DNA from: Tubiluchus corallicola | Taxonomy: Eukaryota > Priapulida > Priapulimorpha > Priapulimorphida > Tubiluchidae | Assembly (NCBI GenBank): GCA_030141605.1 | Contig: JAQGDQ010000015.1 | Span: forward strand, 682,001 to 746,000 | DNA: 64,000 nt | Direction of reading: 5' to 3' | In this document: piece after piece, positions 1-64,000 of the stretch | How positions within the stretch are numbered: position 1 is the first letter of the stretch | Layout: each line of letters begins with the position of its first letter | Made by a program: the position numbers and the translations under genes | Notes under the pieces: model-generated | Database searches by the model: none | Seen by the model: only the letters and a program-made list of their open reading frames with translations | Told to the model about the DNA's origin: nothing

Positions 1-137
1 CGTAACGAAACTTCAATACAAATTTTAGACTAGAAACACTAAAATATCAATCACTGAAAACTACTTTGTTTTAATTAATGCCGAGTATTAACACTGTAGA
101 AATCAAACACTTTATTCTGAGTTAATAATCAACTCAC

Positions 138-421
138 ATGTGTAATCTTCTAACAGAAGAAATGACAACAGTTGGAGACTTAAGACAAGATTTGTACAAC
201 ATCCTAACCTTGTCTGATGAATCCTGTACTCCCAAAGCTGTTGCAGCTTCTTCAATACCACTGTCTCTTGCATCTAACATGATCTGTTTCCTAATTTTGT
301 CGGCCTGAGGTTTAACGAGGATGTCTTCTATACCAAGAGTAAAGCCTCGCCTCGTCAGAAAAGCAGTAAACAACCGGGTAAAAGCTGTCAGCAACTGACA
401 TGCCGTCTCTCCACCATACAA
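138..421 (-). CDS. POLR1A: POLR1A exon 10 (last exon in window)
   Basis: The exon starts after AATCTTAG| with [20 protein letters not shown], then [20 protein letters not shown], matching [20 protein letters not shown] and YRGFTLGVEDILVKPKAD. It ends at ACACAT|GTGAGT in phase 2, so the coding sequence must continue to the left of position 1. Confidence 0.92.
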
Positions 422-3400
422 CTAAGATTAGTGTAGAAAAATATTTTTTTTGTATATTTTTTTTCTGGAATGGATTCAGAATCACTAATTTCATATCAAG
501 TAACTTAATCGACAATTTATATGTTCATTAAGTATCAGCGATCTAAAAAAAGATGAGCCCAACATACCTGAAAAGCTTCACTTTAGTCTGATTAGATTTT
601 AAAAGTTTTACAAAAAAGGCTTTAAAAACTAGTTGAACTATCAGAAGAGATTAAGTACACATTTATGGCTATGAAAACCAAGCTCATTACTTAACACATT
701 TGCAAGTGATTTGCAATTGTGATTTCATTTGACCACACTAACTATAAACATGAGAAACAGCTGCTGTAGTCTATTTCAGTGCACTAGTATGGAAAGTAAA
801 TATTAATGCAATTAACTATAACACATACACGTTACAGCCGAATGTAAAGATTACATTACAATCTAAGCAAGACAGTAAGAGTCTCAGTAGACCTGCCAAT
901 CAAAGTATGAGTAATGCAGAAACAGTATCATTAATTAAATCTGCCTGTCAAAAAATGCTCACCTCATAGCAACAGTGAACAAGACTATACGGAGTAGCTC
1001 CATAAGCATTTTTGTCCAAAACACCAACTAAGAGTTCACCATGTCTTATGATAACAGTGCTTTCACACATGCAGTTTTCCTCTGGCAAAGGTTTGCCACA
1101 TTTCCAGTTTCTTGCCGGTTCCCTTTGCCAGTGCTTGCTTGATATTTTAGTTGCTCCCTCCAATGTTAAGGGAACTTTTCCCGATGGAACTAGATTTAAC
1201 AAAACTGTAGAAACAAGCTGCTTGCCAGACCAAAGTTTTACCGGTTTAACAATAGACGGCAACAGGAGGCGAAACCTGTACTGATGGCGTGGCAAAGCAC
1301 TATATACCAAATTCTGATATTCTTCTTTGGTGAAAAACCGACCTCTTACTGTCATGCTTACACCCGAAACCATGTGATCCTGAATCAATCCACCAAGAGG
1401 TGTCCCGTCTTTTGGACCGAGGTACTGTTTGTAGTTAATCGCAATGTTATAAGCTTCCGATCTAGCAACTTCACTTTGTGGAAAATGTACATTCATTTCA
1501 TCCCCATCGAAATCAGCATTATATGACTTACAGTTTGCATAATGTAGTCGCAATGTCTTTTCTCCGGGCAGCACCCTTGCTTTATGTGCCATTATACTAG
1601 GACGATGCAGCGTTGGCTGCCGATTCACTAACAGAACATCACCATTGTGCAAATGCCTGTACACCTGCTTTACGGCCATCAACTTGTGCAGAGTATTTTC
1701 GGGTGTCATCAGACGCTTGGCAATGGATACACGCTCCGCTTTCTTCATTTTGTCCAATAAGATCTTTGACCCGTTTTCGTTTACGATGAGGGATGCGCCT
1801 GGGTGCTTGTTAGGCCCATTTATGACCAACTTTCGTAACATTTCCACATTCCAGGGCGTCACGGGAGTTGGAAAGGTAAGCTTTTTGGCAAAAATATCTG
1901 GAATTCCAATCTCTTCTACACCAATGCAAGGGTCTGGCGAAATCACAGTGCGGGCGGCATAATTAACACGCTTTCCCATCATGTGTTTTCTAAATAAGCC
2001 CTCTTTCTTCTCCAATACCTAAAGATAAGGCAAATATTTGTAATTCATATTTAATCAAATCAACTTTGTTGTTAAGTTTACCAACTTGAAAACAGAAGAT
2101 CTAAATGTTGTTAAATGTTTTTGCAAAAAAAGAATGTAGCAAGGAAATGGCAAAGTGGTAAGGTATGTGTCTGACTATGAAGTTAAGCAGTGCTGGGCTT
2201 GATCAGGAAATAAATATTAACCCCTAAGAAAAGTCATCCTAGACAGTTTCATTTATTAAATAGCCCCAGGCTGTTTTTCTCATTAAGGGAAATGTACACA
2301 TAAAATGTACACATACCATGAACTGAACATGGCTAATACATCTCTGCCACTTCAGTACAGTATTATCACAAGTCATTACCATTAATAAATCTGCATTATA
2401 AGCTAGAGTCTAACTGCATTATAAGCAAGATTCTAACTCACTGACTAACAGTAAAAAAAGGATAGGTTTATCATTTAAAAAACTTAGTTTCAACAGAAAT
2501 AAAATAGTCCCAGCCACATCGATCATCAATATTGAAGACCTGCATCAATCAAATTTCAGTAGTTGTTTTGGCTATTTTATTTTTGTTGAAAAAAAACCAC
2601 ATACAAACAACGACTCTGAATTTGGTAAAATCGGCAACATGTGTGACTATCATAAGTGCTTCAATCAATGAAACTTGAGGAAACTAGGCAACACAATTTG
2701 GTCCAATGGCAGAAAATTAAGCTGCCTCAGTCAGCTGTACAATAGTAACTGTAGTTATATAACATATTTAACAGAAAGACTTGGAACATAATGAACAGTG
2801 ACACATGCAGACACAGCAATATATGTTGAAAACTGATGAAAAGGCTAGCATAGTTTTAAGACAATGAGATAATCCATGTTTTCTAAATAAATTTTTCCTA
2901 CCTGTCTTATACCAGCATGTCTTTCTTTAGATAGTTTATCTAGCTCACAGTCTATAAAACCATTTACATGAGTTTGTAGTAATATCCAAGCATTCTGAAG
3001 CTTCTGTGTTGGAGTCTGGCCAACGACACTTTTATATTGCGCTGATGGCTGTAAAAAATCAACTTCACTCACTCATTACTGTAGTATTTTGAAGTAAGCA
3101 ATACCAACAAAAAATCAATTACCTACAGCAATTAAAAGTAATTAAAAATGATTAAAGCACTTTCATTGATCAATACATACAACAAAAGATAATTAATGAC
3201 AGTTCTACAATCTGCCTATTTTTGAAACAATAATATTACCTTAAAAAAATCATGCTCTTTTAACTAATTTCATTCAACAAATTGATGCTTAGTTTTCCAC
3301 AAAAGCTATTATGGTTAGTATCTGGTTTATCACTGAGGTGGGTTATGCTAGACTTGAGCTGCACTGTTAAAATTACATATCCTATATAGGACAGGTTTTT

Positions 3401-6400
3401 GAAAAATTCGTGTTTATGTTCTTCACCTAAAATATTTACGCATTAACATGGCTTAAACCTAATTGTATAAACTTAGAAAAGGGAACATTTAAAAAAGGAA
3501 AACAAAATGCTAAATTGCAGACCTATCACAGGATTAATAGGAATAACAGCATGCATACCTCAATTTCTTTATCAGGTTCCTTCTCTTGATCACGAATAAC
3601 ACAAAGAATCTCTCGTATCACGATGGAATCAGTCAGGATTTTGTTGAGGTTCGAAGTTTGAGAGTTCTCAAATTTCGAATCATTCAGAAAGCTTAACTGA
3701 AATGGAGAACAAATCTGTAACATTACAAATCACAAATGAGTTCATCAAAAACTAAAAACTCGGGCACTCTACCAAGTAAAGATATAACTAAAATTTAATG
3801 ATATTCTAATGCTACATGTAATTACAGCCTATTCTAATATTAAAGAAACAGATGACCAATGAGTTACCAGATCGGCATTACTGTGACAGCAAATGCGTAA
3901 CCCATTCATCATGCCATGCACTGGCTTTTGCAACAAATCTATGTACTATTCAATTGCCACTTAAATTTAAATACTGTTTAAAACGTACAGGGCGAAACTT
4001 ATTTGGCGGCACTGGTACTACATCCAGGAAAAAGATGTCGGTCGGATTCGGATGACTGGCCGCATGAGACTCAAAGACGGGATAAAGCTTGCGCAAAATT
4101 TTTGAATCCTTTTTCCATACAGCCTGTAATTGTGCTCGAGCATCTAGTGGAGTGAGAAAACTGAAAAGATGAGAAAAATGTGTTAGCATTTGAAAGCTGA
4201 AATACGCAATATTTACAGGTCAATGAATCAAAATTTTTAATATTAAGTTAATGCAGAATGGCAAAAAATATCTTCATCATTTTAGGTCATTCATTTTAGT
4301 GACTGCACCAGTATAATCTGAATACTTATTTACCCACTGCAACTCACAGCTTAATAAATGTAAGAAAACTTGTTAAAGTTTATGAAGCAAAGCTGTCTTC
4401 TGCTAGCTGCTTCATATTACCATCATTGCACAATAATAGGGTGTGCTATATGGTTATTACAGACAGTGAGCTGGCAGGACTAATATGCACAAAAATCTAG
4501 TGACAAAACAGATATACCCAGCAGTTAGTTCTGCAAATACTAGACTCTAATATGCTAAAGGCTTGTCTGCATCTTTTTTGTTTTAATATGACTAATCTCC
4601 GATGAAAACAAATAAATGCATGTCACTGATCACATACCTTGGTTCAGCAAAGATCCTACAGTACATTACTTAAGAATAATACAACTGTTTCATGTTTTAC
4701 TAAAGCAACACTCGTGATTTCAACAACTATTATAGCATACTAAAAAATTTATGCCTCTTCCCAACTAAACTTAGAAGTAAGTAGTCAAAGTATAATAGTG
4801 GCAATGTGTAACATCCTCTGCCTTCAACAAAATACCTCATTTTGTAATTTGACTTTAAAATTTGTTTTTAATCTGTTAAAAACTTTACCAAGTTCTTGTG
4901 TACCTACTTTTACTTCATTCCAAACCTAGAACTGTTTAGTAGTTTACACATACGTTTGTCCCATTAGGCTGCATATATCTTTTTCGGTAGCATCATCTTC
5001 TGCACCATCTTCATGACGATCTTCAGCATTATTATCACCTTCCGGGCTAAAAATTAGTTTAAATGCAGATGTTAGAGAAGAAGCGACCACCAGAAAATGT
5101 TTGCAGCCATTAAGAAAGTTGTCAAAATTAAGAGGTATTGGGGGGAAACTTAAGAAAGCTAACCAACAGGCATTCTCTAAGGGAACAATACATTTGATGG
5201 TCAAGGAGCGATAAGCTACATTTACGGACAATGAGGAGAGAACAGCACAGTAAAATCTGCAAAAGCCAATGCGTGGCATCTAGCACTCTACAGTTGTGAG
5301 CATGAACTCTCGCAGTGAATATGAGTGATATCCATACACTACATACTAGAGATGTATGCAGGGGATCAGCTGGACAAACCGCCATGCCACATTAATCAAT
5401 CTATCCTGGAAAAGATGGAAATAGAGGAGTTTGTGACGATCATGAAGCTGCAGAAACCGTCAACTCTTACTTTTCGTATTCTTTCTTCCCCTACCCATGC
5501 AGAGAATATGTAAAGTTCCTACGAATAGGACAAACTGGAACCACAGGTTGAAATAAATACAACCAGCTACTCTGCTTGCTCACAGTTAACTGTTTATATT
5601 ATCTACTAGACAGGAAAATATTTCTATACTAGCACAAACTTGATACTAAAAACAAAAACAACAAACAAACTTGCAACTAAAGATAAAATTAAAGACAAAA
5701 GCAACAAAACGTATCAGAATACTTGACAGGCTAATAAAGTTCAGGTTTGACAACCATATAAGCATAGCGCAAGTCAAAAAAACAATTAGCATTTATTACA
5801 CTCAATAACTATTACATCATTTGGTACTACAAAGGAGGTACTTTTTTCAAACTGAAGTTTATAAAGTAAATCTGTGCCACAGGAGAGTAACCCATCGATG
5901 GAAGGATAGAGGCTTTGTTTAAGAATTTAAAACTAGAAAAAAAAAACAAGCACATATTAATTCTGCAGTTAGTAAACTCCAAGTACAACCATCACCTGCT
6001 CTTTAGTGTTTTGTTTTTTCTTTGTTGCACGATGTTGATAGCTTGTTTGTTGCTCAATCCTCTGGTAAACATGACTCTGCTATTATATTCCGTTCTCATC
6101 GTTCTGCAACAAATATTGCAATTTTATTTCAAAAAGCACAAGCAGAATATAAAAACATCAGCTTACAGGCTTGCTCCCTGCTCACCCTACGCTTTTGTAT
6201 ATTGTGAAGAACTATGTGATACTGCTATAAAAAAAGTAAATTGGCCTTGGGCAACTGCAATAGGTCCCAGGAGTTAGGAAAATGAATTAGCCTTGTAACT
6301 TTTCAGATATTGTTGCATCTGTTAGAATTTATGGTACGTAAAATGCTGCTATAAACTATCGTGTATTGAAAAGTCTGTCATAAAAGTTTAGGAGTTTGTT

Positions 6401-9400
6401 GTGATTGTGTTCACTTTACGACGTGTTTAGAGAAGCTGGTACTCCTACCCCAGCACCTCCATTTCGTTGAGAACAGATATTACAAGAAAGTGCAGAAAGC
6501 AGGATTGTACGTGACTTTAAATTTTCAGAATGACAAGTAAGTTTCATGCCTTTTGCTTTGCTGTATGCATAATCACAGTTACGTCGGATCAAATGCCGTG
6601 TCAAACTGTGGAATGCCCACTGCTCAGGAATTGTAAATGCAGCTTAGGAGTAAACAAGTGTCCAGAAGTGATTTGCAAGCATCTGAATGAATCACAGCTG
6701 TCTGAAGACTTACAAGCCATCAATCAACCAATAAACTCATTGGAAATATGGGACTTTTTCGGAAAAAACTTTCCAGTAAAGTTTCTGGATGGAAAGACAA
6801 TCAACATTTTAAGCATAAACAATGCTGATAGACTGTGCAGACTGAAAAAAGACTCATTTGGCATAGCGAGCATAAAGATGTTCAGCCTGTGTTTAAATGA
6901 TCAACTGGAATATATCCACCCACAAGCACTTTTGCCACTAAGAGATCTAGAAGCTATAGGTATAACAGAAAATCCAAATTTGGACATATCAGAGCTGGAC
7001 TTGTCAACAGCAAACAAACTCAAATTTCTCAGCCTCAAACAAAACAAAATAAAAGAGTTAAGAAAACCAGTTCTTCATGCGCAGGTAAAGCCAGAAAATG
7101 TCACACTAGATTTAACAGGTAAGAAAATATTTTTAAGTATGTATTTTTTGCATTGATCAGTTATAAGCATGAATACAAGGCAGTGAAATTGTACATTCAT
7201 TCATTGTTTCTTTAGCAACAGTATTGGGAAAAACCCTTCCACAGCTTAAAAATTAAATACATAACATGTATTTGAGCATTAATTATTCCTAATTAAAATT
7301 ATAATATCATGAAATATTCATTACAGATAAAAACATGTTATGCTACAATAAATAAAAAAATAAAATTTGCAGTACTATAACATATAACAACTGACAGTAA
7401 AACAGTGCAAAATCAGCAAACGATGCATTAGTAAAGTGTATAATTAAAATAAATATTTTTTCTGTAACGTGTTCCAGTTTTAGATGAGAAATCCCGAGCA
7501 TCAGCTGGGGTGCTACACAAAAGATCTGGTGATTCACTCACTGTCCACTTATACTTTTTTCAACTCTAAAAACTCTTTTTCCAGCTGAGTTAATATTTGA
7601 TAAGATGATTTGTTAGAATTAATTTATAAAACTGGCAAAGAAAATATTGAAAAAAAAATTGTATGCCTAAACCCCTCTTTCCGCTAATAATAGCTACTGG
7701 AACTATAAGCAAATTAATCATTGCACCTTGTGTACAGTATGCAGTCACTTCTAACTAGTTACTTTAGCCCACTTCAAATACTGCAAAACCACATTTACAG
7801 TCTGGTTGGGTCTGATTAGGAGTAATCACAGTCCTTTGATCAGTGAATTACAGTTGATACAACAGGGCCATGTCACGTGACATAGGCAACGGTGAAAAAA
7901 TAGGTTTATGCCAATAACTTGAAAAGTACAGTACATAGTCACAAAAATTGCAGGGTAGGCAGTTGGATTAGGGGCTCAGGCAATGGCATGGTGTGTAGTG
8001 ACCAATATCTACATCAGCAGTTATTTGTCATTTTCTGCTTGCCTACAAGCATTGCCATTCTGTGTGAGTTAAACATGCCACAACTAACCTGGATAAGATC
8101 TGCTTTTAATAAACAAGACTATAATTTTCATAACGAACTAATTATGTGACTAATTTATTTTTTTCATAATTATAGGCTGTTTTATATTATAGGCAATTTT
8201 TTGCTATGTGACTGCCATTTGCAATGGCTGAAAAGTTCAACATGGAAAGACCTTCGGGCCACATGCCAAAACACAATAACTGGTGAAGTTCAAGATATTA
8301 GCAGCCCAGACGAGGATGCCTTCAAATGTTCAATCAAGAATAATAGTGGCAAAGTTAATAAGAGACAGTATGGAATAGCAACCCTTGTGGTTGTTAGTTA
8401 TTTCGTCTTGCATTGCTTAGATAAACTTTAGTACAAAAAAAGATGATTAATGATAGTAAAATGGCCATAAGAAGCTTAAAAGTAGGGATAAATAATTAAC
8501 ATTGCATGTACTTATTTTTGTAATTTTTGCAAGAGTATTATACAAACTTACATTAAAACTGTTTTTGCAAAAATACTAAATAAACTCAAATATTTACAAC
8601 TAACAATTTTTGTATAGGCAGTGACTGCAGTACTCCATGCAAGATCAAGTGGTCAATTTTTACAGCTTCAAACAGAGAGGTCAAGAGGCATTTTGTTCAA
8701 CTATTACAGAGAGTAGTATAATCAGCAAGCTTAGAGAGTACTGAGTCAATGATGAACAGAGAGACAATTTAATAGGTTTCATTATAGATCCCTGAGGAAT
8801 GCCAGCATTGACCTCTTATACAGACAAAGCCTTTAATTCATAAATAACTTGCATTCTACAGTTGCTGAAATATGATGATACCAAGAACAAACTATTACTC
8901 TCTAGGTGCATGAGTGAAGTTTGTGGAGCACTCATTTCTGCCAGACATTATTATCAAAAGCTTTGGAGGATGTTAAAAGCTATTAACTTAGTCTTGCCTT
9001 GGCAATCTAAAACACTCTATTTAGTGCTCCAGAATTAAGCATTGGTGCACAAAAAATGTATTAACGGCACATTTACAGTCCACAACAGCGGCATATAGCA
9101 GCTCGCAAGTGTTTACTTTATGCTTAAACTTACCTACGAGGAGTGCCACAGTGTGAGCACTTTTTTGTACTTTTATTCATATATGTTCGGATGAAATTTT
9201 GTATCAGATTGTGACGTACACCAATAATGTTCTTGATAGACGATTCTTCCAAGTCCCATTTTTTACCTGGAAAGGTTCAAAGAAAGATTAAATTTTACAA
9301 TTCCCAACACACAAAAAATTAGTTCTTGAAGCGGATTAGGGGTAGAGTTAAGATTAGCATATTTAAATTATGTGTGCAATTGTACACTCCTTCCCAAAGA

Positions 9401-11266
9401 AAAATAATTTTCTTGAAAACACATTTAACTTGCCTGCAAAACCTGGAATTTAAAAACAGTACAAAGCATTAATGTCAACTAGCAGGTCATCGTGAGTTTT
9501 CATGATTGTGATAGTTATACGTAATTCACTAATTACTTAAGTTATCAAAGCATATCAGTCAACATAACAAGAATATTAAAATTTCAAATGAAAAGGTTAG
9601 ATTTTTCTCATAAAAACAAGGTTCAGCAGAAGACAAAATTTCAACCATCAGATTGTGCACAGCCCTTTTTGTCGGTTTAAATGATTTTTATTAGTCGATA
9701 TTGAATGATTAAAAATGTTGAGACTGACACAAATATTATTAGTAATTATATTATATTATTACTTATAATATTACATTATTATTATACTACAAAAGGTATA
9801 TTTTCTGGATGTGTACTAGATAGAATTTTGTCGACTTCTTCATCCAGTGCTCTTTTGATAAGTTCACTGCAGTTCGGTGAGCCAGCATATTCCGAAACAG
9901 CCGAAGCCATCAAGCTTTCAAGAGTGCTCACATCACTAATTCGACCATGCTCAAGTAACTGTAGTTGACTGACCAACAGATGGCAGTGGTGTTCCTGCAC
10001 AACGAGCTTGTGACAACAAAAACAAGTGCTCCGAAGGACCTAATGCAAATGCAAAGCAGAATGAGTACTAGTTAGTGTTTACTTGTGCAGCTAGAATCAG
10101 ACTCATTACTTTATACCAGTCGGGTATCCAGCTACCCGATTGTTAGGTATCAGCAGTAGTGCAGAGAAACTGAAATCATTTTGTAAACACAAAGCTGCCA
10201 GGTGTGACTCCTGGTATTAGATATCTTACCTATAAACAATCAGTTATTATAACCTATAAAGTTTCACGACTTGTGTTTTTGCTTTTATCTAGACTTCTTA
10301 ATTACTATGCACGCTCTGTCAATGAGTCAGCTACATGTGCATTCGTCATCCGCTTGATTAAAGTAGTTTGATCTGACAAACACTTCCAATGAATTTTTAC
10401 TGCTGGTTTGTTGAGGCTGTACAGTTGAGATACAAGCAGCTCAAATACATTATATAACTCTTGGAATGTGAACTTGCGCAAACCGTTCTAGCATGCTGCC
10501 ATGCAGTTATAACACATTTCTGTGTAGGAGGCAGTTAAACTTAAAAGGTTTAAAATATGGATGTCGTATTAACAATAATGGCTGCACTTTTACATTTACT
10601 TGGGCACCCAGGCACACGATACAAGCACTAACGTAACAACGCTTCACAACATAGAGATAAGTAAACTTCACAACAAAAAACTGCAGGTCAGATATTATTT
10701 GAAAGCCACTTACTTGGTACATTACATTGAAAAAGACAGGATTAAATACTGGCACACTTAATGTAATATGACCCATATGTCCTGGACAGAATACTTGGTT
10801 GAGACTGCATGTTGCACACACGTCCCATCTATCAACTGGCCCTACCAAGGATAAGTAAAGTTTAAAAGCATATTAGACATTTATACTAACTTATTCGCAA
10901 TATGACAGTTGCGTACAAATAGCTCCATGATTCCCTAAATAGCAAAAATGACAAGAGATGAAACACTAAAAAGTGAATTGCTGGTATAGTAAAACTACAA
11001 ATCTTCTGAATTTAACAGTAAATTGGTCATCCATGATAGGTATGACATAAATGCACAAGTGTATACACAATGATATTCAACAAACTAAATATATTTAACT
11101 TACCAAGATGTAAATCATGTAAACCATTTTCACGTGCATGGCCAAGATCATCAAAGGTTTGTGGATTTGTAATTTCTTTCACACTGAGAGCCAATATCTC
11201 ATCTGTGCTGTATGTGCCAAAGGACACTCGACATAGCTGATTCGTAGGAACTTCTCGACTGAACAT
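138..11266 (-). CDS. POLR1A: RNA polymerase I largest subunit (RPA1/RPA190), 5' half; 10 exons, continues beyond the left edge
   Basis: This is the catalytic largest subunit of nucleolar RNA polymerase I, which transcribes the large ribosomal RNA precursor. Exons on the minus strand, in order, are 11266-11104, 10841-10714, 10039-9817, 9266-9134, 5046-4954, 4160-3989, 3696-3559, 3048-2902, 2018-963 and 421-138. All joins keep phase and use GT-AG. They give about 845 residues, roughly half of the usual 1,700 or so. Visible features are the N-terminal zinc ligands C63, C66, C73 and H76, a second zinc group (C103/C106 with C208/C211), and the catalytic [10 protein letters not shown] motif with three Mg-binding aspartates near residues 548, 550 and 552. 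Pol I-type wording ([31 protein letters not shown]) separates it from Pol II and Pol III. The jaw, funnel and C-terminal parts lie outside the window. Confidence 0.95.
422..962 (-). other. POLR1A intron 9
   Basis: Intron between exons 9 and 10. It is AT-rich and I see nothing else in it. Confidence 0.85.
963..2018 (-). CDS. POLR1A: POLR1A exon 9 (catalytic core)
   Basis: This is the largest exon, 352 codons, phase 0 at both ends. It begins [20 protein letters not shown] and ends YSLVHCCYE. It carries switch and active-site elements: [16 protein letters not shown], the Pol I-specific [23 protein letters not shown], and the metal-binding [27 protein letters not shown] (bridge to the pore) and [11 protein letters not shown] follow. 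No frame breaks are present. The basic insert around [13 protein letters not shown] matches the variable loop of other POLR1A proteins. Confidence 0.97.
2019..2901 (-). other. POLR1A intron 8
   Basis: 883-bp intron. It contains a possible tRNA-derived SINE fragment near 2148-2204 (listed separately) and otherwise only AT-rich sequence. Confidence 0.85.
2148..2204 (+). repeat. Possible degenerate tRNA-derived SINE fragment
   Basis: A good Pol III A box (TGGCAAAGTGG, 2148-2158) is followed about 36 bp later by a weak B box (GGGCTTGATCA). No tRNA cloverleaf is complete. This pattern is typical of old tRNA-derived SINEs, but it is short and could be chance. Confidence 0.3.
2902..3048 (-). CDS. 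POLR1A: POLR1A exon 8
   Basis: 49 codons, phase 0 at both ends (TTTTACAG| ... GACAG|GTAGGA). It encodes [20 protein letters not shown], then [13 protein letters not shown], matching LYNIWIRLQSHVN...DKLMMDKYPGIRQ. This helix leads directly into the core exon. Confidence 0.93.
3559..3696 (-). CDS. POLR1A: POLR1A exon 7
   Basis: 46 codons, phase 0 at both ends (CCATTTCAG| ... TTGAG|GTATGC). The translation [20 protein letters not shown] then [17 protein letters not shown] corresponds to the segment of POLR1A that contains NGQTVNLQAVMKDV. Confidence 0.88.
3989..4160 (-). CDS. POLR1A: POLR1A exon 6
   Basis: The exon starts after TTTTCAG| and ends at GCCCT|GTACGT. It encodes [18 protein letters not shown], then [21 protein letters not shown]. 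This corresponds to YLTPTSAREHLSALW and NPSVFFLDFLVVPPSRYRP of human POLR1A. Confidence 0.92.
4161..4953 (-). other. POLR1A intron 5
   Basis: 793-bp intron of AT-rich sequence. I recognise no feature in it. Confidence 0.85.
4954..5046 (-). CDS. POLR1A: POLR1A exon 5 (acidic linker)
   Basis: A 93-bp exon runs from TTTTTAG| to ACAAAC|GTATGT, phase 2 at both ends, so it joins exons 4 and 6 in frame. It encodes a very acidic linker rich in Asp and Glu ([19 protein letters not shown]) ending in SLMGQT. The position equals the poorly conserved stretch before the YLTPTSA block in human POLR1A. The basic segment that follows the CPHC ligands in the human protein is missing, so an undetected small exon in intron 4 is possible. 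Confidence 0.75.
6530..7118 (+). CDS. LRR gene exon 1 (signal peptide, LRRNT, LRRs)
   Basis: An open exon of 196 codons plus one base. The ATG is the first in frame with a downstream hydrophobic stretch and the LRRNT cysteines. The donor ACAG|GTAAGA is strong. Confidence 0.8.
6530..8431 (+). CDS. Small secreted or GPI-anchored leucine-rich-repeat protein (LRRNT-LRR-LRRCT), 2 exons
   Basis: The exons are 6530-7118 and 8193-8431, joined in phase 1 (TTAACAG|GTAAGA to ATTATAG|GC), giving about 275 residues and a TAG stop. The N-terminus has a short hydrophobic stretch ([11 protein letters not shown]) that could be a signal peptide. Residues 24-50 are a cysteine-rich LRRNT cap, followed by irregular LRRs (for example [14 protein letters not shown]). 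The second exon begins with the classic LRRCT cap, [12 protein letters not shown], with C202, C204, C221 and C242. Sequons occur at N53, N190 and N246. The C-terminus is a hydrophobic tail ([15 protein letters not shown]) after NNSGK, as in GPI-anchor signals or a short membrane segment. I cannot assign an orthologue. The role is probably extracellular adhesion or ligand binding. Confidence 0.8.
8193..8431 (+). CDS. LRR gene exon 2 (LRRCT cap and hydrophobic tail)
   Basis: The exon begins after TATTATAG| and completes the Gly codon of LDLTG, then reads [20 protein letters not shown]. It ends at TAG 8429-8431. An AATAAA polyadenylation signal occurs at about 8577-8582. Confidence 0.8.
8577..8582 (+). 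terminator. Candidate polyadenylation signal of the LRR gene
   Basis: AATAAA about 150 bp downstream of the LRR stop codon, on the same strand. It is a motif match only. Confidence 0.35.
9134..9266 (-). CDS. POLR1A: POLR1A exon 4 (KKCSHC zinc ligands)
   Basis: The exon starts after TTTCCAG| and ends at CGTAG|GTAAGT (phase 2). It encodes KKWDLEESS, a helical segment, then [15 protein letters not shown], the second half of the zinc site seen as AKRCPHCKT in human POLR1A. The following intron is 4.1 kb and contains an oppositely oriented gene. Confidence 0.88.
9267..9816 (-). other. POLR1A intron 3
   Basis: 550-bp intron with an ATTATTA-rich run near 9736-9785. Nothing else is seen. Confidence 0.8.
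9817..10039 (-). CDS. POLR1A: POLR1A exon 3 (clamp, second zinc group)
   Basis: The exon starts after ATTAG| at phase 0 with [12 protein letters not shown], which matches the GSCLNCHML block of human POLR1A, and continues into a helical segment ([13 protein letters not shown]). I chose the donor CTA|GTACAC because it leaves phase 1, which the next exon needs, and forms Ser across the join. A later GTAGTA site would break the phase. Confidence 0.88.
10040..10713 (-). other. POLR1A intron 2
   Basis: 674-bp intron. I see no feature in it. Confidence 0.8.
10714..10841 (-). CDS. POLR1A: POLR1A exon 2 (clamp zinc ligands)
   Basis: The exon is joined in phase 1 after TAG| and ends at TACCAA|GTAAGT (phase 0). 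It encodes [19 protein letters not shown] followed by PGHMGHI, the CxxC...CxGH zinc motif of the clamp core found in all large polymerase subunits, and then [13 protein letters not shown]. Confidence 0.93.
11104..11266 (-). CDS. POLR1A: POLR1A exon 1 (initiator Met)
   Basis: The exon runs from the ATG to a CTTG|GTAAGT donor (phase 1). It encodes 54 residues with the Pol I N-terminal signature [16 protein letters not shown] followed by [11 protein letters not shown] and [10 protein letters not shown]. The start is chosen because it lies about 15 residues before the conserved SFG block, as in other POLR1A proteins. A pyrimidine-rich stretch just upstream (TTTTCTTCTAACTGAAG in the gene direction) could instead be a 3' splice site for a 5' UTR exon. 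Confidence 0.9.
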
Positions 11267-11326
11267 TCTTCAGTTAGAAGAAAATCTTAGGTTACAGATA
11301 GCAACTTTGATGACAGTTCCATTATA

Positions 11327-12273
11327 CAGTAGGAGCTGCTTAACAGACTCACAGTTAATAGACTCAATCGCTTAATTGACTCAAGAACGCCTGGAATGGG
11401 CCGCTACTATTCAAATATACATAAGATCTATCGGTAATTGACTCATTATTTTTCCTTCACCTACTTAAAATAAGACGTTTGTATGTGCTAAAAGAGCCTT
11501 TCCTACTTTTATGTCATCTCATCTTTACTTCCCTTTTGTGCACTATATATGCAGAAATGCTCATGTTAAGTACCGTTTTGTTTATAAGCAGGTACGTTTA
11601 TCATGCACTAATACACTAGCGTAGCAGTTTTGCTTTGAATCTGTTACCTGCTGGCCCATTGTTACCCAAAGAATTTCTGGAAGCTAAATATTTAATCACT
11701 TGCCTAGCAGTTTCCTTTTGATGCTCTCATTGCAAATCATGCTTTCAGGCTTAATGGCTTAACAGTCAAAGATGCAGATACAGTAATCAGCCGGTATTCC
11801 TTGTGACTTACAAGAGTAAAGATCGTACAGCAAAAAAGGGCAATGTAAGTGAGCAGACAATTCAGAACTGTTTTAGTCACGCACAACAACACGACTTTCA
11901 ACGTTTTTATAATTACGAGAACTTTGTGGGCCAACTTCTTCGCGAGAAAATGAAGCAGCCGACTTTGAAGGAATTTTTGCAAATAAAAAGACTTAGAAAA
12001 GTCTGTGATTTAGAAAAGTATACATTTTAATTTATTGCTAATTCACTTATATAAATTAATATTTTAAAATATTTTTTCTAATTTTTAACTGCACAAAGGA
12101 ATTTAGGCATTACTTCGTTTCTAAAATCCATTAAAGACCTTTGCAGTGCATAGTAAGCTGATGATTCATACTGCTATATGTGTAATACTACACCCATCGG
12201 TTAATAGGTTTAGTCGGTTAATTGGGTCAAAACACGTCGGTCCCAAAGTGAGTCTATTAAGCGGCGCCTACTG
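11327..12273 (+). mobile_element. Internally deleted pogo/Tigger-like DNA transposon (947 bp, TA target site)
   Basis: The left end reads CAGTAGGAGCTGCTTAACAG and the right end, read inward, CAGTAGGCGCCGCTTAATAG, so the terminal inverted repeats match over about 25 bp and are flanked by TA on both sides (11325-11326 and 12274-12275). TA duplication and CAGT termini are typical of the pogo/Tigger branch of Tc1/mariner. An internal plus-strand fragment (11803-12030) reads VSEQTIQNCFSHAQQHDFQ, like the TI-NCF-KAGF segment near the end of Tigger transposases. No DDE catalytic domain is present, so the copy is non-autonomous. Confidence 0.75.
11803..12030 (+). pseudogene. Transposase C-terminal remnant within the pogo-like element
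   Basis: A 75-codon open stretch within the inverted-repeat element. The QTIQNCFSHA segment resembles the C-terminal region of Tigger-type transposases. The upstream DNA-binding and DDE domains are absent. It is probably a fossil rather than an expressed gene. Confidence 0.5.
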
Positions 12274-12275
12274 TA

Positions 12276-13340
12276 GTAAGATAAGTTAAGTTTAGAAAAT
12301 GGGTATTTGAAACTTTTGCAATCTGGAAAATCAATACTGAGAATACCATTAACATTAATCTTGTTAAACTTGCAGAGAAATATATTTTCTTAAAGCAGGC
12401 ACCTGTACATTTTATTCACTCATTTAAGCTTAAGCATAATACCAGATTTCACAGTTAAAAAAACATCAGCCAAGCTTATCAACAACAAGCTATAACAAAG
12501 CAGGACAATCTTTCAAAACACAATCTACCCTATTTTGAAGTATGGTAAAAATGTAGATTTTACCACTTACAATAACTTTAGAATGTTTCAATAATTAAAT
12601 ACTGTAAACTAAAAAAAAGTATGAGCTAAATTTTTGCGAATTTAGCTTCAACGCCTTGTTTGCACAGTGATATTTTTGAGATGCAGCCTTACATACGTTG
12701 ACAAAAGAACCAGTCCTAGTTATCACATTCCTGGGTGGGCAACTTTGCTAATGTTGTAAAAAAACTGGTGCATTGATTTACTGTTCTACGGCATTGCCAG
12801 TTATCCCTATTACAGCAGACCTAAATTAAACAGAGAAAACTTATATAATAACTAATTTGTTATATTTATGTGTGTAAAAAATAGTCGCTGTATTTCATCA
12901 GATAATTATTAACACGTGTGCTGGTACAGTAAACTACAAGCACTAAACATGATTACATTGTTTTATAAAGTGAACGGTTACCATTAAATAAAAAGCTTGG
13001 ACCTGGAAAATTATGAGTCTGTCCCTACTCGCAAAATTCGCATACATTTTCAGCACAAACTAATTTTACTATTTACAGCATAAGAAGCATCAGCCTAAAT
13101 ACCTATTAATGGCTGGATAGTACAGCTAAAGATAATGTCATAAGTGAACATATTTTTTAAGCGTTAGATAAGAATTCCATAAGTGTGCTGCACGTATTTG
13201 CAAAAACGAAAATTGAAACACAATAATATTGTATAACATAAAAACTCTGCAAATTTTAAGTTTAAAAATTTGAATTTTAACACTGAAATCACAAGATCTG
13301 CACAGTAGATTAAAAACAATAAACAATCAATGGAAAGAAG
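12276..13340. other. Intergenic DNA
   Basis: AT-rich sequence between the pogo-like element and the SINE-like fragment. I recognise no coding or repeat feature. Confidence 0.6.
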
Positions 13341-13351
13341 ATGGTACTGAA

Positions 13352-13425
13352 AAAATGCGCACCAAAATTCGAACCCAGAACCAATAGTTTCAAGTTTACC
13401 CTATGCCAAAATGCTCTTTCACAAT
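13352..13425 (-). repeat. Probable tRNA-derived SINE fragment
   Basis: On the minus strand an A box (TGGCATAGGGTAAACTTG, from 13408 down) is followed at tRNA-like spacing by a B box with GGGTTCGAATT (13377-13366). The flanks do not pair into an acceptor stem, so it is a SINE head or tRNA relic, not a functional tRNA. Confidence 0.45.
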
Positions 13426-13734
13426 GTGTGTACAGCATCATAAGTGAACTGTGGTCTTATGTCTCTTGATCAAGCACAGCACCTATCTTTTTTAATGTGT
13501 TTTGCAGACACAAGCAGAAATGGCAAAATGTGTGCAATAGCAAAAAACATGAAATTAGGTTTCTGCTACTGAGTTCTGCAATAATAATTCTGTCACATAA
13601 GCCATCCTTAATAAAACAATATTTTCCCTTTCAAAGTTTACACAATTGTTTAAAATGTGGTTTTCTTTTTCTAAAAATACATTGATTTTACTACTTCAGG
13701 TGCCTAATACAATCACAATGATGTGTTCTACCAC

Positions 13735-14640
13735 AAAAATTATCAACCCGGTGTTATTTGTTATATATACATCAGTGATCTGCCAAAAAATATTGCCTCT
13801 ACCACACTGATGCTTGCAGATGACACTAAATTGTATAGAGCGATACAATCAGAAAAAACAGGAAAACAATCCAAGAGGATCATAACAACATGGTAAAATG
13901 GAATTAAGGCAGGCTTTAAATTCCAATACTGAGAAATAAAGCTATGAACATCACAAGTAGTAAAAAAGTTTATCCTGATAGTGAGTATAAGTTGACTGAT
14001 GGAAGAAATTGTAACCAGATTCTGTGGGTGGCATCCAAAAAGGATCTGGGAGTAACATTCAAAAGACTGCTAACTTTCAAGGTTCAAGAAAAAAATGAGT
14101 AAAGCCAAGGCAATGGTGGGAATAACACAAAGCTTCATCAATTTGGATCATGAATTTCATGATACCCTTCTTTCTTATACAAGGTGCTGGTGAGGCCACA
14201 CCTTGAATTATCTTGCTCTGTTTGGCACCTGCCATGATTGGCTTAATTGATAATATTGAACAAGTTCGGAGGTACACCACAAGAACACTGACTGACTTAA
14301 AAGAATACCATATACAAGAGTACCAAAACACGTACACTGGCTTACAGAGGAGAAATAATAGAAACGTATAAAATCCTGCAACAAAAGCATGACACTGCTA
14401 CATCTAAGGACAGAGGAGGCATAAAAGTTCAACAAGAGGACATCATCAGAAGCTATATCGAAGTTTCCTAAGGTAAGGTATCATTGCAAATCCAGTTGCG
14501 CCCATCATCATCCGACATCCTGAGCGTCGTACTGTCAGAAGTCCATATCATCGAAGGTAAAGCGATGTGCACCGACGTGACAGACGGAGGTCGTGGAGCA
14601 AGCTTGAACAGGTCGCCAGACACACTTTAGCTGCTTTTTA
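13735..14640 (+). mobile_element. Degraded CR1/L2-like LINE fragment (reverse transcriptase 3' part)
   Basis: A broken reading frame carries family-typical pieces in order: GVLFVIYISDLPKNI, LADDTKLYR (the F/YADD catalytic box), KKDLGVTFKRLLTFK, YKVLVRPHLELSCSVW, and ETYKILQQKHDT. These are the usual post-catalytic blocks of CR1/L2-group reverse transcriptases. Several stops and frameshifts make it a relic. Confidence 0.75.
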
Positions 14641-15079
14641 TCACTAAGGATTTAGGTACTACATTACTTTGCTACATTTACTTTTATATAAAATTTTTTG
14701 GAGATATATAGAAACTACAGATAATGGAATATTTTAGATATTTACATGCACAAAATTAATAACATAGGCACTTTGGTAAGCACCACCGAAAAGCATGCAA
14801 AACGAGCAACAAGGCAAACCTTTCTCGATTCCATTGCACTAAGAGCTTGTTAACCCACGACTTAACTTAAACGGCGTTTAAAACAAGACAAAAAATAAGA
14901 TTAAGATTTAAGCAGAATTTTAATGTTTAATGCTGCGTTTAAATTTCCGACATTTCACTGTGATTTATCGCAATTAATTTATCATTTAAGTCACAACTAT
15001 GGAGATGGTTACTACAGGATGGATGGTTTGAAAGTCATTATAGTTCCTATAGTTCGTCCATTGACATTCCTCATCATCG

Positions 15080-15430
15080 GGTGGATCGTTACTTTGAAAC
15101 TGTCACAGTTCCTGCTTCAACTACCTTCTCTGGAAAGTTGTTCCATTCCTTTACTGTCTTTCGGGAGATTCCTGATATCCAATTTTGGTCTCCATTTAAA
15201 GATCTTGGCATCTAACTGAACTTATAAACTTAACTTATTCCACCAGCTAAAATATATTCTCTGATTTGTCTTTTTTGTCCTTTTAAAATTCTAATTAAGT
15301 ATTTCAAGCAACTCACTTCTTATAAACGTTTTGACTTCCAATGAAACCTCTCCTGCTTTCTCAAGTTGGGTTTTGTAATAATTGTTCCATCCAAGACCAT
15401 TAAAGACTATGGCATTTTTTGTGTTGCTGA
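15080..15430 (-). mobile_element. Degraded CR1/L2-like LINE C-terminal fragment
   Basis: On the minus strand the sequence reads DAKIFKWRPKLDIRN, then, after a one-base frameshift, RKTVKEWNNFPEKVVEAGTV. This matches the RLDIRK...F..RVV.WN.LPE.VVEA end of CR1-like ORF2. It is opposite in orientation to the fragment at 13735-14640, so it is a separate insertion. Confidence 0.65.
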
Positions 15431-16500
15431 TGTCTTGCTGCATAAGTGATAATCACCAAGCCTATTCACAGATAACTATACTATACTGTATGCAGAATGT
15501 TCAGATATTTGTCTAAACACAGACTTGTATGTCTGGTCTAATTTGCTCCACGCATTAGCAACAAACAGACTCACTAACAATTTTGACAAGTAACAGAAAA
15601 CTCAGGGACTTGCAACCATTTCTTAAACTACAACCTTACACAGTTTTTGAATTCCCATGAAAGTATCACACTATCGACTAGGGTTTGAGTTTTTCCTTAT
15701 TACTTTTTTCGTCAGTAAAAACAAATAATACCTGATAAACAAATTTAATGATAGCTATGTAAATAAATTCGTTGACATTGTAGGTACTGTAATCACTTGC
15801 AATAGTTGTTAAACTAACGGGTGTGTTTTAGACAGGACACGGCAGCTGAAGGACAGCATGAACTTTGTTGATTACTTCAACTGCAACTTGTCTAATCTTA
15901 ACTGACAATGCTTGATATTAATATACAGTATGTAATAGAAAAAAATTCCACCCTCGTAAGCACAATAAACCATGTGCCTTAATGAGTGTTTTACTGAGTA
16001 GCGATAAATCAGCGCTTAGGTGCATACTACAGGCTGGTCATATTATACGTGCTGTGATCATTCATTAAGTCCTTTCTAAGGCTTTCCACCATCCAATTCT
16101 TTTTTCACATGTGAAGTAATAATAAAATTATGTGTATTAGGACTGAAATTCTTTTGAGTGGACTGAGTGGACATATCCTTAAACCTTTTTCTTCATCAAC
16201 AGCTTTTATTTCCTGTCCCTTCTATTTCATATGAATGCCGTGAATTGAAGAATCTCAAATTGAGACACTTACATTCATCAACATTGAAAAGAATATACAA
16301 TTCTATGCATATCATCCTGCAATATTTCATTTGCTTATAGGTTTTGGCACTTGAAAAAAGTTTTTTCACCATATAGGAGCTACAATCCTCTTGTCTATAT
16401 GGTTTCCAGTCTTCACTAACTGGAATGGGAAAGGGAATTTCTGTGTAGCTCTAATGTTTATCATCAGCTTCTTGTGCACTACATATCAATAGCTTTGCTA
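15431..16500. other. Intergenic DNA
   Basis: AT-rich sequence. I see no gene or clear repeat in it. Confidence 0.6.
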
Positions 16501-16505
16501 AATGT

Positions 16506-16876
16506 TGTTGTGTTTTGTTTCTCTCTGAAGGCTCGTAGAGAAAACCAGAAAACACTTCATCAAATTAAACTAGTTTATTAAGCGAGAATTGTACAGCACA
16601 AAAGTATGAAGGAACGCGAAATGATTACACTTAACGTGAAAATCTGGAAAATCGTTTAGGAGTATCTGAAAATGCAAGTATACAAGAGAATGGGTAAGTG
16701 GCGTCTGTGCGGAATCTGCGTGTGTGTCTCAGCGGCCTGCTTCGCCTTATATGGCATGCCCGAGAAGCTTCTAGAAGTTTTGTTCCAGAACATTCTACAC
16801 AGTAAGACGATTATTCTAACGGAACATTCTACAATGTTCTATGCAATTCTAATAGATGCCAGCGATCTCCACAACA
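16506..16876 (-). mobile_element. Solo LTR (371 bp) of an LTR retrotransposon, minus orientation
   Basis: The element has TGTTGT...ACAACA termini and near-perfect 5-bp flanks (AATGT at 16501-16505, AATGC at 16877-16881). Read on the minus strand it has the order expected of an LTR: heat-shock-element-like arrays, a TATA box (CATATAAGG, 16745-16753), a transcribed leader, and a polyadenylation signal AATAAA (complement at 16574-16579). It matches the copy at 17703-18028 in inverted orientation over nearly its whole length, with one extra block of about 45 bp in the promoter. No gag or pol is nearby. Confidence 0.8.
16762..16798 (-). promoter_or_regulatory. Heat-shock-element-like array in the left solo LTR
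   Basis: Alternating GAA and TTC units two bases apart occur in two runs, GAAGCTTCTAGAA and GTTCCAGAACATTC. The latter is an exact nTTCnnGAAnnTTC heat-shock-factor site. The array lies just upstream of the LTR TATA box. Function is inferred from the motif only. Confidence 0.55.
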
Positions 16877-16881
16877 AATGC

Positions 16882-17697
16882 AGATAGATGACATCAGCCA
16901 GACTATATAAATCTTATCAATGAACAGGGCTTCTCTCCCCAAGAATAACAGACTAAATTTTGTTGTAACCCTTATCTAGGACCCATGTGTTTGCATGTCT
17001 GTAATATGTTAAAATCCACTAGTCAATCTGCAAGGGCCTTTTCTGAAGTATTTGGTCCTTTCTTGTATATTGGTGCTACATCTCCAAACTTCTCGAAATC
17101 CTAGAGTAAGTGGAGTTGCAAAGCATTTAATGTATAATATATCACCGTAAAAATGCTGGCTATGCTGCTCCTTGGTTATCTTTTAGGTGTTTCAGAACAG
17201 CTGTTATCGGTTCTTTGTGACTTATTAGAGTTTTTAGTTCCTTTAATTTTCGTTAAGCAGTACCTTTACTCAGCTAAACTGCAGTTAGTGGCTAGATAAT
17301 CAAATACGTAAGCTGGCTCCCGTAGCCTTGTGGCAATATCAGTTTCCGTTGTGAAAGCTGTAAAAAGTACAAAAAGTATACATTTCTCATAACTGGTCTC
17401 TCATCATCTATAAGTCCATTGGTCTCTTTTACAGCTGTTATATGCTTATTATAATAGTGTTTCTACGTGTTTAGGGTCTTCCTTTGCATTATTTGTTAAT
17501 TTCCATTCGAACTGTGTTTTTGCCATTTTAATTTCATTTCTTGTTCTTTTTTGTTTTGCTTTTATACTTAGTGAAATCATCTCATGCTTAATGAGACTTG
17601 CTTAATGTGTAATTTTACCTTGATGTGTAATTATATGTGTATAATTACTCGCAATTTAAACCTTCCTATTCCACCAATCAATTAATTAATTACTGTT
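16882..17697. other. Spacer between the two inverted solo LTRs
   Basis: About 820 bp with no gag, pol or other coding feature that I recognise. Confidence 0.6.
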
Positions 17698-17702
17698 AAT
17701 AT

Positions 17703-18028
17703 TGTTGTGGAGATCGCTGGCATCTATTAGAATTAAATAGAACATTGTAGAATGTTCTAGAAAGAAACTTCTCTGGCACGCTATATAAGGCGAAGCTGGC
17801 TGCTGACACACACACGCAGATTCACACGGACGCACACTTACACATTCTCTTGTATACCTGTATCTTCCGATACACTCAAACGTTTTCCAGATTTTCAGGT
17901 TTATTGTAAACATTTCGCGTTCCTTCATACTTTTGCATTGTAGAATGATCGCTTAATAAACCAGTTTAATTTGATGAAGTGTTTTCTGGTTTTCTCTACG
18001 AGCCTTCCGAGAGAAACAAAACACAACA
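17703..18028 (+). mobile_element. Solo LTR (326 bp), same family, plus orientation
   Basis: It starts TGTTGTGGAG and ends AAACACAACA, with a perfect 5-bp target duplication AATAT (17698-17702 and 18029-18033). Internal order is HSE-like array (17750-17771), TATA box TATATAAGG (17782-17790), leader, and AATAAA (17955-17960). It lacks the 45-bp promoter block of the left copy, apparently by recombination between TAGAATGTTC repeats. The intact target duplication shows it is an independent insertion reduced to a solo LTR. Confidence 0.85.
17750..17771 (+). promoter_or_regulatory. Heat-shock-element-like array in the right solo LTR
   Basis: GAATGTTCTAGAAAGAAACTTC has GAA-TTC-GAA units spaced by two bases, followed by a TTC unit. 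It lies 10 bp upstream of the TATA box, the arrangement of heat-inducible promoters. Confidence 0.5.
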
Positions 18029-18033
18029 AATAT

Positions 18034-18994
18034 TAATAATTATTAAATGCACAAATTTTACATCATTACATTAGTTCAAGCTACAAATATTTGTTATACT
18101 GGAATGCAACATGGAACATTTGTTATTGGGCAGTTTTGTAAAAATCACATTCGTAAAATAGACTTATGCACAACTTTTATACCACATTATACCACATTTA
18201 TTTTATCTTCTAGCTACGCAACACTAATAATATAATTGTTTGCCTAAATATCCCTCGGTAGGACTGATATTTTAAAATATGGACCATAGAGAACGTGATC
18301 TCATGTTAAAAAAGAAAGTTCTTGTTTAATAACTTTGTGGTTTCCACCTTTCATAATGAAAAAACAACAACTAATTTTCTATATTGCCTGAAAGTAAATT
18401 AGTTCGCAAAATTTTACATTTTCTGTACAGCTATCATTGATGAAAATCACATATCAGTACAGCAGAATGGCTTTTTGAAAATCGCCATGCAATAATTTAG
18501 AAACTTTAATAATGAACAGGGCTCCAAGCCTTACGACACATTGAACACTCTACTGATTTTTTCAAGTATGTAAAATGTTTGTTTGCGGGGCAACATGCAG
18601 TGTAACAAAACAAAAAACTTACTAACATTAATAGTAAGACAAAACTCAAGGTCGCTGGGCATTGCATCAGAGAAGCACGAATCACGGACACAGATTTACA
18701 GAGAAGATCTAAGGCCTCAGTATTTTTTTCAACTATGATAATTAAAGTAGCCCTTGGTAGAACTGCAGCAGCTGCAGACATCCATTACTCCCAGACACGG
18801 TAGAAATGCGGATAAACAATTTTTAATTATTACTTTGCAGATTTAATTTCAAAGCTGGAATCTTCAGTTTTTTCTGTTTTCTAATAGCTTCAGACTGTGC
18901 CATTTAGTGGCAAAATATTCTCATGGCTGCTCACAATAATAACATTAATCAATGGTTTTAGTTATTACTGATTTCTTTCCAGTATTGCCTTGGC
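18034..18994. other. Intergenic DNA
   Basis: AT-rich. A minus-strand open stretch of 91 codons (18506-18781) with one hydrophobic segment is present, but it has no family match and no support as a gene. Confidence 0.5.
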
Positions 18995-19002
18995 AAAATA
19001 AT

Positions 19003-19386
19003 CGGGGGGTGGGCATGCTCTATCAGAAAGCAAATTCGAATCGAATAGAATATGCCACTTTCTGAACTGGAATTTAACTGAATTTTGAGATTTTGTAGCA
19101 AATTCGAATTCAAGTTATTCAGTTGTCAAGATTTTCGAATATATTTTCGAATCATTAATAAAAAGTGGTCTCGTACAGATCATGCATATTACATGATTTT
19201 ATTAATAGTAAAAACAATAATAATTTGTTTAGAATCATACACAGATCGCAGCTAAATTGTGCTGCCTGCACGCTGTTTCAAACATTTTAATTTTAAAGAA
19301 TGTAATTTATGTAGTTTAAGTGCTCATTTATTCGAATCTATAATTTTAAGTTTGAATCGAATTTGTATGTTCGATGCTCACCCAGC
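19003..19386. mobile_element. Probable hAT-type MITE (about 384 bp)
   Basis: The left end GGGTGGGCATGCTC and the right end (inward GGGTGAGCATCGAA) form imperfect terminal inverted repeats. Both ends then run into AAATTCGA-rich stretches. Candidate 8-bp flanking duplications are AAAATAAT (18995-19002) and AAGATAAT (19387-19394). GGGTGGGCA-type termini and 8-bp duplications are hAT features. There is no transposase. Confidence 0.45.
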
Positions 19387-19394
19387 AAGATAAT

Positions 19395-22300
19395 ACTAAT
19401 TTCTGCATGTTTTAGCAACTGTTATAAATAGTTGCCTTAATAGCTACTATCGTCATCTTTACTAATTATTCGCTTCATTACAGAAAGTACATATCGTACT
19501 ACTGTTTGCTGAATATTTATGAATTAATTACGATAATATCCTTCGACTAGTATAGATAATCATAAAAAAATAAGTTGCGGCGAAACGAGTGCACCTATAT
19601 TGGGTTCCCGTAATGGGTGCACTTATAAATCTTGATCGCTTAGTTCGCTCCAACCTGCAGGCTTGCCAAGTCAACTTCATATTTTTTGTGTGTTGAATGA
19701 AATGATTGAAATTGTTGACCGGAGAAAGGTGCAATTTGTTTAGCAGATTTAAGGTTAGTTTGTTAGAATTTAATTTTATTGTGAGTAATCATTGCGTATT
19801 TGGGTAATCGTCATATACCAATATGAGTGGAAATGTTATTATGTTTCGGAATATTGTGATCAGGATAAGATTTCTGAAGGAGCTGCTGCTATCATTTTTA
19901 ATCGTGTTTCCCCTCAACTTTTCCACAAGGTTTCCCAAAAGAGAAATTTACAAGGTAGCTTGCAACGACCACGACGAAGTTCTGCTAGGGGGTTGGGGAG
20001 CGTTGTGCTCTCCCTTAGCGGGGTTCGCGTCATAGCCTCGTTCGAGGGTGCTCTTTTGTGCAGTTAAGGACAATTTAGACAAAAGAATAGGCATGACGTC
20101 GGCCAAAGAGTCAAGCACACTGGGAATTCACCAGTTTTTCGATTTTGTTCATCTTCTCCTTAACCCCTAGTTAAATTCAGTTTTTTCATAAATATTTAGG
20201 TATTGTGGGAAGGTAATGTACAACACACATGAACAGGTATAGTCAGGTGTAAACATGGTCATGGTATTAAGCTAATTTTTTTCCAGTTTGTTGGCGCTTT
20301 GCAATGCAAATGGGGGTTTTATTTTGTTTTTATTTTTTTGTTGTGTGACTATGTTGATGCGAATTCACCAATTTTTAACTAGATTATCAAGTCAATTCAT
20401 CCCTATAAAACTATATAACTGAATTGGAATCAATTGTGCCTCTTTTTATTTTATTCTTATTTTGGCTATATTTATGCTTTGAAAATATTTTCATGACTTA
20501 ATCGTCGTCATAACATCATTGTACTAACATCTGTCATTCATGTATTCCTCATCAACAATTTCTGAATTTCTACCCTTTTGCACTTAGTCCTCATTCTAGA
20601 AAGAAAGTATGTGTGTGAGTGAGTGAGTGAGAGAGAGCGATCATTTAATGCATTTCTGTTTTTGTTTCTCAGATTTCAAATTTACCATTAATCTGGGCAG
20701 CACCAACACAAGATTTTCTTCCTGGTGCTGTCCAGAGGTATAACAGTAGTCTCAATAAAAATTGTATATTAATGTTTTCTGTGTCAAAATTTGTGCTAAT
20801 TTAATGCTTTCTGTGTAAATTATCATTGTATGCTCATGGTAAATCTAGCAATAAATTCTAATTCTAAAGTCTTAGTTTGACAATTTGTTCACTTTTTTCA
20901 TTTTTTTATTAAAGAACTAGCAACTCATTTTTTAACTAATTAATGAAAGATAAATCTAGACATAGACATTTTTTATTTAATGTGATTCTGTGTGCTTGAT
21001 TTTTCTTTTTTCAATTAAAATGATTAAGCCAGCATATGAATAACACAGCACTGTAAAACACATAAAATGATGGGAGAGGCTAAGGCTGGTAAAAGTCAGA
21101 TGGTCATAAGTCAGCTATCTTTCTCCTAGTCAAACTAAACAAGATTATGGCATGTTGATTCGTATTAAATAATAAATATTACTTACAATTTATTTAAGAC
21201 AACAATTAAAGACACAGCTTTTTAGATGTTAACTATAAGCAGTGCACTGTAAAATGCTTTTTGCAGATAGGACATTGAAATATTGCACAAAAATTTAAGG
21301 ACAATGCATTTCGCAGTTTCTTTAACCTCAAAAGGCAACTGAAGTTACAAAATTTCCCTAGTTAAGTTACTGTCACAATTATAGTTACTACATGGAGATC
21401 TAATGCAGAAACTCGGTAAGAAAGTTTCAAAAAATAAGTGCAGCTTGGAATATTGCGGGTAAAAAGCTCTGGATGGCACAGTATTATCTTCCTCTAATGT
21501 GTGATATTGCAACCCCATTTAAACAAATACAGAACTAATTTGTTATAGTTTATGATCAATAATGCTGAGAATCACATAGTCCTTTTTTCTCATGATGCTG
21601 TATTCGTTCCAATGATGTGTTAAAATATAAGCTGATATCTATTTGTAATGAGTACACTCACCCCTAGTGGACATCTTAAAGCAAACTGGAAAATATAGAA
21701 ATCCGTGTAGTAACCAGCATCGCCATATCCAAGTAAATAACCTTTCCAGAAATAATATGACAGCTCGAACTCAGTAATTAATTAAGCGCTAACAAAATTA
21801 GTCTCTGCAAATAAGCACTGGATCACTATTGCATATAGTAATTTCTTTCAGAAGTGTATTTCTGTATATTGAATGTAAGTAGTGGCAGTGTCAGTGTCAG
21901 TGAAGAACAAATGCAGATAGTTGTTAAAGAAATAATATGAGTATGTGAGTGCTCGAAAACACAGTTGTTTCTATATTTGTAACAGAAATATATCACTGGC
22001 TAATCTTGTTGGCTAATTAATGTAATTGTACCAGTTGATTTGTTTGTGCACTCGATAAACTGAGCGTCTGAAAAGTCTTGCATTTTCTGTGTTTTGGAGG
22101 GACTCGGCCCAAATCATTGCTCTTCTAGATGTTGCTCTTGTTGTTGTTTTGTTGGGGGGTGACCTTTTGAAAGAAGTGCAAGACTCCATCATTTCACGGT
22201 ATAAGATAATTTAACATCGCAAGAATATACTAGAACAATTTCTGCATCGATTAATGGAATTAGATTTGGCAGTAATAATACAGTTTCCGATAAAAGTTGA

Positions 22301-24626
22301 AAGCTATATAAATCCACAATGGATTGTCATGAAACTTTGCAGGGATATACTAGAACGAATTTCGCATCAACTGACAGAGTCGGATTTTCGAACTGCCATT
22401 TACGAATTCAAGATGGCGGTGATGACATCATTTTTGAAAAAAGCCAAAGGCTCTGCTAATTTATAATGGATCGTTAAATTCTTTGGTTATTGTTGTAATC
22501 ATATTTATTTTATTTTGAGATGGTGAACAAATTATTGTGTTAAGTGCTTAAACAATACGGCATTTGCTAGAGTACATGGTAAAAATACGGTTAACAGTTT
22601 TTGCCTGACTTATCTATCCTTGCTTAAAAAATTAAGGTCATTATCTTTCCGTTTTTTGCTGATTAAAATTCTTAATATTTTTTATAATAATGCATGTACC
22701 GCCTCATTATTTATTTGTTTATTTAGTTTAAATTCATCTTTTTAATATTCACTACCGTGCTACTTGACACGTAAGATGAGATGAGTCCATGCACAGCTGA
22801 TATGTTTTATATGCACTTTTCGCAGTCACTCATAACCAAAAATAATGTTTTCAAGTTAAGTTTTATTATTTATCAAGTTAACTATTACCTTACCTATAAC
22901 TAATGTTAAACTTGTTATAAATGACGTAAGTTCTGGCATGTCGAATTTTACATTTCACTATGTGTACCAGATAAAAAGGTAAATGTACTATATACCTTCC
23001 GGCATAATATATATAGTTTAATCAAGGCTTCCGGCAATACCGTGCAAAATCGAAAAAATTATTTTTCTCTTTTTAGTGCACACACCTATCTGTGCAAAAT
23101 GCTTGAATAAAATCTGACTGAATTATTGTCCTTGACATATAATCCTCCTACATGAGTGCAGGAAACAGTTTAGTTGGCATGGTGTGTGTTTGGATTTCAT
23201 AGGCTTTTGATAGTTAATTAGCATCAGGTAATTAGTAAATGGAAAAGTGACCTGTGAACCATAACTACTTATGGCCAGTTTCATCTGTTATCCTGCTTCT
23301 GGCTATTTAACTCATTGTGGAAACGTTCTTGGAACTACTTTGCCCATTTCTCATCTTAGGGGATTATCCTTGACAGTAATCTGTGTTCCTGTTCTGCCAC
23401 AGCCATTCAGCATTTATATAAATGTCCTGTAGCAAAACTGACAAGTTTTGTAAACAATAGATTTTAATGATGGAATTGGTCGTGTACTGGTACAGTATTT
23501 TATTGGTACATACTCTTGTATCGGTCTGGTTCTAATGTCTACTTTGACGTCGTTGGTGGTAAACACTTGCACAACGTGGAAAAATTTATTGTTAATTTTC
23601 ATTGCTCATTATTTGTATTGGTTGGACAAGTACTAAGCTAATACTTGGGTTTGTAGTGCGCATCCAAGTTCACTGGTTCTAAGTTGAGAATGTTTTACAA
23701 GTATTCTACATTCCCAATTAAATTTTTTTTCTACTTTGATAATTTAAAAAGGGTTTCTCATCTAGACACAATAGACTTGTATCATAGCTGAGTTTACTGA
23801 GTACGGTAGCTAAATTTACACAGACTTGTTGTTGCGCTATAAATTATGTTCACATAAATATTGCGCTTTGCGTTCAACATTGAAAATCGATACTTGCTTG
23901 ATTACTTTCGCCTTTCTATCAATTGCTTTTTCCCCAGCAGGCTACTCCAGCAAGGCGCGTCAAGTTTACACAGAGTTGTTGGAGTTGAGACGTAGTTCAC
24001 TTTTGTTGTGGTAGTGAATGGCTTCTTTCTGTGTAGAGGAAGTGGAAGCTTCATTTTGAGTGCGCTGTAGGTTAGTATGTCATTCTATTACGCTCCGTGG
24101 GCGTCCCTTGTGACCTCTGTTTACGTAATACACGTGCTTGTTTTGCGGTATCGATAGTACAGTGCACTTTCATTTGAAAAAAAGTGTTATGTATCTAGAG
24201 CTTTGCTAATGTCGCGCCCATAGTCTTATTACATTAACCATTTCTCTCTTAAAATTAAAACTATCTACGTGGTGCACTGGTGAACAAAAATTCAAACAAA
24301 GCCATGAAAATTATTTAAAATGCCCAAGTCTCGAGTCTATTAAAAAGTTTTCAAATTTTCTGTAGTTGCATCTGTGTATTTAACTTTAACATCTAACCGG
24401 TCATGGCTTCTTTTCCAACTTGAATGTCATGTGAAAGTCAAGAGGTGATTAAGGTTATAGCTTTGCTATGATGTGCCCATTACTAGCAATTTAATGCTCA
24501 GTTAGGGGCTGAAAAGGTGATACATATGATCTAGTTTTGTTTTGTGCTTCATATTGTACCTGCTCTTGTAATAAGCTTTAACTATGAGTTCTAGATTGGA
24601 ATACTGTACATGATTTTTGTTTTTAG
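19395..24626. other. Intergenic DNA upstream of the p85-like gene
   Basis: About 5.2 kb with no recognised gene. It contains a GC-richer patch (19960-20060), a GTGA/GA microsatellite (20610-20638), an imperfect 120-bp-spaced direct repeat (22223-22265 and 22343-22387), and a possible 5' untranslated exon region of the p85-like gene near 23930-24070, whose end GCTGTAG|GTTAGT could be a donor. Confidence 0.5.
22223..22387. repeat. Imperfect direct repeat pair
   Basis: ATATACTAGAACAATTTCTG and ATATACTAGAACGAATTTCG occur about 120 bp apart, with similarity continuing for about 45 bp. Origin is unknown. Confidence 0.5.
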
Positions 24627-24628
24627 GA

Positions 24629-24724
24629 TGGGTGCTATCATAACGTTACTTGGTGTACCTCTTGTGTGGATGTTGATTTATTGCAACACTGAATGCTTCA
24701 GTAATAGTATTTACAACCAGTCAT
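24629..24724 (+). other. Possible upstream ORF of the p85-like gene
   Basis: After a plausible acceptor (TTTTTAG| at about 24626) an ATG opens a 31-codon frame beginning MGAIITLLGVPLVWM. It ends at TGA before the main ATG at 24781. If this is 5' UTR, the frame could reduce translation of the main ORF. Confidence 0.3.
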
Positions 24725-24780
24725 GAGATAGTCATACGTATGCACTGACTGAGATGTGAGGTAGCCACCATATAAACGTA

Positions 24781-25114
24781 ATGAATGAAGTGGTTGTGTA
24801 CAAAGTTGAATACTGTTATGAACCAACAATTGATGACCCAGCAGCTGAAGACGAACTAGCTATTGTTCCGGGAGATCTCCTTCTAGTGCAAAAACGTGAC
24901 CTCCTAGACAAAGGCCTTAATCCAGAGGCACCTGGTAATGAGTGGCTGCGTGGGGAGAATGAACGGACAAAACTTAAAGGTTATTTTCCCTGCACTTATG
25001 TAAATTATGTTGGTGTGAGAAGTGCACCTCCTAGACCTGTCCCTCGAGTCACTCTGAAACCTTTGAGGAAATCACCATGTGATGATTCTGGTTATGGAGG
25101 GTCACCTATGAAAG
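24781..25114 (+). CDS. p85-like exon 1 (SH3 domain)
   Basis: Encodes VVYKVEYCYEPTIDDPAAED, the acidic loop, then DLLLVQKRDLLDKG, WLRGENERTKLKGYFPCTYV and NYVG. The long insert between the RT loop and the conserved Trp matches the 15-residue insert particular to PI3K SH3 domains, and FPCTYVNYVG matches FPGTYVEYIG. A PxxP-rich tail (SAPPRPVPRV) follows. It ends ATGAAAG|GTGAGT in phase 1. Confidence 0.92.
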
Positions 25115-28100
25115 GTGAGTAAGTTTTTCTTGTATACTGGTCTGTTTTCCCTATATTCTGGATGAGGATTCCAATTTTTACATACATAGTTTCTGAGTAA
25201 TTACCTAGGATTTCTGCCTAGAAGAAAAAGTGAAGTTCTGTCGAAAGGAACAATATGGTGAAGACTTCGCTTGTTCAAATGCTTTTGGCAGTATATTTAG
25301 TCATTTATATGAAGATTTATGTTTATAATTATATTTTACTTTAGTTGAGATATACATTGCCAATATCATAATCATATCAACGATAGTTCTGTTCATGTTG
25401 AGAGTATTTTAATACCGTTATCAAATGGCATTTTCTAGATTGAAAAGTAATTATTATTTCAAGTTATGTAATGGAGACAAATATATAATTTTTTTCAAAT
25501 TGCCCATAATTTAGTAACATTTCAAAATGTCAGTGCAGAAAGTCAGTCAATCATCTATCTTGCTTCACATATTCACTAGATTTTGCGGCTTTTTGGACCG
25601 TTCACATGGCTTCTTAAGAAACAAGATTTAATCTATTAAAGCTTCTCTGCAAACAACGGCTGCATTCATTGTTATGGCTAACCTGCTAGCCTTAGATCAT
25701 GGTGATATGACTATGCAATATTGTTTATATTGGGCTCCAGAAAAGCTAATGCATCTGCTCATCTGCTCTATAGTGTTTTATCAAACCATTAAACCTGCAT
25801 TTTAGCTTTATAATCCACAAGGATGCCCACAATCATATTTTGAGCTTGTGTTTTCCTTTTTGCTGATTCTTTGGTTTGAAATATATGTTTATGTGTATTA
25901 TATATTTATTATATATGTTATAGGCATGACAAGGTTTGTATGGATTTGCGCCTAAAAGAATCTTAGTTCTTAGCAAATTCAAATGAGATTAATAAACTTT
26001 CAATATATAATATTATGTAATGTGGTACGTTTAGATTCACAGAAATATTTTATTTCTTACAGGAACAGAAAAGCATACTCTCAGAGATGTACATAATTCG
26101 TTGCCTACGCTATGCGCATATTGTAAGTACAGAAAATTATAAATCACGCAGAAATCGTGCATCAGTCTAACATGGCCACATCAATACAATTCAACCTTTA
26201 AAATAATTCGAGTTTTTTTTTACCTACCTGATAATCTCCAAACCTAATTGTGAATGAGTCTCATATTGGTGCATAAATCCTTTCACCTGTATATGTCTCG
26301 CACTAATGCAGTATATGTCTATTATAAACTAACTTCTTATAAATTTCTTTCACTATTGAGTATTGAACGATTATTGACTATCTTTAACAGGGAAGTCACA
26401 ATGCTCAAAGATTTTTACATGTTCTAAGATTCGTGATCAGTTGACTAAAATTTTATTTTAACATAATTATTGTTTTTTTTTGGTTTAAATTTGTATAGCA
26501 TGTGGCTAAATTTGAATCATATGTCTGTATACTTGAGGCTTTTATTACAAGGCCTGATCTGGTTAACTTGCATAAATATTTATTTTCTTTTCTTTTTATT
26601 TTTCTTAAGTGGGTGTTGACTGTCATTTTTATTTTAAGAATTCATTTTCCCCATCGCAAATCATTTTTTCAAAATATAACAGTTTTTTTCTGTGTGCTGT
26701 GCTTTGTGAACTCAGAGTTACACTTGGTAAGTCAAATAAAAACCCGTGGCCATGATGTAGTTATTGATGAGTCTGCTCTCAGTTATTTTCCCTTTCTGTA
26801 ATGGAGTACAGTGTGTGTAGGAGGTTGTACTGTTTACTCAGCATTATAGATTTTCTCAAGTTTCACTATTCTCATTGAAAACGTCTGTGCGTGGTGCAAA
26901 AACATCGATTTCCCATTTCATATCTTGAATAAAATATAATATTACTTTCCTATCTAAGCACATTGGGCATCTTGTTAAACATACTCTGGCGTGCCTATTT
27001 TTAATGCTGTATAAGGACATATTAAGACAGTGACTCTCAACTGGATTGTCAGTTAAAGTTGCCATAGCTAATGCATTTCTAATGCAGTTGTTTAATGAAA
27101 AGTTTTTACTAGTAACTGAACCTCCAGCTGTACAATATTTTTTAGCATTTTTTGCCTTTCTCTTGGCATAACTTTATTGCTAGTGCTACATATTTATTAT
27201 GCTACTGTTTTTGTGCCAATATTTGCAAAATATAGTAGTTAAATAATTGCATGTGTCAAAGTCCAGCTCTTGAGTCCATTTGAGAAGAAGGTGAAGACAA
27301 ACTGTGACTGGATTTTCGAACTTGTCGTTTATTTGAACGTCTAGCATTCTTTCTGTCCGGGTACTTTTAATGTATAAGCTCATTCTCTCGGTTATAATAC
27401 TTTAATTATCTATTTGTTAAGCATTATTTGAGTCAAAACAGTGGTTCTTTAAATTTATTATCGAACAGAATTTTCGTTTAGGTCATTATTATATTAAGTC
27501 AGAAACTCAAAATACAATATTTTTGCTTTTAAAAATGTTTTTTGTAGATGTGTCTTTAAGTAAAAGTTTTTTTCCAACATTGTCTTGACATTGTAAAACA
27601 CTACAATATTTTTCACATGTATGTATGTCATCGTTTTATATTCCTGATAATAACACTTCCTGCACAATGAATTTTTTTATACTTTTGCAAAAAACTAATT
27701 ATCTTTCGTGGTAAGAGTATTTAAGTAGAGTGAAGTGCATTGTAGCTAAATACTTGTGTATCGTGCACAGAATGGGTGGCTAAATTGTATTTTTGTATTT
27801 CTATTGAATACTTGCTTGAATACAAATAGAACGAAATCAGAATCAAGTTATCCAGTCAGTGTTTAACATTACCAAAAGTTTAAATGGGAGGCACATTTTA
27901 ATGTAAAGACCTAAGTGATAAAAATTAATAGATATTACCTGCAAGATGCCCCCTAACAACACTAAATGATGTTTTTGGTGTGTGTATTTGATCTTTAAGT
28001 TTAACTTGCCTCATAAGTTTGATGACAAAACTAAACAAGGCTGATGCCGTTAACTTGTATCTCTGCCATCAAAGAAATTGCCAGCAGTTAGGTGAAATAG

Positions 28101-31100
28101 GGCTTACCTTAATGGATTATCATGAGATGGACGTTAATTAGAGCCAAACTCTCTGAATTTAGTGCATGTTTTTATCAAAGCTTGGCTGTTGTCACTTGTA
28201 CCAAGTTGGTGTGGCTAATTGTTACTAGAAAAGAATCATGTTTTCTGAATGATCATTGTTGGACTAGATGTAATTATGTAAAATATCTTGAATTATTATT
28301 TGTTATTATTATTGGTTCATTATTTGTTCTTGTAGCTTTATTGATACATTTCCATCACTACATGCTCATGATATGTGCATATCAGGAAAAGGGCATATCA
28401 GTAAGAGAGATATTTTTTGCAGTCTATGAATTGTATGGCCAATTTTGTTGCTTATTTAAGGTTTGCCAGAGTATCTCACTATAAGTAATTATTCAATAAT
28501 TAATAATTAAACATCTATTTTAAATAATTTGTGATATAATTTTAATTGATTTGACACTTAGTGTATATTACTTACATTAATTACACAGTGCCATTGTATT
28601 TTAGCCTGAAACTATTTAAAGTTTGTGAAAAGGTCGAAATTTATTTGCTTTCAGTCTGGGTTACCTGGTAAAGACAGCTTGCCTGTTAATTAGTTTAATA
28701 AACTGTCATTAATTGTGATGAACATCATTAAAGGTTTCAGTAACTGAAAATTTCTCACTATGTCATTTGGATGTAAATTAGGCATTTGTGTTAAAGAAGG
28801 CAATACAAACGTGAAGCACTAGCAGCAAAACACATTTGGAAATCTTTGGCCGTGGCCCAGGGCAGTGTAGGGGGCTGCTCTAGTACCAGTGGAAATTAAA
28901 TTGCTTTTTATGAGGTTTTTGTCACAGTAGATACTCAAGAATACTGTTGGAATTCTATTACAATTTTATCTTGTTGTTTTTCTTAATTTACTTTGGTCTT
29001 TGTATTGAAATCTCATTGAAGCTCACATGATTTCTTTAGAGAGCGATCCTTGTAAAAGTGCTATTACATTGTATATGAATCTATAACAGCATTTTTTTAT
29101 GTTTTCTTAATTATTGTTGAAGCCAACTATTTGTACAGTTTTTAATTGCCTTGGCGTAATTAAAACCTTGAGTAAATTCCAAACTCCAGAATTATCTTTT
29201 CTCCCTAGAAATTGAGAGAATCATTATCAATGTGGCAGACTGACTTCTTCATGAATGTATTTATTCTGTCTTTGACTTTAGCAGACTTCTTCATGTTAAT
29301 ACATATTTAGGTTCAGACTGCTGTTTGTGTTATGTATATTTGACTGGCAATGACTATATGTTTTTAAGTCAGTTATTTTAGTTGTTTGGGTCCTAATTTC
29401 ACCTCTTGCTGCATTCCTAGCATTGTTATTGTTAAGCTTACTTGTTTCTCGACATATTATAATTTCTCTGCTCTTAGCTCCTCTTTGCTCATTTAGTGAT
29501 CCAGAAACCTACTAGAAGAATTCCCACACCTTTACATGCCTACTCATTGGCTTACTTTGTAGTCTGCTTGTAAATTATTAAGGGAACACTCGTATTCTGC
29601 TCTATATTTGCAATGACTTATCTATTTCTAGGTATCCAAACCCTGACTTTGTCTTAAATGGCTTCATTTTACTAACTATTTCTGTTATGGTCTTGCTTTC
29701 TGAAGGGTTTCGTTTTGCAGCTAATCATGTAGGTGTAACATTTCTCTGCTTGATTATGGGAAGCTGGAGGGGCTTTATTACATGAATGGACTTCCACTTT
29801 CTTTGACACTGCTCATTGCGTCAATCACACCTACATAATCTGGAAATAATACACATGTGGCAATTTGCCAGAAACTCGTCCGTTTTTGTTGTTTGTTTTT
29901 TAACAGCTCAAACCGAGTAACAAAATTTCTTTGTGCGGGTGGAAGTGGAAGCCTCTCTTTTTCACATTAATTAGTGAGCGGCTTCCTTTGAAAATCTGAC
30001 AAATGTTTCATGCTGTGCCCCTGAAATTGGATTCTTATGAGAAATGTAAAAGAAGGCTGCTATTTTCTTCGTTACAGTTGAAACGATTTGTGTGCCTTTT
30101 AACAATAACTAAATTTAGCGATTAAAAGGAGACTACAAGTTGATAATTGCATTTCTTTGACTTTACTTTAATCTGGTAAACTAACACTAGAAGTTTTACG
30201 TACTAAATTGAATTTTAGCAATTATCACTGTGAATAGTGGCTTCTGGCCTTCTATCAATAGACTGTAGTTCAACTGAGGCAATAGATCCTTGGGAACTTT
30301 GACTAAAAGGCTAAGTTTTATAACTTCCTTGGGTGGCATGAATTAGAGACGACAAGTCTAAATTGTTTGCATGGTGCCTGTTCTAATTACTGGGAATATA
30401 TGAAATAGATATTGATTTATCCCTCTATTTAGGTGCTAATTAGGAGATCAGGGTAAATACAGTATTATTAGACACTTCAGGAAGCAAACTAATGGCTGAG
30501 GTTGCATTGTGAAACTATTTCCGAAATTTTGCGGCATCCTTGTCAAAGACATTACCACATTTCACAGGTGGTAAAAAAATTAGATGCACTACACAAAGTA
30601 CATTATAGCTTTGGAAGTTTCTGTGGACTTTATATAATACTACTTAAAATTTCTGTTTTTTTGTGTTACACAAATTGTTTTTCACATCGCTTTTGTTGTA
30701 TTATGTAGATTCCAAAATACAGGAGTTAGAAAACTGACTATTGGAAAACGATTTGGTTTTGATTTTTTTAAATATTTACTAAAGCTTAATAAAGTTTGTT
30801 TGTTTGTTTTTTCTTTTTTGGCCACTGTGTATGTATACTAAAAGAGCCTTTATTGTAATGTTATTGTTACTGATACTGTGTGTTGTTTATCTTGAGTCAG
30901 TTTCACTTGTTCAGTAAGGTGGTTACTAGCTTCTGTTTCAAAATCGTCAACAAACAACCAACTTACAAAAACAACTATTTTCAACCTTGCAGTTCTTTAA
31001 CAGAAAACATGGGTGTTGGGACTTTTGGCAGCCAGTGTCTTGTAGAAAAACAAAAATAGTTGTAAATCCTTTGAAGTTTAAAATTTTACTATTCTTTTAT

Positions 31101-34100
31101 TTAATATAAATCAATGAGAAATTTTTAGCAAATTCATAGCATCTTGAAGAGAATGTAAGAAACTGTGTTAAGCAAATGTCTACTTTTGTATTACTTGTGA
31201 TCATCTAAATTGACAATTTGCACTAAATTAAGCTAACCAAATTTTAAATAGGCTTTTATGCTTTATGTAGAATGCCACCTTATTGTGTTATTAGTATTTT
31301 TGTAGGTTTCCTCTATTCATATTTTTAATTGAATCAATGCTTTATGATAACACTTAAAGAAGATGCAAAACTTCATTGCTTAGTCACTATTTACGTTATA
31401 CTGCATGTTAAACACATATGTCATTTTTATTGCAGGCAAAGACTTTTTATGGGGTTCAGGTGACAAAATCGGGTCAAAATGTACAGGTAAGTTTATACTT
31501 TTTTGTTTGGCTGTCTTAATACATGTAACACATGTAAATAGTATGTATTGCATAATAAAATAATAAATAATTACAATAACAGGTTATGGTAATATCAGTC
31601 TACCTTAGCTTATTCTGTGACGTGAGCGAGCAAGTGGATCATGGCCCAAGAGCAGGAAACTCGACTCGTGTTTTCATGCTCTACGGATAAAACGGAACAA
31701 AACTCATACAGTTTAGAATTTTTATGGCAAATTTTACGATCAAAATAAATATCAGTTGTTTACCATTTCTATAATAGTTTCAACTCTTTCAATGTGTGAC
31801 TAGTTGAATGTCAGTCATCTAATATGTTTAGTTTACAGTGTTTTGAACCACATCCATGTACTTTTCTTTGGATCATTATGAGCTTGCTGTCATGTTCTTG
31901 AATCGTACAAATCGGTCCTTTAAGAGAGTTCAAAACTTCAAATTGGCAGGTGTGGAAGGCAAGCAGACTAATGAAAACCAAATTATGAAGTCTATTGCAT
32001 TAATCAAACTAACAATGAATCCATATTGGTCAGCTATTAAAAAGTAGTGGGACTTATTCCACAAATGTACCTAAAATCTAACTAAAATAATATTTAAGCC
32101 AAACCGAACTGCACAGATATTCTAGATTGAATCTGCAGGGCTTGGTTCTAATATGACTGCAATTAGATCTGCTGATAACTAGTTAACAGATATGCCCTTA
32201 TTGTTCTGGGCCTGTGGGCAGACAAAGACTTGGACAGATGGACAGTAGTAGACTTTTCCTCACTAAGAGCTAATGTGGAAATTACTGATTACTGAATCCA
32301 ACTAGCACAGTTTATTGAACGTTTTATTAGTTCAGGAACTCATTATGTGTTTTTTTCTGGCGATATATACATTAAAGTACATACTGTAATTTGGGTCATT
32401 CAGAAGCTGCAATAAAAGTTTATACGATACATATTGAAATCTAGGCTGGACTACTAATTTTGAATATAGCAGATCATTTAGCATACAGGTAGGCACAATA
32501 CTGTACTTTCTAGCAGGTAATAGGTTAAACAAAATAACGATATCATTCTGCAAATGAAACCACAGATTTTTGTTTTATTTTAGACAATATAAAGGTTATC
32601 AATTTGTTCACATTTTTGTAAATGGGGAAGCTACACTGTTATCAGAATTGTATTGTCTGGTGATACTGTGTTGCCATTAAAGTATCATGGAATTGTGTTG
32701 TCTGGTGATACTGTGTTGCCGTTAAAGTATCATGGAATTGTATTGTCTGGTGATACTGTGTTGCCGTTAAAGTATCATGGAATTGTGTTGTCTGGTGATA
32801 CTGTGTTGCCGTTAAAGTATCATGGAATTGTATTGTCTGTGATACTGTGTTGCCATTAAAGTATCATTATTTTTATAACACTTGTACAATGTCATTTGTA
32901 CAATGATATCACTCTTAGTTAGCATCTTTTTCAACTATTTGCAGAATGTGGCAAGATGTTTCATACGATGTGCAGCATGTTTATTGCCAACATTTCTTGC
33001 ACATCCTCTAATGGTCAGACTGAAGACACCGAAGTGGTAAGATTGTTAGTGTACACATTTCAAAGTTCATTGACTTCAGTTTCTTCGCATAACTAGTAGG
33101 TGGCAGTAATTTTGCTAATAAGGTGAAAGCATTGTGCTATTTGTCGTCTGGTTTTCAGAGACGTTTTACTAAAATACCAAGTATTGAACGCAAAATTGAA
33201 ATGTATCCTCTTATAACATTAAGTAATAAGATACAGTAAATTAAAGGAGTGAAAAGTAGTTGGAAAATTTCTCGTGTTGTCCTTTCGTAAAGGTTCAGTG
33301 CTCCGCATAACCGATAGCACTGATCATATAGGCAAGATAGACCAAGATAATATAACTCTTTGCACTATAGAGTGCATGACAGTTCTTAAATGTAACTGTC
33401 AAGGATCAATCTTCTTGCATAGTACTAGGCAATGGTTGACAAAATAAAATTGCATAAAACCTTTCTATGCAACAACAACGACAGCTGCATCAACTTAGTA
33501 AAATTATATAATTCTTAGAACATTAGCAAGTTTAAACTTATAAACTTTAAATACATTATGTTGATGTATTATGAATAATTACACCACTAGGTTCATTTGG
33601 TGTAAATAGTAGCCTAACTCGCATTTTATTAAGAATTATTTAAAAAGGTGTATTAACTGATATTACAACTAAGCATTGCTGTAAAATTGTTTTCATAAGA
33701 TGTATGATTAGCTTTGGTTATGATGCTGAAACAAGTAGTCATACTAATAAGTCACATTAATAATTATTGGTTTGTGTTATAGTCACATAGCTTTAGACTT
33801 ATGTCTCTGATTCTAGCCTGTTAGTAAATGGACCACAGAAGAAGTGTTGCAGTGGCTCGTTGTTGTCAACTTGGAGAGATTTGCCCAGGTGTTCAAAGCT
33901 TTTGGCATAGATGGCGCTTCAATTGCTAATATCAACGATTCAAAATTAGAGGTAAAAATAATCATGTCTAGGCTTTACAGAATTTTGTTACCGCAGCAAA
34001 GCTAGTATTTGTTACAATTAATTTCATGGTTAGCTGATTATTATTTTTTTATCTATTTTATTTATAAAGTATTGCAAAGTGTAAAGGTTAAATACAGCAG

Positions 34101-37100
34101 GCTGAAAGCACTCATCATGCTGATCTCGTGTAGAAATACAAATTTTATAGGTCAGCTTGATTTGACTTTTTTATTTGCGTATTCGCACATCTAATCTTTA
34201 TTATCGTAATCGTAATAGTAGAATATTCAAAGTACCTCAAACCCAGGCATTTTTGATGAGGATATATGTACATATTGTAAGCATTTGAATTAATTCTGCA
34301 TTGTTTAAAAAATTTACAACTATTCTATCAAACATGCTGATTGTTTAATTATCAAAAATTAATTAATTATCAAAAAAATTGATTATTTTTGTGACTTCTA
34401 ATTCTGAGTCACGGTGTTTCACAAGAGAGCATTTTAGAACTGTGTAACTAACTTCTTAGTACTTGCTTATAGTCATGAAGTTTTAGTTCTGAAAAATCAA
34501 ATTTTACTTTATTAAATTTGCAGTTTTTAATCTGGTCTAGAAATTTCGTTTTTGGATAATCTATGCTTTGCTATCCTGGTTAAATTTCGGCTTACAGGCT
34601 AAGTTTGGCTCTACAAATATTGGAAAAACATGTTTACTAAATCTTTGTGCTCCAGTTTCTAAGACGTAAACTGATTGTTGTCCAGAATTCCTTGGCTTCC
34701 GAAAACTTGATTAGCTTCACTAGTTGACTCTCTGTGCTAGTTCTACTGAGTTCAGCTTGTGAAATTATGAAAATAAACTATTTTCTGATGCTAGTATGGC
34801 CTCTTGAATGTAGTTGCAAATAAAAATGTCGACTGTGGATGCCAAATTAATTATTACAAAATTAATTAACTAGTATTACTCTAGCAGCAGTAAATTGTCA
34901 CATGGAAATGTTTAAATTCTTGGAGAGCTTTTAGAATTGAATGAAATCTGTCTTTATCACTCACAATTGTTGTGTAGTTTAATGCGTGGATCTGGTAGTC
35001 TATGTCTAAAATGTTCGAGTTGTAAGCTCCCTGCTTTAAATCGGGCTAGGTTTAAAATTTTTGCATTTTCTTTCCTTTTAAATTATTTTTTAAAAAGTTG
35101 ATTGTAATGAAATCATCTAGCTAGGTTAGTTAAAATTCCTACTTAATGTGAAAAACTTCCAGAGTCAGTAATTCTGTTTAAAAAATCAGTACTTTTTTAT
35201 AAGTTGAAATCTGTTTGTAAATCTGTCTAGGTGCAGTTGTTGCCATTGCCATGTGTAGAGTTTTACTGACTACAATGGTGTAAGCGTTCATGTGTAGGAC
35301 AGCCTCAGCTGCTTATTGGTCTAGCTGGTGCATTTACAGCCACAGCTGTTGCAAGCAAATGACTTTGACTTGGCCTTGGCTATTCAGAGTGTCTAGTTTT
35401 CTGAATCTTGCATACAAGCATTTTGTGCTATTTTAGCATTCTTTTCCTGTATTCTTGCTGTGGTATTTCTGACAAGTTTTAGAAGTGACAAATGGCACTT
35501 CAGCATTGGCAGAAGGAATATTTATGTGAGCATGCATATGTCCTAAGCATAGCCGCAATACTTTTGGCCAAATGTCTGCTAACAATCTTAGTCATTATTT
35601 TTATTTAATCCACACTTTATTGCTTCACTAGACATCTGAATAACTTCAGCTTTTAATGTAATTGCGCATTATGTAATTACGACAACACGACAGAATTAGA
35701 ATCTGCAGTAAATACCTTCAGAGAATTATCGGACCATCCACCCGCACCCCATTATAGAATTTATTCAATATATAGAATAAACTTAGTATAGAATAGTAAT
35801 ATGTTAAGACTAATTAAATATGCAACGGCACAACAATATATTTCGAGTGGTTAAAATTTTAATGAACTTTATTCAAAGATTTAAGATTAAAGACATTCAG
35901 AAATTTGAAATTGCAAGCTTCAATGAGGAATCATACAGATAGGGAAAATGAATCACACCACAAGCAAAACATGATCAATAGGCCTCTGCACAAGTTACAC
36001 ATAATCATTGCTGTATATAAGGACCATTCAGAACTTTTTTGAATGTGAAGTCATGAACCAAACTGACGGCAGTGGATACATCTACAACAGTCATTTGCTC
36101 TCTCCAGAATGCAGATTTAAGACTCGCTAGTCATCCAAGTACTACTATAAACTGTCGTGTGAACCCCTATGGGTTTGCGAAACCTAGGTTGAAAATCCCT
36201 GCATGAAGAGGGTGTTGTCTTTGGTATTTTCTGATTTGGAATGAGTTTACAATTCCCCACACAATTTAAATACCCTAACCTTAACCCTAGTCATAACCCT
36301 AATCCAACCCTAACCCTTTCACTAACCCTAATCCTAATCCACTTAACAAAAAACTCATTCCTTGTGTGTGGGGGATTGTAAACTTAAGCCTCTGATTCAA
36401 CTTTTGTTATATTCAAATAATGCTATAAATATTGTCAAAGCTAAATTCAAATTTGAATGATAGAACTTATGATTTATTTCTAATGGCGTTATAAGAACTT
36501 GTTGATACTTAAGTCAATGTTAAATATAAGAAATTTATTATTTACGTATCATATACAAATCTTCAAAAACAAACCCAGTGGCTGCTCGGAAGGAGGAGTT
36601 TAAGTCAGAAAGAGAAAATAAGAATCCGGGTCTAAAAATGGAATTCTAGTTGTTAAATTGCTACTGTTAAAGTTGATGTTCTTCTTAACACCAATGAAGC
36701 TGTAGTGGACAAGGAAAGGCTTCTGGTAAACTATTACACAGATAAGAGACAGGGGAAACTTGGACTTAAAACCAGCTGATCTGTGTCTACGAGTATGCGA
36801 GTTAAAAATATGAGCAACTTTATTATTAGCAAAATCAGTACTTCAAGCAAATTGTAAGTATTTAGTAGTAGTGATAAAAGATTTTGAGGTTAACTTTCAT
36901 AAAGTTGTGATAAGAGCTGTTTAGGATCTTAGGGAAGCAAATGATGAGCCTGAAATTCCAGGAGAAGCTGACTCCAAATAATAACTAACCACCTTGAGAA
37001 TAGGATTTTGCATTTAATATTGATACCACCTCACCTACAATGTTTAAGATAATTTCATTCGCAGATTTTTAAGTTGTACAAACAAAGATGTATTTAAATT

Positions 37101-40100
37101 TGTGGTACATAAAATGTCTTAAATAAGTGCACAATTCTAGATTCAAAGAATTAAATGTGATTGTTTCAAACAAATATAGTAGATGTTAATACCAAATTTA
37201 ATCTTAATGTTTCTAATTTTTATCCATTCTAATCAAAAATAAATTTCTATTACTTATATTTCACATTCAAAGTGTAACCCAGAGTACTAAAATGGGGTTT
37301 CAGCATATATTTGAATTTGGGATTTGCAGCTGTAGTATTTAAATTCTAATTTTTTTAAATAAGATGTTTATTATTTGTAGATAGTTTTATTTGCAACCAC
37401 ATTTAAGGGCAAAAATCTTCTCAAGTGGCTTTCGCTCGCTATGCTTTGTCCTATTGACTATTGTGCATTGAGATTGCATTCTGCACAACAGATCTAAAAT
37501 GTCAAGTGCTTTAAACATTTTGCACGTGTTGTATAGCATGTTCGTAAATTAATTAATTACTGTAAATTATAAACAAGCATATTTTTCAAATTGCTGATTT
37601 CTTAGAAATATCTTCTGTTTGTTTATCAAACATTATGTACACTATGGGCTCAGTTTTATGAGTTCATCAAGGTGTTAATGCTTGTTTTGATCTGTAATCT
37701 ATTTCAGGAGATCATCAAAACAAGTGGATTAAAAACTGAGCAAAATATTTTTCACAGTGGGTGGTGCTGTATGTACACTGCTGCCATCTGTTGGAAATGC
37801 AGATTATTCTATAAGAGCTTGTTTTGTTGTTTCAGTTGATGGGAGTGTTAGAAGAATTTCATAAACAGGCAATCCTTGTTAGTATAGATTCTCTATATCG
37901 GAGGAACAATGTCGTGGTGTGTAGAAGTTTATTGATTTTCCTGCTGTGCGTACTGTATAGTGCATAACACAAATTGTTTATTTAATTTAATGTCTTATTT
38001 AATTTTTATCCTCTCTTACATTATTATTGGGCCATTTCTTTAACTAACATTTGTAAAATGAGGATGCATTATGAGTTTGGTGGCATAGTTAAGTGGCATC
38101 ATTCCAAGTCATTGGTACAGCTTTGTAACAGCATTGCCATGTTTTTATCATCATTATCAAATTTATCATGATCATCATTATTGTCATTTAAAGGGTATTA
38201 TCCACATATCTTCGTATTTTGACTGAGAATGATTGCATAATGGATCTTTTATCGCTGTGTTCCAGTTTACCAATCCCTATGATAATGTTGTCGTTAACGG
38301 GAACAAGGTCAATGGTCATCAGTTCCAGGAACACAGTTTGCTGAGTGTGGAAAATTGTGATAAGTGTTGTTTGCCATTTCTTGGTACCGAAAAACAAGGA
38401 GTTGTATGCCGAGGTTGGTAGAAATTAGTTTTGCTTCAGAACCCCAGTAAACATAATTATTGTGCATCATGTACGATGTGTAGAAGCCAGCCTTGCATCA
38501 TAAATAAATAGCAAAGCAGTTCTACTAATTTGTTTTTCTGCCGAGGTTATTATCCAGTTCAGTCTTGCGAAGTTGAGAACTGGGTGTTTTCATGCCCCAA
38601 AATTATCCACAGAAAAGTCTGATTAAGGTAACGTGCCTAACAACAGAAGATTTGAAAGACAAGTTTACATTTTGTTAGCCATTGACATTTTATTTCTCAT
38701 TAGGAAGCAAAGTTTTGCCAAGTCCACTATAATAATACAGTGTGTCGTATTTATGATCAAATCTGATGCTGACGTACAGGAAATTTATCTGTCTGTTATG
38801 TTTTTGTGTGTTTCAAGTGTCATTTATTAAGGCACTGGTAGCACTTGAATTACTTTCAAAAAAAATATGGTGTAGTTTTACAGTCCTTTTCATCATGATT
38901 TGGGCCCAGAATTATTTTGTGGGTAGTTTTTAATGAAGTGGTGCTAGAATGTGTAAAAAACAGTTAATTCGCATTTTGTTAAATTTTAACTTGTCCTCAC
39001 TTCATTTTTGCCAATGTTCACCAACTTTTTTAGCTGACTAATCTAACATTTTTGCAGTTTGTGGTCTTCAGTGCCACAGGTCTTGTGCCAAGACTGGATT
39101 GAGTGCTTGCGAGGCATCAACAGAACGAAAAAAGGACCGCCTTGGCCAAGGTACTGTTGCGGCAGTATTGTTTCTCTTACTGTCTTCCATTCTTCTTTAT
39201 CTCAATTTACATTTAAAGCCGAAAATAATGATTATTAAATTACTTTATTTTGTAGGCAGGCCTCCGTAAATTCAAACAAAACTAAATAGTAACCAAGCGT
39301 CATTCCAAATGGCAAATCTGTTAATACATCTTAAAGAGTATAGTAAAAACTGCATTGCTCTAAGTAATAGCTATTGTACTACTTATCAGAGTAACAGGCT
39401 TTAATAAAGGAAATTTCATTCACGCTGAGATTGCCGACATTTTCATTATATCTGCAAAAATTGCTGTTGTTTATGATATCTCATGTGCAGAGTGCAAGAA
39501 TTGCAGCTGCTTTTATATCTATGACTGACTGCAGAATAATGGACCATATTTCACTTAGGATTTCAATTCATGGGTCTTCTTCCATTTAACATGTCAGTAG
39601 AAAGCACTCTTATTTTGTGAGTGTATTATCATTAATTTTTCATATTTTCCTTTGTTTCTTTCCTGTTTTGTGTACTGTAACTGCAGGAAATGCCTTAGAT
39701 TAGAGTTTGTTTTCTCTGTTTGTATATTGAATAAAGGTTGTTCGTGTATTGTGTGAAAAACACTAGAACTATGTCCAACTTGTGTCATCTCATAATGCTG
39801 TTTTTCACTTTCATTATTTGACCGCCGTATATTTTTATCTATGACTGTTTCTAGTTTTTGGCGTTGAACTGGGAAAACTATTTAATGACAAGGAGGAACG
39901 GTGTCCATTGATTCTGCAACGCTGCATAGACGAGATTGAAAGCAGAGGCAAAAAGGAAGGTGAGTTTGTTTAACTTTTCTTGTATTTTTTGCATCTGCCT
40001 AACTGTGCAACTAAAAATTTTTTCATAGTTCCATCAAGATTTATACTTATTTGTTATCTGGAGCTTAGGTTTTTTTTGCAGGCAAAATACATTTCTGTAA

Positions 40101-43100
40101 ATATTTAATTTTATTCATGACAGATGCATTGAATCTTCCATTATACATGTTGAGAAATATATATATGTGCATTTTACTTTACAAAGTCCCAACTGTTATG
40201 GGAAACACTCAGGCAGGGCAAATGAGCTGTTTTATGCATAGACTTTTACACTGTGTAAAATAAAAATAAAGTGTAGTTGCATTTCTGAAATGTAAACTTT
40301 GACATGTACTAGATTTGGTTACTCCTCATTTTTAGTTAGCTGGTTTTTTCTGAGTAGTAAAGTTAATTGAAACATTTTGTTTCCCGTCACTAGATGGCGA
40401 AATGGTACTGCAAGCTTGGTTTAACATTTATATTGGGGTGTTGTTACATCGCATACAGGTTGCGCAATCAGAAGCCTGCTATTTGATTCTTTGTTCTTGC
40501 GATTCATGACAAAACGAGTCTTTGCTATTGAAATTATGATAGAAATCTACCATACTTAACTATTTATTAAACTGTAAAGTAACTGTCTCCATTTTTTGTA
40601 TTTTGAATAAAATCCGTTCTTGTATGCTTTCATCTGTAACTATTTCTAGTTTTTGGCATGGAACTGGGTAAACTATTTAATGACAAGGAATTTGCTGATT
40701 ATAATAGTTACAGTTCTGAATAAACTTGAGAACCACATATGCAATGTAGTTGTTGTGCAGCCATGTCCCAAACAGTCAAAACAATGAATTTTTGTTGTGC
40801 CCATATATCAAACAGTCTAAACAATTAACAATGAATTTTTGTTGTGCCCATATATCAAACAGTCTAAACAATTAACAATGAATTTTTATATTGTTCCCAT
40901 ATGTCAGACAGTCTAAACAATTTAACTAAGTGCGAATGACAGAACATTAATGGCAAATATATTTTCACTATAATTTTTAGTCAGTTCTGGGCAGAATTGA
41001 CCAGTTGTTAGAATAGGGTTCCACGTCCTGTCCGGTGTTTACAATTAGTCTTTCTCTCATAGTTCTTCAATGAACGATCAGGTCTGCCCAAAACTCAGAT
41101 GAATGTCTCTAAGACATGCCACAGCACCTCATGCAATAAAATCCATGATTTTAAGCATCCATTTTTAATTTTTATTTAATTACTTTATTCATAAATTCAT
41201 TTTCAAAAATCTATAGTTCTGAAGCTAGCTCTCATAGCTAGTGTTTCCAAATTAATTGTACAGAATCTAGAAATGTATACCTGTCAATTGTCTGAGCGAA
41301 TTTTGTATTAATAATTGAAAGTGAAAGTGCTTATAACACATACAAAGGACTATTATGAAACATTTAATTATTTTCTATGGCTTAAACTACGGTACAAACT
41401 TGTTCAGTAATTATATTAGTAACAAAATTTGTGTTTCTTGTTATTCATGAGACATGTGAACAATGCCTGTTGCAGTTTACATTTCATCACTGACCTTATA
41501 GTTATGCATTTCCTAGAAAATAGGGTAAAAAGTTTTGAGAAAATAAACTCAATTTTTTTTATAATAGTTAACTACTGTAGCATTTATTATTAGTTAACTT
41601 AGCTTGGTTAGCTTGTTGTTACTACTTCACAGAATTAAAATCTACCCTTAGTGTCTAATTTAAATTTTTGTTTGTTGCTTTGTTTTGGTGTTATGGTGTT
41701 TTTCTGCATTTAAGATGGTGCAAAGTCCGTGAGGTTACTGCTTGATCGGCTTTTTTTTTGATATGTAAAGTTTTTGAAACTGCTATAATTTGCAAATATT
41801 GATGATAAATCATTGTTGTAGTCGGCTTTTCCTGAATAATCAGCAATCCTGTTTTAGTGATAAATGTGCCACCAAAACTTAAGCATTCCAGATATTTATA
41901 TTAATACTGAAAGTGCTGGGATATTGTATAAAACAAGTAAGGACCCTGATAATTCTTGTGACAAATCCGCTGTTCCAGATACATGATAAAATGCTTTTTC
42001 AATGAAAAGGTCACTGAGTCTTTTGGTCTATGCATTTAGCGATCGCATACGCCTTATGGTCGCCATGACAACAGGAAGCCGAGGAAGATGCAGTTTTGTT
42101 CCGTTTTTAGAGCTTATCATTAGCGCAAATGTCATGAATAGCTTTACCCGAATTCTCAACTGAATAAATGGATAGATAGTCTGTGAAAATCTGTCACATC
42201 AATGTTTTTAAAGGTATATTTATTACTTAGAATAGCTAGTCCCAGACATGTGCACAATGGCATTTGCCTGGCTATCTGCAATTGTAGTTTTCAACTATGC
42301 GAAGCCATTGGCTTGAAATGGCATAATCAAACCAGGCACACTGATTTTGAAATTAATAAGCCATACAAATGACATCAGACATTTTATTGCGGGATGAAAA
42401 GTGAGTGGGGAGTTGATTTCAAAGAATAATAGAGACTAAAAGTGGCTTGAAACTGAACACTGATGTCTGAACAGTGCAAGACTTAGCTAAGTTTAATAGT
42501 ATCAGAGCGGTACAAGAGATTAGGTGTTGATGTCACGAATTGTTACAGCTTGTTCCCCCAACACATTAGCAGTAAATACACCTTGCTAAATGATGACTTA
42601 GGATCGAATCCAATTTTTCCTTTCAGACGACAATATCAACAACAGTGACGACAACGACATTGGTGGTGGTGGTGTCGTGATGGTACTGATGGTGGTGCTT
42701 GTGTTAGTGAACGGTGTTAAACAGAGTTGTGATTATTAAATTAGTATTGCCAGTTCTAATATTTCCATTTTCAAACACATTTTGTTTATTATTTTTTCAC
42801 TTATGGAGTGGCACTGGGTCAACAGCAAAGACCAGGCAAGATACAAAAAATTTGCACCATTCTACATGAAACAATGCATTACAAAATATGATTTTATAAC
42901 AAAAGAACAGTACTTGTTGATTTATTTACTTACAGTACAGTCTGCCTGTATTGTTGATGAATTTTTGAATTAATTTTTAAAAAAAACATTGAGCAAGATT
43001 AATGTTTTTTGCCAAGCTAAAAAAGTGGGAAAATTACCTAGCCCTGCCATTTAGCATTTACTCATTCAGTTTTTCAGTTGTAATTGGCTTCCCATACAAC

Positions 43101-46100
43101 AGGATTAGACGGCTGTTAAATTCATTTGATGCTTAGTTTACTTCAATAACAAATCTGTTACATAGTCCATCTGAAATTAATGGAAGCGAGTAAATTTGAT
43201 AGAATTTGGAATTGCGGGTGTGGTATATTAATGAACGGATTGGACTTGTGCTTGCGTTACCTGCGTGACAGATGGCACAGGTGTGCTGATGTACAGCCTC
43301 GGTGTAATTAATATTTAACATATGCACGCTGATGCTGCAGATGCCCGAACTATATTTATCCCTGGACGATGTCTGTTTCTAGGCAAGAAGGAATCCCTCT
43401 GCGGCCCGGAAAGTTATTAATGTCTGCCGCTAAATTATCTCGTTGCTCTAGTTGATGCATTTTAGGAACTCATCTAAGCATGAAGCTCAGGGACCAAGCT
43501 TTTTCAATAAGCAACTTCTTATAAATTGATAGTGCATGCGTGTACGACATTCTCATCTATGTCCGAACATTTTGAGCGATTGGTTATATCGCCATGATGA
43601 GCAAACGAAAAAGCATGTACATATGAATAAAAGAGTGAATAAATGACGAGTGAAGAAACGAATAAATGACTAATAAATAAATAAATTGACTAAACTATAG
43701 GTATACGCATCGCTGTGAACAAGCAATTAGGGAATGACAATATAACTTTTGCCTGCTTCCAAAAAGCTTCAAGTAACTTGATTACTATGTACGTTTTGCT
43801 TGTGGTGACTGGTATTTTGATCATTGTAATATAGGAAGCTATTTTTAATAGTTGTCATTCAGGTGTAACCTATTGCTTATATCATTGATACTTATGTGAC
43901 AGTATGTTAAGTTGTTTGTGTTCAAACTACCATTTTTACCTATTGTAACAGCGGTGATGATGATGATGATGGTGGTGGTGGTGATGGTGATGGTGATGAT
44001 GATGATGATGATGATGACGACGACGATGATGACGGCAATGATAACGATGATGACAAAAATGACAAAGGTGACTGTAATGATGATGGTAATGTTGACATGA
44101 AGAGGAGACGAATGAGGATGATGCTGGTGATAGTGATCTTGGTGTGGAAGCCTTAATTACAGCAATGACCACAGGGACATTGACAGTGTGGCCAACCACT
44201 TAGGATAATTTGGTAAGACGGCTTCCTGTTTTTCTCCTTATGTTTCAAGGAAATGAGCTAGAATAAGGAAATGGGAGACATGTGATTGTACTTCCTGCCC
44301 TTTCAAGTCATACTATTTCATCCTTATTTTGAGTTAAATTACTATATTAGTTTTTAAATAAACATTTTTGTGTAAAAACTTTTGCATAGATCTACTTGTG
44401 ATTTATATCAAGGTGCCATATTAGAGCAAAGAGGTACATTATTAACACGCTATTTATATCAGGTAAGTGTGGGTGTAGTGCTAAAAGTACTTCTAAATCC
44501 TGCAGACAAAATTCATTTCATGGTAAGAAGTATAAGGGGAACTTTACAATTCATGCCATATTAAAATTGAACCAATGCTTTGAAAATTCTAGTAATTCTT
44601 GAAAAGTGAATTCTTATTTAGTATTATTTGGTGCATTATAATAGCTCTTAAATAGTGTAATTAATTTTGATTAGCTTGCTAAAGGAAATTAAAAGGTTTT
44701 GCTTTCTTGTTTTTTAAGTAGGCCATTATTCGGTAACTTCAGTTTGTCTTCTTCTTGAACACAATGGCGTTTTTGAATGACTTTATTTCAACCCCTTCAG
44801 AATTGTGAAATTTGGGCTATTAGTAGTGTGTGTTTGCAAATATCTCTTATATTAATATTCTTGGTATATTTATATATATATACTGGCAATACATGATATA
44901 TATATAAGATTCGAGGCTACAGCCCGGACGAGGCCACAATTTGCGGCGATCTATATATCAAACGAATTGTAAAATTAATTACACATGAATTTTTGAGCAC
45001 ACTTTGAAGGAAAAGAGCAGGTTTTTAAATTTTCTACATTTAAAAACTCCCAACAAATTTGGTGTGCATTTCACTAAGGAGATCAACCAATTAATTATAT
45101 TTGTTTGGCTGTTGAAATATTAATTATAACTACTATAAATTTAGCTACTTAAATTTTAACCTGTACTGTTTAAGTATCAGTGTTTCACAATCATGTTCCT
45201 TGATCACAAGAGATTATTCCCATGAAGAGTGGAAAGTTACCCCATCATGTGATACGCCTGCATAATTCCTTGACAAACATGAATTTCATTATCAGTTTCT
45301 TATCGATAACCGTTTATGTGTTTATAAATAAACGATATCTGTTTTGGATGTTTGCCTATTTCAAGTCTTGTGATAGACCCGTGCATACATAATTGGAGAA
45401 TACACGTGGTTGTGGATAACGGCCAGGCATATATTATAGGCCTTACTGAGTTAACCAGCAATTACATGTAATGCTACTTTTAAAAAATATTTTGTTCATA
45501 TGAATGTGCGACTCGTTTGATACTCAATTTACAGATCGATATTCGGTAAGTGAATTTTTTTCGTGCATAAGATTTGTTACCCGTTAACATGGTTTCCTCT
45601 ACCTAGCTAGTGTTACATTTAAAACATTGAAAATTCCTGACTGTAGTCCTCGCGTGGCTCGGTAGCACATGAATAATTGCTAGGTAGCTTTAGTACCTGT
45701 TGAATGAGCATTGTTCTCGTTACCTTTTTATTGTTGAACTAGATTTAAAATTTGACATTAATAAGTTGCCTAATGCGTCAAGTTTAGCAGTTTGCATTTA
45801 AATTTTTTTTATTGAGAATATTAGTTGCCCTTTTTAGTTCTCATTTTGTATTTGTGATTATAGAAATAGCAACTTATCTAGACAGGAATTTTCTTGATGC
45901 ATTATCGTAGCGGTAGACATGTGATGCATACGCCTGTCATTTTATGTTACCTTGCAGTGTTTGCCCATGTTAAAGTTTGCCTTACACTGCATTCGTACCA
46001 GATAATCTTGCTGGGTTAATGTGCTCATTTTCTACTTCAGGCCAAAGCAATTCCGTTATCAAGGGTGTGGGTGATGGGAACATTTGCAGTTGTTGCCTGT

Positions 46101-49100
46101 CCTTAGTTGCTCAACCGCTTGATATTAGATTCTTGTCTAGCTATGAGGACCCCCTGAATAATGAGACTATTTATTCGCAGTTTTGACAGGTACAAATCAT
46201 GCAGCGTAGCCTCACGTGATGTCTTTGTCACAAACATAACTATTAACTTTAATGATACATCCAATACTGTTGTACCAGGCTTCGTTACTCGATATTTGCA
46301 GGCGCAGGTGATTAGATTATCTACTTGACCTAGTTCTAAGCAAATCCGCTCTTCCGTATCTTAATTAGCTCGGCTGCCTGTGGATTGCGAAAAAAACAAT
46401 CTCCTTGCGGAAGACAATGCGCCGCCTTACTCTGGACGGTTGATGAGATTTTGTACGTCATCACTGAAGCCAGTTTGTATTGATCAACGCGATGACCTAA
46501 AATGAAGCCAGTTACACAAAGACTTTTGCAGCAAATCCCTATTACGGCAAAGGAAATGGCAGAAATTGATTATACGCTTGGTCTTGTTAACGTTACTTCT
46601 CTCTAGCGTATGTTGTTGACCCAGTTTTTGCGGGAAAGTAATGAGATTTGGGTTTTATGGTTGTGGCTTCTCCCTGTTCTTTGTATGGCGATTAATATGG
46701 GTTTTTTTACCGTGACTGGTCTTTTGGACACCAATAAGTCAACATCGACGCAGTGAAATTTTTTTTCACCCGAAGACAAAATACATTTACCTAATAATAA
46801 TATCAATACAAACACTTACGCTGCGTGAGGCGAGTGTAGAACGTTACCAATAATAATACGGGCAAAAGCTCACTATTCAAAAAGTAATTATCCTAGGTAA
46901 AGAAACAATTGAAAAATTGTCCCCTCATCTGAGTGGTTGTTGAGGGATTTTTATTGGAATCAGTTTGGGAGTCCTTGCTCAGAAACAGTTCTGTGCTAAT
47001 ATTCTGTTGTCCCTGAATTTATATGTCAGACTTTTAAAATGAGTTTTAACGTATGCACATAACTCGACGTCTCACCAGGGTTGACTTGAAACAACATCAG
47101 TATTTGTGAGTCTAGCTGCTAGCAATCATTTGAGCACTCTTAAGGTCACTGTTTTGTTATATAGTTTGCATACATTCCTGTTAGTAACTGATTTTGTGAA
47201 TACATGAGTGGTTCAATTAAATAATTAGTAGCAAAATAAACTAAATGTTCAGAAAACACGACAAAAAATACTGATAAGAAAACAAAAACAGGTATTGTTT
47301 GGATACAAAGAAGCAATGCAATTGATTTAAAATTGAGTTAAAACGACTGACATTTCTTTCAATTGATTCTTCGATAAAAGATTAAAATTTCTATATTCTG
47401 TACAGCAGTTACTTATATGTTCTTTCGCAAAATTTATTCTGGCTAGCCACATCCTTTTGCAATCTTAAAAGTTAATACAGAAAATTTCTAAACACTTCTT
47501 GTCAGATTTGGTGCTCACTTTCAGTAACAATCTTGTACAAGTTGAAAACTTGCTATCATTACTAAGCTCCAAAAAATTAAGCAAAGTGCAACATGTAAGA
47601 TTTGTTTACTCATATTACATCCTTTGTTAGATTACCTCCTATTACCTTACGTTGGTTAATACAAATCATAATTTACATTAACAAGTTATACAAATGGCGA
47701 GATATTTTTACATATACGTTTATTCCTGTTTTTTAACTAGGCGTCATCGGTGGTTGTTTAGATTTGCTGAGACAGTGGTAACTGAGAAGCAAGAGAAACA
47801 CTTTGTCACTTTTCAGTATAGTCTCGCTTACAAAGAACGAGCCTGGTTACAACCTCGCGTAGGACTCGGAAACAAGCCACCCATGTACCCAATATTTTTA
47901 CTTTTTACTTTGATATAGTGGAGGGCGATTTCGGAAGTTCGCACAAGAGGGAGTGAAATGTTTTCGACCAATGCTTTCACATTGTGTGATATCTGGCATT
48001 ATAAAATAAATAAATAATGGGTTCATTAGAAAGTCACACCATAACGGTAAAACTGAATACAAGATGTGAATACAATAAAAATAGAAAAAGAGTCAAATAG
48101 CACATAAGAGGCATTGATAAAAATTTGCAGAAATAACATCACAGAGTCAGTAATTTAAAACCAATTGAGACAAATCTTTTATTATAATTTAGAAAGAAGT
48201 TCCTGATTACTATTTATAGTTCTAATTACAGGAGACATTGTCGAACGTTTGTAACTTTCTGTTCGCATTTTAGACATGACTAATTTACTGGAATTTTGAG
48301 TAATACGATGGCTTACCATAAGACTGTTGATGCTTTAGCATCCTACGTAAACACAACTCCTGGCGTTACAGTTATTATCATCATTGTAATTGCCATAATC
48401 ATCATACTCGCTCTTTAATTTGCAATCATCATCATCGTCATCATAACCATTTTCTCCTGCCTCTTGTTGTCGTTGAATATACGTGGTGCATACTCTGTTC
48501 ATTAATTCTGAAGATAATGTTAGTTTCTCATATGATATTTTTCATTTTGGCCTGTAACATTTCCAATCAGCTAATTTTAAGCTCTACTAATTTTTCATCA
48601 TCATTGTCACTTGTAGTTTAAAACGGTCGTTGAACGGCAAAAAGAAATCACTTGGAGTTCATTGAATTTTCCCCAACCGCTTTGAGCAGTTATTAAATAT
48701 TGATGTTTCGTTTGGATTCGTGTGTTTGGTGTACCATGTCGAGACATTCCGTCACGTGGCATGTTAGTTTCTTGCTGCTGGCTTCGCTGCTTGCGTCAAT
48801 TTTTTCAAGGTATAATTCTTCCCGTTTCTGTAATAAATACCTTACCTTGTGGTTTTTGTGACGCATACATTGCAGATGTTATTCTAACCGGCTATTGTTG
48901 TTATATTGTCTTTCAACTTTTACTTCAGATAATTTCCATAATAAAATATTGATTTGTAACATTTTGTCACAGTCTGACACTTCTTTCTTCCTATTATGGT
49001 AACTAGTTAAATAAGAAAACCTTACAAACTCATTGCTTCGCTGAAACGGTTTTTGATTATTTGTAACCACGAATGCTCTAAGGGAGACTTTTTTGTGGTC

Positions 49101-52100
49101 AACCTCGATGACAAAAACTGCAGTCGTATCGATGTCGATGAAGAGCAGCAATGTTAACCTGATTATGATGTTCAAGAAGAAGACAGTGGCAAGTGATAAG
49201 TGTGGTTGATGGAGATGACGAAGATGATAATGATGATGGTGGCGATGAAGATGATGATGATGATGGTGATGATGATGATGATGACGACGACAATGATGAT
49301 GATGCATGATAACAATGATGAAGATAAGTTGACAATAACGAGAACACGAAAACAACAGTGACAACAAAATACTAACGACAAAATCTGACGTTAACGGTGA
49401 TGATGACCGTGATGACAAATGATAACAACGACAGCGCCGACAGCAGGTAGTAGTGGAAAACATCTTGAGTGGGCTGGCTTTGTGGGGGTGTTGGCCGTGC
49501 ATTGATAAAAAGTAAACTTCATAGGCTGACAATGTAAGGTTGTAAATGTTCCATGTTCGCTGGCATCAGTCGTTTAGTTGCTTAATCTCTCTACTTCAAG
49601 TCACCATCACTTCACCACAAAGGCTTTTACTTAATGGGAAGCCAGCAAAAGTTGATGACACCTAAAAGCGTCTATATATTGCTGCTAATGTAACTTGGCC
49701 TTGCAATGCATAGTGTCTGGCGTACATTCTAAACTCTGATGACGTTTTATTAAACTTCTCAGGAGTAATGAACCGTGTCGTTCAACTCAAATGTATCTTT
49801 TCTGTAATAATTATAGAAGTTTTCGTTTAGCGGGACGTTGAACCTGCTAATAGGCCTATAGGTTGTTTGTGAAGCCACTTAAATTGTGATAATTATCACG
49901 CGTGTTGGCTTCTGTTTTTGTCATTCAGGAAGGTGAGTTGTCAAAAATGCCTGTTGTTTGTTGAGTTGAATATTAATTTTGTTTGTTGCTTATGGAAAAC
50001 TATGATCACATGGAGGGAGTTGTTTTACATACGTGGTGGTTTTGAAACGCTAGTAAGCAATAACATTATGTTGTATAATAAAAGTATAAATACCTGATTT
50101 GAACTCGATGCTATATGATATTCGCATGCTTATTAATATTTATTTTCTGGCTCATTTTTGCAGATTTTTAGCCTGTGTCCATGGAAATTGATAGGAAGTA
50201 AAATAACCAGAAAAGTACAAGATTATTTTCTGTAATTTGGTAATAATGAGAATATAATAAAAACGTATGATAAGCATCAATGAGTAGCTTTTCAGAAGAC
50301 ATTTGAGTAGCGCAAAATGTATCGTGTTTTTCCAGTGGAAAGAGATAATTCGTTAAAGTTAAATATTTTAAATATAGTTAATTTTGTTAATATAATTTAG
50401 TGAAGTAAACTGTTAAATATCAACGAATTGCCTACATAGCATAGTCATTTACTTTTTTCTACAGAAATAAAACTAAAGGCTAATACAAACAAGTTGACAT
50501 AATTAGTAATGTTGATTTAACAAAAAGTAGTGATATTAGATTTTTGGATACCAAACTTAATTGACTGTATATGGGGACAAGTCTGTGGAAGACCCAGAAA
50601 CCTAATGCTTTAAAGGCTGAAAGGTCAAGGTCACAGGGTTCAAAAGTGTCAAAAACGCATAGTAAAACAAAAACGGATCGAGCTATATAGTTGCCAGTCT
50701 TCTCAGTTGGCACCTGGATCAGATTTGTAAAATCTGGAAACCCATTTCCTGTGTTTAAAGAATCGTATAGCGTAATGCTGCAAGGTTCAAATGTAAAAAA
50801 ATCTATCTGCAAAACAACGTCAAAGCAGATGAAGATATAATTGCTAAACTTGGCACAAGGAAACCCATTGCTTTGGGTTCAAAAGGTTAAAGGTCGTGGT
50901 CTCAAGATGAAAATGTAGTAAATGAATTTTTTGCTTACAGTGACTTCGTTTGATGTTCATCGGTTTTGCAAAATGTGCATGGATAATTGCTGAAAAGCTT
51001 TAAACTGATACGTGCACGTTACGATGCTTCAACATTTATAGACTAACTTGATCTCCTGTTTTAATTTTAAATTTTTTGTTTGATTCAATTTTACGTGGAA
51101 ATATTTTTGCGTAAATGCTGTGAAGACTCTGAACTGGGACGCGGGTGTATACACACGCACGCACGCACACACACACACCACATACACTACACACACCACA
51201 CACATGCATGCACGCGCGCACACACACACACCACATACACTACACACACCACACACACCTCACACACACACATAGACGTAAAGGGAAAAAGTTGCACCAG
51301 AGCTACATGTACGTAAAATGTCAAATATCAGCATCCATAACGTTTTAAAACGTCATCGCGTGTCTTGAGAATTCATCTGTAGTAAGATTGAGCTGAGTTT
51401 CAGTCTCAGAATAGTGCGGTCAATGTCCTAAACTATTTAGATTTTGTTGTCAAAGTCTCACATTGTCGTATTGATCCTATTTCCTCTTGATAGGTCACAG
51501 ACATATTGCGTGAGAGTGACGGAAATGGGACTATTAATGGTTGCTTGTTGGTATCATGTTTTAACTATTGATAACTTGGATTTGAAACCAACAACATTGA
51601 TAGTGTGATTATCACTAGCTTACGCAGCTCATTGTAAATGAAGGAAGCATTTAAATCAATTCTAGCTGCTGTCCAGCCAACACGAATCTAACATTAACAA
51701 GTTTTATTTTCCTCGAATTAGAATAACTATTAATTACTTTATTAGACGATTTTCATAGTTCCGAGACACGTGACTAACATGCAGCAGACGGTTATGAATA
51801 GTGGTAGAAAGTTGAATTTCATTCTTTTATTCTTTGTACGATTTGGCCTTAGATAAATAGATCTGCGATGACAGGTGTATCTTAACTTTTAATAAATTTG
51901 TTTTGATTTGTAGCATAATTGATTGGGAACGATCTGCGCTATTAATAATATTGAAAACCATTGTGAAATTTGAAAAAACATTACAAAAGTGTTGGTGTTT
52001 TTACTCCCATAAAATTAAAAGCCGAAACACTACGTGGACGTACGTGCAAGTTTGGCGATCTGGGTTTGACATGCAGAAGCAGCGGTTGCTGTGTACTTCT

Positions 52101-53247
52101 GGATAGATCCTTTTCACATTGTACGAACTATATGAATGAAGTGATACCAAAATCCTTCGTTTCTAAAACGTGGTGTGCATGTTTTAATAGCCAGATTGCC
52201 AAAATTTCGTGTTTTGCCATTTCTTATACATTTCTTATACGTAGCATGGTATTTTCCTTTGCAGACATAGATCTTTACAATATCTACAGAGATACTGCTC
52301 CAATAAATGCTTTAAGGGAAGCAAGACAGCACTTGAAAAACGGTAAGTTGTGTTGTTGTCTTTAACTCTTTTTTTTGAATTATGATTACGATATTGTACG
52401 CTGTGTTGATTTAATGTTATTTCTAGGCCGAATTGAATTGCCCACTTGCTGCGTCATCAGCGTCAAGTAAATCCCAGCTTGTATAGATCCGTTTTGAATA
52501 ATTTAATTCATTATAAAAGTTCATGAATCTTTGATTACGTACATTACGTGAATCGCTTGTCAGCACACGTGTATACTGACGACCTAGTAGATTTCTGTCT
52601 AACACAGAAACTTTACGGTATATTTGTGGACATAGGTCGTTGTACTTTAATGTTTACTTAGTGTTCTATATTCTAGTTGTTAAAGAGCAAACGACCGTGA
52701 TAAGATTAACTTGATCACTCAGTATCGAGTTGAATTTAACATTTTTTGAATGATGTGTGCATTTGCTCATATGTAGCTTATGAGCATTTGCTTATCTAAT
52801 ACATACATTCATTTATTGATTCATTGATTTCATTGATTGAATTTTTTGTTGATGGGTGATAATGTAGAGGGAGGGGCAGCAGCAGCAACACTGGTACCAA
52901 TAGAATTGTTACTTCGCTAGCAGTTTTTCGACTTTCCTTTTTTATTTTTTCCACACTCATGCACATTACATTTTAAACGTTAGTTTTTTTACTTTAATAC
53001 TGTATATCTGCAAGTTGGTTAAAACTGCCCCAAACTGTGATATAATTCAATTTTAGTGCAGTAAAACCGGCTACATGCAGGCCGTACTGTGCAATAACGG
53101 GGTGATGAATTATAGCATGTCATTTCCCGAACGCTTTTTATTGTAGTTTTATTTGTTGGTGCATTAAAGCCATATTACAATATTTCACCTGTGCAGACAA
53201 CCAAAACTCATATCCGGCTCTAAACGCTGATATTTCGCTGTTGCTAG
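24781..53247 (+). CDS. PI3-kinase p85-like regulatory protein, SH3-C1-SAM-C1-RhoGAP(BH), 11 exons, 3' end not in window
   Basis: Exons are 24781-25114, 26063-26122, 31436-31486, 32945-33036, 33817-33951, 37836-37916, 38266-38413, 39058-39150, 39855-39959, 52265-52342 and 53197-53247, all joined in phase. They give about 409 residues. Domains in order: SH3 (about 4-80) with the long insert loop typical of p85 SH3, a Pro-rich linker, C1 (H116-C167), SAM (180-250), C1 (H269-C318), then a BH/RhoGAP start with VFGVELGKLF and NIYR (R375 at the arginine-finger position). Class IA p85 subunits bind and stabilise p110 through SH2-iSH2-SH2. Those parts would lie to the right, so p85 identity rests on the SH3 and BH segments. 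An in-frame TGA upstream of the first ATG fixes the start. Confidence 0.85.
25115..26062 (+). other. p85-like intron 1
   Basis: 948-bp AT-rich intron. Nothing recognised. Confidence 0.8.
26063..26122 (+). CDS. p85-like exon 2 (start of first C1 domain)
   Basis: A 60-bp exon between CTTACAG| and GCATATT|GTAAGT. It encodes EKHTLRDVHNSLPTLCAY, the HX12CX2C opening of a C1 zinc finger (H116, C129, and C132 formed across the splice). Confidence 0.88.
26123..31435 (+). other. p85-like intron 2 (5.3 kb)
   Basis: I see no conserved coding sequence. A 120-codon open stretch at 28122-28484 is hydrophobic and unsupported. Confidence 0.75.
31436..31486 (+). CDS. p85-like exon 3 (middle of first C1 domain)
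   Basis: A 51-bp exon after ATTGCAG|, ending GTACAG|GTAAGT. It encodes KDFLWGSGDKIGSKCT, with the conserved aromatic Trp and the third zinc cysteine (C147) of the C1 domain. The preceding intron is 5.3 kb. Confidence 0.88.
31487..32944 (+). other. p85-like intron 3
   Basis: 1.46-kb intron carrying the 45-bp minisatellite at 32645-32868. Nothing else recognised. Confidence 0.8.
32645..32868 (+). repeat. 45-bp minisatellite, five copies
   Basis: Unit begins TGTCTGGTGATACTGTGTTG and continues through the TATCATGGAATTG segment. The copies are nearly identical except for a few A/G changes and a one-base deletion in the last. Because the unit is a multiple of three it stays open as a repeated LSGDTVLPLKYHGIV, but it lies inside an intron between two C1 exons. 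Confidence 0.9.
32945..33036 (+). CDS. p85-like exon 4 (end of first C1 domain)
   Basis: Encodes ECGKMFHTMCSMFIANISC and a polar tail. It supplies C150, H155, C158 and C167. The last spacing is X8 instead of the usual X7, so zinc geometry or lipid binding may be altered. Confidence 0.88.
33037..33816 (+). other. p85-like intron 4
   Basis: 780-bp intron. Nothing recognised. Confidence 0.8.
33817..33951 (+). CDS. p85-like exon 5 (SAM domain, first part)
   Basis: 45 codons, phase 0 at both ends (TTCTAG| ... TTAGAG|GTAAAA). It encodes PVSKWTTEEVLQWLVVVNLE, then FGIDGASIANINDSKLE, the W..EEV..WL and IDG..L..L signature of SAM domains, which mediate protein interaction. Confidence 0.9.
33952..37835 (+). 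other. p85-like intron 5 (3.9 kb)
   Basis: Holds a small inverted-repeat element with a telomere-like core at 36238-36384. Otherwise no recognised feature. Confidence 0.75.
36238..36384. repeat. Inverted-repeat element with degenerate CCCTAA core
   Basis: Left arm GTTTACAATTCCCCACACAA and right arm (complement) GTTTACAATCCCCCACACAC enclose about 70 bp of variant CCCTAA/CCTAAC repeats (36270-36340). It looks like a short foldback or MITE-like element. An interstitial telomere remnant is the alternative. Confidence 0.6.
37836..37916 (+). CDS. p85-like exon 6 (SAM domain, last helix)
   Basis: 27 codons, phase 0 at both ends (GTTTCAG| ... GTCGTG|GTGTGT). LMGVLEEFHKQAILVSIDSL is the terminal SAM helix (LGI...HR..IL..I..L). 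The preceding intron is 3.9 kb. Confidence 0.85.
37917..38265 (+). other. p85-like intron 6
   Basis: 349 bp. Nothing but a short ATCATTATCA-rich run. Confidence 0.8.
38266..38413 (+). CDS. p85-like exon 7 (linker and first part of second C1)
   Basis: Begins after TTCCAG| with FTNPYDNVVVNGNKVNG, then HQFQEHSLLSVENCDKC, the HX12CX2C of a C1 domain, and ends GVVCR. The donor CGAG|GTTGGT is weak at +3, but it is the only site that keeps the CX2C spacing and phase 1. Confidence 0.85.
38414..39057 (+). other. p85-like intron 7
   Basis: 644 bp. Nothing recognised. Confidence 0.8.
39058..39150 (+). CDS. p85-like exon 8 (end of second C1)
   Basis: Encodes VCGLQCHRSCAKTGLSAC, completing a C1 domain with exact HX12CX2CX13CX2CX4HX2CX7C spacing across exons 7-8, then a basic linker (ERKKDRLGQ). 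The donor CAAG|GTACTG is in phase 1. Confidence 0.88.
39151..39854 (+). other. p85-like intron 8
   Basis: 704 bp. Its 3' end (around 39715-39854) has a diverged partial copy near 40593-40649. Confidence 0.75.
39855..39959 (+). CDS. p85-like exon 9 (start of RhoGAP/BH domain)
   Basis: Encodes VFGVELGKLFNDKEERCPLI, then LQRCIDEIESRGKKE, the FGV.L..L...P..L..C...IE..G opening of a RhoGAP fold. It ends GAAG|GTGAGT in phase 1. The following intron is 12.3 kb. Confidence 0.88.
40650..40723 (+). pseudogene. Partial duplicate of RhoGAP exon 9 (possible alternative terminal exon)
   Basis: After the same acceptor (TTTCTAG|) the sequence matches the first 42 bases of exon 9 with four differences, giving VFGMELGKLFNDKE. 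It then diverges into FADYNSYSSE and a TAA stop. The acceptor phase equals that of exon 9, and an AATAAA overlaps the stop. It is either a dead exon copy or an alternative last exon that would truncate the protein just inside the RhoGAP domain. Confidence 0.7.
40752..40925 (+). repeat. 47-bp tandem repeat, about 3.7 copies
   Basis: Unit AATGAATTTTTGTTGTGCCC continuing with ATATATCAAACAGTCTAAAC and AATTAAC. The middle copies are identical and the outer ones diverged. Confidence 0.85.
40978..41097. repeat. Short inverted-repeat (foldback) element
   Basis: CAGTTCTGGGCAGAATTGAC at the left and GATCAGGTCTGCCCAAAACT at the right are imperfect inverted repeats of about 20 bp enclosing about 80 bp. 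It is possibly a small MITE. Confidence 0.45.
43952..44110 (+). repeat. GAT/GGT microsatellite
   Basis: Imperfect (GAT)n with GGT and GAC variants. The long ORFs here on both strands (poly-Met, poly-His) are artefacts of the repeat. Confidence 0.9.
49203..49330 (+). repeat. GAT microsatellite
   Basis: Imperfect (GATGAT)n with GGT and GAC variants. Poly-His and poly-Ser frames on the complement are not genes. Confidence 0.9.
50590..50990 (+). repeat. Diverged tandem repeat with AGGTCA motifs
   Basis: The phrase GGAAACCCATT(G/T)C recurs at about 50590, 50735 and 50858, each followed by a GGTTCAAA or AGGTCAAGGTCAC stretch and a poly-A-rich segment. The repeat period is about 125-145 bp, with three diverged copies. 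Confidence 0.5.
51152..51275 (+). repeat. CA-rich microsatellite with a 53-bp higher-order repeat
   Basis: CA and GCAC runs include two near-identical copies of CCACATACACTACACACACC spaced 53 bp apart. Confidence 0.85.
52265..52342 (+). CDS. p85-like exon 10 (RhoGAP/BH, arginine-finger loop)
   Basis: After TTTGCAG| it encodes DIDLYNIYRDTAPINALREA followed by RQHLKN. This corresponds to STLYRTQSSSNLAELRQLL of human p85 alpha. The loop is YRDT rather than the YRVSG of active RhoGAPs, as in p85, so GAP activity cannot be assumed. It ends AACG|GTAAGT in phase 1. Confidence 0.85.
52343..53196 (+). other. p85-like intron 10
   Basis: 854 bp. Contains a possible alternative exon at 52427-52466 (TTTCTAG| ... 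GTCAA|GTAAAT) reading GRIELPTCCVISV. That exon enters in the correct phase but leaves in phase 2. Confidence 0.55.
53197..53247 (+). CDS. p85-like exon 11 (RhoGAP/BH, continued)
   Basis: A 51-bp exon between CTGTGCAG| and TTGCTAG|GTAAAA, phase 1 at both ends. It reads NQNSYPALNADISLLL. Placed after RQHLKN it aligns without gaps to CDTPSVDLEMIDVHVLAD of p85. Support is from phase, splice sites and length; residue identity is modest. Confidence 0.6.
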
Positions 53248-53532
53248 GTAAAAAACCAATATTACCCCAGCATTAGTTTGTCTAGACTGGCACTTTTTAT
53301 CGTTTCAGTCGAATGAACTCTTTGCCAAGCCTTTTTACTCTTTGCTATATATAAGAACTCTTATGTCATACACGCAGTAGCGTAGTTTTTACTTTTGATG
53401 TTATAAGCAGAAGTTTTTTTTTATTTTAGGAAATGTAAGCCCCTGCACTGGGTTAGCCTTCCTTCAATTTCTTTTCAGTTTTAGTTTTATTTAGGACAAA
53501 ATGTGTTTTACGAACAAAAGTTTATCCTCTTT

Positions 53533-53794
<262 letters not shown>

Positions 53795-54948
53795 CGAAAG
53801 TTTTGTCAAGTACTTTCTCTGGAACAACTTAGTGAGCTTGCGTGACATTGCCTTTGGTCACCTTAACATTATGACATTGGGCAAGGCTGGGAAAGGACAT
53901 TTAATTTAATTAATTGAATGCATCTCAGCCTATCATGTTTAGCAGCTCAGTTAGAATTTCTCTCTGATGAGGACGCGTGTATTAGACACGAGAACCGCGA
54001 AGTAAACGCAGAGAAGAGAAGGAATGAAAGCAAACACCAGCGCATTGATGAAAATTAAAAAAATCACATTCACTGTTTATATGAGACGGCTGGTATTGGG
54101 ATTTTAAATGACGCATTACCTTGGTAATGTTTATAACTCGTCCTTCGTTTGCCCTTCAAACGCGCAGATCTGCAACCAAATGCGCGAGATTGCAAATATC
54201 ATCTCAAAATAAACGCTTAATGACTAGACTTGTTTGCTATAAGCTTATTGAGTATGCGATGAAGCCAACTGGAACGTCCACACCTGTCCGCCCAGCGGGG
54301 TGCGTGCTGCACGTTACCTGTTACACGTACCTGTTACAAAAACCAGGGAAACGAATAAGCCCTTGAACCCACCTCCTCATCCTCCAACCACCCATAAAAA
54401 ATTGAGAAAGTGATGAATAGAAATGGAGCCGGCAAAGCAGAAGACGCAGTAATGCATTCTCTGCTGCTGCGTTTGTCAGTCATTGAAACTTTGTTTCCAT
54501 TTTTGGGTTATTCGCTTGCGTACTCGCTCTGTAAAGAGGTCTGTTTCGCCGTGATATTGTTTTCGTTCTTGCTATCGATGTTCTTCGTGTAATAAGTTTT
54601 TATCGGTTTTATTGTGACGTAACAATAGAGTTCTCTGTTCTCTGTATTTTAATTTTTGCTACCCAATTGCTGTTCCACAAGGAATGAGTTCTGGAAAGAG
54701 GTTTAGCATTTGCAGAAATGTTGTAAATGGGGTTAGGTTTTTAATTTTACTATAGTGTGTTATGAGTGTCTTAGTGTTGTGCATTCGAGCCATTCCATTT
54801 ATAAGTGGAGCGTCTTAAATATGTTTGTCTGATGTCAAGCTCTTGATGATGATGATGATGATGACATCTTGAAGTTAAATTGTTTTTTGCTAAATAAATA
54901 GTATCTAACGTAGCAAATTTCTCTTAAACTTGATTGTGCACTTGATTA
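53795..54948. other. Non-coding DNA between the two CT tracts
   Basis: About 1.15 kb, with slightly GC-richer patches near 53960-54010 and 54280-54350 and a short GAT run (54843-54863). No gene recognised. Confidence 0.6.
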
Positions 54949-55220
<272 letters not shown>

Positions 55221-55224
55221 GTAG

Positions 55225-56946
55225 GATACTTCAGATAATGCAAATGGCAAAGTGCTTAAAGATTTCACTTGTGCAAATAACAGCAAAGTAACTTTTTTTG
55301 CTCCATCGTCGAGCACTTTTCGCTCCGGTACTGGTGCAAGTACAATCGATTTAATAATTTCAACTGATAAAATGGCAAATATAGTGTTAAATCAATATGT
55401 GGACTGTGAGGTCGAGTTGTTTAGTGGCGCCCCCTTAATGGGACATTATCCTGTGATATCCAGCTTTAATACGTCGCAAGCAAATTTGGCAGAAAAGAAA
55501 CATGTGTTCGACATTAAGGGTAGCAATTGGACAGAATGGTCACGTAACTTAGACGAGCGCTTGATGGCAAACGACGTAGTCTTTAATAACTTGTTATTAT
55601 CCAATGACGTCATTAGTATGTGGCACTGGTTTAGAGAAACTATTGCCGAAAGTAATATGTTGGCTCTAAAACGTAAAGTTATCTGTGCTCACAGTAAACC
55701 GTTCTGGACTGCAGAGCTATCACGGTTATCAAGACTTGTTCGACTCAGCAGGAAGAAGTTCAAAAGACACTCAAGCTACGAAAATAAACTCATCTATATT
55801 ACTGACAAAGAAAACTTTGATAGTGAACTTAGTAGTGCTATGAATAGATGGCTACAGAGCAAGACAGAAAAACTAAATGTAGAAAAAGGTGCCATCTTCT
55901 GGAAAACATATAAACAAATTTTTAAAGGTGTAAATAGCAATAATAATAATAGTGTTGATATATTAATTAGTAATGGCTCACCTGTAGTCTCGGCCTCGGA
56001 TAGTGCTGATTTATTATATAAGACTTTTTTTAGTGGGGAACACATGAACGCGGAAGAATTTGATGAAAACTGGAAAAATCACATTGAACGCTCATTATCA
56101 GTTATGGACTGGGAACAAAACGAAAATTTTTGTCTAAATAACTGGTTTAATTTACAAGAATTAGAAAATGCAGTAAGTGAAGTGCGAACTGAAGGCAAGT
56201 CGCTTGACTCCGATGGGTTTCACCCAAAAATGATAAAACATTTTGGGCCAGTCGCAAAAAATATTGTATTACGTATCGCAAATATGTGCTTAGAAAATCA
56301 ATTATGGCCTTGGACGTGCACGAAAGTAATTCCACTAAAAAAACCTAACAAAATCGATTATTCAAATGCCAGTAATTATCGTCCAATAACCATTTCTTCG
56401 TATGTAGGTAAACTTGTTGAGCGTTTAATATCAAATAGACTTAAAAATCATTTCTTTCAGTTAAACTGCATTGATACAGAGCAAGAAGGCTTCATAAAAG
56501 GCAAAAATACAGTACGTTATTTAACCAGATTAGTTACTGATATGGAAGACGACATTTTGAATAATGCATACGGTATAACAATTTGCTGTGATTACGAAAA
56601 AGCGTTCGACAGTGTTTGGGTTGAAGGTTTATTATTTAAACTTATTTGTGCAAATGTACGAGGGTCTATGCTACGCCTTATAGCATATATATTACAAAAT
56701 CGCAATATCTGCATAAAGATAAATGATTATATGTCCGATCAATATCGATGCAATTTAGGACTCCCACAGGGGTCAGTTATAGCCCCAATACTGTTTATAT
56801 TTTTCATTGCAGATATGTTTTATAATATGCATGACTCTGTTAAAAAGTACAAGTATGTTGATGATGGATCTTTGCATGTGTCAAATACAGACCCGCAAAC
56901 CTGTGTTACAATTGCACAAAGCTGTTGTGATGTGCTTCACAAATGA
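55225..56946 (+). pseudogene. LINE ORF2 remnant (endonuclease tail and reverse transcriptase)
   Basis: About 573 codons stay open. RT motifs in order: SNYRPITISSYVGKLVERLI (motifs 1-2), QEGFIKGKNTVRYL, ICCDYEKAFDSVW (first catalytic Asp), NLGLPQGSVIAPILFIFF, and YKYVDDGSL (catalytic box with Val at x of YxDD, where most LINEs have Ala). It ends where the usual HKWCQKW is HK-stop-CQKW, a Trp-to-TGA change, followed by frameshifts. The copy looks young but is inactive. Confidence 0.85.
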
Positions 56947-57280
56947 TGCCAGAAATGGGATGGCTTCTAAGTTTTTACTTAAGCAGAGAAATTTCAGCGA
57001 ATTGCAATACAATTTTGCATTACATAAGCGCAACCCAGGAACCGACGTCCGAAGACGTCAATGACGTAAATCTGGGGGACACGCATCAGAGTATAACTTT
57101 AAGTTCTCTTACAGGTATAATCTAGTGCAAATTAGGACTAACTATTAATACTGATATAATTCATTATCAAAACAAGACGTTTCATTATGGAACTCACTAG
57201 CAAAAAAAGTTAAGGAAATGCTTGTTTTGTCCGCCTCTAAAAGAAAACTAAAATATCATATCTTCTTAACCAGATTTTAG
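55225..57280 (+). mobile_element. 5'-truncated non-LTR retrotransposon (LINE) with endonuclease tail, reverse transcriptase and C-terminus
   Basis: Open from 55225. It starts with the tail of an APE-type endonuclease (GASTIDLIIS), then a linker and a reverse transcriptase. It ends with a WNSLAKKVKE...FK-type C-terminus (57151-57280, TAG) typical of CR1/Jockey/L2-group elements. Between the RT stop (56946) and that C-terminus only about 200 bp remain, far less than normal, so an internal deletion is likely. The 5' end abuts a microsatellite. The exact 3' boundary is not seen, and about 200 bp of AT-rich 3' UTR may follow. Confidence 0.85.
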
Positions 57281-60200
57281 TATCCAAATTATCGGCACAT
57301 GGTAAAATAATTACAATAAAATTATACCCATAAACAAATTATAAAATTCTAATTCTATTGTACCCCTGCGTGATAATAGTCGTAATACTGTTATATGTTA
57401 TAAATGTATATTATCTAAATACGTATTGACCCCTCTGTTATACTAAGTTTAGTAGCACTGTATTATTAACTTTGCAACCGGCGCAGTATGTATTTTTTAA
57501 CATTTGTGATGTTAAATTTTATTCGTATATATACACTTCGGCAAGTTCAAACATCTGTCCGGCTTGTAACATCCTCTCAACTCTCAAGCCGCTGTATGGC
57601 GGCATTCTGACGTACGTCGTGACGCCATTGACCGAGCTAACGATGTTAGACTAGCATGAGTTATTTTATTTATCGACATTTTTTGTGTATATTTTAATAA
57701 TAGCTTTTATTTACACAAGTCTTTACAGAGACATTTGAAAAAGCATTTATTCATTTTTAAAAAGAGTACAGTAACGCGATACCGAATATGAATATTTTCA
57801 GTAATGGGCAATTGCTTAATAGGCAGATACCCCTACATGTACTCGTATTATTGCATTGGCAAGATATCCCACGGTACCCCTGCTACAAAACAGTTGCATT
57901 CAATGAGGAAGTCGTTGTTTTTTCTGTGACAGAACTATTATTTTTGGAGGGGGCGCGTCTATTTCTATGGTGTCATTTTATAAAAGAATCGGGAGTCTTT
58001 TACTCTATAACGACCGTCGGTAATCCTTCTTGTAACTTGATAACATGATATAACATTATTTTCTTGGCAGTTTTTTTAATAAAATTGCCACATACTTTTT
58101 TAATATAGTTGCCCTGCTTGTAATCCACTCGTTGCCTAACATAATTGCACACCTTTTCCAAATAAAACTCTTTTACATTTGGAGTGTAGTAATAAAAATT
58201 CGCTGCCATTACTATTCGCCTCATTACTTTTCATTGACTTTACGATCATTAATGGAACACTAAGTGTCGTTTGTGAAATTCATGTATGATTCACACTTTA
58301 TTTGTACTCAGTTTTGCACCTGAAAACAGAAACATCGATTATACAAACATGTAAAACAGAAATCAAACATTAACTTTACTGGATTGTAATATCATATATG
58401 AACTTAGCTGAATTGCGCATACGCTTCACAAATAAGCTTATCGGACGCTTCGAGCCTGAATCTAGGGCCGTAACTTTTTCGTTTATTTGCATATTCCTAG
58501 ACGCCATGGTCTATACTTTACAGCATTAATGTGAGTTTATTATGGCATCGCTAACGAACATGAAACGTATATAGGCCTGCAACAAAATATAGTAATTAGA
58601 TAACACTGTCAGAATATTCACTAAAGTAACTAACATATAAATGCATCGTCGTAAATCATAAGTTCCCTTGCATTATATTAGGGATGAGAGATTTAAGCCA
58701 AGTTGCTTAATTATTCAGTGAGATTACGAAAAATTGTCACTTAAAAATTATAAAAAAAATAAAAATCTGCAAGAAATACAAGCAATTTTTGCGTACTTGC
58801 ATTACCAATTGGAGGACTGAACAAAACGTAGTCAGTGACCCAGAACCCCTTTTTTCTAGCTCAAAAAGCATTTAGTAGTAGTAGTATTTCTATTGTCATT
58901 ACGACCAATAAGATTACATGTACATTTACAGTAACGATACGTGTAATGCGCAATGTTACAAACGACGCAAATATTAGTTCACAAATTTTGCTAAAGTATA
59001 ACGCAAAATACACAGCAATGGCAGTAAAAATCTTTTAACATAATAACAAAAGGGTATTAATAACCAGATAACAATTTAGCGTTGAAATTTTAGCTAACTT
59101 AACTGTCACTTACATGAATAAATTAAGAATGTCGCCTAAAAAATTTCCACAGGTCAAAGGGATTACAACGCAACAAATGGAAAATACTGGGTTCACACTA
59201 GGGTAACTTGAGTACTGGGAGGTCACAGATTTTAGTGTGGTAGCTAGTCACGTTAAGTGGATAGGTCAAGGTCAAAAGTCGGTTGCGACTAGATTTATTA
59301 AATGTTCGTAGGTTCTAAATAGGTCTAGATTTTAGTCAGTGGGCTAGTTGGTGGTTTCTGTTAATCAAGGTCAAGTATCTGTCGCAGTTGAAATACTCAA
59401 AGTGTAAAAGATGTGAAAAGCAACTTTAAGGAACCAAATCCAAAGAAACCAGTCTTTTCTGCCTTTCTGTTACTAGCGCACTCTGTGTGCCATTTGTTTA
59501 TTCCAAATGAATCATCCCTGTTATTTGTTTGAGATTTGCCAATATGCAGGTATTTGCACAAGCTTTTATTACTGAGCTAACGGGGCTTTCTAATTCTGAC
59601 TCACCCACAGAATGCTAGGTCATTTTACAAACTGATTTTCCTTCAAGATCCTTACCGACAAAAACAAGTACAGGAATAACAATAGCATATTCACAGAAAG
59701 TACGCCGCAAAATATGTTTTGAAAATGCCATTTGTAATGCATATATTATGCAAAAACAGTTAACAAATTGAAAAATAAATAGCAAGCGAACGTAAGCATA
59801 AAGAGTTAGAAAAGGATCGAACATCGACTTAAACTGTACACTAAATCGGGTTCTGGTTCTTGGCTAAACTGTTACAGAACCATTTTTTACCTGAGCCCGA
59901 GTCCGAGGACAGCAAAATGCCCTAACTGCTGCTTATACACGGTCCTGGATCTGCAAGTTCTGTTAACTGTTTCTGTTACGTCATGCACACTAAGACGGTG
60001 TCCGGTTGCGGTTCGGTTGGTTATCTAATTCGCTATAAGATTAATTTGATAGCATGTTTCATAGTAGTGTTATATGATACTCAAATGCATATCAGCAGGT
60101 CGCCTAAAATTTAGCAAAGTAGTTACCGGTCCTTGCTTTCGAGTAAGTCCTTGACATTGCGCTCACCCCGATATCTAGGCTTTGCTTGCGGGTTCAAACC

Positions 60201-60400
60201 ACTTACAGTTATTTTTAGGAAGCTGATGCAAGCATCTCTGTAAACACGTCATGCTTTATGTACCCCCTCGCACTACAACTTTTTCCACAAGTTTTCTGGA
60301 ACAAAATAAACATTTCCTCACTAGGATTTATTTGTCGAGTCGTCTTGTAGATTTAGTATCAGTTGATGTGCCAGATATGCCAGGCTTGTGACGTAATTTA
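57281..60400. other. Non-coding DNA 3' of the LINE
   Basis: Includes probable LINE 3' UTR to about 57480. Further right, AGGTCAAGGTCAAA motifs occur near 59260-59280. A weak tRNA B-box-like GCGGGTTCAAACC occurs at 60188-60200 without a convincing A box. No further p85-like exon (LP.P, SH2 FLVR) is recognised. Confidence 0.5.
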
Positions 60401-60411
60401 GCCAATAATGT

Positions 60412-60711
60412 ATGGAGCCCACTGACCATTCGTTCGCTCACCTGTTTGCTCACTTGTATAGGAATGTACGAAGATGGTTGCTTATTCTGAGCCCTTTATT
60501 TTGGAATGTGCACCGCGTAAACTATCCCCGACCCCTTCAGGGGGTTCTGTGTACCAAGCTTTGCTTTGGTGACCTTGTCCGAATGTATACTTGGTGGCTT
60601 CTCCATCGCTCTTGCCTTCTAAATAACCCGGCCTTGCTTCTCCCAGCCGTCTTGATCCTTGAAAGATATCATCCTGTAGGCTGTAACTCTTCCAGACCGG
60701 GAACAACCTAG
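60412..60711 (+). other. GC-richer stretch open on both strands
   Basis: A 99-codon plus-strand frame overlaps a 74-codon minus-strand frame. The composition is richer in GC than its surroundings. I recognise no family in either frame. A transposon remnant or a chance frame is more likely than a gene. Confidence 0.25.
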
Positions 60712-63700
60712 TGCCGTAGATCTACAGGCTAGTTATGCTGTGCTCAATAATACGCAACTGTCGCAATACGAGAAAATGCTGGACTATGTCAGTTTTGTAA
60801 TGTAGTGAGTAGTGAGGTCTTACTGATATATTGGCAGCTAGTTTTTTATTACCATTTTTATAGACGTCCACTGCGCTCAAGGGATGTTATAACTTTTTTA
60901 TCCAATCCTTTCATTAAGAATAATTATATCTACGTGCTAGTAACGATCGTCGCTGTTTCCCTGCTGCTTATGTTTTAATAGCTTGATGAAAGCTTACTTT
61001 TGTGTTCTCTATACATTAGAGTTCGTTGACTCAGTAGTGTATACGATTTCACAAAAACTCTGGATGCTGATATCTGAACTTCTGGCACACGGAAGGGCGA
61101 ATCCACGTCAGGTAGTCATAATTACTAAGTACCCGGTGTCTATATATAAAGTTGCTTTTTGAATTTTACACGGTAGCGCTTTACACTGTTAAATGTAAGC
61201 TGTACAAACTGTCGGACATCATGGGTTCATAACTGTACCGTTTTGGTAAATACGTGAACTGTTTTCCTCCCTGCGTTTTGGTTTCGCCCTCCAGAAAGCG
61301 GGTCATGCAGCAGTCAGTTTTAAATCTGTGCCTCAGCTTCTTGGGATTCTATCATAGGGCCTGTATCAGTACTGCACTAATAGAATAAGTGGCCATAGCA
61401 AATAGCGTTTGTAATGCTAATATCCATTGTTAAGGCTCACTACCTACTAGATTCTAAAAATGGTTTCTGAGAAAACACGGTTTATAACTTAGCAAATATT
61501 TTACGGTCAGTTATTGAATTGTGCAATAACAGTGTTTGAAATATGGGTAGAAACCATATTACAACAAGATAAGATTTAAAAATTCCAGAAAAGGAATAGT
61601 GACAGTGCAATGAATATAATTCACATATTCACATTTTTCCTGTGCTAAATCACCGTTAGTTTTCGTTTTGCATGCTTTTGTTTTATTTCTCACAGGTGTG
61701 TTGATTCCAGAATCAGATGTCTTCAGCATTCTCAGGTTCATGAATGTGCGAATTATGACATGAGTCCCTCGGGCTTTACTCACCACACGTGGTTCTAAAC
61801 TTACGGGGTGATTCAGCGGTCGTGCTTTCCTGGCTTGTAGCCAAAATGACAAAAAATAACCAACCGTTAAATCTACAATGCACAATCTTTGTTCATCTCA
61901 AAAAGTCGAATTTCTGCGTGGGTTTGTTTGTTTGTTTGTTGGTCGGTTGGTTGATTGGTTTGATGGCTGATTGGTTGATTGGTTTGTTTGTTGGTTGATT
62001 GGTTGGTTGCTTTATTAATTTCTTGTTTCGTTATAAGTTAGTGAGTTTATCCGTTCGTTCATTTGTCTTTTGCGCATAAGTTCTTTTTTTCTGTTATCAG
62101 CTTTTAACTAGTTTGATGGAGAAACGATAGAGTTATTGAGTTTATAAATTCATACAAACTTACGCTTGGCAACTATATTTATCATATTGTATACCATATA
62201 CTTTATATCAAAATAACGTAGTATTTTCAAAATAACGAAAGATTATCGAATGTAAACATAAATTTTTTGAAGACAATGTAAAGGCGTCTGACAGAAGATA
62301 CAGGACCCTTGTTTATTGCAGTTTACTCTTTTTTGGGGGACAAAATGACGCAAAACTTTGCGTTCGCGGGTAAAATGTCAGGTGGGTATATGATGGTAAT
62401 TTCACGTGATAGTCGCTATTGTATTTCATTCTGGAACTGCGCCAAATTCACGTGAGCGCCACCTGTGGGCATGCAGGTAGTTTCACGCAAAAAACACTGC
62501 AATTACAACATCCGCTGCCATTGGCATCATATGATTTTCTTCCTAATGAAAAGTACGTATATCTGCACGAGTCCGCTGTTTACACAGTGGAGTAACTTCC
62601 TAGCAAAAACTTTATAGACAAATTAATTTAGATTTTGCAAACAAAAATATATATTTAAAAAATCATATTGCTATAGATTTCTGAAAAAATATGCTTGCAG
62701 AGAACAATAGGCATAGCTACTCACTATCAACGTGCAATCCATATATGTAATTTGTTATACATTATACGATCTTGATTATTAATACGATGCTGATACAGCC
62801 TTTGATTATCGATTAAATAAGTATCCACAGCTTTAGTTTTCGCACATACTGGCATAATGACGCATTCTTCAAGTTTGTTTCTATCCTACCATACAAGCTC
62901 ATTTTCTTTCTCACATAGGAGAAAAAGATTATTATCATTAATAACTTTCTATCCAACACGTACCTTGGTTAATTGACCCATCTTGCTACGATTCAATGAA
63001 ATTTGCAGCATTTGGGTCTTGGAACATTTGGAAATTGGGAGCGAGTCCACTGCAGGTAGATAGATAGAAACCAGATATAGCTAGAAATCGTTCTATTGTA
63101 ACAGGAAACAGGCAGAATCACATCCTGGAAGTGAAGCAATTAGCAAAACACATTTATCAATGTTATTTTATTTATGGATTATCACTCTTTAGGGTGAAAA
63201 TTGGCGTTGTAAGACATTTATTTATTCTGCATCTGCGCTATTATAAATCAGCCCTGCCAGAAGAAGCGTAATTATAATGTTTACAGGTCATGGGTTTGAA
63301 TTAGATTGGGTCTAGGTCACTGAATGGGTCTAGGTAGCCTATGTTTTGTGAGCCTATTTCCACGCCAGGCATAGATCACTTGGAAGGCAGAATAATTAAT
63401 TAATTGCTGTAAGCTCTTCAAGACACCATTCCTTCTCAGATGCAAGGTACTCGTGCTGTTGCATCAGCCACATTAAGTAAGAATACACATTTCGGCTAGT
63501 CATTTTAACATGTTAGCCTTGGAACAAGGCATTACATTGCAACTTTCAAGTTATAGGCCGAATTTACGCTCAATCAGACACTAAATTTCCGCTTTCATGA
63601 TTGGTTAACGGATGGAAGTTTGCCATACCTGTATGCTATGTGCAACTTTGCAATAAAGAATTAATCGGTGAACGTTAATATGGTTTTAAACATTAAGTCT

Positions 63701-64000
63701 TCCAGTGTAATTGTAAGTCCGGACTCTTCAGGTACGTAACTTTTTGCTTACTGTTTGCCAAAACTTTGAACATATATGAAGCTGAGAATTCGTATTTGAA
63801 ATACGCTAAATCTGACCATCCCTTCTCTGAATTCAAGAAGTGAAACGGTATTGGCTGTTATTAAAGTTAAGTGCGTGCACATGTATTATATTCACACGGG
63901 CATGCATATTGCGTTAATTACTAACCCTAAATAAAGTAACTATCATGCAGTTATTACCTTTGCATTTACAATGCTTTTTTTGAAAATTAAGAGTTAAACG
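60712..64000. other. Non-coding DNA to the right edge
   Basis: Includes a GTTT/GGTT/GATT simple repeat (61920-62010). No gene, RNA or transposon recognised. Confidence 0.5.
61920..62010 (+). repeat. GTTT/GGTTGATT simple repeat
   Basis: Runs of GTTTGTTT and GGTTGATT units, imperfect. Confidence 0.85.

Follow-up and report, generated by a model that had tools for sequence, protein, structure and literature searches.

A predicted C1-SAM-C1 block between the SH3 and RhoGAP/BH domains of the apparently single class IA PI3-kinase regulatory subunit of Tubiluchus corallicola

The p85 regulatory subunit is a central protein in cancer and insulin signalling, and the mammalian SH3-Pro-BH half is commonly regarded as the standard p85 layout. 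Chimaerins are SH2-C1-RhoGAP proteins, in which SH2 stands before C1, and they are not known to have SH3, SAM or iSH2 domains. Among the models of CDD, two describe the first and second C1 repeats of 'PIK3R-like' proteins, and another a SAM domain from a PIK3R subfamily. A text search of the open-licence literature found no paper on the C1 domain of 'PIK3R-like' proteins, nor was any functional study of the p85 layout bearing C1 and SAM found in this literature. According to the passages of the survey by Philippon et al. 2015 (PMC4617754) that bear on this layout, the p85 proteins of Mollusca, Cnidaria, and Ichthyosporea have a C1 domain where vertebrates have an N-terminal domain; SAM is found in class IA regulatory subunits of Mollusca, Arthropoda, and Choanoflagellida; and non-gnathostomes such as Mollusca and Annelida have one regulatory and two catalytic genes. 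Thus the architecture considered here, for which the initial annotation did not know of an earlier description, belongs to a kind already known: the occurrence of C1 and SAM in class IA subunits of invertebrates and unicellular relatives was described in 2015, and with it most of the layout, although the spread of the exact domain order rests on the text of this one paper (PMC4617754).

Here we describe a gene of T. corallicola whose predicted protein looks like an ordinary PI3-kinase regulatory subunit plus two zinc-binding C1 domains and one SAM domain that are absent from its mammalian versions. The window, a 64-kb stretch of DNA, was extended by 70 kb of the same contig on its right, with coordinates continued from the window. 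In the exon model derived from this sequence, 21 predicted exons form a single open frame of 983 amino acids with all phases compatible, and the predicted domain order is SH3 - Pro - C1 - SAM - C1 - RhoGAP/BH - Pro - nSH2 - iSH2 - cSH2. GT-AG was used to choose the splice sites; hence the GT-AG ends of all introns (20/20) hold by construction. The initial annotation had ended the feature at 53247, whereas the coding region ends at 84989, which corresponds to position 766989 of contig C2301; the rightward search for nSH2, iSH2, and cSH2 that it had proposed found them at 80180-84989 (forward strand), in the same frame as the upstream exons. An Rfam scan of the 64-kb window gave no matches. Searches for a mollusc haemocyanin family and for an arthropod cuticle family were also negative, a result that is no proof of their absence.

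The exons of the predicted transcript that lie within the window are all on the forward strand. Exon 1 (24781..25114, ending in phase 1) has an in-frame stop just upstream of the assumed start codon and encodes the p85-type SH3 with its insert and the first Pro-rich stretch (SAPPRPVPR). The first C1 domain, C1-1, is divided among exon 2 (26063..26122, phase 1-1), which holds its first third and has its last Cys codon split by the intron (H-X12-C-X2-T|GC), exon 3 with the middle (31436..31486, phase 1-1), and exon 4 with the last third (32945..33036, phase 1-0). The first two thirds of SAM are encoded by exon 5 (33817..33951, phase 0-0) and its last helix by exon 6 (37836..37916, phase 0-0), the donor of which is at 37916 or 37910. 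The search for exon 6 returned an empty list under strict cut-offs and 50 and 63 candidate rows under relaxed ones; the exon at 37836 was chosen by eye, giving 44.7 bits for SAM_2 versus 31.2-33.0 for nine hand-chosen alternatives among the 63 rows. The two halves of C1-2 are located in exon 7 (38266..38413, phase 0-1) and exon 8 (39058..39150, phase 1-1). Exon 9 (39855..39959, phase 1-1) starts the RhoGAP/BH domain, and exon 10 (52265..52342, phase 1-1), the last accepted exon within the window, carries its Arg-finger position (IYR). Intron 10 occupies the rest of the window (52343..64000) and runs to 76858 beyond it, 24,516 bases in all; the remaining 11 exons are found at 76859-84989. Two candidates were left out of the model. 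The 17-aa exon at 53197-53247 (forward strand, phase 1-1), with which the initial annotation had closed the feature, is doubtful and probably not real, as its inclusion lowers the RhoGAP score from 110.2 to 102.3 bits; an alternative donor of exon 12 (78778) is also in frame but has a poorer splice site (GTTTGA vs GTATGT).

The best solved relative of the 983-aa protein is full-length p85alpha (5m6u_B, E 3.2e-136). The alignment covers aa 348-981 plus the SH3 in the same order, and the two aligned blocks are separated by 248 residues in the T. corallicola protein versus 28 in 5m6u_B. For the SH3 exon, all sequences matched in PDB at E<=0.001 (9/9) were p85 alpha or beta chains, in agreement with the p85-type SH3 with insert proposed initially; the SH3 call rests on this comparison because the Pfam scores were under the cut-off of 30 bits (SH3_9 22.0 in one scan and 17.3 in another). 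The other domains exceed the curated Pfam cut-offs (C1 26.5, SAM_2 20.5, RhoGAP 24.5, and iSH2 31.5 bits). When each was scanned alone on the joined exons, C1-1 scored 38.2, SAM_2 44.7 (profile 2-65/66), C1-2 37.1, and RhoGAP (PF00620, profile 1-146/148, upstream of nSH2) 110.2 bits, upholding the C1-SAM-C1 placement between SH3 and RhoGAP of the initial annotation. In the whole protein, iSH2 (PF16454, profile 6-161/161) reached 142.8, RhoGAP 106.2, SH2 (PF00017) 93.3 in two stretches, C1 53.1 in two stretches, and SAM_2 39.0 bits. The two SH2 stretches flank iSH2, and each has the FLVR-type Arg (FLVRDAST, FLIRKGRT); D and N at positions 560 and 564 of the p85alpha chain, which we take to be important sites, are also D and N in the T. 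corallicola protein. The RhoGAP domain is nearer to n-chimaerin than to the p85 BH domain of 1pbw (81.1 vs 54.5 bits), and the n-chimaerin structure 3cxl was aligned to aa 268-523, across both C1 and RhoGAP, with E 5.3e-33. At the Arg-finger and conserved-Asn positions of catalytic RhoGAP, the Arg of IYR is present and a Lys (PTKL) is opposite the Asn of chimaerin AENL.

In a profile search of the 343.5-Mb assembly, iSH2 was above the cut-off at this locus only; the third iSH2 match, on C2317, had 21.6 bits vs the cut-off of 31.5. Exons for PI3K_p85B (PF02192) are present elsewhere in the genome, on C501 (75.4 bits) and C2203 (72.7 bits), and these two p110-type p85-binding domains are clearly different sequences. 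The PF02192 match on C501 has one internal stop, as an exon end could give. The single iSH2 locus, the two p110-type domains, and the one open frame together argue for a real p85 gene and not a chance run of exons. Judging by its sequence, it is apparently the only class IA PI3K regulatory subunit gene (p85 orthologue) of the animal, 'only' referring to these possibly incomplete contigs. The link to PI3K made by the initial annotation is thus strengthened, both SH2 domains and iSH2 following in the same frame and p85alpha being the best match. By analogy with mammalian p85, the protein would hold p110 via the iSH2 coiled coil, and its two SH2 domains would bring p110 to phosphotyrosine sites. 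The C1-SAM-C1 block would most likely be a docking and assembly module beside the BH domain, in which the C1 fingers may make zinc-stabilised contacts to membrane or protein, binding diacylglycerol (DAG) weakly or not at all, and SAM may serve homo- or hetero-association. This explanation as a whole, comprising the only p85 orthologue, p110 recruitment, a docking block, and an older layout, seems to us a good deal more probable than its negation.

The long introns of 12.3 and 24.5 kb, both inside the BH domain, and the prediction of exons from DNA alone would also suit two adjacent genes, one for a SH3-C1-SAM-C1-RhoGAP protein and the other, on its right, for a separate p60-like SH2-iSH2-SH2 protein. 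However, it is RhoGAP itself that is split by these introns, and its full match requires exons of both sides; in addition, the phases are compatible throughout and the domain order is that of p85alpha, so this division appears extremely improbable. Within the single p85 gene, another issue is whether the C1 domains are working DAG sensors, by which this p85 would carry PI3K and its own BH domain to membrane rich in DAG once phospholipase C has acted. Four residues, Pro, Gly, Gln, and Gly, are described as strictly conserved in DAG-sensitive C1 domains (PMC9110374). The zinc ligands HCCCCHCC are complete in both domains, and the closest solved relatives of both are C1 domains of PKC. The translated spacing of C1-2 (H-X12-C-X2-C-X13-C-X2-C-X4-H-X2-C-X7-C) is canonical, as first described, whereas that of C1-1 (H-X12-C-X2-C-X14-C-X2-C-X4-H-X2-C-X8-C) deviates by one residue at each of two gaps, where the initial annotation had noted a single deviation. 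C1-1 keeps Pro, Trp, Gly, and the second Gly, but has Ile for Gln and one extra loop residue; C1-2 keeps Gly, Gln, and Gly, but has Val for Pro and Leu for Trp. The pair together therefore has all four residues, yet each domain singly lacks one, which weakens the DAG link suggested at the outset. For comparison, 8 C1 sequences were recovered from 9 other C1 loci in the same genome, and all four residues were found in 3 of the 8, while two aPKC-like ones are without Pro; judged by their motifs, the complete ones are presumably two PKC-like and one Unc-13-like. We therefore regard working DAG sensors as unlikely, and favour the docking module with weakly or non-DAG-binding fingers.

The block has seven exons (exons 2-8) and 660 nt, follows the first Pro-rich stretch, precedes RhoGAP/BH, and is bounded by phase-1 introns, so that its loss or skipping would leave an in-frame p85alpha-like layout. 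The same flanks fit exon shuffling in either direction, and thus also a gain of the block by insertion into a p85alpha-like protein in one animal lineage. The passages of the 2015 survey (PMC4617754) bear on both directions: the spread of C1 and that of SAM differ, and p85 of Cnidaria and Ichthyosporea has an additional SH2, not SAM, but C1 is at the same place in these groups, outside bilaterians. The survey authors doubt the reality of the single, very short ichthyosporean protein (PMC4617754), and this, together with the additional SH2, makes a single old layout less convincing. Still, the greater closeness of RhoGAP to n-chimaerin, where C1 stands before RhoGAP, than to the 1pbw domain speaks against a gain in one lineage, which we consider unlikely; probably the layout is the older one, from which the SH3-Pro-BH linker of vertebrates arose by reduction. 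One may go further and imagine the ancestral animal p85 as a lipid-responsive hub, whose C1-SAM-C1, with the DAG signature split over two C1 domains, modulated how PI3K assembles or how Rho GTPases are bound; the block would then have been dropped by vertebrates in one in-frame step, and its skipping between the phase-1 introns could yield p85alpha-like isoforms in this animal today. This extended scenario is speculative and, in our opinion, quite unlikely.

What this analysis adds is the seven-exon, 660-nt structure of the block between phase-1 introns; the survey passages give no splice structure (PMC4617754). The exon-by-exon view indicates that the apparently sole p85 of another animal has three further domains bounded by phase-1 introns, and it opens to testing both the proposed reduction of the linker in vertebrates and the role that C1 and SAM have for PI3K. 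The gene illustrates well a layout that has received little study and may be old. Like mammalian p85alpha (PIK3R1; PDB 5m6u_B and others), it has SH3 with the p85 insert, Pro-rich stretches, BH, nSH2, iSH2, and cSH2 in identical order, but p85alpha has no C1 or SAM and only 28 residues, versus 248, from the SH3/Pro block to the aligned BH. With chimaerins it shares C1 directly before RhoGAP, and with the 'PIK3R-like' group of CDD two C1 domains in uncharacterised p85-like proteins. RhoGAP, SH2, the p110-binding region, and SH2 are common to it and the subunits in the cited passages of the survey, as are C1 with those of Mollusca, Cnidaria, and Ichthyosporea and SAM with those of Mollusca, Arthropoda, and Choanoflagellida, and its one regulatory gene and two p110-type loci conform to the non-gnathostome pattern given there; it differs from p85 of Cnidaria and Ichthyosporea in having no additional SH2, and from the surveyed subunits, as these passages describe them, in two C1 domains around SAM with SH3 in the same protein (PMC4617754).

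The initial annotation proposed a p85-like protein with C1, SAM and C1 domains between SH3 and RhoGAP, and this layout is borne out by domain scores, a single reading frame and similarity to p85alpha. The assembly comprises 343.5 Mb in 2344 contigs, from a eukaryote with introns; the window occupies C2301:682001-746000 on the forward strand. Because the SH2 region lies outside the window, 70,000 rightward bases (C2301:746001-816000, L009-L015) were added, of which 5,000, to the right of the gene, are N (120501-125500). The rightward extension, suggested earlier for finding nSH2, iSH2 and cSH2, revealed the rest of RhoGAP together with SH2 (two stretches) and iSH2 exons, on the same strand and in the same frame as the window exons.

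The resulting 21-exon model, entirely on the forward strand, is a prediction. Exon 1 (24781-25114), where the ATG after an in-frame stop was taken as the start, encodes SH3. Further exons were placed by frame, splice sites and phase: exons 2-4 (26063-26122, 31436-31486, 32945-33036), exon 5 of the SAM domain (33817-33951), exons 7-10 (38266-38413, 39058-39150, 39855-39959, 52265-52342) and, in window coordinates continued into the flank, exon 11 (76859-76987), exon 12 of RhoGAP (78553-78760) and exons 13-21 (79860-79957, 80180-80300, 80585-80686, 81107-81302, 81510-81763, 83243-83419, 83656-83760, 84308-84490, 84788-84989). The last SAM exon, exon 6 (37836-37916), was picked by eye and then scored: SAM_2 reaches 44.7 bits with it, 32.6 with exon 5 plus the following intron letters, and 31.2-33.0 with nine other candidates (among 63 listed rows). 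The exon that ended the initial annotation, 53197-53247, was dropped, since adding it lowers RhoGAP from 110.2 to 102.3 bits. The predicted protein has 983 residues and a single stop, at its end; every junction preserves the frame, and one intron divides a zinc-binding Cys codon of the first C1 domain, C1-1 (T in one exon, GC in the next). All 20 introns are GT-AG by construction, the sites having been so chosen. The start of exon 12 and its acceptor are doubled in a tandem 94-bp unit (2.0 copies, 98% matches; L010:4440-4624, extended 78440-78624), which could reflect either a recent duplication or an error of assembly; the first acceptor leads to a stop, and the second keeps the frame.

In the whole protein, the Pfam families iSH2 (142.8 bits), RhoGAP (106.2; 110.2 scanned alone), SH2 (93.3, two stretches), C1_1 (53.1, two stretches; C1-1 alone 38.2, C1-2 alone 37.1) and SAM_2 (39.0; 44.7 alone) exceed their cut-offs. 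SH3 falls below its own (17.3 of 30 bits), and its assignment is based on PDB comparison, in which the nine sequences matched by exon 1 (E<=0.001) are without exception chains of p85, alpha or beta. Among the best 60 of 197 matched PDB sequences, the top match is full-length p85alpha (5m6u_B, E 3.2e-136), aligned over residues 348-981 with SH3 as a second stretch. Between these blocks p85alpha has 28 residues, whereas the T. corallicola protein has 248, including the C1-SAM-C1 insert; p85alpha also has Pro-rich letters at both Pro-rich positions, SAPPRPVPR (81-89, after SH3) and EPPPRPPRP (538-546, before nSH2). A chance run of exons, or a pair of separate genes, is an unlikely reading. The 12.3- and 24.5-kb introns cut the RhoGAP domain itself, whose full profile match requires both sides; in addition, the in-frame junctions and the p85 order of domains argue for a single p85 gene.

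The 24.5-kb intron 10 harbors a retroelement, a 573-residue open frame (55225-56943, forward strand; RVT_1, 81.6 bits), and long CT/TC microsatellites (53535-53795, 54949-55216). The exon 3/4 intron of C1-1 contains five 45-bp units (32645-32867, 96% matches). The left neighbor is a reverse-strand exon (951-2018) that carries Rpb1 domains 2 and 3 and belongs to the largest subunit of an RNA polymerase, presumably RNA polymerase I by likeness. An open frame at 6521-7153 (forward strand) weakly matches leucine-rich repeats (21.0 bits, cut-off 27); past the p85 gene on its right, open frames at extended 89615-90902 resemble RRM RNA-binding domains by eye.

The C1-SAM-C1 block (exons 2-8, 660 nt) has phase-1 introns on both sides, and without it the model retains an open frame of 763 residues, SH3-Pro-BH-SH2-iSH2-SH2. 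Such an in-frame block would give a simple route to its loss in vertebrates or to alternative splicing; its symmetry is only suggestive, because chance would give it about one time in three.

The p85 gene appears to be the only one in the assembly, with candidate p110 partners. At E<=1 iSH2 has three matches in the whole assembly, two being exons of this gene and the third, on contig C2317, scoring 21.6 bits, under the 31.5 cut-off. The p85-binding domain of p110 has two matches, on C501 and C2203, which differ in sequence, with no DNA match between the loci. These counts are consistent with Philippon et al. (PMC4617754), who credit non-gnathostomes, Mollusca and Annelida among them, with a single regulatory protein of class IA and two catalytic subunits.

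By score, the RhoGAP domain resembles n-chimaerin (81.1 bits) more than it does the p85 BH chains (54.5 for 1pbw, 52.2 for 6d87). The Arg finger and the Asn of chimaerin AENL matter for RhoGAP catalysis; the Arg-finger position is present (IYR), and Lys replaces the Asn. Also among the best 60 of 197 PDB matches, n-chimerin 3cxl aligns with residues 268-523, C1-2 plus RhoGAP, which suggests, no more, that the two domains form an old unit. For the SAM domain, the closest solved structures come from liprin-beta-1 (E 7.9e-8 when its three stretches are summed), diacylglycerol kinase delta (E 3.6e-5) and CNK2 (E 7.7e-5); lacking a close solved relative, the domain therefore points to no nameable partner.

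The C1 domains had also been proposed to link PI3K to diacylglycerol (DAG). In DAG-sensitive C1 domains, Pro241, Gly253, Gln257 and Gly258 of PKCdelta C1B are described as strictly conserved, and the QG motif as essential (PMC9110374). In our alignment, C1-1 retains the Pro, both Gly and the Trp, with Ile for Gln and one extra loop residue; C1-2 retains the Gly-Gln-Gly set, with Val for Pro and Leu for Trp. Each is missing part of the four-residue set, and therefore neither alone fits the consensus. The DAG proposal is thus favored by the retained residues and weakened by the lost ones, and binding by these domains seems less likely. For comparison, nine further C1 loci from this genome, with 10 of its 33 C1 matches, were put through a pattern search. 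It recovered eight C1 sequences from seven loci, two of them incomplete at the start; L027 and L029 yielded none. All four residues occur in three of the eight (L021 and two in L022); the L023 and L024 sequences, which we take to be aPKC-like by motif, lack the Pro, and by our own reading at least two residues are missing from those of L025, L026 and L028.

CDD includes models of the C1 repeats in PIK3R-like proteins. In class IA regulatory subunits, Philippon et al. (2015, PMC4617754) describe C1 at the site of a different p85alpha/beta N-terminal domain in Mollusca, Cnidaria and Ichthyosporea, SAM_1 or SAM_2 in Mollusca, Arthropoda and Choanoflagellida, an extra SH2 in Cnidaria and Ichthyosporea, and SH3 in Choanoflagellida and actinopterygian p85alpha; they doubt the reality of a very short ichthyosporean protein. 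With C1 and SAM in p85 already reported there, the newness of the layout is low to moderate. Given that report and the CDD models, the T. corallicola gene is therefore a well-documented case of a known, little-studied layout.
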